Assembly: GCA_949358305.1 (NCBI GenBank)
Contig: OX442320.1
Coordinates: 2,420,501-2,484,500, forward strand
Origin: Strigamia acuminata
Lineage: Eukaryota > Arthropoda > Chilopoda > Geophilomorpha > Linotaeniidae
Direction of reading: 5' to 3'
Length of the DNA stretch: 64,000 nucleotides
Shown here: piece after piece, positions 1 through 64,000 of the stretch
Layout: every line of letters begins with the position of its first letter
Numbering within the stretch: position 1 is the first letter of the stretch
Made by a program: the position numbers and the translations under genes
Notes under the pieces: generated by a model
The model's database searches: none
Seen by the model: only the letters and a program-made list of their open reading frames with translations
What the model was told of the DNA's origin: nothing

Positions 1-558
1 GTTTTCTATTCCTCGTTTTGGCAGTCACTGAATTGTAGGTTAAAATCAATCAATTTGAATAACATTATCGATAAAATTAATTCATAATTTCTGTTTTATT
101 CATTTTTTTATTTCTTTAAAAAAAAGTATTGCCGGTGTCAGTGGATGTGGCAGATTTCGAGCAAATTGCAAAACGAAGGATGAGTGTTGTTCAGGCTTTA
201 GGTGTGAGATTTACGATTATGGTGGGAAATGTGTATAGTTCATTTGGGACGCAAAACAACCCATTTAAATGTATGAATACCATCTTATATGATGCGTGTG
301 GTGTATTAATAACAACGATGTTCAATGTTTTTGCGAGATTTTTAGGTTGATGACAATTTTTGAATTTGGCGCTTTAGTGCATCGCGACGAAATCTCGTGG
401 TGAATTCATCAACTTTCCTAAATTGAAAAAATGCAGAAATTCCAAGACCATTTTGATTTTATTCATTTCTTCATGGGCAAAACATTATTTTTTAAAAGAA
501 ATTTCACAATATTACAATTCTTATTTTTTTAAAGGTTTTATTTAACTTGACTTGAACG

Positions 559-592
<34 letters not shown>

Positions 593-1207
593 TTCAACGT
601 CCGGTCACGTGACCTAAAAAGTAACTTTTCAAACCGCAGCGCTACCTGGCGGAACCCGTGTCCTTTAATGGATGCCAAAATGTTCGCCCGATACGGATTT
701 TGATGTTTTCGATACCAAAAAACGTTCTAAAAATTCTGAAACCAGGCTAAATCTGGTTGAAATGAAAATTCCTATCTGCCCATATATTTTGTTTTTTAAT
801 ATTGTCTAGAAAAAGTACTTTGTTGAAGGTTTTTTGGCACGATCACGGCAATCACGAAACAATCTGCGATAGTAGGGCACTCTGGCGGCGATTTGAACAC
901 CAATATAAAAGCCTTTTTCAAAAACTTGGTTTTTTATATTTACTTGTTTCAAATATTACATCACAAACTGTACTGATCAAGTCTATTTTCTCTCAACGCC
1001 TCATTGCCGCAAAGTGACTGACTTCCTTTCTGCTTTTTTTAACTCTAAACTTTAAATTACTAAACAAACATTTCATTATCAGTTCCAAGAATTTGTTTCT
1101 CCTCATGTGACCTTCAACATGTTGGCACCCGTCTAGAGAATGGAAAGCTCCAATTATCTGCATCTGATAACTAAATCTAGCATTCGTTTTGCCAAGACGG
1201 TAGAAGA
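1..1207. other. Upstream flank of the atlastin gene, no gene seen
   Basis: AT-rich sequence with only short open frames that look random. It should contain the promoter and 5' leader of the atlastin gene starting at 1208, but I see no convincing core promoter. The only clear structure is the GT microsatellite near 560-591. A 17-bp string, CCTCATTGCCGCAAAGT, at 999-1015 recurs in the right flank at 63152-63168, so a small interspersed repeat may lie here. Confidence 0.6.
560..591. repeat. (GT)n microsatellite
   Basis: An uninterrupted run of about 16 GT dinucleotides, seen directly. It lies about 620 bp upstream of the atlastin start codon. Confidence 0.95.
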
Positions 1208-1629
1208 ATGGCGTTTTACTCTCGATTAGTGCCAAATTTTATAACAACAAAAACGGCAGCTGACCAAAACTCAGCATTTGGTACCAGTGGGGATTCCAAA
1301 GAGCAAGGGAACGCCGTAGAAAAACCAAGACTTGACAAACAGATAGTATCAATCGACAAAAAGACGGGAAAGATTGACCTGAAAACTGATGTGTTGAAAA
1401 GCATTTTATGTTGTCAAGAAGTGGAAAATATGAAAGTTGCCATTGTGAGTATTGCAGGACCGTTTCGCAAAGGCAAGTCTTTTCTGCTCAGTTTCTTCAT
1501 TCGCTACTTTCGACACAAGTGCAATCCCAACTGGCTCAATGTGGATCAGAATTTGCCGTTGGACAGATTTCACTGGCGCCAAGGAGCCGAACCCGACACG
1601 AAAGGCATTTGGATGTGGCCAAAACCGCT
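1208..1629 (+). CDS. Atlastin-like GTPase, N-terminal part, interrupted by a retrotransposon
   Basis: First 140 codons of an atlastin, the ER membrane-fusion GTPase of the dynamin superfamily. The start at 1208 has a good context (gaagaATGG). Residues 1-55 form a polar N-terminal extension. The G1 P-loop GPFRKGKS at about residues 84-91 is close to the family's GAFRKGKS and is followed by SFLLSFFIRYF. The switch-I segment reads DTKGIWMW near residue 130, where most atlastins have [DE]TTG, so one position carries Lys. The frame runs into the 5' LTR of element A at 1630. The protein continues at 60864 after the second CGCT copy, with the codon split exactly across the insertion. The allele carrying the insertion should be null or nearly so, unless A and everything in it is spliced out. 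No intron is seen in this part. Confidence 0.88.
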
Positions 1630-1764
1630 TGTGGTGATTCGGCATCACCAGAAGATATAATTAGTGGTAATTATCTCATTATTAATTCTTGACACTAGAG
1701 TGCGCCAGGAACGGTGACTAGACTGGCTAGTCTCTCGTTTCTGCGAGCCTGCATAATCACAATG

Positions 1765-1799
1765 ATTTGCATATGACGTCATTTCCGGTTAATATATAA
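1765..1799 (+). promoter_or_regulatory. U3 promoter of A: octamer, CRE, TATA
   Basis: ATTTGCAT, the consensus POU-domain octamer, is followed after one base by TGACGTCA, the consensus CREB/ATF site, and 11 bp later by TATATAA. The three sites lie in 35 bp, in the expected place upstream of the conserved R motif. The sequence match is direct; use by host factors is inferred. The same set is in the 3' LTR at +58601. Confidence 0.6.
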
Positions 1800-1932
1800 C
1801 GCCAACGCTTGACCGGAAACGACACTACAGTTACCAATCTCAGCAAGAGCACCATTTACCTCACCTTTCAGGCCGTTTCACGGATTGATCGAGGACCGGT
1901 GCCCGCTGACCATTCAACTGTACAACAGCCAC

Positions 1933-2031
1933 ATTTATTTAGCGTAGCCAAACTACGCTAGAATAAATATCCGAACGATATTCGTTTAATTCGCACGAGA
2001 AAGCGAATTCTCGCGTGTTCATAATAACACG
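1933..2031 (+). other. Poly(A)-signal hairpin and serial hairpins in LTR A
   Basis: ATTTATT+TAGCGTAG (1933-1947) pairs with CTACGCTA+AATAAAT (1953-1968) around a CCAAA loop, with one bulged G, so the AATAAA signal is in the stem. Three smaller hairpins follow: AACGA/TCGTT (1974-1986), CACGAGAA/TTCTCG (1994-2013) and CGTGTT/AACACG (2014-2031). Known retroviruses such as HIV-1 have a poly(A) hairpin that tunes use of the 5' signal; a similar role here is inferred. Confidence 0.65.
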
Positions 2032-2260
2032 TGGAAATACCCTAGACAACAAACACAGACCACGCGTAGGACTAAACAATTGGATCCGCCATTGTTTAGC
2101 GGCAACTCGTATTCGCAGCCGAATCCGAGGACCACCACAGGAAACATCTTAACTTATATTTGTATTAGTAAGCGTGTTTTAATAAAGCAGTATTTGAAGT
2201 ATATTGTATTCCCGAGTGTATTATTTATTATCTTTAACCACAAAGTCGAATCACGACACG

Positions 2261-2278
2261 TGGGGGTCTGTCCGGGAT
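2261..2278 (+). promoter_or_regulatory. Primer-binding site of A, tRNA-Pro type
   Basis: TGGGGGTCTGTCCGGGAT starts 2 bp after the 5' LTR. It differs at only a few positions from the proline-tRNA primer site of mammalian gammaretroviruses (TGGGGG...TCCGGGAT), so the 3' end of a proline tRNA is the likely primer. Element B has a near-identical site in the same place. Confidence 0.75.
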
Positions 2279-2352
2279 AGAATTTGCTAACCTTACGACA
2301 AAACTTTAAATAATAACCGGGATCTTTCGACCGATCATTATATCGCAAGAAA

Positions 2353-5232
2353 ATGACGAAAACTACCGCAGAAGACAGAAAAAGGCGTAACGACGAAAAA
2401 GAGAGAAAGGAAGCCGAAGAAATCGAACGCCAAAAAGCGGAAGAAGCGAACCACGTGGAACCAGAAGTCGAGACTAACTCGACTGAAGTTTCAACGGAAT
2501 CATCAAGTGAAGGCCTTCCCCTTGCAAGACAACTTCCGTTCACGGGAGGCGAATTCGAAGGATCAGGAAGCTCTCACGAAGAAAACAGACTAAATAAATC
2601 GTTCGAAAACCCTCGATTCGGATTGAAAAGCCCCAGACCAGTCGAAAAGGATCCCAGTGAAATGGATCTAATGACTCTTCTAAATAAAGCGGCAAGTACA
2701 GGCGCCGCAATTATCAACGAGGCTACCCGAGCCGACCAAGCGAGAACAGCCGCGTTGGAAAAGAAGAAAAACGAATTGATGGAAGATTTAGCCAGAGAGC
2801 ATCGCGAGAAATTAGCTGCCATGGAACAGAGCTTGGCACAAGAACGTCAAGCTAAGCAGATGGCGGCCGCCCGTGAAAGCCAAGAAAAGCAAATGGCAAT
2901 GGAGCGCGAGCTGGCTCGAGAATTGCTCGCGAAGCAAAAAATAATCGAACGAGAAATGGCAAAGGACTACCAGATCCGGCCACCAAGCAACGGGTTAAGC
3001 CAGCATTCGGAGCCAAACTCCGTACAGAGCTCCCCAGAACGGTCTCACACAGCTAAGGAGCTGGTAGCCAAAGCAATAGAAGTAACTCGAGTGGCCTGCG
3101 CACACGGCATCGAGATCGATCAGGACAAGGATCCTTACGCAGAACTAAGCCGAGTAATCGACCTGGTAAATCAGAGGACTGAAAAAAGATCGGCAGAAAA
3201 CACGGCCAGACGCGGGGAGAAACGACGTCGGGTCGGAGCGGATCGACAGCAGTCCGAGACCGGCGGCGAAGCAACGTCAGACAGTGAAAGTATCGACTCT
3301 CAAGCATCTCACGGCAGTATCCGAGTCAACGGACTAGATAGCATCTTGAACGAATCGGACGAAGTCAAAGGAGAACTATACGAGGCGTTTATACAGGATA
3401 GGAGGAATAATCAGGGCGCGCAATCATGGGCAATAAAAAACTCATTTGCAATGAAAACTGGCCAAACCAGTAATACCAACCCAGGCGACCCTAACGCCGA
3501 ACTAATCAGATGTATAAATCAGAAGAACCAGATACGCAACGAAGCAGGTCGAAATAAACTGGCCATGCCGACGCTCGAGGAGATTAACGCAGTTAAAAAT
3601 CACCTCGAAAAGAAGCACGCCGCCGAAGCATATGCTGGAAGAGACTCCTATGTTTTTATCAAAAAAACGAACGAAGGCCTCACGGGGACCCGACTGGGCG
3701 ATCTGATACCGCCCGGAACAAAGTTGAGCCGAACCTCCGCTCCGGAAAAATCGAACCCCGATAACTCAACGGTAGCGCAAGACCTCACGAATAATCCGAA
3801 CGCCGCGGGATCATCAGGACAAACGTCGTTCCAACACAATCAATTCGGACTGACAGGCAACGGTACGCATTACCCAAGCCTCCCTTCCGACAATCCACGA
3901 TCATCACCGCTGCCTAGTGAGACTGACTCGCTAAGCAACCAACTACGGACGATGAAAGACGAACTCCTTCAAGCCATGGACCAAAAACTTCAACAGAGCC
4001 GTGGCCAAGAGACCGAGGAAGACGATCGAAGCGAAGGATTGTTGAAACGTTACTCCGCGGACCGATGGCTGTATTCTCGCAAGGATAACAACATCAAGTG
4101 GACGACCCTGAGACTAATTAAGTTCGACGGATCCTGGAACGCTGGCAACTTGTTTTTGGACGAAGTCGCCCTGACGATTAATCGTTTAGGAGCGGAACCC
4201 GACGAAATGGTTGCACGCGGAATACCAGAAATGCTGATAAACCGGGCCCGAAACTGGTACGCTGATGTCCAACCCCGAAACTGGGAAGACTTCGTCATAA
4301 AGTTCCACAATCAATATGGCGAGACGAGCCAAGAAATCCAGAAAAGAGTAAGCTCTATGAAGCAAGCTCCCGGGGAAACTCTGAGGGAGTACGTACAACG
4401 AGCCGACAGCCTGTTCCGTGAAATGGACAAACCATTTGACCAACACGCTCAGAAAGCTCTCTTCGAACAAGGACTAAACGAAACCGCAACCAAAGTCCTA
4501 CGAGAAATGAACGCTCCTAAAGGGGATAATTTCAAAGCCATCCTCGCTTTCGTCGAGAAAAAACACACCGAAGTAAATGCTCGGTATAACGAAAATCTGA
4601 CAAAAGAAGAACGAGCTCTAGGAGTGGCTCGACAGCAACGAATACAGGAACGCAGCATAGACTCCACTAAGCTGCTCCAATCGCGAAATTATCTAAACGG
4701 AAGTATAGAGCCACTCCCCTCAAAGAAAAACCAACAAGCTTCCAACCCGTTACCACCTCCAAATAAGGCCTATCGCACGCAAACTAACGCCGCCGAGGAA
4801 AAGTCGGAAGACGAAATAAGCGAAGATTCTGAGCAATTCTCGGAAAGCGATGAGGTCGACGAAGGTATCAACGAGGTTGTACATGCAAACATGGGGAAGG
4901 AACTGGCACCCAGCTACCGACCTCAGATGAAGTCCAGAAAATCGGAGCATCACAACCCGAAAACAGAGGCGACTTCTGAGAAGAAAGACTACCCCAAAAA
5001 ACCTTTTGTGCGGGAGGGAAAGAAGAAAAGCCCTTGTAATTTCTGCAACGAGGACGGCCACTGGCATCAGACCTGCCCGAAATTGGCAAAGAAAAAAGCC
5101 GACGACAAGGCCGCAGAGAGAGAAGAGCTAGTGAGATTGCTCGCTAAGGAGCAAGAAAAAGTCTTGAAGGAACTCACCGCCAAATTCGACAGTATGTCAA
5201 AAAACTGGAACTCGCGGGCGGAACAAAAATAA
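2353..5232 (+). CDS. gag: Gag polyprotein of gypsy element A
   Basis: Structural protein of element A, 959 residues, starting at the first good ATG (aagaaaATGa) about 75 bp after the primer site. The first half is not classical Gag: residues 1-40 are Lys/Glu-rich and residues about 140-205 are an Ala/Glu/Gln/Lys/Arg-rich predicted coiled coil. The recognisable retrotransposon Gag capsid region is at about 585-720 (KFDGSWNAGNLF, ARNWYADV, FHNQYGE, QAPGETLREY). One CX2CX4HX4C zinc knuckle, CNFCNEDGHWHQTC, is near residue 895. The last 25 codons after the knuckle are charged. The stop lies 25 nt after a slippery site that leads into pol. Gag is much longer than usual for Ty3/gypsy, and what the N-terminal half does is unknown. 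Confidence 0.93.
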   Translation: MTKTTAEDRKRRNDEKERKEAEEIERQKAEEANHVEPEVETNSTEVSTESSSEGLPLARQLPFTGGEFEGSGSSHEENRLNKSFENPRFGLKSPRPVEKDPSEMDLMTLLNKAASTGAAIINEATRADQARTAALEKKKNELMEDLAREHREKLAAMEQSLAQERQAKQMAAARESQEKQMAMERELARELLAKQKIIEREMAKDYQIRPPSNGLSQHSEPNSVQSSPERSHTAKELVAKAIEVTRVACAHGIEIDQDKDPYAELSRVIDLVNQRTEKRSAENTARRGEKRRRVGADRQQSETGGEATSDSESIDSQASHGSIRVNGLDSILNESDEVKGELYEAFIQDRRNNQGAQSWAIKNSFAMKTGQTSNTNPGDPNAELIRCINQKNQIRNEAGRNKLAMPTLEEINAVKNHLEKKHAAEAYAGRDSYVFIKKTNEGLTGTRLGDLIPPGTKLSRTSAPEKSNPDNSTVAQDLTNNPNAAGSSGQTSFQHNQFGLTGNGTHYPSLPSDNPRSSPLPSETDSLSNQLRTMKDELLQAMDQKLQQSRGQETEEDDRSEGLLKRYSADRWLYSRKDNNIKWTTLRLIKFDGSWNAGNLFLDEVALTINRLGAEPDEMVARGIPEMLINRARNWYADVQPRNWEDFVIKFHNQYGETSQEIQKRVSSMKQAPGETLREYVQRADSLFREMDKPFDQHAQKALFEQGLNETATKVLREMNAPKGDNFKAILAFVEKKHTEVNARYNENLTKEERALGVARQQRIQERSIDSTKLLQSRNYLNGSIEPLPSKKNQQASNPLPPPNKAYRTQTNAAEEKSEDEISEDSEQFSESDEVDEGINEVVHANMGKELAPSYRPQMKSRKSEHHNPKTEATSEKKDYPKKPFVREGKKKSPCNFCNEDGHWHQTCPKLAKKKADDKAAEREELVRLLAKEQEKVLKELTAKFDSMSKNWNSRAEQK

Positions 5233-5250
5233 TTCCACATCCGCTCGCGA
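5199..5250 (+). promoter_or_regulatory. -1 ribosomal frameshift site, gag to pol (A)
   Basis: The heptamer A-AAA-AAC (5199-5205) lies in the correct gag phase. A 6-nt spacer is followed by an 11-bp hairpin, TCGCGGGCGGA (5212-5222) with TCCGCTCGCGA (5240-5250), containing one G-U pair. Gag is in frame 1. The -1 frame is open from before this point straight into pol, whereas pol's first ATG comes only after the gag stop. This is the canonical retroviral -1 arrangement. Element B has the same layout at 19476-19527. Confidence 0.88.
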
Positions 5251-5264
5251 TAACTTCAAAAACG

Positions 5265-7486
5265 ATGGACCTTACACTAGTGGAAAAACAAATTAAAGAA
5301 ATGAAAAAATTGTTGGAATTTTTCGAGGAAGCTGCCAACGAGGAAGTCACAACTCCAACCAAAAAACGGAAATTCGAAATTAGAGACGAAGACGGCATAG
5401 CCAACGCTTTCATGACTTTACCGCTTGACCAAGGGGCCAATCCTCTTAAAAAGCGAATACTTCGTTGCAACCTATCAACAGAAGCGAAGAGCGTACTGGC
5501 TAAAATACCGGTCTCTTTCGGCAAAAAGGTGTTAATGGGACTACTCGACTCGGGAGCGGATCAGTCGTTTATCTCCACCGACTTATTCGAATCACTCGAA
5601 GAAAAAATACAGAAAAAATTACGGGGAATGAACGAGAATATTCGAGTTCTTACGGCAGCGGGAGAAGTTAGAGCAGTGGGGACGTTATCAACCGATTTCG
5701 TATGGGAAGGAGGCACGATTAAGCATTTCTTCATCGTGTTACCAACCCGAGACACAATCCTGCTGATAGGAATGGATTTGATGGAACGGATGAACATCCA
5801 GCCCAACCCAGTCACACGTTCGTGGAATTACATCGACAACCACGAGGACCCACGACTACCCATAATACCTTCGGAACTCCTAGACAAAGCTAAGGACGAC
5901 GAGGAATGGGGAGGAGGCGAAATTAAAAAGTTCATCCAAGACTATAATTTTAAATCATTTAATACTATCCTCCAGGAGGAGAATTTAATACATAATCTGG
6001 CAGTAGACGCCAATCTTGGAGAAGAACAAACGAAACTCCTCGAGGAAATGCTCAAGAAGCACTCGAAGAACTTAAATAAGGATCCAGGGAAGACAAGTTA
6101 CGTAATGCACGAGATCGAATTGGTTACGGGCAAACCGGTACGAGTGCCTTTTAAGACTATGAATCCCCAGAAGAGACACATCGTAAGAACAATGTGCAAT
6201 GAGTTGCTCGAAAAAGGGATCGTGTCGCACGCCATCGGAGAGTATGGAATGAGGATTGTCCTCGTCATGCGACCAGGCTCCGAACCGCGCCTCTGCATCG
6301 ATTATAGACCTTTAAACGCCATAACCGTCATTGACCCCATCCAAATGCCATCAATAGAAGCAATTTTACGAGAACTCGCCCCATTTAACTGGGTCACGAC
6401 CATGGACTTGTCCAAGGGTTACTGGCAGGTTGAATTGCGGGAAGAGGATAAGGAGAAAACAGCTTTTTGGGCACCACAGGGTCGACTGATGTTTAATGTA
6501 ATGCCCTTCGGGTTAGTAAACGCACCCGCCACCTTTCAAAAATTAATAGAAAAAGTTCTCGGCGATGCCTTACACAAATACGCATGGGCTTATCTTGACG
6601 ACATAGTAATAGTCTCTCAGACCTTTACAGACCACTTGATGCATGTGAATGACGTCATGGAGCGACTCACAAAAGCCGGACTAAACATCCATCCAGGGAA
6701 AAGTAAATTTTGCCGCAAAGAATTGGCATTCCTGGGTTACACAGTCGGAACAGGTGGCATATCCATCGACCCGAAAAAGACCCAGGCCATTAGCCAGTTC
6801 CCCGCCCCGGAAGATGTAAAAGGAGTCCAACGTTTCATGGGCATGGTGAATTTCTTCAATCGGATGCTCCCAAATTTGGCAGACGTCGCGGCGCCCATCA
6901 CAGATCTGTTACGCAATGATAAAGATTTCGAGTGGACTGACCACTGCGAAACATCGTTTAACAAAATAAAACAAATGTTGATCGATGTAAAACGGATTCC
7001 CCTACCAGATCTTAATCGAGAATTCACTCTTCACACCGACGCCAGTCGAATTGGCCTAGGTGCTGCGTTGCTTCAAAGGCATGACATCGACGGAGTAGAA
7101 TTAGAGGTCCCGACGATGTTCATCAGCCGGAAATTACAAGCAGCCGAAAAGAATTATAATGCGACAGAGTTAGAATGTCTAGCCGTTGTCTGGGCAATCC
7201 GAAAATTCAGACCATACCTGGAATTTACCAAGTTCAACGTACAAACCGACCACGAAGCCCTAAAATGGTTAATGGCGTTGAAGGAACCGTCCGGAAGAAT
7301 GGCTCGCTGGCAGCTAGAATTAATGGCTTGTGACTTAATCATTGAATACCGACCCGGAAAATTCAACGTCGTGGCAGACGCCCTCTCACGAGCCCCAGCT
7401 TCAGACCCCGAAGACGAGACCGACTGCGGAGAGGACGACTCACGCCTCTTCTACTGTCCGAACCCCGTTCGAAAATGGGAATTTAA
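5265..7486 (+). CDS. pol: Pol of gypsy element A, protease-RT-RNase H part (split by C)
   Basis: Enzymatic polyprotein of A, probably entered by -1 frameshifting at 5199; 5265 is only the first ATG of the open frame. Counting from there, aspartic protease LLDSGADQSF has its active Asp near residue 95. Reverse transcriptase shows LVMRPGSEPRLCIDYRPLN, PFGLVNAPATFQ and the catalytic YLDD at about 443-446. RNase H shows HTDASRIGLGAALL near 592, ATELECLAVVWAIR and QTDHEAL. The genuine frame ends at the TTAA (7483-7486) where C is inserted; translation would run a further 50 codons into C and stop at 7637. The integrase half resumes at 54878 in the matching phase. With C in place A cannot make a full Pol. 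Confidence 0.92.
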
Positions 7487-8942
7487 CCTTTTCGCGGATT
7501 GGCTTCCGCGAAATCCGCATTTCGGGGGTGACTATTCTGGGAATTCCGGGTGGACCATACTCTTCCGAAAAATGTCCGGGGTGGTGTTGGGAGTGTCGAT
7601 AGACTGTTTTGTGTCAAGGTTGCCAATTTTCATGTAAGTATTGGAAGGTTCATTTCTGTGCATTCTCATATATTTTTTTCACAGGAGCAACGAGGCGCGA
7701 TGAAGGGGGATCAAGCGAGAGTGAATAAAATAAACTCGTTTTTGTCTCAAATGCGCGTTTGCGTTTGTAAATTTGGTTGTCTTGCAACGCGGTGGCGCGT
7801 TTGAGTTTCGTGTTGCGATACAAACACGCACGGGTGCGTATTGGAGTCGTAAACGACTTTCTGTCGCAATGCGATCGCGTATTTGACAAATTTCTGCAGA
7901 TTTTTGCCAATATTTGACAATTTTCAGACAAATTTCAATTAATTTTAGAAATTTTTGAGAGATTTCAATAAAAGTTTGAGGAATTTCTTATGCTGACGCT
8001 AAAATGCCAAAAGGAGTCTTAACTCAGAAGAGCACCTTTCCGACCACTTAGGTGTCGGAAAAGCACTTCCAAAGGTCGCAAAACGTGCTCTACGCGTTTT
8101 TTGACACTAGAACGGTCGAAAACGAGTCTAAAACTGCTAAGCTGGCGCCTGTAACTTGGCGCATTCGCTGGGTCGCTCGAAAATGAGATTCGAGCGAACC
8201 GAAACCTATGAGAGAAACGCGCCGGCGGAAATATTCGTTTTTACCAATGAATACTTAATAAATCTTCATGGGAATTTAATCCCAATCTACTGTAGGCTTA
8301 GGAACCTTGAATACCAAATAAAAACAAAGGAGCAAAGGCGGGAAACAAAGAACAAGGGCCCGACGCCCGTAAATCACCAAAATGGCTATCTGCCAGACAC
8401 GCTAGTGGCCTTGAGCCACTTCTAACTTCGTTTTCGAGGTCGTGGGTCTCGAAAACGACTAAACCGAGTGGTGGGAACGATTCTCCGAGGTCTTTTTAGT
8501 CAATGTCGCCCAAAACCCGAATCAACAAGCTAACTTTCAACGAGAAACGAAGACTGGAGCCGAATGCGGTGATAAGCGCTCATTCCAGACTCGTGTAAGC
8601 GATCTCCGCTTAAAGCCAGTTGCTCTGAGCAGACGACGCAATCGCTTACCAAGGAAAAAGACGGGTTTATGGGCTCAAAACCCGACGAAACACTTAAACA
8701 GGATCCAGAAATTACCAAGCGAGTTGGTAAGCTAAACTAAAACTGTAAAATAAGTTGGGGACTTGGTAAAATGCGAGTCTCTCAAACTTTTGTTGCGTCC
8801 TGCTCGCAACACGCGCGATGTACGCGCGTGGCCGCGTGTTGAACGTGCGCACTACGCGCAAGAACCGTACAAACCGAGGTAAAACGAATTAAACACATAT
8901 CTAATGCAAAAACAATTATTAAATACATCATTCTTGTTGCTG
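7487..8942. repeat. Unique left end of C1
   Basis: Starts with a subterminal hairpin, TTCGCGGA-TTGGCT-TCCGCGAA (7491-7512), and further GCGGA/TCCGC words. At 7571-7710 there is a possible short gene fragment with a 51-nt intron (GTAAGT at 7634, TTTTTTTCACAG ending 7684). From about 7870 to 8180 the sequence resembles the arm unit in inverse orientation, heavily degraded. The whole segment recurs at 43298-44753, nearly unchanged. No substantial protein is encoded. Confidence 0.7.
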
Positions 8943-11900
8943 TTTGCAAACTTGCAAAACTTGCACCGAATTTGGGCAATTTTTTACAAATTTCAGCAGA
9001 TTTTTGTCTATATTTGACAAATTTCAGCAGATTTCCTCAATCCTCAAACATTTGCTGATATTTCTCAAACATTTTCTAAAATTAATTGAAATCTGTCTGA
9101 AATTTGTCTTGAATGTGTCAAATATTGTCAAAAATCCGTGGAAATTTGTCAAATACTGGCAAAAATCCATGTAAATTTGTCAAAAATTGCCATAATTTGG
9201 TGCAAATTGTGTTAGATATTGGAAAAATTTATTTTAACGCTTCCAACGCGCCAGTAAATCGCGCGTGCACACGCGTGGATTTTTCGTCATAGTTGGATGC
9301 GCGCAAACCTCACGTAACTTGCGCCAAAACTTGGCAATTTTTGACAAATTTTAGCAGATTTTTGCCAGTATTTGACAAATTTCCACTGATTTTTGACAAT
9401 ATTTGACCCAACAACTGCGCCACGTTCCAGGCGCCGGTTTAGGCATTTTAGACCCGTTTTAGACCGTTTTAGATGGCGAAAACGTTCTCTCCATCATTTT
9501 CTACCCCTGGGTGAGGTTTTCAGCGTTCATGATTGATGAAAAAGCTGTTTTCTAACTAGCTGTCCTATTGCTAGTTTTGGCGTCAGGTTTTAGCAACTTT
9601 CCGATCCGACTCTGTCGTCTGCACGACCTCCAAGACTGCTTTAGGGTTAATTTGAGTCAAATAGTTCATTCTGGGGGTTGTTTTGGGTTTTTTACAAGTG
9701 TGTTTTTGTAGTTTTTATTGGTTTCAAACATTGTCAATTCTTTATACAAGTGTAACTTTCATTTCTCTGTATTTTGAGAACTTTGCATTGCAGCAAAGTT
9801 CATTTCTTGCCCCTTAATTATTGTGTAATTGTTGGTTTTCAAGCCCGTTTTTTAACAATAACTTTATTTGAAGTGCCTATTGTTTCAGGCACGTGCTTCC
9901 ACGTGCCTTTTATTGTTGAGCAATTTCTTGGGCAGTTGCGCTCCTGTTGCTAGCATTGCCGCGCGTTCTCCGCGCGCGTACTCGCGTTTCGCATCACACA
10001 CATTCGGATTCGATGGCCTATCGCGGCGGCACATTGTGTGGCATAGCGCGGCAGGTTGCAATTGCTAATGCTACGGTCGACGGCGATTCGCATGCGCTAT
10101 CCGCTGCATCAAACCCCAAATACCGATAAAAAATCGCAGAAAACACTAATCCCGACCCAAAAACCGCCAAAATTACCCTCAACACACGCCAACAACCTTC
10201 CACCACTTAAATTACACCGGAAAAAAACAATTTCAAACCGAAAAATCAACAAAAAAGGCCAAAAAAATATTGCAAACAAAGAGAAAAGATCAATTATCGA
10301 GGCAAATCCCCACCACAAAACAACGCATCGCCGGTATACACTTAAGCGTACAGTGCACAACACTACTGTTTATTTTCAATGATCCAATAAATAAAATTTG
10401 AAACAAAGTTGAGTGGAATTGTACGTTTCTTGTATATTAAAGTTTTTATTTTGTTTGTTTACACTTAATTTTTTTTTTCCATCATAGAATGGCGACTCGA
10501 TACTTTTGTAGCTCGAATTCACTTCGTAAACGTGGTCGGTGTTCATCACGCGTCAATGCGCTCGTGCAATAGTATAGGCGCGCATACGATTTGATGCGCG
10601 CAAAACTTGCAAAACTTGCACGGAATTTGGGCAATTTTTGACAAATTTCAGCAGATTTTTGCCTGTATTTGACAAATTTCAGAAGATTTTTGCCTATATT
10701 TGACAAATTTCAGAAGATTTCCTCAATCCTCAAACATTTGCTGAAATTTCTCATAAAATTTCTAAAATTAATTGAAATCTGTCTGAAATTTGTCTGGAAT
10801 TTGTCAAATATTGTCAAAAATCCGTGGAAATTTGTCAAATACTGGCAAAAATCCATGTAAATTTGTCAAAAATTGCCATAATTTGGTGCAAATTGTGTTA
10901 GATATTGGAAAAATTTATTTTAACGCTTCCAACGCGCCAGTAAATCGCGCGTGCACACGCGTGGATTTTTCGTCATAGTTGGATGCGCGCAAACCTCACG
11001 TAACTTGCGCCAAAACTTGGCAATTTTTGACAAATTTCAGCAGATTTTTGCCAGTATTTGACAAATTTCCACTGATTTTTGACAATATTTGACCCAACAA
11101 CTGCGCCACGTTCCAGGCGCCGGTTTAGGCATTTTAGACCCGTTTTAGACCGTTTTAGATGGCGAAAACGTTCTCTCCATCATTTTCTACCCCTGGGTGA
11201 GGTTTTCAGCGTTCATGATTGATGAAAAAGCTGTTTTCTAACTAGCTGTCCCATTGCTAGTTTTGGCGTCAGGTTTTAGCAACCTTCCGATCCGACTCTG
11301 TCGTCTGCACGACCTCCAAGACTGTTTTAGGGTTAATTTGAGTCAAATAATTCATTCTGGGGGTTGTTTTGGGTTTTTTACAAGTGTGTTTTTGTAGTTT
11401 TTATTGGTTTCAAACATTGTCAATTCTTTATACAAGTGTAACTTTCATTTCTCTGTATTTTGAGAACTTTGCATTGCAGCAAAGTTCATTTCTTGCCCCT
11501 TAATTATTGTGTAATTGTTGGTTTTCAAGCCCGTTTTTTAACAATAACTTTATTTGAAGTGCCTATTGTTTCAGGCACGTGCTTCCACGTGCCTTTTATT
11601 GTTGAGCAATTTCTTGGGCAGTTGCGCTCCTGTTGCTAGCATTGCCGCGCGTTCTCCGCGCGCGTACTCGCGTTTCGCATCACACACATTCGGATTCGAT
11701 GGCCTATCGCGGCGGCACATTGTGTGGCATAGCGCGGCAGGTTGCAATTGCTAATGCTACGGTCGACGGCGATTCGCATGCGCTATCCGCTGCATCAAAC
11801 CCCAAATACCGATAAAAAATCGCAGAAAACACTAATCCCGACCCAAAAACCGCCAAAATTACCCTCAACACACGCCAACAACCTTCCACCACTTAAATTA

Positions 11901-14900
11901 CACCGGAAAAAAACAATTTCAAACCGAAAAATCAACAAAAAAGGCCAAAAAAATATTGCAAACAAAGAGAAAAGATCAATTATCGAGGCAAATCCCCACC
12001 ACAAAACAACGCATCGCCGGTATACACTTAAGCGTACAGTGCACAACACTACTGTTTATTTTCAATAATCCAATAAATAAAATTTGAAACAAAGTTGAGT
12101 GGAATTGTACGTTTCTTGTATATTAAAGTTTTTATTTTGTTTGTTTACACTTAATTTTTTTTTTCCATCATAGAATGGCGACTCGATACTTTTGTAGCTC
12201 GAATTCACTTCGTAAACGTGGTCGGTGTTCATCACGCGTCAATGCGCTCGTGCAATAGTATAGGCGCGCATACGATTTGATGCGCGCAAAACTTGCAAAA
12301 CTTGCACGGAATTTGGGCAATTTTTGACAAATTTCAGCAGATTTTTGCCTGTATTTGACAAATTTCAGAAGATTTTTGCCTATATTTGACAAATTTCAGA
12401 AGATTTCCTCAATCCTCAAACATTTGCTGAAATTTCTCATAAAATTTCTAAAATTAATTGAAATCTGTCTGAAATTTGTCTGGAATTTGTCAAATATTGT
12501 CAAAAATCCGTGGAAATTTGTCAAATACTGGCAAAAATCCATGTAAATTTGTCAAAAATTGCCATAATTTGGTGCAAATTGTGTTAGATATTGGAAAAAT
12601 TTATTTTAACGCTTCCAACGCGCCAGTAAATCGCGCGTGCACACGCGTGGATTTTTCGTCATAGTTGGATGCGCGCAAACCTCACGTAACTTGCGCCAAA
12701 ATTTGGCAATTTTTGACAAATTTCAGCAGATTTTTGCCAGTATTTGACAAATTTCCACTGATTTTTGACAATATTTGACCCAACAACTGCGCCACGTTCC
12801 AGGCGCCGGTTTAGGCATTTTAGACCCGTTTTAGACCGTTTTAGATGGCGAAAACGTTCTCTCCATCATTTTCTACCCCTGGGTGAGGTTTTCAGCGTTC
12901 ATGATTGATGAAAAAGCTGTTTTCTAACTAGCTGTCCCATTGCTAGTTTTGGCGTCAGGTTTTAGCAACCTTCCGATCCGACTCTGTCGTCTGCACGACC
13001 TCCAAGACTGTTTTAGGGTTAATTTGAGTCAAATAATTCATTCTGGGGGTTGTTTTGGGTTTTTTACAAGTGTGTTTTTGTAGTTTTTATTGGTTTCAAA
13101 CATTGTCAATTCTTTATACAAGTGTAACTTTCATTTCTCTGTATTTTGAGAACTTTGCATTGTAGCAAAGTTCATTTCTTGCCCCTTAATTATTGTGTAA
13201 TTGTTGGTTTTCAAGCCCGTTTTTTAACAATAACTTTATTTGAAGTGCCTATTGTTTCAGGCACGTGCTTCCACGTGCCTTTTATTGTTGAGCAATTTCT
13301 TGGGCAGTTGCGCTCCTGTTGCTAGCATTGCCGCGCGTTCTCCGCGCGCGTACTCGCGTTTCGCATCACACACATTCGGATTCGATGGCCTATCGCGGCG
13401 GCACATTGTGTGGCATAGCGCGGCAGGTTGCAATTGCTAATGCTACGGTCGACGGCGATTCGCATGCGCTATCCGCTGCATCAAACCCCAAATACCGATA
13501 AAAAATCGCAGAAAACACTAATCCCGACCCAAAAACCGCCAAAATTACCCTCAACACACGCCAACAACCTTCCACCACTTAAATTACACCGGAAAAAAAC
13601 AATTTCAAACCGAAAAATCAACAAAAAAGGCCAAAAAAATATTGCAAACAAAGAGAAAAGATCAATTATCGAGGCAAATCCCCACCACAAAACAACGCAT
13701 CGCCGGTATACACTTAAGCGTACAGTGCACAACACTACTGTTTATTTTCAATGATCCAATAAATAAAATTTGAAACAAAGTTGAGTGGAATTGTACGTTT
13801 CTTGTATATTAAAGTTTTTATTTTGTTTGTTTACACTTAATTTTTTTTTTCCATCATAGAATGGCGACTCGATACTTTTGTAGCTCGAATTCACTTCGTA
13901 AACGTGGTCGGTGTTCATCACGCGTCAATGCGCTCGTGCAATAGTATAGGCGCGCATACGATTTGATGCGCGCAAAACTTGCAAAACTTGCACGGAATTT
14001 GGGCAATTTTTGACAAATTTCAGCAGATTTTTGCCTGTATTTGACAAATTTCAGAAGATTTTTGCCTATATTTGACAAATTTCAGAAGATTTCCTCAATC
14101 CTCAAACATTTGCTGAAATTTCTCATAAAATTTCTAAAATTAATTGAAATTTGTCTGAAATTTGTCTGGAATTTGTCAAATATTGTCAAAAATCCGTGGA
14201 AATTTGTCAAATACTGGCAAAAATCCATGTAAATTTGTCAAAAATTGCCATAATTCGGTGCAAATTGTGTTAGATATTGGAAAAATTTATTTTAACGCTT
14301 CCAACGCGCCAGTAAATCGCGCGTGCACACGCATGGATTTTTCGTCATAGTTGGATGCGCGCAAACCTCACGTAACTTGCGCCAAAATTTGGCAATTTTT
14401 GACAAATTTCAGCAGATTTTTGCCAGTATTTGACAAATTTCCACTGATTTTTGACAATATTTGACCCAACAACTGCGCCACGTTCCAGGCGCCGGTTTAG
14501 GCATTTTAGACCCGTTTTAGACCGTTTTAGATGGCGAAAACGTTCTCTCCATCATTTTCTACCCCTGGCTGAGGTTTTCAGCGTTCATGATTGATGAAAA
14601 AGCTGTTTTCTAACTAGCTGTCCCATTGCTAGTTTTGGCGTCAGGTTTTAGCAACCTTCCGATCCGACTCTGTCGTCTGCACGACCTCCAAGACTGTTTT
14701 AGGGTTAATTTGAGTCAAATAATTCATTCTGGGGGTTGTTTTGGGTTTTTTACAAGTGTGTTTTTGTAGTTTTTATTGGTTTCAAACATTGTCAATTCTT
14801 TATACAAGTGTAACTTTCATTTCTCTGTATTTTGAGAACTTTGCATTGCAGCAAAGTTCATTTCTTGCCCCTTAATTATTGTGTAATTGTTGGTTTTCAA

Positions 14901-15123
14901 GCCCGTTTTTTAACAATAACTTTATTTGAAGTGCCTATTGTTTCAGGCACGTGCTTCCACGTGCCTTTTATTGTTGAGCAATTTCTTGGGCAGTTGCGCT
15001 CCTGTTGCTAGCATTGCCGCGCGTTCTCCGCGCGCGTACTCGCGCGTTTCGCATCACACACATTCGGGTTCAATGGCCTATCGCGGCGGCACATTGTGTG
15101 GCATAGCGCGGCACGTTGCAATT
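8943..15123 (+). repeat. Left arm of C1: tandem 1686-bp units
   Basis: About 3.7 copies of a 1686-bp unit; equivalent points fall at 9868, 11554, 13240 and 14926. Each unit contains short TTGACAAATTTCAGCAG-type subrepeats, GC-rich palindromic words (GCGCGTGCACACGCG), a perfect 9-bp hairpin AGGCACGTG-CTTC-CACGTGCCT, a second hairpin AACTTTGC/GCAAAGTT, and an A-rich segment with AATAAA. Short ORFs of 60-108 codons repeat with the unit but show no coding signature. The unit nearest the centre carries its own variants (GGGTTCAATGG for GGATTCGATGG) and leaves the repeat after TTGCAATT. Confidence 0.9.
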
Positions 15124-15453
15124 ACGTGACGTGGCACGTTGCTGTTACGTGACGCGATAGCCAGTATTTAAGCAGGGGATTCCATCATCGTTTACACAAA
15201 TGCGCATTGCAACGTGGAGGCGCATTCGAGTCCTTTTCCCAAGCGTTGAAAAAGGACAAAACTCGTATTCGATTCGAAAGCGAATCGAATACGATTTTTG
15301 TCCTTTTTCAACGCAAAATTGTATTCGATTCGCTTTCGAATCGAATACGAGTTTTGCCTTTCTTCAACGCGAAATCGTATTCGACTCGTTTTCGAGTCGA
15401 ATGCGAATTTTGCCCTTCTTCAACGCGAAATCGTATTCGACTCGTTTTCGAGT
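15124..15453. repeat. Palindromic centre of C1, left portion
   Basis: Begins with duplicated TTACGTGACG and a TATA-like TATTTAA (15165-15171). It then enters repeats built from TCGTATTCGA/TCGATACGA-type words with a 56-bp period, each unit containing a hairpin such as CGACTCG-TTTT-CGAGTCG. Cut at 15453 by element B; the array resumes after GAGT at 26730. Confidence 0.85.
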
Positions 15454-16274
15454 TGTGGTGACCCAGTTGGATAAGTGTCCCCCCAGGGCGGATACTTGTC
15501 CTATGAGTCACTATGATTAAAGAGTCGTTCCCCCCCGAGTTGGCTCCACCTCCCCATGGCAGGTGTGTGCCCCGAGGGGGAGGAAGCGGCTGGTGGTCAG
15601 CCCCCATTGGTTGATCGCCGGCCCTTCACCCCACTGCATAAAAGGCTGTGTTTCCCGCCTAAAGACAGAACTTACACAAACGACACCAAGAACACAGCAA
15701 CTACCTCACCGTCAGGCCAACTTCAACTACAAGTTAGGATTGATCGAGGATCGCTGAGTAAAGTGCAAACTGTAACTCTCACGAAGTCACTTGCGAGCTA
15801 TTCCTGCGAAAGCACGAGAATAGCCCTTGTGAAATCACCCAGAATAATCGCCCAGACGATTATTCGCCGAAGTAAGTGTCCGAGTGCTTTGTAGGGAACC
15901 CCAAAGTTCCTAGACGAGGCCTCTGCGACGCTAAACCAAAACCTAGACAACAGGCACGGATAGAAGACTCGAAAGAGCATTCCACCGCGTCCGTGAAGAC
16001 GAATCCGTGACGAATTAACGACAACTCGAGACGCCGCCTTTGTTCCGCCGACCACGCGGAATCGACGACGCCATCTTGAGAAATCCTTTGTTCGACGCTG
16101 ACCACGTCGACTCTAGAATTATTACTGAGTGTATTTTAAAGGCATAAAGCCTGGTGAATAAATTACCTGTTTATTTACATACATTTGGTATTCATTTGGG
16201 TATTTACATAATTGATCACAGGTAAAGTATTACACGTTAGCGCTATTTAAACCTATACCAAGTAGGACGCGACA
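15454..16274 (+). repeat. 5' LTR of element B
   Basis: An 821-bp LTR, TGTGGTGACC...GCGACA, repeated at 25905-26725. It contains an inverted CCAAT box (ATTGG, 15606-15610) and a TATA-like ATAAAAGG (15638-15645). The R motif GGATTGATCGAGGATCG (15737-15753) is shared with A. Hairpins include GCTATTC/GAATAGC (15797-15824), GAATAATCG-CCCAGA-CGATTATTC (15842-15865) and TCGACG/CGTCGA. The poly(A) hairpin GTGAATAAA-ttacctg-TTTATTTAC is at 16154-16178. Confidence 0.95.
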
Positions 16275-16276
16275 CG

Positions 16277-16294
16277 TGGGGGCCTGGCCGGGAT
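16277..16294 (+). promoter_or_regulatory. Primer-binding site of B, tRNA-Pro type
   Basis: TGGGGGCCTGGCCGGGAT starts 2 bp after the LTR, the same offset as in A, and differs from A's site at three positions. Its ends match the 3' end of a proline tRNA. Confidence 0.72.
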
Positions 16295-16368
16295 TTAGAA
16301 ATAAATCTCAAATCTGAACTTGTGATCTCTCAATAAGATAACCCAAACCGTAGAATTACCGAAAGAAA

Positions 16369-19300
16369 ATGTCAGACAAAGATGAGCAATCCACGTCTGA
16401 CACCGAGCAGAGAATGCCCGAGAAGGGAAAAAGGACCTCCGACTACCACCTGAGATCGGATGGTCCCGTCCCTGAAATGTCCGCAAAGGCGAAAGCCCGA
16501 GCGAATAAAAGGAGAGCGAAGGCGCAGAAAGAGGAGCAAGCTGCATCGCTCGCGGCCCTAGACGGGCCAGAGCGAGAGCGGGTTCCCTTGAATATGCAAC
16601 CCTTCGAAGATACCGATCCGGAAGCCATAGAAAATCGAGAAGAAATTCGCGAGATATCACCAGGACGAGTATCGATATTGATGACCGAGGAGACGGATGA
16701 AGCTCCGAAAAGAACGGTCACGATCGGCACAGACCCATCGCCACCAACGGCTCAGACGTCCGTAAAACAAACCCCACGGAAAAACGACGGCGGGACCCCG
16801 ATAACCCCCCGAGTTACGGCGAGTCCTGCAGTTGTTTCCTTCGAAGTATCTCACCTAATTCGGTTGACGCAGCAAGCTGCCCAGCTAAAAGCGATGATAG
16901 ACATTCCAGTAGGAACGTCAGTCTGGGAATCGATTACCCTACTCACTGACGCTATCTGTGCGGCACAAGCCCCGACGCCGGTCGCAAGACCAGCAGCGGA
17001 GACGCCCATGCCCCAGGTAACGCCCAGTGACACCGGAGGTTTCGCGCCAGACCCCAACCGAACACTTCACGAATCCAGAGAGAAGGCCCGCGAGGAAGCC
17101 AGACAAGAAGCGACTAGTCGCCAACGAAGGCTGAGCGCAGAGCGGCGAGAACTCTGGAAGGAAGAGGAAGAAAGGGAGCAACGCGAGAGAAGAACCACCG
17201 AGAGAACAGAGAAACTGGTCCAAAAAATGAGGGAAGAACGAGAAGCTAAAATTCGAAAAGAATGGAACGCAACAGTAGAAGGGCGACATCGAGAAGCTCA
17301 AGAGTACGAGGACCAATTTCAAGCGCTAATAGCTCAAAGAAAAACAGAAAAACTACAAATGTTGCGAAAAGAGGCCATTCTACAACATCAGAAATGGGAA
17401 GAACAACATCGCGAGAGGTTGAGAGAAGAGGAAGCCAGAAAAGAAAAAGAACAGTTTCTGAAAGAGAAAGAAGAGTGGGATCGAGTCAGATGGACCGAAG
17501 AGTACAAAGCGAAGAAACAAGCTATAATAGATGAGCAAAAAAGATGGGAAGCCGAAAACTGGGAGAAGGAGACAGAAAAGTTCCAGAAAGAGTACGCACA
17601 AGACGTCTCGGACAGGAAGAAAAATGAAGAAAACCTGAAACGGAAACCAGAACCCCCCAGCGGCTCTGATACCGACACAGGAGAAGGTGCAACAAAGCCG
17701 GCAAAAACGGCGAAAAGGGGGAAATCTCAAAAGAGAGACGAGTCGGTCCCAAAAACAAAGGACCGTCACCCCTCAAAAAGATCCGAGACGGGAGCAGCCA
17801 TCGACGCGTTACTCGAAAAGAAAAACGCAAATAAAAATCGGGAACGCCCCGAAAGCGAGGAAAACAGATGGCATTCTTTTTACGAGAACAACGACGGAGG
17901 GGAGCCGCCGCCATCCGGAGGCTCGAAACAGAAGAAGGCTGGCGGAGAGACCCCACCGAGAGGGCCGAGGTTTCACCCCCAAGGAGATCCCTCCGAGCCC
18001 TCCGATTCGTCGGACGACGACCATCCGAGTCGACCGTCTACAGGGAGGAGTCAAGAAGACAGCGATGGGCACCGGTCGAACCGGCCGAATGCTTCAGACC
18101 GCTCCTCCCGGAGCTCCAACCCTCGTTCGGAGGAAGGGAACTTTCAGGACTCATCTGGCCGACATTACACGATGTCTGAGCTAGGCCGAGCCCTGCTGAA
18201 CTCTTTCAGAAGAGAAGGAATCGATCTAGGCCATCCAGGCGACGAACATAATCGCGCTGGAGAGAGGGTTAAGCGTAAATATGGCGTACGAAACGAACCA
18301 AGCAGCGAAGCCACGGGTAACATCCGTTGGCAACACTACATACAAACACGATTCGACGGTTCGTGGAAGGCCGGAGACCGCTTCCTAGACGAAGTAATGC
18401 GTATCAAGAAAGCGACAAAAGCCACCGTCGCCGACATGCTAACCCACGGTCTAGTGGAGCTAACCACGGGGTCAGCTCGAGAATGGTATCAGGGACTGAA
18501 AAACCCAACCTGGGACGATTTTCTCGTCCGTTTCGATCTCCGATACGGCGAGACTCCAGACGAGATCAGTAACAAATTACGTGGTCTACGGCAAGCCCCA
18601 GGAGAAACATTAGCCGACTACGACGCCCGAGCGAAACTCCTGTTTGCAAGAGCGCCGTACGAAATAAACCCCGCTGGTTTTACGATGATCTTTTACGGAG
18701 GATTATCGGCCCACTCGCAAAGAATTCTGCTAGACATGCGTGCACCCCGCACTGGCGATTACCAAGATGTCAGTAACTATCTTCTAACAAACACGTTAGA
18801 AATAGAACAGCGGTATTACGCCACTCTGCCCCCGGAGGAAGCTGACGCGCACGAGAAACGGTTGCAGACGAGCGCCGAACGTCACAAGACCTCAGAGAAA
18901 TTAATGAGGCCAAGTGAATATTTGAGCGGCATAATGAGTCTCACCGAAGCATCCTTCGGACGAATGCTGACGCCTAAAGCAGGCAGTATTCTTCCAGCCA
19001 ACCCGATAGCTGCCCCAAAGAAAGCACCGGCAGCAACGGCGATGCAGGTGACCTCGACGGACTCCACCCAGATGGAGAAAGTCGAAGAGACAACACCTCT
19101 CGCCACGGCTAAAGAAGAGGAGCCAGCATCAAGCGACGAGGAAGCCCTAAATGAGCACCTCGAAAACTTGTCGACGGGATGCGACGATCAAGGTCCCTAT
19201 TTGCACCATGCACACCGGGCCTTAGCAATCGCACAATTCAGAGCACACGTGCAGGCAACAAAAGCGAGAGGGGCATTGGGAGGAAAAAGACGATTCCCGA

Positions 19301-19509
19301 CGCCCTTCGTCCCGAAAAAACCGGGATTCACTCCCACAGGGGATAAAAGTAACATCAAATGTTACAGCTGCGGAGAATACGGTCACTACTCCGACAAATG
19401 CGAAAAAACCGTCAAAGAAAAAGGCATCATGCAAACCTTGATGAAAATGATGATGGAGTTAAATACTAATCTAGCAAAAAACTCCCAAGCGCAGGCGTCG
19501 CCGAAATAA
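16369..19509 (+). CDS. gag: Gag polyprotein of gypsy element B
   Basis: 1046-residue Gag, starting at the first ATG (gaaaATGt) about 75 bp after the primer site. It has four zones: a basic N-terminus; a long Glu/Arg/Lys/Gln-rich stretch at about 235-425 predicted to be a continuous charged helix or coiled coil; a disordered Ser/Pro/Asp-rich linker to about 630; and the capsid-like retrotransposon Gag domain at about 655-790 (RFDGSWKAGDRFLDEV, AREWYQGL, FDLRYGE, QAPGETLADYD). A single zinc knuckle CYSCGEYGHYSDKC is near residue 998. It matches gag of A in order and motifs but not in the length of the charged region. The stop lies 25 nt after the slippery heptamer. Confidence 0.93.
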   Translation: MSDKDEQSTSDTEQRMPEKGKRTSDYHLRSDGPVPEMSAKAKARANKRRAKAQKEEQAASLAALDGPERERVPLNMQPFEDTDPEAIENREEIREISPGRVSILMTEETDEAPKRTVTIGTDPSPPTAQTSVKQTPRKNDGGTPITPRVTASPAVVSFEVSHLIRLTQQAAQLKAMIDIPVGTSVWESITLLTDAICAAQAPTPVARPAAETPMPQVTPSDTGGFAPDPNRTLHESREKAREEARQEATSRQRRLSAERRELWKEEEEREQRERRTTERTEKLVQKMREEREAKIRKEWNATVEGRHREAQEYEDQFQALIAQRKTEKLQMLRKEAILQHQKWEEQHRERLREEEARKEKEQFLKEKEEWDRVRWTEEYKAKKQAIIDEQKRWEAENWEKETEKFQKEYAQDVSDRKKNEENLKRKPEPPSGSDTDTGEGATKPAKTAKRGKSQKRDESVPKTKDRHPSKRSETGAAIDALLEKKNANKNRERPESEENRWHSFYENNDGGEPPPSGGSKQKKAGGETPPRGPRFHPQGDPSEPSDSSDDDHPSRPSTGRSQEDSDGHRSNRPNASDRSSRSSNPRSEEGNFQDSSGRHYTMSELGRALLNSFRREGIDLGHPGDEHNRAGERVKRKYGVRNEPSSEATGNIRWQHYIQTRFDGSWKAGDRFLDEVMRIKKATKATVADMLTHGLVELTTGSAREWYQGLKNPTWDDFLVRFDLRYGETPDEISNKLRGLRQAPGETLADYDARAKLLFARAPYEINPAGFTMIFYGGLSAHSQRILLDMRAPRTGDYQDVSNYLLTNTLEIEQRYYATLPPEEADAHEKRLQTSAERHKTSEKLMRPSEYLSGIMSLTEASFGRMLTPKAGSILPANPIAAPKKAPAATAMQVTSTDSTQMEKVEETTPLATAKEEEPASSDEEALNEHLENLSTGCDDQGPYLHHAHRALAIAQFRAHVQATKARGALGGKRRFPTPFVPKKPGFTPTGDKSNIKCYSCGEYGHYSDKCEKTVKEKGIMQTLMKMMMELNTNLAKNSQAQASPK

Positions 19510-19527
19510 ATTCAGCTTCGTCTGCGC
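19476..19527 (+). promoter_or_regulatory. -1 ribosomal frameshift site, gag to pol (B)
   Basis: The heptamer A-AAA-AAC (19476-19482) is in gag phase (GCA AAA AAC). A 6-nt spacer TCCCAA precedes a 9-bp stem, GCGCAGGCG (19489-19497) with CGTCTGCGC (19519-19527), containing one G-U pair. The -1 frame is open from here through pol with no ATG near its start, so frameshifting is the only obvious route. Sequence differs from A but architecture and spacing are identical. Confidence 0.88.
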
Positions 19528-19580
19528 CAGCCGCGGAAATTAAAAAGAAGAAATATCACACTGGACCCGCAGGTCATGCC

Positions 19581-22500
19581 TTGGCAGAGGCACAGATCAA
19601 AGATCGCATGCAGACCATTCCGAAGAAGGAAGAAACAGTGACGCTGACAAGTATGCAAGTGAGAACGAAGCCGGAGGTCGACATAGATTGGACGGACCTC
19701 CCGTTCAATCTGGAGGTTGAGCCCCAAACATTACGCGTTTTTCACTGCAATGTCACGAAAACACATTGCGAAACTCTGTGTATGCTGCCAGTGGAGATCG
19801 AAAACCAAAAATTGTTCGGTCTGCTGGATTCAGGAGCAGATCGTTCATTCATATCCGAAGATATAGTAAAGGACTTGGATATTGAAAAAAAGGTGGCACA
19901 AGTGAACGCGAACGTAGAATTGCTCACCGCCAACGGCTACGTCAAGCCGAGGGGCGTAGTTCGCATCATGATCGACTGGAAGGGGGGGAACCTGTCCCAC
20001 CCCTTCATAGTCTTGCCATCCCACGACAAAGTATTCCTCTTAGGGATGGATATCATGGCAAAACTGAAAATTCAGCCAAACCCGATAACCCGTTCATGGA
20101 ACTGGATAAGTCCCGAGGGAGAACGGCCAGTCCCCGTAGTTCCCCAAAAATTACTGGACGAAGCCAAGGACAAAGAGGAATACGGAAGAGGATTGCGAAA
20201 ATTCGTCCAAGATTACGATTTCGCAGCCTTCACTCTGGAATTACAGAGGAGTAACGTCGTGGACACACTGGTCGAGGAGGCAGCACTGCGTGTTAACGAG
20301 GCATCGCTACTAAGGCGAGTGCTTCGAAAACATGAAAGAATTCTGACCAAGACACCTGGTCGAACGACGGAAGCAACCCACGAAATAGTCTTAACCACAG
20401 ACAAGCCGATTCGAGTGCCTTACAAGGGGATGAACCCCCAGAAAAGAGACATTGTGACGCAGATGTGCCAAGACATGCTCGACAAGGGCATAGTAACTCA
20501 AGCGCTGGGCGAATACGCGATGCGGATCGTCCTGGTAATGCGTCCAGGCTCGGAGCCTCGACTATGCATTGATTATCGCCCCCTGAATGCGATAACAGTT
20601 ATAGACCCGATTCAGATGCCGTCTATAGACTCGATCCTCCGGGAACTGAGCCCGTTCAAGTGGGTAACCACGATGGATCTGTCAAAGGGGTATTGGCAAG
20701 TGGAGCTAAAACCAGAAGACAAACTAAAAACGGCTTTCTACTCCCCGATAGGAAGATTAATGTTCAACGTGATGCCGTTCGGGCTTGTAAACGCCCCGAG
20801 CACGTTCCAGAAATTGATCGAAAGCGTGTTGGGAGATATGCTTCACGACTTCGTGTGGGCGTATCTCGACGACATAATAATAACGTCGGACACATTCGAA
20901 GAGCATATAGACCACATCGACAGAGTGGTCTCTCGCCTAGCCAAGGCGGGACTCCACATCCATCCAGGGAAGAGCAAGTTTTGCAGAAAAGAGCTTGCCT
21001 TCCTAGGATATCGAATAGGAGTCGAGGGAATCGCGATTGACCCCGAAAAGGTCAAAGCAATAAACGGATTCCCCGCCCCCGAAGATATAAAAGGTGTCCA
21101 AAGATTCATGGGCATGGTCAATTTCTTCGGCCGACTACTCTCTGGTCTGGCTGAGGTGGCCGCGCCTATAACGGATCTCTTACGAACGGATAAAGAGTTT
21201 GAGTGGACGGTCCAGTGCGAGGCCGCATTTAGCACTATCAAGCAAATGCTGGCTGACGTCGAAAAGATGCCATTGCCGGACCTAAACCGACCGTTCGTGT
21301 TGCACACCGACGCGAGTAAAATCGGACTGGGTGCAGCCCTTCTGCAGACCCACGTGTACAACGGAATCTCGCAAGAAGTACCCTGTATGTTTATAAGCAG
21401 GAAAATACAGGGCGCGGAGAAAAATTACACGGCAACGGAACTAGAATGCCTAGCCGTAATTTGGGCAGTTCGAAAATTTCGCGACTATCTGGAGTACACG
21501 AACTTCGAGGTTCAGACAGATCACCAGGCACTAAGCTGGTTGATGAAGCTCAAGGAACCTTCCGGCCGACTCGCAAGATGGCAACTGGAGTTAATGGCGT
21601 GCGATATAACAATTACGTACCGCCCCGGGAAGTACAATCATGTGGCCGACGCCCTCTCAAGAGCCCCAGCCTCTGACCCCCAGGGACCAGACGACGACGG
21701 CGAGGACGACACCCACCTCTTGTACTGCCCAACTCCACGCAGAATATGGCGCTTACGAAAAGCAAACGAACTGCCGGTGATGGAGCCCGAAGATAGAACG
21801 TTTTGTGGTTTTTGGACTCGAACGTACCAGCCAGCTGGGACGAGCGATTCAACGTCCGCAATTCAACCTCCGCCCCCCGGAGAAACCCACAAAACACTAC
21901 TACGCGCCTTCACAGCAAAAATTGAAGAAAAAACGCAATATGCTCCACCCACGAGACGTGAGTTCGTCGAACACCAGGCAGCAGACACAAAATGTCAAAT
22001 TATAACACAATATTTGCTGAACGGCGAATTTCCGGAAGGGATGACAAACCCACACCGCCGGAAACAGTTCGTCAAAGAAGCAACAAGCTACCTCATAGAT
22101 GATGAACTCCTGGTAAAATACCACCCGACATTTCAAGATGACCTCAGTGGAGCGGGAAACTCGGTGAAAGTGGTCGTACCGGCATCACTGCACAACCGAC
22201 TGTTGTGGCTGATGCACGGACACCCGCTCGCCAGCCATTCCGGCATAGCGAGAACCCTTTATCGAGTAAAGCAACTTTTCTTCTGGCCGGGCGCGCGGCA
22301 AAAGATAACGAAATTTATCCGACACTGCCCCCGGTGCCAAGCATGCAGACCGCGAGATAAAGTAGCCAGAAACGCCATGTCTCTCGGACCCTACGCACCG
22401 TTTGACTGCTTAAGCATAGACTTGATGGGCCCCAAGCCCACAACGGGAAACAAGAACATGTATATTCTCGTAATTATGGACGTGGCCACCCGATGGCCGG

Positions 22501-23612
22501 AGCTGTACGCCCTCGCGAAGCCCTCGGCTGAAAACATAGTCGAGTGCCTTTACGACGTGGCAATGCGATTTGGGTTTCCCAGAAAACTCATTTCGGATAA
22601 CGGCCCCCAATTCCGATCAAGAATATATAAGGACTTCTGTAGGAAATTTAAAATGGATGCATCGAACACCTCCACATATAATCCTCAGACAAACCCAGTC
22701 GAGAGATTAAATAAAGATATAAAATATGCGCTGACAGTATTCACCGACATTCACAATCGATGGGACGAATACCTGCGAGAAATCGCTTTCAGCATTCGCT
22801 CAACCGTGTCACGAACACGCGAATTCTCACCGGCGTACCTCAACTTCGCCCGCGAATTAAGGATGCCATGGGACCCACGCGTTGCCGAAGCTGTTAACGT
22901 ATTAGACCCGTCGAGCCCACATGAGTACGTGTGCCGGTTGGAACAGACTATATCCGACACGTACCAGCATATGATGGCGCATATTTTCAACATGAGAGAG
23001 AGAATCGCAGATAAAGAAGGCGATCTCGCTTTCGCGAACTTTAAAGTGAATGATCTAGTGTGGAAGGAGGCACACACGTTGTCCAATGCAGCGAGGGGCA
23101 TCGCCGCCGGTTTAGCCGACAAGAGGGACGGTCCCTACGTAATTGTGGCCGAACACGGAGGCAACGCATACCAACTACGCCGCCTAGAGGACAACAAAAA
23201 TTTTCAGTCGATACATGGCCGAGATTTAAGGCCATATCTGCCAGAATTTCCACAGGAAATTTGGCTGGAAGGTCAGACACACAGCGGCCAAGGGGGCACC
23301 GTGGTCGACACGTTCCAAAAAACAAATGAAGCTGAAAATATAGCGGAAAACGAGGATGAATTCTTCGACGCCGAATCCCCAGCCGACGAGGCTCCAACTC
23401 AGCCGGAGCAAGCAACTTCGGAGAGGGAGGAAGCAGAAGAATGTACTTCTGAAATGGAAAATAAAAAAATTAATAATGAGAAAAATGCCAACACATCGGA
23501 GATGAACGAGCAAGTAGAGTCACGATCTACGAGCACGTCGAAAATCAACCTTCGACCACGACGAAGCAATAATCCGTTCATTCGGGACGGCAAAGTCGTG
23601 GGGAAGAACTAA
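19581..23612 (+). CDS. pol: Pol polyprotein of gypsy element B
   Basis: A complete Pol, about 1343 residues from 19581. That point is a TTG; the protein is really joined to Gag by the frameshift at 19476, which adds about 34 residues. Aspartic protease LLDSGADRSF is near 83. Reverse transcriptase has PFGLVNAPSTFQ and YLDD at about 428-431. RNase H has HTDASKIGLGAALL near 575 and QTDHQALSWL. Integrase has the zinc module HGHPLASHSG...CPRCQAC and catalytic D (SIDLMGP), D (SDNGPQF) and E (VERLNK). The C-terminal GPY-type module is DKRDGPYVIVAEHGGNAYQL. The last 100 residues are acidic, then basic (RPRRSNNPFIRDGK). All catalytic motifs are intact, so an active enzyme is plausible. Confidence 0.95.
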   Translation: MAEAQIKDRMQTIPKKEETVTLTSMQVRTKPEVDIDWTDLPFNLEVEPQTLRVFHCNVTKTHCETLCMLPVEIENQKLFGLLDSGADRSFISEDIVKDLDIEKKVAQVNANVELLTANGYVKPRGVVRIMIDWKGGNLSHPFIVLPSHDKVFLLGMDIMAKLKIQPNPITRSWNWISPEGERPVPVVPQKLLDEAKDKEEYGRGLRKFVQDYDFAAFTLELQRSNVVDTLVEEAALRVNEASLLRRVLRKHERILTKTPGRTTEATHEIVLTTDKPIRVPYKGMNPQKRDIVTQMCQDMLDKGIVTQALGEYAMRIVLVMRPGSEPRLCIDYRPLNAITVIDPIQMPSIDSILRELSPFKWVTTMDLSKGYWQVELKPEDKLKTAFYSPIGRLMFNVMPFGLVNAPSTFQKLIESVLGDMLHDFVWAYLDDIIITSDTFEEHIDHIDRVVSRLAKAGLHIHPGKSKFCRKELAFLGYRIGVEGIAIDPEKVKAINGFPAPEDIKGVQRFMGMVNFFGRLLSGLAEVAAPITDLLRTDKEFEWTVQCEAAFSTIKQMLADVEKMPLPDLNRPFVLHTDASKIGLGAALLQTHVYNGISQEVPCMFISRKIQGAEKNYTATELECLAVIWAVRKFRDYLEYTNFEVQTDHQALSWLMKLKEPSGRLARWQLELMACDITITYRPGKYNHVADALSRAPASDPQGPDDDGEDDTHLLYCPTPRRIWRLRKANELPVMEPEDRTFCGFWTRTYQPAGTSDSTSAIQPPPPGETHKTLLRAFTAKIEEKTQYAPPTRREFVEHQAADTKCQIITQYLLNGEFPEGMTNPHRRKQFVKEATSYLIDDELLVKYHPTFQDDLSGAGNSVKVVVPASLHNRLLWLMHGHPLASHSGIARTLYRVKQLFFWPGARQKITKFIRHCPRCQACRPRDKVARNAMSLGPYAPFDCLSIDLMGPKPTTGNKNMYILVIMDVATRWPELYALAKPSAENIVECLYDVAMRFGFPRKLISDNGPQFRSRIYKDFCRKFKMDASNTSTYNPQTNPVERLNKDIKYALTVFTDIHNRWDEYLREIAFSIRSTVSRTREFSPAYLNFARELRMPWDPRVAEAVNVLDPSSPHEYVCRLEQTISDTYQHMMAHIFNMRERIADKEGDLAFANFKVNDLVWKEAHTLSNAARGIAAGLADKRDGPYVIVAEHGGNAYQLRRLEDNKNFQSIHGRDLRPYLPEFPQEIWLEGQTHSGQGGTVVDTFQKTNEAENIAENEDEFFDAESPADEAPTQPEQATSEREEAEECTSEMENKKINNEKNANTSEMNEQVESRSTSTSKINLRPRRSNNPFIRDGKVVGKN

Positions 23613-23992
23613 AAATAAAAGAAAATGTGATAACATGGAGCGGAGGCCTTGTAAAATAAAAAGATTTACTTACGAGAGCTGCTGCACATGTTGAAACGCG
23701 AAAATTTGGCTAAGTCCAAACTTCGCAACGAATTGTCGCAGTCACCACTAACAGACGAGAAGTTATGACGTATCGGGCGACCACGTGACGATGAAACCAC
23801 GCGGTCGACCCCGTAGCGTCATTGCCAGCACGGCGGATCTCGCAAAATACGAGACGCGTTCGAGACCCACAATTCTCAGCGTCGATAGGCCCAGTTTCCG
23901 ACTGTTTTTAACACGACGAGACGTGTTTTTGCTTCTCCCCCAAAGAGAAAGACAAAGACCTCTCAAACAAAACTTCATTTTCCTAAATTGAA
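23613..23992 (+). other. Spacer between pol and ORF3 of B
   Basis: About 380 bp with no convincing gene. It should contain the splice acceptor for a subgenomic ORF3 message; I cannot single one out. A similar but shorter gap (56670-56887) lies in A. Confidence 0.5.
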
Positions 23993-25857
23993 ATGGCCGA
24001 TCGACGCAACCCACGATTAGAGCCGAGCGCATCGTCGAGAGACGAGAGCGACGGCCTAATCGTAAATGCAGAAGACGATGAGAATTGGGACGAACAACCG
24101 CCGTTGCAGGTAAATTAGTGTGATTTCCCCAGAGAAATCACATAATTCTTTGAATCTGTTGCATCCAACCCAGATTGGAGCGTGACTTGTGACTGATATA
24201 TTTCTTTCTGTTTTATTATTGATTTAAGGCTGGCTAAAAACCCGAGAGTGGACCCAGATTCACCTCGGAGTCAAGGCCGCCAAAAAACTAGAACAAAGGA
24301 AGTGTTCGCGGAATGGCGTCGTGGCAAACCAAAACCAAAACTAAAGGTTTTCTTCCTTTTAAAATTAAACATCGTAATAAATTAAAATACGATTAGAGTT
24401 AAAATAAAAAGCTTAACGTAATATTAAGAATTTAACGATCGGTTTTGCCTGCGACCCCTTCCTAAAAAGCGGATCACCTGAGTTCAAAGGTCGACCCGCT
24501 AGAATCGTGGGACGCCCTGCCTTCGACGGTGTCAACCGCCAACAACATCTTTCGCGGAGCCCTGCCGATTTACCTGCGGCAGGCCTATCCTGCAGAGACC
24601 AGCGCCTGGAAAATCCGATTGATGTACTCCAGGACCCTCGAGGAAAAATTCGAGCGATCGAAAACGCTGGTCGAGTGCATGACGAAGGAGATGAGGGAGC
24701 GAGTGGGGCCGCGGATCCCACCCGATGCGGATCCGCCGAGCCCCGTTTACTCCGGGTACCTGGAAGAGGCTTACCCAGGCACGGTGGCCGAGCTGCACAC
24801 CTCCCACAGGTGGAGCGAGGCCCCGACCTTGGCAGCCCGCCAGAAAATAGTGGACGACGAGATCGAACGCTTAAAGCGCACCGAGACTCACGGAGTAACC
24901 CGAGTTCTCGAGAGAAACGGTTTCTCCCCCGAAGAAATCCGTAGATGGCTTCGCGACATCGAAGAAGACCATTTGACACCCAGATGGATACCACCGGCGA
25001 ATTTTACGGCCACGCAGTCTGAGATGTGGCAGTTATACCACGCTGGTATCCTGGGAAGTCGCCGCCATCACAGAAGATCGAAGCGTCCGGCGGAGTCCGC
25101 CCCACGCGGACCCGCACGAAGAAGACAGGCCGTCTCCCCAACAGAGGCCGGCCCGTCAACGAGTCGCGACTACCGCAGCCGCTCGAGCAGCTCCAGTTCC
25201 CGAACTCGAGTTGTCGTGCGCTCGGAGTGTCGCCGAGTAGTAACGCTCGAGCCTGCCTCGCCAGACGACGCGCGGGCTGAGCGAACGGTCGAATCTTCCG
25301 CCCACTGGGCTGCGAGGACCGAGACACACCAAGATCGAGGAAAGAAAAGATCCTCGTTGTTTATGGCGATTACCACACAGTCGTCAGATCAATCCTCGTC
25401 GCGACGAACCGTCTCAACACACCAGAGACCGGATTCCCCGACGGACGTCCCCCAGAGGACGGTCCAACAAAGATCCGTCGCAGCCAACACCAGGAGGAAT
25501 CGGAAGCGTAAAGTACGACAGAAGACGCGTGCGCGGTCTCTGATCGCGAAAGGATTGGAGAAAGAGCGAGAGATGGCCGCCGCAAAAAGGTCCGAACCCC
25601 GAAGTCTCGGATCCGCGGCTGGGCCGTCCAGGCTCCAGGCAGAGATTGATTTGGGAGAGTTGACGGAAGAGCAAATGTCCCCAGATGAGTCGGACAAAGA
25701 TGGGCCGGTTACAAAACAGGATCTGGCCGTAGCATTGAAGAACGCCTTCCGAGGATACGCGGCCAACCGGCCGTCGGGCTCAACACCGGCAGTGCCACCC
25801 GTGATCCTCCGCCCATGCAGAGGAGTGCTGCCGGCTCTTCGCAGAGGAGAGCGATGA
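23993..25857 (+). CDS. ORF3 of gypsy element B, spliced, unknown function
   Basis: A third gene I cannot assign to a known family. Exon 1 (23993-24109, 39 codons) is acidic and ends ...ENWDEQPPLQ before donor GTAAAT at 24110. Exon 2 is inferred to start at 24490 after ...TTCAAAG, in phase, and runs to 25857, giving about 494 residues. The exon-2 start aligns residue for residue with that of A's ORF3 (Trp at position 7 in both), then TANNIFRGALPIYLRQA...WKIRLMYSR, as in A. A second shared block is FSPEEIRRWLRDI. The rest is Arg/Ser/Pro-rich. No signal peptide, membrane segment or viral envelope feature is visible. A small extra exon between 24229 and 24345 is possible. The acceptor polypyrimidine tract is weak. 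Confidence 0.68.
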
Positions 25858-25892
25858 GAAAATTGAGATCGCTCCGATCCGAGATCGAAGCT

Positions 25893-25904
25893 GGAGGAGG
25901 GACG
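25893..25904 (+). promoter_or_regulatory. Polypurine tract of B
   Basis: GGAGGAGGGACG directly abuts the 3' LTR, the expected plus-strand priming site. A's tract ends with the same GGGACG. Confidence 0.8.
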
Positions 25905-26725
25905 TGTGGTGACCCAGTTGGATAAGTGTCCCCCCAGGGCGGATACTTGTCCTATGAGTCACTATGATTAAAGAGTCGTTCCCCCCCGAGTTGGCTCCAC
26001 CTCCCCATGGCAGGTGTGTGCCCCGAGGGGGAGGAAGCGGCTGGTGGTCAGCCCCCATTGGTTGATCGCCGGCCCTTCACCCCACTGCATAAAAGGCTGT
26101 GTTTCCCGCCTAAAGACAGAACTTACACAAACGACACCAAGAACACAGCAACTACCTCACCGTCAGGCCAACTTCAACTACAAGTTAGGATTGATCGAGG
26201 ATCGCTGAGTAAAGTGCAAACTGTAACTCTCACGAAGTCACTTGCGAGCTATTCCTGCGAAAGCACGAGAATAGCCCTTGTGAAATCACCCAGAATAATC
26301 GCCCAGACGATTATTCGCCGAAGTAAGTGTCCGAGTGCTTTGTAGGGAACCCCAAAGTTCCTAGACGAGGCCTCTGCGACGCTAAACCAAAACCTAGACA
26401 ACAGGCACGGATAGAAGACTCGAAAGAGCATTCCACCGCGTCCGTGAAGACGAATCCGTGACGAATTAACGACAACTCGAGACGCCGCCTTTGTTCCGCC
26501 GACCACGCGGAATCGACGACGCCATCTTGAGAAATCCTTTGTTCGACGCTGACCACGTCGACTCTAGAATTATTACTGAGTGTATTTTAAAGGCATAAAG
26601 CCTGGTGAATAAATTACCTGTTTATTTACATACATTTGGTATTCATTTGGGTATTTACATAATTGATCACAGGTAAAGTATTACACGTTAGCGCTATTTA
26701 AACCTATACCAAGTAGGACGCGACA
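25905..26725 (+). repeat. 3' LTR of element B
   Basis: 821 bp, same length as 15454-16274 and identical wherever I compared them by eye. Followed by target copy GAGT and the resumed 56-bp array of C1. Confidence 0.95.
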
Positions 26726-27050
26726 GAGTCGAATGCGAATTTTGCCCTTCTTCAACGCGAAATCGTATTCGACTCGTTTTCGAGTCGAATGCGAATTTTG
26801 CCCTTCTTCAACGCGAAATCGTATTCGACTCGTTTTCGAGTCGAATGCGAATTTTGCCCTTCTTCAACGCGAAATCGTATTCGACTCGTTTTCGAGTCGA
26901 ATGCGAATTTTGCCCTTCTTCAACGCGAAATCGTATTCGACTCGTTTTCGAGTCGAGTACGAATTTTGCCCTTCTTCAACGCGAAATCGTATTCGATTCG
27001 CTTTCGAATCGTATACGAGATGGTCTATTTTTGTTTCCCGGACTTTGATT
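26726..27050. repeat. 56-bp palindromic minisatellite, C1 centre
   Basis: About five head-to-tail 56-bp units, each with TTCAACGCGAAATCG followed by a TATTCGACTCG-TTTT-CGAGTCGAA hairpin. They continue the array interrupted at 15453. The unit lacks stop codons in all three forward frames, which makes long but meaningless ORFs. Confidence 0.9.
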
Positions 27051-27055
27051 CGTAT

Positions 27056-28840
27056 TCGAGTTGTTACGAGTTCGTATTTTGATCGTATTCGTATTCGAAT
27101 CGTATTCGAATCGAATACGAATCGAATTCGAGTCGTATTCGAGATGGTCGATGATTTCCACTCGCTCGTATACGCGTTGTATACGAGCTCGTATTTTGAT
27201 CGTAATCGTAAACGAATCGTTTACAAGTCGTATACGACGTGTATACACCTCGTATACGAACGAAGTTTGTGAAAACACAATTTCCAAATAAGACGTATGT
27301 GACTACTATGTGTTTTCATGTCGTAGTAAGTATCCGGTGGATTTTCCAAACTTCGTTCGTATACGAGGTGTATACACGTCGTATACGACTTGTATACGAC
27401 TTGTAAACGATTCGTTTACGATTACGATCAAAATACGAGCTCGTATACAACGCGTATACGAGCGAGTGGAAATCATCGACCATCTCGAATGCGACTCGAA
27501 TACGATTCGAATACATCTCGAATACATCTCGAATACGAGTCGTACGAGTCAAAGTCCGGGAACGGGTCATCGACTATCTCGTATTCGAGTTGTTACGAGT
27601 TCGTATTTTGATCGTATTCGTATTCGAATCGAATTCGAATCGTATTCGAATCGAATACGAATCGAATTCGAGTCGTATTCGAGATGGTCGATGATTTCCA
27701 CTCGCTCGTATACGCGTTGTATACGAGCTCGTATTTTGATCGTAATCGTAAACGAATCGTTTACAAGTCGTATACAAGTTGTATACGACGTGTATACACC
27801 TCGTATACGAACGAAGTTTGTGAAAACACAATTTCCAAATAAGACGTATGTGACTACTATGTGTTTTCATGTCGTAGTAAGTATCCGGTGGATTTTCCAA
27901 ACTTCGTTCGTATACGAGGTGTATACACGTCGTATACGACTTGTATACGACTTGTAAACGATTCGTTTACGATTACGATCAAAATACGAGCTCGTATACA
28001 ACGCGTATACGAGCGAGTGGAAATCATCGACCATCTCGAATGCGACTCGAATACGATTCGAATACATCTCGAATACATCTCGAATACGAGTCGTACGAGT
28101 CAAAGTCCGGGAACGGGTCATCGACTATCTCGTATTCGAGTTGTTACGAGTTCGTATTTTGATCGTATTCGTATTCGAATCGAATTCGAATCGTATTCGA
28201 ATCGAATACGAATCGAATTCGAGTCGTATTCGAGATGGTCGATGATTTCCACTCGCTCGTATACGCGTTGTATACGAGCTCGTATTTTGATCGTAATCGT
28301 AAACGAATCGTTTACAAGTCGTATACAAGTTGTATACGACGTGTATACACCTCGTATACGAACGAAGTTTGTGAAAACACAATTTCCAAATAAGACGTAT
28401 GTGACTACTATGTGTTTTCATGTCGTAGTAAGTATCCGGTGGATTTTCCAAACTTCGTTCGTATACGAGGTGTATACACGTCGTACACGACTTGTATACG
28501 ACTTGTAAACGATTCGTTTACGATTACGATCAAAATACGAGCTCGTATACAACGCGTATACGAGCGAGTGGAAATCATCGACCATCTCGAATGCGACTCG
28601 AATACGATTCGAATACATCTCGAATACATCTCGAATACGAGTCGTACGAGTCAAAGTCCGGGAACGGGTCATCGACTATCTCGTATTCGAGTTGTTACGA
28701 GTTCGTATTTTGATCGTATTCGTATTCGAATCGTATTCGAATCGAATACGAATCGAATTCGAGTCGTATTCGAGATGGTCGATGATTTCCACTCGCTCGT
28801 ATACGCGTTGTATACGAGCTCGTATTTTGATCGTAATCGA
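27056..28840. repeat. 551-bp palindromic higher-order repeats, C1 centre
   Basis: Three units (period 551 bp; the first about 20 bp shorter), equivalent points near 27306, 27857 and 28408. Each is an imperfect inverted repeat of words such as TCGTATACGA, TCGTATTCGA and CGTAAACGA around a non-palindromic spacer of about 100 bp (GTGAAAACACAATTTCC...GGTGGATTTTCC). C2 has a single unit (about 48240-48840). Confidence 0.9.
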
Positions 28841-29389
28841 AAAACGAGTCGAATACGATTTCGCGTTGAAGAAGGGCAAAACTCGTACTCGACTCGAAAA
28901 CGAGTCGAATACGATTTCGCGTTGAAGAAGGGCAAAACTCGTACTCGACTCGAAAACGAGTCGAATACGATTTCGCGTTGAAGAAGGGCAAAACTCGTAC
29001 TCGACTCGAAAACGAGTCGAATACGATTTCGCGTTGAAGAAGGGCAAAACTCGTACTCGACTCGAAAACGAGTCGAATACGATTTCGCGTTGAAGAAGGG
29101 CAAAATTCGCATTCGACTCGAAAACGAGTCGAATACGATTTCGCGTTGAAGAAGGGCAAAACTCGTATTCGATTCGAAAGCGAATCGAATACAATTTTGC
29201 GTTGAAAAAGGACAAAAATCGTATTCGATTCGCTTTCGAATCGAATACGAGTTTTGTCCTTTTTCAACGCTTGGGAAAAGGACTCGAATGCGCCTCCACG
29301 TTGCAATGCGCATTTGTGTAAACGATGATGGAATCCCCTGCTTAAATACTGGCTATCGCGTCACGTAACAGCAACGTGCCACGTCACGT
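28841..29389. repeat. 56-bp array in inverse orientation, right side of C1 centre
   Basis: Mirror image of the left array: units of ACGAGTCGAATACG...GCGTTGAAGAAGGGC, then the promoter-like block in reverse (TTAAATA at 29342-29348) and the duplicated ACGTAA/ACGTCA boxes. It completes the palindrome with 15124-15453. Confidence 0.88.
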
Positions 29390-32300
29390 AATTGCAACGT
29401 GCCGCGCTATGCCACACAATGTGCCGCCGCGATAGGCCATTGAACCCGAATGTGTGTGATGCGAAACGCGCGAGTACGCGCGCGGAGAACGCGCGGCAAT
29501 GCTAGCAACAGGAGCGCAACTGCCCAAGAAATTGCTCAACAATAAAAGGCACGTGGAAGCACGTGCCTGAAACAATAGGCACTTCAAATAAAGTTATTGT
29601 TAAAAAACGGGCTTGAAAACCAACAATTACACAATAATTAAGGGGCAAGAAATGAACTTTGCTGCAATGCAAAGTTCTCAAAATACAGAGAAATGAAAGT
29701 TACACTTGTATAAAGAATTGACAATGTTTGAAACCAATAAAAACTACAAAAACACACTTGTAAAAAACCCAAAACAACCCCCAGAATGAATTATTTGACT
29801 CAAATTAACCCTAAAACAGTCTTGGAGGTCGTGCAGACGACAGAGTCGGATCGGAAGGTTGCTAAAACCTGACGCCAAAACTAGCAATGGGACAGCTAGT
29901 TAGAAAACAGCTTTTTCATCAATCATGAACGCTGAAAACCTCAGCCAGGGGTAGAAAATGATGGAGAGAACGTTTTCGCCATCTAAAACGGTCTAAAACG
30001 GGTCTAAAATGCCTAAACCGGCGCCTGGAACGTGGCGCAGTTGTTGGGTCAAATATTGTCAAAAATCAGTGGAAATTTGTCAAATACTGGCAAAAATCTG
30101 CTGAAATTTGTCAAAAATTGCCAAATTTTGGCGCAAGTTACGTGAGGTTTGCGCGCATCCAACTATGACAAAAAATCCATGCGTGTGCACGCGCGATTTA
30201 CTGGCGCGTTGGAAGCGTTAAAATAAATTTTTCCAATATCTAACACAATTTGCACCGAATTATGGCAATTTTTGACAAATTTACATGGATTTTTGCCAGT
30301 ATTTGACAAATTTCCACGGATTTTTGACAATATTTGACAAATTCCAGACAAATTTCAGACAGATTTCAATTAATTTTAGAAATTTTATGAGAAATTTCAG
30401 CAAATGTTTGAGGATTGAGGAAATCTTCTGAAATTTGTCAAATATAGGCAAAAATCTTCTGAAATTTGTCAAATACAGGCAAAAATCTTCTGAAATTTGT
30501 CAAAAATTGCCCAAATTCCGTGCAAGTTTTGCAAGTTTTGCGCGCATCAAATCGTATGCGCGCCTATACTATTGCACGAGCGCATTGACGTGTGATGAAC
30601 ACCGACCACGTTTACGAAGTGAATTCGAGCTACAAAAGTATCGAGTCGCCATTCTATGATGGAAAAAAAAAATTAGGTGTAAACAAACAAAATAAAAACT
30701 TTAATATACAAGAAACGTACAATTCCACTCAACTTTGTTTCAAATTTTATTTATTGGATCATTGAAAATAAACAGTAGTGTTGTGCACTGTACGCTTAAG
30801 TGTATACCGGCGATGCGTTGTTTTGTGGTGGGGATTTGCCTCAATAATTGATCTTTTCTCTTTGTTTGCAATATTTTTTTGGCCTTTTTTGTTGATTTTT
30901 CGGTTTGAAATTGTTTTTTTCCGGTGTAATTTAAGTGGTGGAAGGTTGTTGGCGTGTGTTGAGGGTAATTTTGGCGGTTTTTGGGTCGGGATTAGTGTTT
31001 TCTGCGATTTTTTATCGGTATTTGGGGTTTGATGCAGCGGATAGCGCATGCGAATCGCCGTCGACCGTAGCATTAGCAATTGCAACCTGCCGCGCTATGC
31101 CACACAATGTGCCGCCGCGATAGGCCATCGAATCCGAATGTGTGTGATGCGAAACGCGAGTACGCGCGCGGAGAACGCGCGGCAATGCTAGCAACAGGAG
31201 CGCAACTGCCCAAGAAATTGCTCAACAATAAAAGGCACGTGGAAGCACGTGCCTGAAACAATAGGCACTTCAAATAAAGTTATTGTTAAAAAACGGGCTT
31301 GAAAACCAACAATTACACAATAATTAAGGGGCAAGAAATGAACTTTGCTGCAATGCAAAGTTCTCAAAATACAGAGAAATGAAAGTTACACTTGTATAAA
31401 GAATTGACAATGTTTGAAACCAATAAAAACTACAAAAACACACTTGTAAAAAACCCAAAACAACCCCCAGAATGAATTATTTGACTCAAATTAACCCTAA
31501 AACAGTCTTGGAGGTCGTGCAGACGACAGAGTCGGATCGGAAGGTTGCTAAAACCTGACGCCAAAACTAGCAATGGGACAGCTAGTTAGAAAACAGCTTT
31601 TTCATCAATCATGAACGCTGAAAACCTCAGCCAGGGGTAGAAAATGATGGAGAGAACGTTTTCGCCATCTAAAACGGTCTAAAACGGGTCTAAAATGCCT
31701 AAACCGGCGCCTGGAACGTGGCGCAGTTGTTGGGTCAAATATTGTCAAAAATCAGTGGAAATTTGTCAAATACTGGCAAAAATCTGCTGAAATTTGTCAA
31801 AAATTGCCAAATTTTGGCGCAAGTTACGTGAGGTTTGCGCGCATCCAACTATGACAAAAAATCCATGCGTGTGCACGCGCGATTTACTGGCGCGTTGGAA
31901 GCGTTAAAATAAATTTTTCCAATATCTAACACAATTTGCACCGAATTATGGCAATTTTTGACAAATTTACATGGATTTTTGCCAGTATTTGACAAATTTC
32001 CACGGATTTTTGACAATATTTGACAAATTCCAGACAAATTTCAGACAAATTTCAATTAATTTTAGAAATTTTATGAGAAATTTCAGCAAATGTTTGAGGA
32101 TTGAGGAAATCTTCTGAAATTTGTCAAATATAGGCAAAAATCTTCTGAAATTTGTCAAATACAGGCAAAAATCTGCTGAAATTTGTCAAAAATTGCCCAA
32201 ATTCCGTGCAAGTTTTGCAAGTTTTGCGCGCATCAAATCGTATGGGCGCCTATACTATTGCACGAGCGCATTGACGCGTGATGAACACCGACCACGTTTA

Positions 32301-34451
32301 CGAAGTGAATTCGAGCTACAAAAGTATCGAGTCGCCATTCTATGATGGAAAAAAAAAATTAGGTGTAAACAAACAAAATAAAAACTTTAATATACAAGAA
32401 ACGTACAATTCCACTCAACTTTGTTTCAAATTTTATTTATTGGATCATTGAAAATAAACAGTAGTGTTGTGCACTGTACGCTTAAGTGTATACCGGCGAT
32501 GCGTTGTTTTGTGGTGGGGATTTGCCTCAATAATTGATCTTTTCTCTTTGTTTGCAATATTTTTTTGGCCTTTTTTGTTGATTTTTCGGTTTGAAATTGT
32601 TTTTTTCCGGTGTAATTTAAGTGGTGGAAGGTTGTTGGCGTGTGTTGAGGGTAATTTTGGCGGTTTTTGGGTCGGGATTAGTGTTTTCTGCGATTTTTTA
32701 TCGGTATTTGGGGTTTGATGCAGCGGATAGCGCATGCGAATCGCCGTCGACCGTAGCATTAGCAATTGCAACCTGCCGCGCTATGCCACACAATGTGCCG
32801 CCGCGATAGGCCATCGAATCCGAATGTGTGTGATGCGAAACGCGAGTACGCGCGCGGAGAACGCGCGGCAATGCTAGCAACAGGAGCGCAACTGCCCAAG
32901 AAATTGCTCAACAATAAAAGGCACGTGGAAGCACGTGCCTGAAACAATAGGCACTTCAAATAAAGTTATTGTTAAAAAACGGGCTTGAAAACCAACAATT
33001 ACACAATAATTAAGGGGCAAGAAATGAACTTTGCTGCAATGCAAAGTTCTCAAAATACAGAGAAATGAAAGTTACACTTGTATAAAGAATTGACAATGTT
33101 TGAAACCAATAAAAACTACAAAAACACACTTGTAAAAAACCCAAAACAACCCCCAGAATGAATTATTTGACTCAAATTAACCCTAAAACAGTCTTGGAGG
33201 TCGTGCAGACGACAGAGTCGGATCGGAAGGTTGCTAAAACCTGACGCCAAAACTAGCAATGGAACAGCTAGTTAGAAAACAGCTTTTTCATCAATCATGA
33301 ACGCTGAAAACCTCAGCCAGGGGTAGAAAATGATGGAGAGAACGTTTTCGCCATCTAAAACGGTCTAAAACGGGTCTAAAATGCCTAAACCGGCGCCTGG
33401 AACGTGGCGCAGTTGTTGGGTCAAATATTGTCAAAAATCAGTGGAAATTTGTCAAATACTGGCAAAAATCTGCTGAAATTTGTCAAAAATTGCCAAATTT
33501 TGGCGCAAGTTACGTGAGGTTTGCGCGCATCCAACTATGACAAAAAATCCATGCGTGTGCACGCGCGATTTACTGGCGCGTTGGAAGCGTTAAAATAAAT
33601 TTTTCCAATATCTAACACAATTTGCACCGAATTATGGCAATTTTTGACAAATTTACATGGATTTTTGCCAGTATTTGACAAATTTCCACGGATTTTTGAC
33701 AATATTTGACAAATTCCAGACAAATTTCAGACAAATTTCAATTAATTTTAGAAATTTTATGAGAAATTTCAGCAAATGTTTGAGGATTGAGGAAATCTTC
33801 TGAAATTTGTCAAATATAGGCAAAAATCTTCTGAAATTTGTCAAATACAGGCAAAAATCTGCTGAAATTTGTCAAAAATTGCCCAAATTCCGTGCAAGTT
33901 TTGCAAGTTTTGCGCGCATCAAATCGTATGGGCGCCTATACTATTGCACGAGCGCATTGACGCGTGATGAACACCGACCACGTTTACGAAGTGAATTCGA
34001 GCTACAAAAGTATCGAGTCGCCATTCTATGATGGAAAAAAAAAATTAAGTGTAAACAAACAAAATAAAAACTTTAATATACAAGAAACGTACAATTCCAC
34101 TCAACTTTGTTTCAAATTTTATTTATTGGATCATTGAAAATAAACAGTAGTGTTGTGCACTGTACGCTTAAGTGTATACCGGCGATGCGTTGTTTTGTGG
34201 TGGGGATTTGCCTCGATAATTGATCTTTTCTCTTTGTTTGCAATATTTTTTTGGCCTTTTTTGTTGATTTTTCGGTTTGAAATTGTTTTTTTCCGGTGTA
34301 ATTTAAGTGGTGGAAGGTTGTTGGCGTGTGTTGAGGGTAATTTTGGCGGTTTTTGGGTCGGGATTAGTGTTTTCTGCGATTTTTTATCGGTATTTGGGGT
34401 TTGATGCAGCGGATAGCGCATGCGAATCGCCGTCGACCGTAGCATTAGCAA
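29390..34451 (-). repeat. Right arm of C1: inverted 1686-bp units
   Basis: Exactly three 1686-bp units, reverse complement of those in the left arm, with equivalent points at 29587, 31273 and 32959. The unit nearest the centre has the same special variants as the innermost left-arm unit. It ends at GCATTAGCAA, where the unique right end begins. Confidence 0.9.
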
Positions 34452-34865
34452 GTGCGCGCGCAAGTTAAATGTGTACAGGACTGTGAGAAAATAAAACGTG
34501 TGTGGAAGAGTAAATGTTCTTTGGTGATCGCCATGAGTTCGTACTTTGTCGTGGGCGCGAAATGTGTGTGATATATATGCTACTATGCGTGATGTAGCGC
34601 GTCCAAATGCGTACAGGTGTTCGACAGATGTGCCAGGGCTTCACGTGCATACACGAAACATAAACATGAAGAAAACAGAAAAAACCGTTGTGTGTGATGT
34701 TTATAAAGACACATTACACAAAGAATACTACTCTTCATACAAAAAGCAATAAACTTTATACATATTGCAATAAACTTACAAAATGGTAAAAATAAAATAC
34801 TGGAAAACATGGCCTTGAATAATAGTGGAAAACATGGCGTACTGCCTTGAATACCCCCTTGAATA

Positions 34866-35822
34866 CGTCGCACCGCATCATCTCGCCTCACATCCCGCCT
34901 TGGTAATAAATAAACGCCCCGGCGTTTATTCGAGGCACATCACCCACACCTCCCCGGCGTTCAAACGAGTAGCTGCGCGTATTTGACCCCGGTTTTTATT
35001 CTTTCAAATTGTCGTGTGTTTTCAAAGTTCTTAATTTGTTCAAAAACAAACAAAATGGCTATTTGTTGATTTTTAATTGATTTTATCGATTTCTGTTCGT
35101 TTTTTGCTGGTTTTTAATCGATTTTTCTGTATTTTTGATCAATTTTTGCCAATTGTAATCGTTATTTGTCATTCTGAATTGATTATTGTCAGGTTTCAGT
35201 CGATTTTTGTCGATTTCTGATCAATGTTTATACATTTCTTATCATTTTGTGTAGATTTCTGTTGAATTTTAATCATATTTCTTCGTTTTTATTCAATTTT
35301 TGTCCCATGCTCCGCGATCAGTTCGAATAATTGACACCATACTGTGCTTTTACTCATATTCAAGATGGCGTCGCAAACTCAAGGTCGAATTCCGCTGAAT
35401 TCATTTATTGCGACTGTTTGCACTCCATACATGCGAAAAGGATTATGGGAAAAATCCTCAATGCAGGTCATTTTGGTGTCAAATGAGCGAGGAAGGCTGG
35501 AGATAAGGAATATTGGTGAAATTTCAAAAAAAAGCTAAACAATCAAAATTTACATGAAGCTCAATTTTTCTAACTGGAAATGCATGTATCGTCAATTTCG
35601 GGATATTTTAGGGGTGAAATTGACTGGGAAGGGACCCCCCACATTCCCCATGCGTCAACGCGCGCGTTGACGAAATTCAAATCCAGGTTTTCACACAGCC
35701 CCACGTTATTTTCGGGTTCCAATTGCCGTATTGCCGTATTGCCTCAAATAAACGCCGGGGCGTTTATTAATTTTCATTAATTTTCCAGACCGGAAATGAG
35801 GCGAGGTGATGCGGTACGATGC
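34866..35822. mobile_element. Nested inverted-repeat (MITE-like) element in the C1 right end
   Basis: About 75-85 bp imperfect terminal inverted repeats: left ACCGCATCATCTCGCCTCA..., right read in reverse ACCGCATCACCTCGCCTCA.... Both contain a self-complementary core, AATAAACGCC-NN-GGCGTTTATT. The interior holds AT-rich degenerate sequence and an exon-like ORF at 35365-35538. A copy is at 53323-54278. Target duplication and exact ends are uncertain. Confidence 0.6.
35365..35538 (+). CDS. Exon-like ORF inside the MITE-like element, unknown
   Basis: 57 codons starting caagATGGCG, a strong start context, reading MASQTQGRIPLNSFIATVC.... It may be an exon ending near ...IRNIG with a possible donor GTGAAA, which would suggest a captured host 5' exon. 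I do not recognise it. The copy at 53822-53995 differs at one codon (Thr to Ala at 'TVCTPYM'). A random ORF cannot be excluded. Confidence 0.3.
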   Translation: MASQTQGRIPLNSFIATVCTPYMRKGLWEKSSMQVILVSNERGRLEIRNIGEISKKS

Positions 35823-35939
35823 AAAATTGCGAGATGTAGTTTGCTTTATTTGTTAAAACAAATTAGGCGTCACTAATTCACCTGTATTAGGGTTTCAATG
35901 TGTGAAATTTCAAAATTTATCGGTTCCGTCAAAACGCCA

Positions 35940-36118
35940 TTGAAAAGTTACATTTTTATAACGTTTCAATGATGAAAACGGCCATTTTTGATGAAAAACA
36001 ACCATTTTTTATAGAAAAAACGACGAAGAAAGCCATTTTCACTATGAAAAATGGCTGAAAATGACCATTTTGACGAAAAACGGCCATTTTTACTACGAAA
36101 AATGGCTAAAAATGCCAC
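35940..36118. repeat. Hairpin-forming ATGGC minisatellite
   Basis: Alternating AAAACGGCCATTTTT and GAAAAATGGCT words of about 20-30 bp, which pair with each other. The copy in C2 (about 54420-54575) differs by one base in a GACGAAAAAC/GACGACAAAC word. Confidence 0.75.
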
Positions 36119-36343
36119 TTGAGTGAGTGCAAGTACATTTGGTGATGTACTATCGCGAGCGCGCGCGTTTTTGTGCAGTACAATGTGCTGATTAAACCAA
36201 CAGCATTATAGAGTGATTACATTGTTCATTTGTGTTTTTAAGTTACAAAATGGTACAAAATCATAAAATAAACTTGTAAAGTGCAATTTCTGCGGATTGA
36301 TCAAAATCCGCAAAATCCGCCGCAAAATTGCGAACAGGGGATC

Positions 36344-36916
36344 TGTGGTGGTATGCTGCAAAAACAGCACAGACTAGGCAGTGGAAACGCTTAAAAATAA
36401 GCCAACACGTACGATATAGCACGCACGAGACGTGCGGCACGTCGTGTACGCGAATTCGAGCCGGTTCTGGTCGAATTTGCGTGGTGTCTGCACTTATCTA
36501 CGTGCAGACACAAGAAACAAATTATTTATAAACAAAATAAACGATTTATTAACCTAAAACTTACGAAAACAGGATTGAAATGCACAGGAGCACACTTAGC
36601 AGTGTGCGTCGCCATCTTGGAATAAAAGGCAGTGCGCTCTGGTGACAGAAGCGAGCGACACACAGGTATAAACAGATAGGCGATGCATGATGCCCAGTGT
36701 GTTAAGACACAGTTAATGCAGGCACCATGCATTTCCCTTACAATATAAAGTAAATATACGGAAATATACTGGTAACAACCAGTTAAGTAGGAAATAAACA
36801 CTAAATCATTTGGGGAAAGAAAATATAACAACCAATGATGTGAAAAAGTTCAGGTAGCGTCATTACGCATCGAAAAAGCGTTAAATAAACGTCCGAAGTG
36901 GTTTCAAGGACCAACA
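36344..36916 (-). repeat. LTR of D (3' in element sense)
   Basis: 573 bp; in element sense it starts TGTTGGTCC and ends CCACCACA. It looks identical by eye to 42592-43164. Confidence 0.95.
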
Positions 36917-36927
36917 ATTCCCTCCTT
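36917..36927 (-). promoter_or_regulatory. Polypurine tract of D
   Basis: Read on the minus strand AAGGAGGGAAT, directly before the LTR's TGTTGG, the expected plus-strand primer. Confidence 0.7.
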
Positions 36928-36962
36928 CGATGTGCAATGTCGATATTAACAGTTCGATGAAA

Positions 36963-39900
36963 TTATTTCGAGATGAAGATCCGGGACAACAAATTTCGGA
37001 GGCGTTCGGAACTAAGCCATTTCGTGAAAATATCCGAAACATTTATTTCACCCGGAATTTTGCGGAGTTCGAAGCATCCGGCAATATGCCATTCTCGAAG
37101 CCAATGGAACTTCACTCGAATATGTTTGGTTTTCGAGTTCTCGATGTCGTTGTTCGTGAATTGGATCGAGGCGAGGGCATCGGAGAAAATAATCGGTTTC
37201 GATAATCGGTTTAACGGTGGAAAGACTCGATAGATACTGTCCAACCAGTATAACTCTTTAACGATTTCGACTAGTGCTACAAATTCGGCTTCCATGGTGG
37301 AACAGGCGACGCTGGTCTGCTTTTTGCAGCTCCAGCCAATTGGCACACAACCGATATAAATGATGTATCCTCCGAAGCTTCTCGATGTCGCAATGTCACT
37401 CGCCCACGACGCATCTGTGTATCCCCACAGCTGACTGGAATTACACCCCGAGAGTTCGATCGAGAAATCGCTCGTGTTCGCCACGTATTTGAGAACTTGG
37501 AGCAAACACTTGATGTGGCGGTGGTCGTAGCAGTTATTATACTGCGATAAAGCGATGACCGAGTATAATATGTCGGGACGAGTGCGAGAGGCGAGGAATA
37601 ATAACGATCCGATGAGCGATCGGTACGGAAAGTCCGGGAGATTATCCAACGAGCCTTTGACGAGCGTGGTCCCCGGTGTGACAGGCACTTTAATGAGTGC
37701 ATCTGACGAAACGTTGAACTTTTTAAGAAGTTTGTCGATGTAGGAGCGTTGGGACATGAAAACTTTCCCATCGCGACGCACGAATTCTACCCCGAGTAAT
37801 TTGGTTATTGGTCCGAGGTTGACGATGTCGAATTTGCTGGAAATCAGCGCCAAAATACGGTCTCGGATACTCTCCGACGCGTAAAACACGACGATATCGT
37901 CCACGTAGACTAACATAACAGCCGAATGTCCAAATGCGTAAACGCAATTACAAGCGGGAAATTTCTGGAATCCGAGGTCGGTTAACGTCTCGTTGAGCTT
38001 CTGGTACCACATGCGCCCCGACTGGTGAAGACCGTAAAGTGACTTGGTTAACAACCAGACGTTGTCGGGTGAGGTGCATGTGGCGCCGGCGGGAATCCGC
38101 ATGTAAATTTCGTGGTCGAGGTCGCCGTAAAGGTAGGCACACTTGACGTCGAGGTGGAGATCCCTCCATCCTAGTAAAACGACTAGGAGGCAGAAAAAGA
38201 ATCGGATGAGCACGAAGTTAACCACCGGACTAAAAACTTCATCGAAATCAACGCCCATTGTTTGGCGGAAACCTTGTGCGACAAGTCGAGCACGGTAGCG
38301 GTGAATTTTCCCGGTGGCATCCGATTTCAACCGAAAAATCCATTTACACCCGAGGATTGTCTTGTCCGGGGGTCGTGGAACTTCCTTATAAACTTCGCGT
38401 TCCTTGAAAGTCGTGAGCTCCTCATCGATTGCCTCGGTCCACTTCGGTGCCTCGGGTAGCTTAACAGCTTCGGCGTACGTGGACGGCTCTCGAAAACACA
38501 TAAGGACGCGATGAACAGGTTGCTCGTCCTGCAATTGATGTTCGAGGTTGCCGAAAAAGAAAATGTCCTCCTCATACGGAAGTTGGTGAGCGACGCAATA
38601 TCTTTCGATGTCCCCTCTCGACCTTAAGCGGACACCGTGCTCCGGATAGTAATAAACGTCGACCTTGATTTTGCCAGGCGCTTGTTCTTTCCGGAGATGC
38701 TCTTCCCTCCTCCATCCGCTGAAGGGCGTATCTCCACCAATAAAACGATAGGGGCAGTGAAGAGCGCGTAACGGAGCGAGAGGCGGTGCAGGCGTTGCAG
38801 CGGCCGCTGGTAAGGCGGCTGCCTTATCGAGGAGATCATCGAGGAGATTATCAAGTGGATCATCTTCGGGGTCGTGCTCGAAATCACGTTCGGGATAGCG
38901 TTCGAAAAATTGTTCGATATCGTGATCAACGTCGAGTTCACTATCGCTGGCCTCAGGGGTGTGAGGTTGACGAGCCAAAGCATCGGGACGTAATCTCCTC
39001 CGAGGACGGTAAAGCGGAAGTGGTGGGTCAGGCGTGACGTCCAAATCGATGTCCTCCGGTACATCGTCCGCAAACAGAATAGGAGGAGGCAATTCATCAG
39101 CAATGTCCTCTTCGACCTCCTCGAGGACGGAGCGATATGAAGCGACTGATGAAGCGCTTGATGGAGCCCGATGGCGGAATTCATCATCGTCATTAGATGA
39201 TTCATCGTCGGAATCACGACGTCGACGTGACCAGGGGACAGATGGGAAAGCGCCATCGTCAAAAGTGACACGAGACGGTGTAGTGACGCGAGAAGGCTCC
39301 TCCATGAATGGAGCATTTTCGTAGGGATCCGGAACGTAAAACGGCGAGCGTTTGAAATTCTGACGTTCATCGATTTGAACGTGAACGGATTCCGTGACGG
39401 TGTTCGTAGCCGGATTCCAAACCCGATAACCGCGAGTGTTGGAGGCGTAACCTACGAGAAATCCTTCCCACGCCCGTGGATCCATTTTGTTGCGCCCGGG
39501 TGCGGTGAAATGCACCCAGCATTTAGAACCAATTTTTCGGAAATGTTTGACGGAGAGGGCACGCTGGCGCCATAAAACATATGGAACTTCGTCGTTAAGT
39601 TTCGAATGCGGGCTGCGATTTTTAACGTACGAAAATGTCACAGCGAGTTCAGCCCAAAGTGTGTGCGGAAAACCGGTTTCGGAGGTAACGGAGCGAAGAT
39701 AGTCGCCCATCGTCCGGTTTAGGCGTTCGGCGACCCCGTTCATTTGTGGGCTTCCGGGATTGGTCCGTTGTGCGACAATGCCCTTGTCAGCGAGGTAACG
39801 GTCAAAAGTCTTAGAAATAAATTCCCCGCCGCGATCCGTGCGAATTGATTTGACGCGGGAATCCGTAATGCGTTCAACGCGAGAAACAAAGTCTTTGAAA

Positions 39901-41903
39901 GTCGCAAAAACGTCGGATTTGCGTGCAATCGGAAAAATCCACGAATATCGGGTCGCGTCGTCAACAATGGAGAAGGCATAATCAGCACCGCCAATCGAAG
40001 TCAGTCTTGACGGGCCCCAGACGTCCATGTGCAGCAACTCCAACGGTTTGGTCGTCGAAGGTGTGGGAATCGGTTTATGCGAGGCGCGCGTGGACTTGGC
40101 AATGCGACATGAGTTGCAGGAAAGTTCTTGTCGAACCGCAGCCGGATCGAGTCCATAAACTTGGGAATTGTTCGCCAAAGTCCGCATGGCTTTGGTGTGG
40201 AGATGGCCCAACCTGGCGTGCCATAATCCCGTGGCATCAGCAACGTTGACATTCGAAGTCTTAACCGGATTAGGGATAGGAAGTGCCTTTGTTTTGGCAA
40301 CGGGAGGAGGAGGAGATGATAGGATGTTGGAATACATCCGGATCTGTTGTGGTTGAGATCCGGGAACAGGAGTTGGAATAATCGGGGAAGGAGGAGGCAG
40401 TAGTAAGGTGTTGGGAGAGATAGGCAGGCGGAAGTCAGTTATCTGGACGTTCGATTTCTGTCTGGACTTCTTTGCCGGTAGTGCAGGAAAATCTTCCTCC
40501 TTCGTGATGAGAGTCATCGGCGCAGTAGTCGGAGGTGACATTGGGATGGGCGGTGTACTTGAAACAACAGTCGGCGACGCAAATGGCGAAATTAGTCCAT
40601 CTACGAAGTAAAGTCCTGACTTTTGCTTCGCCCGAAGAACACTTTGTTTGATATCCGTCCCATATGTATGCAACTCCGAATTGTAAATGTGTATGTGATG
40701 CCCACATTTATCGACTCGCGAAACCGAAATTAAATTAGCGCCGAAATCAGGTGCGTACAAAACATCGCGGAGAAGTACGGTGCATTCACAGCCATCGATG
40801 AGTGACTTGACTGGAACATTCCCTTTTCCGGTAACTTTGGAGCTTCCTTGTCCCAATTCGATATTAAAAGGGACGACCTCAACAAAGTCCAAGAACCACG
40901 ATTTAACGTGTGAAACGTGGTCGGTGGCGCCGCAGTCAACAATCCATTCGTGAGATTGGACGAAATGAACGGTAGGAATCTGGATCGCAGGTGGTGCGGA
41001 CAGGAGATATGCTGCATCTCGGCGCGGGCGTGAAGACTCGCGAAACTGTCCCTGTTGCTGTTGATTCGGGTTCACATTCGAATTCGGGCCTTTATTGCGA
41101 CGTCGACTCTTGCTGCGAGATCGTGTCTGAAGCGTAGCTACTGGCTGTTGCCCCGTTGTTTGCTTGCGAGGATGCTGGCACTTATTGGCGTAGTGTCCAA
41201 GCTCGTTGCAATTGAAGCAACGCACCTGCGCAAGCGGGCGCGGGGGTCGCGACTGGTTACGTCCTTGTCGCCCAGTAGCATAAGCGGAGGAATTACCGGA
41301 GTTTCGGTTCGAATGCGACTTTAATCGTAGATATTCCGACAACAACTGATCGGAGACTTTAGCCGGGGTAAACTCTGCCAGCGGCCAATGATAAATGGCA
41401 AAAGTTGCTTGGTCGTATTCGTCCGGAAGAAAGTCTAAATACTGGTACGCGTGATGTCGAGGGAGGATGTCTTCACCGACGTCTTTAAGTTGGCGGACCA
41501 TAAGGTCAACGCGGCTGAGGAAATCGGCCATTTCTTCGCCGGGCTCCAACTTGAGCTGCAGGAACTCACGGCGCATCGCCGCTTGGCGGGCGAGAGAGCT
41601 GGGGGCGTAAATTTTCGCTAAAATGTCCCACGCCTGTTTCGGAGTGGTGCAACCGTCGAGGGCCGACTGTTTGGCCTGCGAGACGTGGCAATAAATGGTC
41701 CCCAGCGCTCGGGCTTTCCGACGTTGCCATTTTCGCCAAACGTCTTCATCGACGTTGGCTTTCACTAGTTCCTCCGTTTCGGTGACGTGGTGCCATACGC
41801 CGTCGGACATCAATAGCATTTTAATTGCGCGGTGCCAGTGTTCGTAATTGCCGGTCACGAGAATCGGCACATGGCCTGACGACTGGTCGGTGGCCTTTTT
41901 CAT
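36963..41903 (-). CDS. gag-pol: Gag-Pol polyprotein of copia element D
   Basis: A single 1646-residue frame from 41903. The frame is open 42 codons further upstream to 42029, but the start at 41903 (MKKATDQSS) fits copia Gag better because the GNYEHWHRAIKMLL block follows at once. Counting from 42029: a UBN2-type Gag; zinc knuckle CFNCNELGHYANKC at about 271-284; protease WIVDCGATDH near 363, where the usual DSG reads DCG; integrase zinc module HARLGHL...CNSC at about 604-641 and catalytic D669, D732, E768 (LLHMDVWGP, RTDRGGEF, GVAERLNR). The Pro/Asp-rich linker is followed by reverse transcriptase (KWIFRLK, LVAQGF, YVDD near 1373) and RNase H (YTDASWASD near 1536). No stop or frameshift interrupts it. 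Confidence 0.95.
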   Translation of the reverse strand: MKKATDQSSGHVPILVTGNYEHWHRAIKMLLMSDGVWHHVTETEELVKANVDEDVWRKWQRRKARALGTIYCHVSQAKQSALDGCTTPKQAWDILAKIYAPSSLARQAAMRREFLQLKLEPGEEMADFLSRVDLMVRQLKDVGEDILPRHHAYQYLDFLPDEYDQATFAIYHWPLAEFTPAKVSDQLLSEYLRLKSHSNRNSGNSSAYATGRQGRNQSRPPRPLAQVRCFNCNELGHYANKCQHPRKQTTGQQPVATLQTRSRSKSRRRNKGPNSNVNPNQQQQGQFRESSRPRRDAAYLLSAPPAIQIPTVHFVQSHEWIVDCGATDHVSHVKSWFLDFVEVVPFNIELGQGSSKVTGKGNVPVKSLIDGCECTVLLRDVLYAPDFGANLISVSRVDKCGHHIHIYNSELHTYGTDIKQSVLRAKQKSGLYFVDGLISPFASPTVVSSTPPIPMSPPTTAPMTLITKEEDFPALPAKKSRQKSNVQITDFRLPISPNTLLLPPPSPIIPTPVPGSQPQQIRMYSNILSSPPPPVAKTKALPIPNPVKTSNVNVADATGLWHARLGHLHTKAMRTLANNSQVYGLDPAAVRQELSCNSCRIAKSTRASHKPIPTPSTTKPLELLHMDVWGPSRLTSIGGADYAFSIVDDATRYSWIFPIARKSDVFATFKDFVSRVERITDSRVKSIRTDRGGEFISKTFDRYLADKGIVAQRTNPGSPQMNGVAERLNRTMGDYLRSVTSETGFPHTLWAELAVTFSYVKNRSPHSKLNDEVPYVLWRQRALSVKHFRKIGSKCWVHFTAPGRNKMDPRAWEGFLVGYASNTRGYRVWNPATNTVTESVHVQIDERQNFKRSPFYVPDPYENAPFMEEPSRVTTPSRVTFDDGAFPSVPWSRRRRDSDDESSNDDDEFRHRAPSSASSVASYRSVLEEVEEDIADELPPPILFADDVPEDIDLDVTPDPPLPLYRPRRRLRPDALARQPHTPEASDSELDVDHDIEQFFERYPERDFEHDPEDDPLDNLLDDLLDKAAALPAAAATPAPPLAPLRALHCPYRFIGGDTPFSGWRREEHLRKEQAPGKIKVDVYYYPEHGVRLRSRGDIERYCVAHQLPYEEDIFFFGNLEHQLQDEQPVHRVLMCFREPSTYAEAVKLPEAPKWTEAIDEELTTFKEREVYKEVPRPPDKTILGCKWIFRLKSDATGKIHRYRARLVAQGFRQTMGVDFDEVFSPVVNFVLIRFFFCLLVVLLGWRDLHLDVKCAYLYGDLDHEIYMRIPAGATCTSPDNVWLLTKSLYGLHQSGRMWYQKLNETLTDLGFQKFPACNCVYAFGHSAVMLVYVDDIVVFYASESIRDRILALISSKFDIVNLGPITKLLGVEFVRRDGKVFMSQRSYIDKLLKKFNVSSDALIKVPVTPGTTLVKGSLDNLPDFPYRSLIGSLLFLASRTRPDILYSVIALSQYNNCYDHRHIKCLLQVLKYVANTSDFSIELSGCNSSQLWGYTDASWASDIATSRSFGGYIIYIGCVPIGWSCKKQTSVACSTMEAEFVALVEIVKELYWLDSIYRVFPPLNRLSKPIIFSDALASIQFTNNDIENSKTKHIRVKFHWLREWHIAGCFELRKIPGEINVSDIFTKWLSSERLRNLLSRIFISK

Positions 41904-42591
41904 GATTGCACGGAGAAAAAATGCGTAGAAATGGGAAATTGACGCACAATCGACGCACAATCGACGCACAAACGAAGCACAAATTACGATGCGAAGCACT
42001 TTCCGTAGCACTGTCAAAGCGGAAACCAAGAATGGGCAATTCCTTCTGAAGGAATTAAATAGCTTTCGGTTGCCAGTCTGAGAGGGTCCGTTCGACTACC
42101 TGGAGCCGCGGGAAACCTCACTTGTACCACGACAAGCACAACCGAAAAATACAACGGCGCTTGCCCGGATTCGGACGAAGGGCGCCGAGGATTCTAATTG
42201 TCCCACACCAAAATCCCCACTTAAAATTAACAAAGGTAATTCGACTCTGAAAGGCAAAATAAGGCGAAATTGACGAATCAGTCGCGGTGCACGTCGCAAC
42301 ACGCGATCCTCGTGTGAAAAACACGGATATGTGCGATTTTAATCGAAAAATCGCGAAAAACGAACGAAAATCGTCGATACTGTCGCACTCCGGGGTGCTA
42401 AACAGCGGGTTACACCCGTTTCTCGATGATAACGTCGTGTAGACGTCGTCGCATGTCGAAAATCGGTGTAAATCGGCGAAAAATCTGAAAATATAGAAAA
42501 TTTCCGCAAAATTCGCGAAAAAATCGCGAAAATTGTGGAAAATTAAGGAAAAAACGAGGCCCTGGTGTCTTTCCAGGCCTCTGCTACCAAT
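41904..42591 (-). other. Leader of D with initiator-tRNA primer site
   Basis: About 690 nt between the 5' LTR and the Gag start. At the LTR edge, minus-strand TGGTAGCAGAGG (one base in from 42591) is complementary to the 3' end of animal initiator methionine tRNA, typical of copia. A short GACGCACAATC tandem repeat lies at about 41940-41975. Confidence 0.7.
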
Positions 42592-43164
42592 TGTGGTGGT
42601 ATGCTGCAAAAACAGCACAGACTAGGCAGTGGAAACGCTTAAAAATAAGCCAACACGTACGATATAGCACGCACGAGACGTGCGGCACGTCGTGTACGCG
42701 AATTCGAGCCGGTTCTGGTCGAATTTGCGTGGTGTCTGCACTTATCTACGTGCAGACACAAGAAACAAATTATTTATAAACAAAATAAACGATTTATTAA
42801 CCTAAAACTTACGAAAACAGGATTGAAATGCACAGGAGCACACTTAGCAGTGTGCGTCGCCATCTTGGAATAAAAGGCAGTGCGCTCTGGTGACAGAAGC
42901 GAGCGACACACAGGTATAAACAGATAGGCGATGCATGATGCCCAGTGTGTTAAGACACAGTTAATGCAGGCACCATGCATTTCCCTTACAATATAAAGTA
43001 AATATACGGAAATATACTGGTAACAACCAGTTAAGTAGGAAATAAACACTAAATCATTTGGGGAAAGAAAATATAACAACCAATGATGTGAAAAAGTTCA
43101 GGTAGCGTCATTACGCATCGAAAAAGCGTTAAATAAACGTCCGAAGTGGTTTCAAGGACCAACA
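42592..43164 (-). repeat. LTR of D (5' in element sense)
   Basis: 573 bp, same length and apparently same sequence as 36344-36916. Followed by target copy GGATC and the last part of C1. Confidence 0.95.
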
Positions 43165-43243
43165 GGATCAGCATATAGGCGGCCGTAATGTTAGAAATGG
43201 GGTCCCTTTCGCACTCCGCAAAATCCGCATGCGCGCCATAAGG
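43165..43243. repeat. Terminal 79 bp of C1 after D
   Basis: Matches 54795-54873, the end of C2. It contains three GCGGA/TCCGC words and the terminus GCGCGCCATAAGG, followed by TTAA. Confidence 0.85.
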
Positions 43244-43297
43244 TTAAGCACTCCAGAAGCGTGTGTCGCACGCGTCGGCGCGCCGCTAAAAACATAT
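43244..43297. other. TTAA plus 50-bp linker between C1 and C2
   Basis: TTAA (43244-43247), then a 50-bp GC-rich unique segment with GTGTGTCGCACGCG and GGCGCGCC words, then C2 begins with CCTT at 43298. The base before C2 is not TTAA (ACATAT), so C2 did not enter by a simple TTAA insertion. Confidence 0.8.
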
Positions 43298-44753
43298 CCT
43301 TTTCGCGGATTGGCTTCCGCGAAATCCGCATTTCGGGGGTGACTATTCTGGGAATTCCGGGTGGACCATACTCTTCCGAAAAATGTCCGGGGTGGTGTTG
43401 GGAGTGTCGATAGACTGTTTTGTGTCAAGGTTGCCAATTTTCATGTAAGTATTGGAAGGTTCATTTCTGTGCATTCTCATATATTTTTTTCACAGGAGCA
43501 ACGAGGCGCGATGAAGGGGGATCAAGCGAGAGTGAATAAAATAAACTCGTTTTTGTCTCAAATGCGCGTTTGCGTTTGTAAATTTGGTTGTCTTGCAACG
43601 CGGTGGCGCGTTTGAGTTTCGTGTTGCGATACAAACACGCACGGGTGCGTATTGGAGTCGTAAACGACTTTCTGTCGCAATGCGATCGCGTATTTGACAA
43701 ATTTCTGCAGATTTTTGCCAATATTTGACAATTTTCAGACAAATTTCAATTAATTTTAGAAATTTTTGAGAGATTTCAATAAAAGTTTGAGGAATTTCTT
43801 ATGCTGACGCTAAAATGCCAAAAGGAGTCTTAACTCAGAAGAGCACCTTTCCGACCACTTAGGTGTCGGAAAAGCACTTCCAAAGGTCGCAAAACGTGCT
43901 CTACGCGTTTTTTGACACTAGAACGGTCGAAAACGAGTCTAAAACTGCTAAGCTGGCGCCTGTAACTTGGCGCATTCGCTGGGTCGCTCGAAAATGAGAT
44001 TCGAGCGAACCGAAACCTATGAGAGAAACGCGCCGGCGGAAATATTCGTTTTTACCAATGAATACTTAATAAATCTTCATGGGAATTTAATCCCAATCTA
44101 CTGTAGGCTTAGGAACCTTGAATACCAAATAAAAACAAAGGAGCAAAGGCGGGAAACAAAGAACAAGGGCCCGACGCCCGTAAATCACCAAAATGGCTAT
44201 CTGCCAGACACGCTAGTGGCCTTGAGCCACTTCTAACTTCGTTTTCGAGGTCGTGGGTCTCGAAAACGACTAAACCGAGTGGTGGGAACGATTCTCCGAG
44301 GTCTTTTTAGTCAATGTCGCCCAAAACCCGAATCAACAAGCTAACTTTCAACGAGAAACGAAGACTGGAGCCGAATGCGGTGATAAGCGCTCATTCCAGA
44401 CTCGTGTAAGCGATCTCCGCTTAAAGCCAGTTGCTCTGAGCAGACGACGCAATCGCTTACCAAGGAAAAAGACGGGTTTATGGGCTCAAAACCCGACGAA
44501 ACACTTAAACAGGATCCAGAAATTACCAAGCGAGTTGGTAAGCTAAACTAAAACTGTAAAATAAGTTGGGGACTTGGTAAAATGCGAGTCTCTCAAACTT
44601 TTGTTGCGTCCTGCTCGCAACACGCGCGATGTACGCGCGTGGCCGCGTGTTGAACGTGCGCACTACGCGCAAGAACCGTACAAACCGAGGTAAAACGAAT
44701 TAAACACATATCTAATGCAAAAACAATTATTAAATACATCATTCTTGTTGCTG

Positions 44754-47562
44754 TTTGCAAACTTGCAAAACTTGCACCGAATTTGGGCAATTTTTTACAA
44801 ATTTCAGCAGATTTTTGTCTATATTTGACAAATTTCAGCAGATTTCCTCAATCCTCAAACATTTGCTGATATTTCTCAAACATTTTCTAAAATTAATTGA
44901 AATCTGTCTGAAATTTGTCTTGAATGTGTCAAATATTGTCAAAAATCCGTGGAAATTTGTCAAATACTGGCAAAAATCCATGTAAATTTGTCAAAAATTG
45001 CCATAATTTGGTGCAAATTGTGTTAGATATTGGAAAAATTTATTTTAACGCTTCCAACGCGCCAGTAAATCGCGCGTGCACACGCGTGGATTTTTCGTCA
45101 TAGTTGGATGCGCGCAAACCTCACGTAACTTGCGCCAAAACTTGGCAATTTTTGACAAATTTTAGCAGATTTTTGCCAGTATTTGACAAATTTCCACTGA
45201 TTTTTGACAATATTTGACCCAACAACTGCGCCACGTTCCAGGCGCCGGTTTAGGCATTTTAGACCCGTTTTAGACCGTTTTAGATGGCGAAAACGTTCTC
45301 TCCATCATTTTCTACCCCTGGGTGAGGTTTTCAGCGTTCATGATTGATGAAAAAGCTGTTTTCTAACTAGCTGTCCTATTGCTAGTTTTGGCGTCAGGTT
45401 TTAGCAACCTTCCGATCCGACTCTGTCGTCTGCACGACCTCCAAGACTGCTTTAGGGTTAATTTGAGTCAAATAGTTCATTCTGGGGGTTGTTTTGGGTT
45501 TTTTACAAGTGTGTTTTTGTAGTTTTTATTGGTTTCAAACATTGTCAATTCTTTATACAAGTGTAACTTTCATTTCTCTGTATTTTGAGAACTTTGCATT
45601 GCAGCAAAGTTCATTTCTTGCCCCTTAATTATTGTGTAATTGTTGGTTTTCAAGCCCGTTTTTTAACAATAACTTTATTTGAAGTGCCTATTGTTTCAGG
45701 CACGTGCTTCCACGTGCCTTTTATTGTTGAGCAATTTCTTGGGCAGTTGCGCTCCTGTTGCTAGCATTGCCGCGCGTTCTCCGCGCGCGTACTCGCGTTT
45801 CGCATCACACACATTCGGATTCGATGGCCTATCGCGGCGGCACATTGTGTGGCATAGCGCGGCAGGTTGCAATTGCTAATGCTACGGTCGACGGCGATTC
45901 GCATGCGCTATCCGCTGCATCAAACCCCAAATACCGATAAAAAATCGCAGAAAACACTAATCCCGACCCAAAAACCGCCAAAATTACCCTCAACACACGC
46001 CAACAACCTTCCACCACTTAAATTACACCGGAAAAAAACAATTTCAAACCGAAAAATCAACAAAAAAGGCCAAAAAAATATTGCAAACAAAGAGAAAAGA
46101 TCAATTATTGAGGCAAATCCCCACCACAAAACAACGCATCGCCGGTATACACTTAAGCGTACAGTGCACAACACTACTGTTTATTTTCAATGATCCAATA
46201 AATAAAATTTGAAACAAAGTTGAGTGGAATTGTACGTTTCTTGTATATTAAAGTTTTTATTTTGTTTGTTTACACCTAATTTTTTTTTTCCATCATAGAA
46301 TGGCGACTCGATACTTTTGTAGCTCGAATTCACTTCGTAAACGTGGTCGGTGTTCATCACACGTCAATGCGCTCGTGCAATAGTATAGGCGCGCATACGA
46401 TTTGATGCGCGCAAAACTTGCAAAACTTGCACGGAATTTGGGCAATTTTTGACAAATTTCAGAAGATTTTTGCCTGTATTTGACAAATTTCAGAAGATTT
46501 TTGCCTATATTTGACAAATTTCAGAAGATTTCCTCAATCCTCAAACATTTGCTGAAATTTCTCATAAAATTTCTAAAATTAATTGAAATCTGTCTGAAAT
46601 TTGTCTGGAATTTGTCAAATATTGTCAAAAATCCGTGGAAATTTGTCAAATACTGGCAAAAATCCATGTAAATTTGTCAAAAATTGCCATAATTCGGTGC
46701 AAATTGTGTTAGATATTGGAAAAATTTATTTTAACGCTTCCAACGCGCCAGTAAATCGCGCGTGCACACGCATGGATTTTTTGTCATAGTTGGATGCGCG
46801 CAAACCTCACGTAACTTGCGCCAAAATTTGGCAATTTTTGACAAATTTCAGCAGATTTTTGCCAGTATTTGACAAATTTCCACTGATTTTTGACAATATT
46901 TGACCCAACAACTGCGCCACGTTCCAGGCGCCGGTTTAGGCATTTTAGACCCGTTTTAGACCGTTTTAGATGGCGAAAACGTTCTCTCCATCATTTTCTA
47001 CCCCTGGCTGAGGTTTTCAGCGTTCATGATTGATGAAAAAGCTGTTTTCTAACTAGCTGTCCCATTGCTAGTTTTGGCGTCAGGTTTTAGCAACCTTCCG
47101 ATCCGACTCTGTCGTCTGCACGACCTCCAAGACTGTTTTAGGGTTAATTTGAGTCAAATAATTCATTCTGGGGGTTGTTTTGGGTTTTTTACAAGTGTGT
47201 TTTTGTAGTTTTTATTGGTTTCAAACATTGTCAATTCTTTATACAAGTGTAACTTTCATTTCTCTGTATTTTGAGAACTTTGCATTGCAGCAAAGTTCAT
47301 TTCTTGCCCCTTAATTATTGTGTAATTGTTGGTTTTCAAGCCCGTTTTTTAACAATAACTTTATTTGAAGTGCCTATTGTTTCAGGCACGTGCTTCCACG
47401 TGCCTTTTATTGTTGAGCAATTTCTTGGGCAGTTGCGCTCCTGTTGCTAGCATTGCCGCGCGTTCTCCGCGCGCGTACTCGCGCGTTTCGCATCACACAC
47501 ATTCGGGTTCAATGGCCTATCGCGGCGGCACATTGTGTGGCATAGCGCGGCACGTTGCAATT
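44754..47562 (+). repeat. Left arm of C2: tandem 1686-bp units
   Basis: About 1.7 units (equivalent points 45679 and 47365). The outer unit carries the same private variants as the outermost unit of C1 (for example CTGTCCTATTG), and the inner one the same centre-proximal variants. Confidence 0.9.
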
Positions 47563-49532
47563 ACGTGACGTGGCACGTTGCTGTTACGTGACGCGATAGC
47601 CAGTATTTAAGCAGGGGATTCCATCATCGTTTACACAAATGCGCATTGCAACGTGGAGGCGCATTCGAGTCCTTTTCCCAAGCGTTGAAAAAGGACAAAA
47701 CTCGTATTCGATTCGAAAGCGAATCGAATACGATTTTTGTCCTTTTTCAACGCAAAATTGTATTCGATTCGCTTTCGAATCGAATACGAGTTTTGCCCTT
47801 CTTCAACGCGAAATCGTATTCGACTCGTTTTCGAGTCGAATGCGAATTTTGCCCTTCTTCAACGCGAAATCGTATTCGACTCGTTTTCGAGTCGAGTACG
47901 AGTTTTGCCCTTCTTCAACGCGAAATCGTATTCGACTCGTTTTCGAGTCGAGTACGAGTTTTGCCCTTCTTCAACGCGAAATCGTATTCGACTCGTTTTC
48001 GAGTCGAGTACGAGTTTTGCCCTTCTTCAACGCGAAATCGTATTCGACTCGTTTTCGAGTCGAGTACGAGTTTTGCCCTTCTTCAACGCGAAATCGTATT
48101 CGACTCGTTTTTCGATTACGATCAAAATACGAGCTCGTATACAACGCGTATACGAGCGAGTGGAAATCATCGACCATCTCGAATACGACTCGAATTCGAT
48201 TCGTATTCGATTCGAATACGATTCGAATACGAATACGATCAAAATACGAACTCGTAACAACTCGAATACGAGATAGTCGATGACCCGTTCCCGGACTTTG
48301 ACTCGTACGACTCGTATTCGAGATGTATTCGAGATGTATTCGAATCGTATTCGAGTCGCATTCGAGATGGTCGATGATTTCCACTCGCTCGTATACGCGT
48401 TGTATACGAGCTCGTATTTTGATCGTAATCGTAAACGAATCGTTTACAAGTCGTATACAAGTTGTATACGACGTGTATACACCTCGTATACGAACGAAGT
48501 TTGTGAAAACACAATTTCCAAATAAGACGTATGTGACTACTATGTGTTTTCATGTCGTAGTAAGTATCCGGTGGATTTTCCAAACTTCGTTCGTATACGA
48601 GGTGTATACACGTCGTATACGACTTGTATACGACTTGTAAACGATTCGTTTACGATTACGATCAAAATACGAGCTCGTATACAACGCGTATACGAGCGAG
48701 TGGAAATCATCGACCATCTCGAATGCGACTCGAATACGATTCGAATACATCTCGAATACATCTCGAATACGAGTCGTACGAGTCAAAGTCCGGGAACGGG
48801 TCATCGACTATCTCGTATTCGAGTTGTTACGAGTTCGTATTTTGATCGTATTCGTATTCGAATCGAATTCGAATCGTATTCGAATCGAATACGAATTGAA
48901 TTCGAGTCGTATTCGAGATGGTCGATGATTTCCACTCGCTCGTATACGCGTTGTATACGAGCTCGTATTTTGATCGTAATCGAAAAACGAGTCGAATACG
49001 ATTTCGCGTTGAAGAAGGGCAAAACTCGTACTCGACTCGAAAACGAGTCGAATACGATTTCGCGTTGAAGAAGGGCAAAACTCGTACTCGACTCGAAAAC
49101 GAGTCGAATACGATTTCGCGTTGAAGAAGGGCAAAACTCGTACTCGACTCGAAAACGAGTCGAATACGATTTCGCGTTGAAGAAGGGCAAAACTCGTACT
49201 CGACTCGAAAACGAGTCGAATACGATTTCGCGTTGAAGAAGGGCAAAATTCGCATTCGACTCGAAAACGAGTCGAATACGATTTCGCGTTGAAGAAGGGC
49301 AAAACTCGTATTCGATTCGAAAGCGAATCGAATACAATTTTGCGTTGAAAAAGGACAAAAATCGTATTCGATTCGCTTTCGAATCGAATACGAGTTTTGT
49401 CCTTTTTCAACGCTTGGGAAAAGGACTCGAATGCGCCTCCACGTTGCAATGCGCATTTGTGTAAACGATGATGGAATCCCCTGCTTAAATACTGGCTATC
49501 GCGTCACGTAACAGCAACGTGCCACGTCACGT
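47563..49532. repeat. Palindromic centre of C2
   Basis: A 1970-bp inverted repeat with its axis near 48550. On each side, from outside in: duplicated ACGTGACG boxes, a TATA-like word (TATTTAA 47604-47610; TTAAATA 49485-49491), CGAATCG hairpins, five to six 56-bp units and half of a 551-bp unit. Three forward frames are open together over about 47640-48260, giving apparent proteins of up to 214 residues made of RIRVLPFFNAKSYSTRF-like repeats. I regard these as by-products of stop-free repeats, not genes. Confidence 0.88.
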
Positions 49533-52500
49533 AATTGCAACGTGCCGCGCTATGCCACACAATGTGCCGCCGCGATAGGCCATTGAACCCGAATGTGTGT
49601 GATGCGAAACGCGCGAGTACGCGCGCGGAGAACGCGCGGCAATGCTAGCAACAGGAGCGCAACTGCCCAAGAAATTGCTCAACAATAAAAGGCACGTGGA
49701 AGCACGTGCCTGAAACAATAGGCACTTCAAATAAAGTTATTGTTAAAAAACGGGCTTGAAAACCAACAATTACACAATAATTAAGGGGCAAGAAATGAAC
49801 TTTGCTGCAATGCAAAGTTCTCAAAATACAGAGAAATGAAAGTTACACTTGTATAAAGAATTGACAATGTTTGAAACCAATAAAAACTACAAAAACACAC
49901 TTGTAAAAAACCCAAAACAACCCCCAGAATGAATTATTTGACTCAAATTAACCCTAAAACAGTCTTGGAGGTCGTGCAGACGACAGAGTCGGATCGGAAG
50001 GTTGCTAAAACCTGACGCCAAAACTAGCAATGGGACAGCTAGTTAGAAAACAGCTTTTTCATCAATCATGAACGCTGAAAACCTCAGCCAGGGGTAGAAA
50101 ATGATGGAGAGAACGTTTTCGCCATCTAAAACGGTCTAAAACGGGTCTAAAATGCCTAAACCGGCGCCTGGAACGTGGCGCAGTTGTTGGGTCAAATATT
50201 GTCAAAAATCAGTGGAAATTTGTCAAATACTGGCAAAAATCTGCTGAAATTTGTCAAAAATTGCCAAATTTTGGCGCAAGTTACGTGAGGTTTGCGCGCA
50301 TCCAACTATGACAAAAAATCCATGCGTGTGCACGCGCGATTTACTGGCGCGTTGGAAGCGTTAAAATAAATTTTTCCAATATCTAACACAATTTGCACCG
50401 AATTATGGCAATTTTTGACAAATTTACATGGATTTTTGCCAGTATTTGACAAATTTCCACGGATTTTTGACAATATTTGACAAATTCCAGACAAATTTCA
50501 GACAGATTTCAATTAATTTTAGAAATTTTATGAGAAATTTCAGCAAATGTTTGAGGATTGAGGAAATCTTCTGAAATTTGTCAAATATAGGCAAAAATCT
50601 TCTGAAATTTGTCAAATACAGGCAAAAATCTTCTGAAATTTGTCAAAAATTGCCCAAATTCCGTGCAAGTTTTGCAAGTTTTGCGCGCATCAAATCGTAT
50701 GCGCGCCTATACTATTGCACGAGCGCATTGACGTGTGATGAACACCGACCACGTTTACGAAGTGAATTCGAGCTACAAAAGTATCGAGTCGCCATTCTAT
50801 GATGGAAAAAAAAAATTAGGTGTAAACAAACAAAATAAAAACTTTAATATACAAGAAACGTACAATTCCACTCAACTTTGTTTCAAATTTTATTTATTGG
50901 ATCATTGAAAATAAACAGTAGTGTTGTGCACTGTACGCTTAAGTGTATACCGGCGATGCGTTGTTTTGTGGTGGGGATTTGCCTCAATAATTGATCTTTT
51001 CTCTTTGTTTGCAATATTTTTTTGGCCTTTTTTGTTGATTTTTCGGTTTGAAATTGTTTTTTTCCGGTGTAATTTAAGTGGTGGAAGGTTGTTGGCGTGT
51101 GTTGAGGGTAATTTTGGCGGTTTTTGGGTCGGGATTAGTGTTTTCTGCGATTTTTTATCGGTATTTGGGGTTTGATGCAGCGGATAGCGCATGCGAATCG
51201 CCGTCGACCGTAGCATTAGCAATTGCAACCTGCCGCGCTATGCCACACAATGTGCCGCCGCGATAGGCCATCGAATCCGAATGTGTGTGATGCGAAACGC
51301 GAGTACGCGCGCGGAGAACGCGCGGCAATGCTAGCAACAGGAGCGCAACTGCCCAAGAAATTGCTCAACAATAAAAGGCACGTGGAAGCACGTGCCTGAA
51401 ACAATAGGCACTTCAAATAAAGTTATTGTTAAAAAACGGGCTTGAAAACCAACAATTACACAATAATTAAGGGGCAAGAAATGAACTTTGCTGCAATGCA
51501 AAGTTCTCAAAATACAGAGAAATGAAAGTTACACTTGTATAAAGAATTGACAATGTTTGAAACCAATAAAAACTACAAAAACACACTTGTAAAAAACCCA
51601 AAACAACCCCCAGAATGAATTATTTGACTCAAATTAACCCTAAAACAGTCTTGGAGGTCGTGCAGACGACAGAGTCGGATCGGAAGGTTGCTAAAACCTG
51701 ACGCCAAAACTAGCAATGGGACAGCTAGTTAGAAAACAGCTTTTTCATCAATCATGAACGCTGAAAACCTCAGCCAGGGGTAGAAAATGATGGAGAGAAC
51801 GTTTTCGCCATCTAAAACGGTCTAAAACGGGTCTAAAATGCCTAAACCGGCGCCTGGAACGTGGCGCAGTTGTTGGGTCAAATATTGTCAAAAATCAGTG
51901 GAAATTTGTCAAATACTGGCAAAAATCTGCTGAAATTTGTCAAAAATTGCCAAATTTTGGCGCAAGTTACGTGAGGTTTGCGCGCATCCAACTATGACAA
52001 AAAATCCATGCGTGTGCACGCGCGATTTACTGGCGCGTTGGAAGCGTTAAAATAAATTTTTCCAATATCTAACACAATTTGCACCGAATTATGGCAATTT
52101 TTGACAAATTTACATGGATTTTTGCCAGTATTTGACAAATTTCCACGGATTTTTGACAATATTTGACAAATTCCAGACAAATTTCAGACAAATTTCAATT
52201 AATTTTAGAAATTTTATGAGAAATTTCAGCAAATGTTTGAGGATTGAGGAAATCTTCTGAAATTTGTCAAATATAGGCAAAAATCTTCTGAAATTTGTCA
52301 AATACAGGCAAAAATCTGCTGAAATTTGTCAAAAATTGCCCAAATTCCGTGCAAGTTTTGCAAGTTTTGCGCGCATCAAATCGTATGCGCGCCTATACTA
52401 TTGCACGAGCGCATTGACGCGTGATGAACACCGACCACGTTTACGAAGTGAATTCGAGCTACAAAAGTATCAAGTCGCCATTCTATGATGGAAAAAAAAA

Positions 52501-52908
52501 ATTAAGTGTAAACAAACAAAATAAAAACTTTAATATACAAGAAACGTACAATTCCACTCAACTTTGTTTCAAATTTTATTTATTGGATCATTGAAAATAA
52601 ACAGTAGTGTTGTGCACTGTACGCTTAAGTGTATACCGGCGATGCGTTGTTTTGTGGTGGGGATTTGCCTCGATAATTGATCTTTTCTCTTTGTTTGCAA
52701 TATTTTTTTGGCCTTTTTTGTTGATTTTTCGGTTTGAAATTGTTTTTTTCCGGTGTAATTTAAGTGGTGGAAGGTTGTTGGCGTGTGTTGAGGGTAATTT
52801 TGGCGGTTTTTGGGTCGGGATTAGTGTTTTCTGCGATTTTTTATCGGTATTTGGGGTTTGATGCAGCGGATAGCGCATGCGAATCGCCGTCGACCGTAGC
52901 ATTAGCAA
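49533..52908 (-). repeat. Right arm of C2: inverted 1686-bp units
   Basis: Two units in inverse orientation (equivalent points 49730 and 51416), ending at the same GCATTAGCAA junction as in C1. Confidence 0.9.
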
Positions 52909-54873
52909 GTGCGCGCGCAAGTTAAATGTGTACAGGACTGTGAGAAAATAAAACGTGTGTGGAAGAGTAAATGTTCTTTGGTGATCGCCATGAGTTCGTA
53001 CTTTGTCGTGGGCGCGAAATGTGTGTGATATATATGCTACTATGCGTGATGTAGCGCGTCCAAATGCGTACAGGTGTTCGACAGATGTGCCAGGGCTTCA
53101 CGTGCATACACGAAACATAAACATGAAGAAAACAGAAAAAACCGTTGTGTGTGATGTTTATAAAGACACATTACACAAAGAATACTACTCTTCATACAAA
53201 AAGCAATAAACTTTATACATATTGCAATAAACTTACAAAATGGTAAAAATAAAATACTGGAAAACATGGCCTTGAATAATAGTGGAAAACATGGCGTACT
53301 GCCTTGAATACCCCCTTGAATACGTCGCACCGCATCATCTCGCCTCACATCCCGCCTTGGTAATAAATAAACGCCCCGGCGTTTATTCGAGGCACATCAC
53401 CCACACCTCCCCGGCGTTCAAACGAGTAGCTGCGCGTATTTGACCCCGGTTTTTATTCTTTCAAATTGTCGTGTGTTTTCAAAGTTCTTAATTTGTTCAA
53501 AAACAAACAAAATGGCTATTTGTTGATTTTTAATTGATTTTATCGATTTCTGTTCGTTTTTTGCTGGTTTTTAATCGATTTTTCTGTATTTTTGATCAAT
53601 TTTTGCCAATTGTAATCGTTATTTGTCATTCTGAATTGATTATTGTCAGGTTTCAGTCGATTTTTGTCGATTTCTGATCAATGTTTATACATTTCTTATC
53701 ATTTTGTGTAGATTTCTGTTGAATTTTAATCATATTTCTTCGTTTTTATTCAATTTTTGTCCCATGCTCCGCGATCAGTTCGAATAATTGACACCATACT
53801 GTGCTTTTACTCATATTCAAGATGGCGTCGCAAACTCAAGGTCGAATTCCGCTGAATTCATTTATTGCGACTGTTTGCGCTCCATACATGCGAAAAGGAT
53901 TATGGGAAAAATCCTCAATGCAGGTCATTTTGGTGTCAAATGAGCGAGGAAGGCTGGAGATAAGGAATATTGGTGAAATTTCAAAAAAAAGCTAAACAAT
54001 CAAAATTTACATGAAGCTCAATTTTTCTAACTGGAAATGCATGTATCGTCAATTTCGGGATATTTTAGGGGTGAAATTGACTGGGAAGGGACCCCCACAT
54101 TCCCCATGCGTCAACGCGCGCGTTGACGAAATTCAAATCCAGGTTTTCACACAGCCCCACGTTATTTTCGGGTTCCAATTGCCGTATTGCCGTATTGCCT
54201 CAAATAAACGCCGGGGCGTTTATTAATTTTCATTAATTTTCCAGACCGGAAATGAGGCGAGGTGATGCGGTACGATGCAAAATTGCGAGATGTAGTTTGC
54301 TTTATTTGTTAAAACAAATTAGGCGTCACTAATTCACCTGTATTAGGGTTTCAATGTGTGAAATTTCAAAATTTATCGGTTCCGTCAAAACGCCATTGAA
54401 AAGTTACATTTTTATAACGTTTCAATGATGAAAACGGCCATTTTTGATGAAAAACAACCATTTTTTATAGAAAAAACGACGAAGAAAGCCATTTTCACTA
54501 TGAAAAATGGCTGAAAATGACCATTTTGACGACAAACGGCCATTTTTACTACGAAAAATGGCTAAAAATGCCACTTGAGTGAGTGCAAGTACATTTGGTG
54601 ATGTACTATCGCGAGCGCGCGCGTTTTTGTGCAGTACAATGTGCTGATTAAACCAACAGCATTATAGAGTGATTACATTGTTCATTTGTGTTTTTAAGTT
54701 ACAAAATGGTACAAAATCATAAAATAAACTTGTAAAGTGCAATTTCTGCGGATTGATCAAAATCCGCAAAATCCGCCGCAAAATTGCGAACAGGGGATCA
54801 GCATATAGGCGGCCGTAATGTTAGAAATGGGGTCCCTTTCGCACTCCGCAAAATCCGCATGCGCGCCATAAGG
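52909..54873. repeat. Unique right end of C2
   Basis: 1965 bp equivalent to 34452-36343 plus 43165-43243, without D. It includes the MITE-like element, the hairpin TGCGGATT-GATCAA-AATCCGCA (54747-54768), and the terminus AAGG|TTAA that borders A pol. Confidence 0.8.
53323..54278. mobile_element. Nested MITE-like element in the C2 right end
   Basis: Copy of 34866-35822 with a few differences (one base shorter in a C-run). Same terminal inverted repeats, and the exon-like ORF at 53822-53995. Confidence 0.6.
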
Positions 54874-54877
54874 TTAA

Positions 54878-56669
54878 GAAGCTAAACGAATTACCCAAGG
54901 AGAAACTCGAGTCAGGAGACCAAAATTATTACAATTATTGGCTCCGAGCGTACCAGTCTGTCAAGGACGCTCACCCAAAGTACGAGCTAACGATAGAACC
55001 TCGAATCTCCGACAAGTACGTTCGAGCATTCGTCGCCCACGTAAGCAAGGGGACGAACAGCAAGCCGCCCACCAGGGACGAATTAATAGCCGCCCAAATG
55101 ACAGACGACTTCTGTAAAACTTATCGAGACTTCATCACAGATAAAAAATTTCCCGACAAGAATTTCGACGAAATCCAACGCGAAGAATTCGAAAGAGAAG
55201 CCTCCACGTACTTAATCGAGGATGGACTTCTACTAAAACACCACCCGAATTTCCGCGATGATCTGACGGAGACAGGTACTTCGATGAAAGTCGTTATACC
55301 CAGGAGTCTGCTAACAAGGTTTCTGTGGATGGTCCACGGACACCCACTCGCCGGACATTCTGGAGTGGCCAGAACAATCTACCGTGCGAACCAACTCTAT
55401 TTTTGGCCCAAAATGACCCGAGATATTGTTCGTTTCATTCACCACTGCCCCAGATGCCAAGCGTGCAAACCTAGGACGCCCAAGAATTACGAAAGAATCT
55501 CACTCGGCCCCTTCGCACCCTTCGACTGCTGGAGCGTGGATTTAATGGGCCCAAAACCCACGTCATCCAATAAAAACAAATATATTTTAGTAATCATGGA
55601 TGTCGCGACCGGATGGCCCGAGCTCTTTCCAATGGAGAGACCAACTAAGCAGAAAATCATTCGATGTTTGTACGAAGTGGCGCTTCATTTCGGATTCCCT
55701 CGGAAACTAATTTCCGATAATGGACCACAGTTTGCGTCAAATTTGTATAAAGACTTCTGTAAAAAATTCGACATCGAGACATCATACACATCAACCTATA
55801 ATCCACGGGCCAATCTCGTCGAAAGGTTAAATCGCGACATAAAATATGCGCTGGCAATTTTCACCGATGTTCACTCCAGCTGGGACGAATATCTTCGTGA
55901 AATTGCCTTCAGCATCCGCACGACGATCTCGAGGAGCCGCAAATTTTCTCCCGCGTTTCTAAACTTCGCTCGGGAACTCAGAGTGCCCTGGGACCCGCGA
56001 ATACCGGAGGAAATACTGGAAATCGATCCCGAGAAGCCTCATATTTATGTCGATAGATTGGAGCAAATAATTTCGGCCACTTATCAACACATGATGTCTC
56101 ACATATTCGACATGAGAGATCGTATTAGCATTGCTGGAAAGGATCGGCCCTTCTGCAATTTTAAAGTCAATGACCTCGTCTGGAAAGACACACATATTCA
56201 GTCCAGCGCCGATAAGGGGATCCACGCAGGCCTAGCAGACAAACGCGACGGCCCGTACGTCATACTCGAAGCCCACGGCGGAAACGCTTTCAAGCTAAAA
56301 AGATTGGCAGACAACGTTAATTTTAGATCGATCCACGCCCGAGAATTAACTCCATACTTACCTGAGTTTCCTCAAGAGGCTTGGACGGAATATCAGACGA
56401 AACCAGCGCAAAATCCAATTATTCGCGACATGTTTTTAGATGAACAAACTGGCCCAACCAATTTAGTTCAAGATGAGTTACACGAAGCGGCCGACGCCCC
56501 GGATGAGATTTCGGAGAGGGAGGAAATAGTCGAAGAATCTCCTAAAAAAGGAAAGCAATCAAACAAAAATAAGACTACAAGAATCCTCAAACCTGATAAA
56601 ATATACGGTATGCGTCGACACAAGCCAAACCCGTTCATAAAAGACGGGAAACTCGTCGGAAAACAATAA
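54878..56669 (+). CDS. pol: Pol of gypsy element A, integrase part
   Basis: Continuation of A's pol after C, in the phase expected when one TTAA is removed. The first ATG in the piece (55098) is not a real start. Integrase zinc module HGHPLAGHSG (about 55336) and CPRCQAC (about 55446). Catalytic residues are D at 55539 (SVDLMGP), D at 55716 (SDNGPQF) and E at 55821 (VERLNR). The GPY-type C-terminal module is DKRDGPYVILEAHGGNAFKL. The tail ends with the KPNPFIKDGKLVG block, also found at the end of B's Pol. No internal stop is seen, so A was intact when C entered. Confidence 0.92.
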
Positions 56670-56887
56670 GCGACTCCAGCCATTGTCTCAAACAATCGAT
56701 AAAAACAACCACAGGGGGGACACCTGTTACGTCCCACAATGCGTCTTAATTGGCCAAACCAATCAAAGACGACATGAGACTAATAGTTAACCTCTAACCC
56801 GACCCACACTTATCACTGTCATCTCCGACTAAGCGACGATCACCTCGAGGCAGCCGTAAATCAAAGTATCAAATTAATTTTCGAAAA
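56670..56887 (+). other. Spacer between pol and ORF3 of A
   Basis: About 220 bp without a gene; expected to include the acceptor for the ORF3 message, not identified. Confidence 0.5.
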
Positions 56888-59800
56888 ATGAGAAATGATT
56901 GGAAGAAAGAAATTGAACGGGCCGTAAACAACGCTTCCGAGGATGACGACGAAGATCAAGTGGATTTATTACAAATCGTCGTAAACAACGAAGAGGGAAA
57001 TTGGGACGAACCCAATGAACCCGATGCCCAACCCGACGTAAGTAAAAAATAGAAAAAATTCAATTATCGATAATTAAAAATACGAAATAAGTTCGTGGAC
57101 TGACCACGAACGAAGAAATAATTTAACTTTAAGTGACAAATTGTCAAAATTAATCAAATACCGAAAGAAAAAGTAACTTCAAGACACGTGGTCGAAAAGC
57201 ACATGGCCGACCATGACGCCATCTTGTGTTAGACGAAAGAATCTCTAAAAAAAAATATATGACAAATTAATCAACGATCCTAATATATTCATTAATATTC
57301 TAATATTTAGGACGGATATCGCACTACGTGGGGACAAATCGACCCGAAAAGAGTTTCCGCAGGCAGCTTATGGCGAGAAGTCATCCCCATACTGTTCCGA
57401 CAAGCGCTCGAAGAATCGGTCAACTTTGAACCATGGAAAATTCGCCTTTTATTATCTCGTGCGATCAGCCGCTACTGGTCCAGCCAGCAAACGTTGATCC
57501 ACTACATGCCGCGCCAATACCAAGCAGCTTTGCGGGCGGTAATTTCAAGAAATATGGATCCGCCGGCGCCAATCCCGAATCCACTAATACGAGCCGCCTT
57601 TCCAGACGACCAACGGGGATGGGAAGTGTACGAACAATGGCGCGACGCCGAAACGGAGGAAGAAAAATACGAAATCCATATGGCGTATTACGAGGAGGTG
57701 AGGCGGACCGCTCATGACGAAGTTTTCGATTATCTGCAGCCGGACGGTTACTCGACCGAGGAAATTAAGACTTGGCTCCAACAGATCCGCGAAGACCGGC
57801 CCGACCGCCCAGATTGGAGACCGAGGCACGGATTTATCACCTCGCAGCGAGCAATGCACCAATTGCATTTTTTGGGATTTTTTGGTCGCAAACGCCAGAA
57901 GGCCGAGAAACGTCTCTCCAACGAGCACGACGAAGGAGGCTGCTCAGCGAAGAAACAATGCCTGGACAAGCCAAGCACTTCCAGCAGCACACAGAGTAAG
58001 AAACCCGCGACAAAGAAACGCCTGGCCAAACCAAGCGCTTTCTCTCGCCTAGGAAAAACGGAGGCCCCACAAACATCGCGATTTCAATCTAGGGACGCCC
58101 CGTCAACCAGCCGTAGAAGAGAGAATGTACGCGAACGCCCCGACCGCCGAGAAGATCAACACCGACGCGATAGGAACCAAGAAAATTGGGACGATTATCG
58201 TAGAAATTACTTTCGACGGCGGGAGGAAAACAAAGAGTCTTGGAACAGACACCGAGAAGAGTTCCTACGTGAACGTGATGAGAAAGCCCGACGTGAACGA
58301 GAGAACCTCTGTCTTCAAGACGAACGAAGAAGGAGAGGATCGGAGAGTCGCGCACGTTCATGGAAAGCGTATCGTGAAGAGGAAATACGGCAGCGAGATA
58401 GGAGACGCTACGAAGATACCAAATCGATTCGGGACAGTCCCGAACCGATGAAGATCGACGACGAAGTAATTATCGACGAGGTCCCTGAGCAGAAAAAGAT
58501 GTATACTCAGGCGGATCTCCTCGCGGTGGTCATGAAATACCAACAAATGCAGCCGAAACCGATCTACCGCCCAACTCCCTCGACCGCCTCGAGTCTAGAG
58601 ACGGCGCCAAGTGCTTTCATCAAGCCGGAACTCTCGCAGACGGGAAGCGTAACATCTAGCGTCAGCCTCCCAAGCGCCTTTCGCAAGAAAGTGATAATCG
58701 GCGCACCGACACTGAGTTCTGAAGAACAACTCAAGCATCGAGAAGCTCGCTTTGGACCAGCCAAAGTCGAACCTCTCCCAACTATCCCCGAAGCTTCAAC
58801 TTCGACGAGAACTCCAATTGTTTGGGACAAGCCCGAACCGGAAAAATCAAGACGTCTGGTCAGATCTGTGCCTCAGCCAACGACATCCACGGGACCCAAT
58901 CCGATGTTGCCAGCCCCAGCAGTCGTTCAAGCCTCGACTCCAATCAACCCTTCGGAGGTAACGTTGCAACAATTCCTGGACGTCACAACCGTGGAGCAGG
59001 CCAGGGCACTTTTGTGCGAAATGGATTCGTACCAACAAAACGTAATCCAGAACGTCATCACAAACCTTCAGCGAATTTCAATCGAATATACGCAGAACAA
59101 AAACCGGAATCATCCGAATTGGAACACTAGGATCGTGGTCGCCATCACCGATCTGATGTCGATTTTGCTAGCTGCCGCCACCTTCCGGAACGCACGTGTT
59201 GCTGTGGCGGCCTGGATCGTGGTGGCCCACGAAGGTTTCCAGGTCCCGCCGGCTCTCGTAGACAGTTGGACGCGCCTGGTACCCTCGGCGGCCGTAATTC
59301 GAGCCCAAATGGTGGCCCAGGACCCGGATCCGGAGGCCTCATACCAAAACGTGCGAGCTGCCATTCGGAATCCACCTCCGTCGCTTCCAGCCGCCGATAC
59401 CGTCATGGAGGACCTGGACTCGACAGATTCGATTCCGCCTCCTCCTCCCCCGCCTATCAATAAGAAGAAAGCTCCCGAGCAACTGGCCAAACCAGTCCAA
59501 CTTGCGAAGAAAAAGACCAAATCGACGATGCTTCGTCCACAGCCGCAGGATAAGGCTCCAGAACCAACGCCACCCCGGATCGCTCCGAGACTAACGTTGT
59601 ACTATCCAGGCTTATCCTTAACCGAAGACACTAAGCAAAAGTTGCTGCAAACTCCGGATCGCGGCTTCTCCCTTTACGTGTGGATGAAAAAGGCTATTGA
59701 AGCTGGGCCAGGAAACGACATGTTTATCCAGCACCAGCGACTACTCCGAGCCCATCGAGCGCCAACCAGCGCCGCCGAAGCGCAAAGGATCCATCACACG

Positions 59801-60004
59801 AACCAGGGCATGGCCCCTTTCCTACCCCAAATTTGGGCTCATGAGAGAACGGGAAACCCTTTGGAGCCTCCCGGCCATCTACGATTCTACCTGAATGAAA
59901 GCGAGGATCCGACGGATTACTCGTCTAGATTGACCACATCTCCTAACCTGGACAAACCAAGTTCGGAGGATAAAACGAGCTACGCCGACAATCTAAAGAA
60001 ATAG
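56888..60004 (+). CDS. ORF3 of gypsy element A, spliced, unknown function
   Basis: Homologue of B's ORF3. Exon 1 (56888-57037, 50 codons) is acidic (NNEEGNWDEPNEPDAQPD) and ends at a consensus donor GTAAGT. The 273-bp intron ends TAATATTTAG at 57310, and exon 2 (57311-60004) is in phase. A stop (TAG 57308-57310) lies directly before exon 2, so splicing is required. The product is about 947 residues. Conserved block 1 is SLWREVIPILFRQA...WKIRLLLSR and block 2 YSTEEIKTWLQQI...DWRPRHGFITSQ, both found in B. An Arg/Glu-rich charged helix (about residues 250-340), a Pro/Ser/Thr-rich middle and a C-terminal globular-looking part (PGLSLTEDTKQKLL...) absent from B follow. There is no signal peptide, membrane anchor or furin-type site, so it is not a typical envelope. 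Confidence 0.75.
57038..57310 (+). other. Intron in ORF3 of A
   Basis: GTAAGT...TAATATTTAG, 273 bp, AT-rich, with in-frame stops. It joins two exons at phase 0. Confidence 0.7.
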
Positions 60005-60230
60005 AACACCTTCCGATAGCTCTTGTAAAAAGGAAAATCCTTTCTAGTCATAAGTTAATCATGTCTTTACGAGCAATTCTCTTATTTAAAAACATATAGT
60101 AAATTTTAAAGTGTATAATAATTTTTATTCATCGCCTCATCCTCACTATAATAAAAGCATTTGTTTTCTGAGATGATGTTTTTCCATTGTTATTTAGAGG
60201 GTCCCGATAGTTCATTCTCGGGGAGGGACG
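60005..60230 (+). other. ORF3-LTR spacer and polypurine tract of A
   Basis: About 215 bp of AT-rich non-coding sequence with two AATAA-like words, ending in the polypurine tract GGGGAGGGACG (60220-60230) that abuts the 3' LTR. Confidence 0.75.
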
Positions 60231-60859
60231 TGTGGTGATTCGGCATCACCAGAAGATATAATTAGTGGTAATTATCTCATTATTAATTCTTGACACTAGA
60301 GTGCGCCAGGAACGGTGACTAGACTGGCTAGTCTCTCGTTTCTGCGAGCCTGCATAATCACAATGATTTGCATATGACGTCATTTCCGGTTAATATATAA
60401 CGCCAACGCTTGACCGGAAACGACACTACAGTTACCAATCTCAGCAAGAGCACCATTTACCTCACCTTTCAGGCCGTTTCACGGATTGATCGAGGACCGG
60501 TGCCCGCTGACCATTCAACTGTACAACAGCCACATTTATTTAGCGTAGCCAAACTACGCTAGAATAAATATCCGAACGATATTCGTTTAATTCGCACGAG
60601 AAAGCGAATTCTCGCGTGTTCATAATAACACGTGGAAATACCCTAGACAACAAACACAGACCACGCGTAGGACTAAACAATTGGATCCGCCATTGTTTAG
60701 CGGCAACTCGTATTCGCAGCCGAATCCGAGGACCACCACAGGAAACATCTTAACTTATATTTGTATTAGTAAGCGTGTTTTAATAAAGCAGTATTTGAAG
60801 TATATTGTATTCCCGAGTGTATTATTTATTATCTTTAACCACAAAGTCGAATCACGACA
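60231..60859 (+). repeat. 3' LTR of element A
   Basis: 629 bp, same length as 1630-2258 and identical in every block I compared by eye. Followed by the second CGCT and the remainder of the atlastin gene. Confidence 0.95.
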
Positions 60860-60863
60860 CGCT

Positions 60864-62137
60864 AATTGTGGGCGATGTGGCCATATTTTTAATGGACGTA
60901 CAAGGGTCATTCGATGCCGAGCAATCCGATCAAGCAAACAAGAACGTGTTGGCGTGGAGCACCATGATTTCCACCGTTACCTTATATAACTTACCGGGCG
61001 GCTTGCAGAAGGATTATCTGGACAATTTAAACTACTGCGCGGAATATGCCAGAATTGCTGTGAGAAATCAGAATGAAAATCCATTCCAGAAATTGATATT
61101 TCTTATCCGCGACTGGGAGAACATTAAATCCCACACATTTGGATTTGATGGCGGCAAAGAGTATTTAGACACTTGGTTTGTCAACAACAACCAAGATGGA
61201 AATTCGAAACTAACTACTCAACAGAATTTGCAATCAACTTTTCGAGAACTACAATGTTTTCTCATGCCTCATCCGGGAAATAGAGTTTGGGAAGATGAAA
61301 ACTTCAAAGGAGAACTCCGCCTACTTCGTCCATCTTTTTTGGAATGGTTAAACGTGTTTGTTCCGAATGTCGTAAGCAACATCGAAGCGAACACTTCGCT
61401 GCGAACTGCGCACGACTTATTCACGTTTATCGAAGTCTACTTTAAGTCGGTTGGCGACGCCAAAATGCCGAAAGCAGAAGACCATTTTACTTTACAAGTG
61501 AAAAGCCACAACGTCAGGGCGGTGGAGCTGGCCCAAAAGAAATATGATGAATTGATGGACGAGTTTGGACAACCCGTCAGCAAGTTCAGCGACGGTCACG
61601 AACAAGCGTTCAGAGAAACCGTGGACTACTTCTTGAGCTTACCGAAACTGGATCAGAACAGGAATAATCAAGAATTCGTGAAGCAATTAAAGAGCGCCCT
61701 TAACAAAGATGGAAGCCAAGTTTCAGCCGACCGAAAACAATTTGGCAGCTGCAGACCACAATGATTGTCCTGAAAACTCCAATGATTCTCCACCTGCTGA
61801 CACTCAAACTGATTCTTTACCTGCCAATAATCAAAGTGTTGCTCCACCTGCCAGTTCTGAAAGTGGTCCTCCACTTGTCTATCAACAAAATGAAGCTTTG
61901 GGTGCTTTCAGTTTGCCATCCGGAGCTGGAGACGAAGGTGTTGTTAGTGCTGCTGAAGTTGGCAATCCAGTGGTTAGGTTGTTCAATCAAATTGGTGCCA
62001 GTTCTGTTGACAAGAAAAATGTTTTCAATTTTGTTTTGATTGTAATAGTTGTTTGCTTGTTGTTTCCGTTGCCTGTTGGCGTAATTGTTAGTGCTTTAAT
62101 GGCACCACTGTGGTATTATGCGATAAAATTCGTTTAG
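60864..62137 (+). CDS. Atlastin-like GTPase, remainder with membrane hairpin
   Basis: Continues the codon split at 1629. G3 reads LMDVQGSFD (usually DTQG) and G4 reads LIRDW, the family's RD signature. FGFDGGKEYLDTWF and CFLMPHPG are characteristic of atlastins. The helical middle domain follows to about 61700. The first frame stops at 61764; the C-terminal part is in another frame ending at 62137. A 49-nt intron (GTGAAG at 61678 to TTTCAG at 61726) would join them in phase and give about 548 residues, the normal family size, though its donor is weak; a frameshift is the alternative. The tail is Asn/Pro/Ser-rich, then a long hydrophobic stretch (about 62015-62130, FNFVLIVIVVCLLF...GVIVSALMAPLWYYAI) that can form the atlastin membrane hairpin. 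There is almost no cytosolic C-terminal helix after it. Confidence 0.85.
61678..61726 (+). other. Possible 49-nt intron in the atlastin gene
   Basis: GTGAAG...AAGTTTCAG. Removing it keeps phase 0 and links the middle-domain frame to the membrane-hairpin frame. It would, however, remove residues (EFVKQLKSAL) that look like the end of the middle domain, so a frameshift or other splice pattern is possible. Confidence 0.4.
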
Positions 62138-62216
62138 TTTTCACTTATTTACTCTGGATCCAGTGTTCAGTTACACTTCTTCTAGACCGGGTGCCAGTCT
62201 TCGATGTTATCTGAAT

Positions 62217-62275
62217 CAGTGCTTCTCAGAGTGCGGTCCATGGACCACCGGTGGTCTGCACATTAGTTTGGTACA
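62217..62275 (+). mobile_element. hAT-type transposon terminus (fragment)
   Basis: CAGTGCTTCTCAGAGTGCGG followed by the palindromes GGTCCATGGACC and CCACCGGTGG. This resembles the CAGTGGTTCTCAAAGTGTGGTCC-type end of widespread animal hAT elements and their MITEs. No matching opposite end was found nearby, so it is a remnant or solo end. Confidence 0.5.
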
Positions 62276-63668
62276 AACATGTCAGTTGCATAATTGATTG
62301 ATTATAAATTTGGGAAACCCCATTTGTGGTAATACAATCTGAAGTGCATAAAATTTGAATTTGTTTTAATTTTTAATAATCAAAATATAAGCATTTTTCT
62401 ATTCGTTTTTTTTTGAAAATTTGGGAGGGGATTTTAATTTTGATACATAATTAGGAGGTGGAGGTACCGGAATTTGTTTATGACCATGTTATAGAGGGGA
62501 GAGGGGCTCTTAAAATCCCAAATTTTGCGTTAAGTAATTTATGAACGGCCTTTGAATGAAAATTCATGGCTTTTTTGTACCACTTTGGCTAATGATCAAA
62601 TTATCTGTGAGAACTTTGAAATTCTCGTAATAAATTATCTTCAAATTTATCTGAAATTAAATGAAATTTATGAGCCACGTGTAAAAAAGAGGCTGCCGGT
62701 GAAAAGTCCAAATCTGGCGTCCAGAAATTGTTTTGTGCCTTAAAGTTTCCTAAAAAAGGTTTTTCTCTTATTGCATAAAGATATATGTTCCATAATAATG
62801 ATTATAATAATAGAAAACACTAATATTTTAGGACTTTATGTATTCGGAAGGAATTTTGTATTTTACACATTCTCGATTTTAATGTAAATTTTTTAACAAA
62901 ATCATATTTGTACACTTGTAAATCAAGAAACAATTAAAAATATACAACAGCCAAAATGTCCTGACTGTAGAATGTTTTAGCACTAGCAGTCTTATTTCGC
63001 CAAACAAACGCACGATTGTTTATTTTGTGATTGCTGTCTGGATTAGAGTTACAATATGCCACCACTAGATGCCAACAAGCACAAGAGAGGCATTAACTGC
63101 ATCTTCCCAATCTGCAAACAGCGGTTTGGTTTCATCATCTTGCAGCTGGCACCTCATTGCCGCAAAGTTGTGACGGTGACGACCACAACTCCTATCGCAT
63201 GATAGTACCGGGTATAAGTCGCACAAATAGTGAATAAAATACGAGATAATAAAGACAACAGAGTTTCTTAAAACATGACATTTATTGTTACTAAACAATA
63301 TAATCAATCCTAAAAGTTATACAAATTCTAATGCCGACATTTGGCAAGTTAATTTACAAGTTAAACTATACAAATAATTGGCTGTGAAACAGCCCTAAAA
63401 TAATATGATTACGGTTATTGGTGATCCGGGGTTCGGGAACGGCAAAACGCCCGCTCGACCGAGTTAAAGATGTCATCTACGCGTAGCCGGGCTGGCTGTG
63501 TCCTCGCGGCTTCCGTCGGCGCTCCGTAATCGTGAGACTGGTTCCTTCGCGTTCCTTCGCGTTCCTGGTTCGTATCTGGTGTAATGGTCCGTGTAATGCT
63601 TCTTGGTTCGATCCGAGAGGTGCGGTTGACTCATGTGCACCGCCACAACTAGGGTTGGAAATTGGTAA

Positions 63669-63853
63669 TGAATAAATGAAGTCATTTATTCTTCAAGGTT
63701 CCACTTCTAAATTATAATTAATTCGGGATGATGTGAGTTTAATAAATTAACTCAATAAATTGTATTCAATTTATTGTCACGAATTTGATTCGTCATACGG
63801 TGAAACAAGTCTCGTGACTTGCTTCGATTGTTAACTTGTTGCCAAGTTTAAAC
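63669..63853. other. Run of six small hairpins, LTR-like
   Basis: Six consecutive self-complementary words: GAATAAATGA/TCATTTATTC, GAGTT/AACTC, CAATAAATTG/CAATTTATTG, ACGAAT/ATTCGT, CAAGTC/GACTTG and AACTTG/CAAGTT. The first and third bury AATAAA in a stem. The same style is seen in the R-U5 region of LTRs A and B. It may be the LTR of a further element extending beyond the window. Confidence 0.45.
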
Positions 63854-64000
63854 AATTAAGGTTTTTTATCAACTACAAAATAAATTAGGGTTAGACATCG
63901 CAACACACAATTGCCGTCAAAGTTCGCCTTGCTGAGCAGAACAGTATCGCGCGTGCCCTAAATAACAGTGCGGTGAGAGACGGCACTGGTATTCAGGGGG

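Follow-up and report, generated by a model that had tools for sequence, protein, structure and literature searches.

What kind of element is the 47-kb insert (7487-54873) found in the window, a 64,000-nucleotide stretch of Strigamia acuminata chromosome 7? The earlier note described it as a single giant foldback element. The recipient of the insertion is retroelement A (1630-60859, plus strand), a Ty3-type LTR element with LTRs at 1630-2258 and 60231-60859 and CGCT flanks, which itself sits in an atlastin/GBP-type gene, within a coding exon. Two further LTR retrotransposons, B and C, are nested in the insert; the LTR pairs of A, B and C are 100% identical within each element.

The insert is bounded by TTAA copies at 7483-7486 and 54874-54877. 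Copy 1 begins on the plus strand with the left end L and a unique left part (7487-8947, tip CCTT from 7487), followed by a left arm of 1686-bp units, three of them full-length and one partial (8948-15123, plus strand). The first 56-bp repeats (15263-15453, plus strand) are interrupted by the Ty3-type retrotransposon B (15454-26725, plus strand, identical 821-bp LTRs, flanks GAGT) and resume at 26726-27018. The centre (26726-29253) combines these repeats with 551-bp palindromic repeats (27050-28851) and inverted 56-bp repeats, and the right arm holds three inverted 1686-bp units (29390-34455, minus strand). The right unique part (34456-36343, plus strand) is split from the right end R (43170-43243, plus strand, AAGG at its end) by the copia-type retrotransposon C (36344-43164, minus strand, identical 573-bp LTRs, flanks GGATC). 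Next, on the plus strand, come TTAA, a 46-bp linker and ATAT (43244-43297), and then copy 2: L with a unique left part (43298-44758, plus strand), arms and centre (44759-52912; left arm 44759-47562, centre with 56-bp and 551-bp repeats 47702-49393, right arm 49533-52912) and the right unique part with R (52913-54873, plus strand, AAGG at 54870-54873).

The earlier note was accurate about these parts: the TTAA target, the CCTT/AAGG tips (present on both units), the 56-bp repeats and 551-bp palindromic repeats (in both centres) and the 1686-bp tandem units in opposite orientation are all there, the last anchored on the plus strand at 10058, 11744, 13430 and 45869 and on the minus strand at 31083, 32769, 34455, 51226 and 52912. 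Arm units are about 99% identical to one another. The inverted arms of copy 1 match at 99.5% identity across 5,396 bp and copy 2 has an inverted self-match of 7.66 kb at 97.8%, both far above chance. The unique ends occur twice, the left one with no mismatches and one gap column, the right one (34456-36343 versus 52913-54799) with two mismatches and one gap column. As the note had also stated, no transposase was found inside the insert: outside the retroelements and repeat centres, the sole frame of at least 150 aa is one of 169 aa, present in both copies and without a Pfam match.

Since 43244-43297 is an internal R-linker-L junction (R-TTAA-linker-ATAT-L), the interval consists of two head-to-tail units. 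Unit 1 (7487-36343, resuming at 43170-43243) and unit 2 (43298-54873) measure 17,655 and 11,576 bp after B and C are subtracted by coordinates. What the earlier note took for one element is thus a dimer of tandem units in which two LTR elements are nested. The outer TTAA flanks and the long inverted-arm layout on which the single-element proposal was built are genuine, but a single 47-kb element with a class of its own is extremely unlikely and was discarded: it has complete internal ends, its linker recurs at 70 places, B and C, as LTR elements, each have a target duplication of their own, and monomers, in which a single L is paired with a single R, exist elsewhere. Nor do foldback arms define the family. 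Long tandem-repetitive inverted arms belong, as far as read, to one subfamily only, the subfamily I of the window units; the one unit read of the sister subfamily II, which shares the first ~274 bp of the left end with copy 1 at about 91-92% identity, lacks the left arm.

The further genome copies that the note had suggested looking for number in the hundreds. In total, 349 left tips, 293 right tips and 70 linkers were located, and the copies are arranged as monomers, dimers and trimers. The tip layout was followed on C1, C3 and C4 for 82 L and 94 R places out of these totals, with the listed C5 places left out, and at least 28 same-strand R-L junctions were counted there. Six junctions beyond the 70 linker places carry a diverged linker of equal length. 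Among the matches listed on C1, C3 and C4, one array is palindromic in layout; at L146 the left end forms a 382-bp tandem. L137 on C8 has three successive linkers with a single ATAT between, an arrangement that fits unit excision and equally a 50-bp tandem duplication and is not taken as proof of excision.

This recurrence bears on the possibility that the two units arrived by ordinary transposition, independently and side by side. Both have L and R tips, and piggyBac-type elements are able to insert near one another. Against this, at many loci the internal left tip, which lacks TTAA, is preceded by the same linker and, where read, by ATAT, and the linker is seen only beside pairs, which points to one ancestral joining. 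The left ends are moreover identical within the dimer; both the window dimer and the C6 dimer have units with identical left ends carrying two alleles lacking in the other subfamily I ends compared. Independent insertion is very improbable, and we rejected it on account of the recurrent linker. Neighbouring units are of equal length in 4 of 21 pairs versus 0.24 expected (none of 20,000 shuffles reached 4); the comparison covered the 19 multimers whose ends were resolved, leaving out arrays in which an end was absent or inverted, and lengths include any nested insertions.

In other copies of retroelement A the site is empty and has a single TTAA, with 25 exact matches and 66 near ones. Two large non-coding units, head to tail, appear to have moved together into the young retrotransposon A. 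Across the family, flank pairs were compared for 40 insertions, a non-random sample in which the first 20 include 17 with a left TTAA and the second 20 were picked without an exact left TTAA. All flanks are centred on TA. They are identical over 4 bp in 23 pairs (17 TTAA, two TTAT, two CTAA, one TTAG and one TTAC) and differ in 17; the pairs L105/L106 and L107/L108, in which a flank lies within another family copy and which may not be single insertions, were counted as mismatches. Exact TTAA is found at 16 of 54 non-junction left tips among the matches listed on C1, C3 and C4. The note had named copies without TTAA flanks as a refutation, and many copies do lack them, although the window insert itself has TTAA on both sides; strict TTAA was rejected as a general rule, given the 17 differing pairs and the six matching variants. 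Those six non-TTAA insertions nevertheless keep matching 4-bp flanks, and the better reading is that the insert derives from a giant piggyBac-like family rather than forming the separate class proposed in the note. Foldback and Galileo elements have longer target duplications, 7-9 bp, against the 4-bp flanks here, a difference that the note had rightly pointed out. The relaxation recalls piggyBac itself, for which PMC3983033 gives 93% TTAA with variants such as CTAA and TTAG.

Could host recombination alone, by segmental duplication or satellite growth, have built the multimers and arms, with tips as relics and only single units transposing? Unit numbers do vary in a satellite-like manner, and the left-end tandem of L146 and the palindromic array would suit such a process. 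However, TTAA stands on either side of the window dimer, other A copies have the site empty, and several other multimers have identical outer flanks, including those at C1:24.4, C1:33.4, C3:28.6 and C6:1.34 Mb. The linker must predate the insertion, as it is common to many loci, while growth in situ from a single unit would require its later addition. We regard this explanation as quite unlikely.

The tips, CCTT...AAGG on both units, agree with the CCYT of piggyBac. Inverted repeats of 12-19 bp are absent: in the tip comparison the inverted match comprises only CCTT and scattered bases, and past CCTT the tips share a 16-bp subterminal motif in direct rather than inverted orientation. According to PMC2872659, such terminal repeats are general in piggyBac elements, not absolute.

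An autonomous piggyBac-like relative with the same termini, which the note had suggested looking for, is present as a candidate. This element, G, is a unit of about 55 kb with the same ends and linker as the passengers and a multi-exon piggyBac-type transposase. Its tandem period is seen in contig C154, where two exons lie 55.2 kb apart with an R-linker-L junction between them. One G exon matches the PF13843 (DDE_Tnp_1_7) profile with E 2e-21; two transposase exon blocks exceed the Pfam cut-off and a third scores 21.3 versus 22.4 bits. The match to piggyBat in PDB is weak (E 0.0015), and the transposase exon has one homologue, a 232-aa JGI protein that aligns to 72% of the query at 47% identity. 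The coding-like frame beside the G left end has no homologue at E 0.001, and among nine frames taken from L152 and L154 the transposase was the sole Pfam family to reach its cut-off. Four large scaffolds also have G sequence at an end.

The distance from the PF13843 exon of this transposase group (group iii) to R is 40,287, 40,330 and 40,382 bp at three loci and 30,960 and 31,081 bp at two others. Among the matches listed, an R on the same strand lies no more than 60 kb downstream of at least 8 of 43 group-iii exons; nine other R ends nearby comprise five upstream on that strand, the arrangement expected of a tandem array, and four on the opposite strand, and most of the 43 exons have no nearby end. 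Left ends within 45 kb, likewise among the matches listed, are in the expected configuration in nine cases versus seven others. A G segment was found at L+4,651 (C154), L+4,707 (C46) and about L+4,018 (C1:64.78 Mb); of seven extra loci checked for it, four gave no match and one had it inverted. At C1:25807014 the L-to-segment distance is 8,204 bp versus 8,180 bp at C154, and this match was not counted because the +4.9 kb segment is inverted there. Two other transposase groups were considered. The group i piggyBac (2,981 bp, ends TTAACACTAG) was excluded as a source, as its ends differ. Group ii (52 exons) is not linked to the family, since just one of nine left ends within 45 kb is in the expected configuration among the matches listed.

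A bystander role for the linked piggyBac-type gene, with Kolobok or a similar TTAA superfamily mobilising the family, seems quite unlikely. TTAA duplications, the multimers of KolobokP (PMC9587614) and the missing piggyBac inverted repeats would fit, but Kolobok tips are 5'-RR..YY-3' in the same source versus 5'-CC..GG-3' here, and a DDE_Tnp_1_7 exon stands at a near-constant distance from R at three loci. An assembly product is very unlikely as well. The arm units of about 99% identity, the long arrays and the G sequence at four large scaffold ends invite the suspicion, and exact arm copy numbers could be wrong. However, the same junctions and ends turn up at many loci, where unit lengths and flanks differ, B and C are unique anchors, and the assembly is 98-fold HiFi with QV 59.6 (PMC10556566).

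As the ends are common to the ~55-kb element with a piggyBac-type transposase, a transposase gene that the window copies lack, the most fitting view of the supposed giant foldback element is a pair of giant-transposon passengers joined as a dimer. We consider it probable that the interval arose recently by transposition of a head-to-tail dimer whose units are a non-autonomous passenger (subfamily I) of G, and the best reading of the family is as passengers that spread also as tandem multimers. At the level of sequence, the shared ends and linker, the TA-centred 4-bp flanks, the paralogous empty site and, at a subset of loci, the near-constant exon-to-R distance are established. Counted against this reading are the 17 of 40 differing flanks, the lack of usual terminal inverted repeats, the low number of group-iii exons linked to R among the matches listed, the left and right ends in unexpected configurations, and the extra loci at which the G segment was missing or inverted.

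The putative G transposase would act on L and R tips in trans and carry whatever lies between the outer L and outer R, be it a single unit or more, to TTAA or similar sites, with the 46-bp linker presumably part of the repeating unit. Multimers may arise by unit duplication, either through unequal exchange or through copying of a circular or concatemeric form, and unequal exchange could also shift the numbers of arm and centre units, producing the foldback shape. The hairpin model of piggyBac transposition permits donor flanking bases to travel along. A departing unit next to a linker might take its left 4 bp (ATAT) with it, which would leave mismatched flanks such as ATAT/TTAA.

We further speculate, tentatively and at a rather low probability, that G corresponds, in an arthropod, to Teratorn: an element of ~55 kb, like an episome or a virus, forming head-to-tail concatemers, with the linker as concatemer joint and a piggyBac-type transposase for chromosome entry. 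Subfamilies I and II would then be satellites resembling defective genomes, spread as multimers, with the palindromic centre as candidate replication origin. If the passenger reading is right, fish are not the sole hosts of a giant piggyBac-like family, and the passengers seen here also travel as multimers with an invariant built-in linker. One genome would then allow two questions to be tested, the formation of tandem arrays by DNA transposons and the cut-and-paste of tens of kb, and mixed ATAT/TTAA flanks would be natural evidence for the donor's four flanking bases travelling with the transposon. A transposon may here act as the seed of satellite-like DNA and palindromes.

Large tandem piggyBac arrays were reportedly observed to form and be lost in transgenic Aedes aegypti by Adelman et al. 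in 2004; there the array is of a transgenic construct, whereas here it belongs to a natural family. Foldback/Galileo and Tetris of Drosophila (PMC3573991, PMC4079207) share with subfamily I the long, internally tandem-repetitive inverted arms, but Galileo belongs to the P superfamily and the subfamily II unit has no left arm. Pokey of Daphnia (PMC3849761, PMC4912750) is likewise an arthropod piggyBac-type family with autonomous and MITE forms; it inserts at a specific rDNA site, and the text examined makes no mention of constant-linker multimers. KolobokP composite-like elements (PMC9587614) have related TTAA biology, multimers with a common joint and a suggestion of separately mobile parts, but differ in their RR..YY tips, long terminal direct repeat joint and Kolobok transposase, in contrast to the CC..GG tips and short linker here.

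The coral piggyBac-type MITEs named CMITE (PMC2872659) are also non-autonomous, use TTAA, have CC[C/T]T tips and form tandem arrays in which elements and intervening sequence are highly similar. They are small, with TIRs of 13-14 bp, while the units here are 11-20 kb with no TIR beyond CCTT and an invariant 46-bp linker common to several subfamilies and the candidate autonomous element. Teratorn and its relatives (PMC10175614, PMC6431247) are giant (41-182 kb), encode a piggyBac-like transposase and prefer TTAA; they also have CCYT tips, internal ends and long inverted repeats. Teratorn is a herpesvirus fusion of teleost fish with 18-bp TIRs, whereas G is an arthropod element of ~55 kb whose cargo has been read in small part; giant size and a piggyBac-type transposase are nevertheless combined in G, as its period in C154 indicates.

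An atlastin/GBP-type GTPase gene is split by retroelement A, a Ty3-type element whose LTRs (1630-2258 and 60231-60859) are flanked by CGCT. The halves of the interrupted coding exon lie at window positions 1373-1629 and 60864-61764, with a PF02263 match on both sides and retroelement A with its nested load between them. Searched against the protein collection, this GTPase gave one match, a protein of another centipede (Strigamia maritima) that aligns to 60% of the query with 59% identity. To judge from 11 chromosome lengths that agree within 0.01 Mb with those in PMC10556566, we infer that the window lies on chromosome 7 of Strigamia acuminata.

Retroelement A in turn carries an insert with TTAA on either side (7483-7486 and 54874-54877). 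This insert contains retroelement B (Ty3-type, flanked by GAGT) and the minus-strand, copia-type retroelement C (flanked by GGATC). The order of events was insertion of A into the GTPase coding exon, next of the insert into A, and then of B and C into the insert. Since the LTRs are identical within each of A, B and C, all of these steps seem to be recent. The pol region of retroelement C also has a match to the methyl-CpG-binding domain PF01429 (38574-38717, minus strand; E 3e-5, 24.0 bits against a cut-off of 21), located between integrase and reverse transcriptase.

The insert is a dimer whose two units share one orientation: copy 1 (7487-36343, continuing at 43170-43243; 17,655 bp by coordinates) and copy 2 (43298-54873; 11,576 bp by coordinates). 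Each copy begins and ends with unique sequence; in between, 1686-bp units lead to a centre made of 56-bp and 551-bp palindromic repeats, beyond which further 1686-bp units follow in inverted orientation. The copies are joined by a junction (43244-43297) in which a 46-bp linker stands between TTAA and ATAT. Compared over about 1,460 bp, the two left ends differ by one gap column and no mismatch; the right unique parts, over about 1,887 bp, differ by two mismatches and one gap column. Most of the difference in length comes from the numbers of arm and centre units. Near the left end, at 7634-7684, there is a splice-like stretch GTAAGT...TTTTTTTCACAG, which subfamily II, the second type of non-autonomous unit, keeps as GTGAGT...CACAG; it may be what is left of the end of a gene.

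The genome (237,517,015 bases in 157 contigs, the window being C9:2420501-2484500) contains 349 left and 293 right tips with up to one mismatch. Among exact tips, 53 left and 168 right ones are flanked by TTAA, and 119 left ones by ATAT. The linker is found in 70 places with up to three mismatches, and in six more fetched junctions it is of equal length and more diverged; a head-to-head locus carries it as well. Among the matches listed, 28 right tips on contigs C1, C3 and C4 have a same-strand left tip close behind them, with a spacing of 55 in 27 cases and 61 in one, and loci on these contigs resemble single units, dimers or trimers. Most units measure 11-20 kb and some are longer; these lengths may include nested insertions. 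As this linker is common to other loci and the outer TTAA flanks of the insert match, we infer that the insert arrived in the window already as a dimer.

Several loci have unusual arrangements. At C8:182060-182275 three linkers follow each other with a single ATAT between them, either as scars of unit excision or as a tandem duplication of 50 bp. The array at C1:26326301-26381770, with facing junctions on the two strands and a middle piece bearing left tips at both ends, is a very large palindrome. At C1:66500780-66501700 tandem copies of the left end, with a period of 382 bp, form a satellite-like derivative.

A 39-base pattern fusing both window flanks with a single TTAA has 25 exact matches in the genome and 66 with one to three mismatches, and marks the paralogous empty site carried by elements related to retroelement A. 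In a non-random sample of 40 paired outer ends, the 4-bp flanks are identical in 23 (17 TTAA, 2 TTAT, 2 CTAA, 1 TTAG and 1 TTAC) and unequal in 17, with TA central in all 80 flanks. Integrations of piggyBac are reported to occur at TTAA in 93% of cases, with variants including CTAA and TTAG (PMC3983033). ATAT, which also stands before each internal left tip read, is the left flank in seven of the 17 unequal pairs, so the donor flanking bases may travel along with the unit.

Subfamily II shares about the first 274 bp of the left end with subfamily I, to which the window units belong, at about 91-92% identity. In the one subfamily II unit read, 56-bp repeats and the 551-bp palindromic centre come after the left end, and the unit continues with a single arm unit and a right part that differs. 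Since this unit lacks the left arm, the inverted arms look like a secondary trait. Classified by the first 1.5 kb, 30 fetched TTAA-flanked loci (five of which overlap an earlier fetched set) comprise eight of subfamily I, 19 of subfamily II and three of a further variant.

A dimer on C6, with units of 14,949 bp each by coordinates, has the same left ends as the window dimer: all four are identical over 1,414 bp and carry two alleles, at positions 550 and 998, that no other subfamily I left end comparable base by base shows. Neighbours of equal length (within 2 bp) make up four of 21 adjacent pairs in 19 resolved multimers; shuffling units among multimers gave a mean of 0.24 equal pairs and never reached four in 20,000 trials. 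Lengths differ in the remaining 17 pairs, and the window dimer is unequal as well. The shared alleles and the excess of equal-length pairs argue that within a multimer one unit is sometimes a copy of another, the linker lying between the two. Such copying could proceed by unequal exchange within arrays; a circular or concatemeric form would fit the data as well.

Scored candidates in the genome include 131 matches to PF13843 (DDE_Tnp_1_7). Group iii among them (43 first-exon matches) has two coding blocks above the Pfam cut-off and a third just under it in one copy. On C154, two group iii exons lie 55.2 kb apart with a right end-linker-left end junction between them, the left tip being 14,844 bp before the second exon. 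The left end there begins like subfamily II (90.8% over 1.1 kb), and from 4.65 kb on it has no match to subfamily I or II longer than 55 bp. A segment located 4,651 bp after this left tip recurs at 4,707 bp on C46, 100% identical over 251 bp and offset by +56 bp, the size of one repeat, and at about 4,018 bp at C1:64.78 Mb; it has no match at four other loci tested and is inverted at one. Junction tips are slightly altered (CCTTTCC, CATAGGG) on C154 and at C1:66.53 Mb.

At three loci the exon lies 40,287, 40,330 and 40,382 bp from the right end; two others have distances of 30,960 and 31,081 bp. Since the near-equality at three loci is unlikely by chance, we conclude that these sequences represent a defined giant element, G, which shares its ends with the passengers and is their candidate autonomous partner. 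Among the matches listed, a right end lies on the same strand within 60 kb downstream of eight of the 43 group iii exons, and nine occur in the three other configurations: five on the same strand but upstream, where tandem arrays would place them, and four on the opposite strand. Left ends within 45 kb, again among the matches listed, are in the expected configuration in nine cases and in others in seven for group iii, the numbers for group ii being one and eight.

Group ii transposases (52 matches to PF13843 positions 32-148) are not linked to the left and right ends. They often occur twice per contig about 28-59 kb apart (C74:11174/60198, C22:32742/89567, C140:15616/65889) and may represent a second giant tandem family. 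The genome also has a compact, separate piggyBac that is 2,981 bp long, contains an open frame of 632 aa and has the ends TTAACACTAG; its two copies (C1:6127587 and C1:22418151) are 99.97% identical.

Four large scaffolds (C12, C5, C8 and C4) have an end that falls within G sequence, 97.7-100% identical to the copies read, and this assembly seems to be limited by the giant element. TTAGG/CCTAA repeats partly or wholly fill four of the 20 contig-end stretches read (L051, L058, L059, L069).

The window units have a TTAA-type target and CCTT/AAGG tips, and their candidate partner G carries a DDE_Tnp_1_7 transposase; in these respects they appear to work like piggyBac passengers. Since inverted repeats of 12-19 bp, as are usual in piggyBac, were not found at the unit tips, we call the family piggyBac-like and not a standard member. 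In the open-access literature searched, neither a giant piggyBac element nor multimers with a constant linker turned up for arthropods, and the words piggyBac and palindrom are absent from the main text of the S. maritima genome paper (PMC4244043). According to PMC2872659, the CMITEs of corals likewise occur in tandem arrays with alike intervening sequence.
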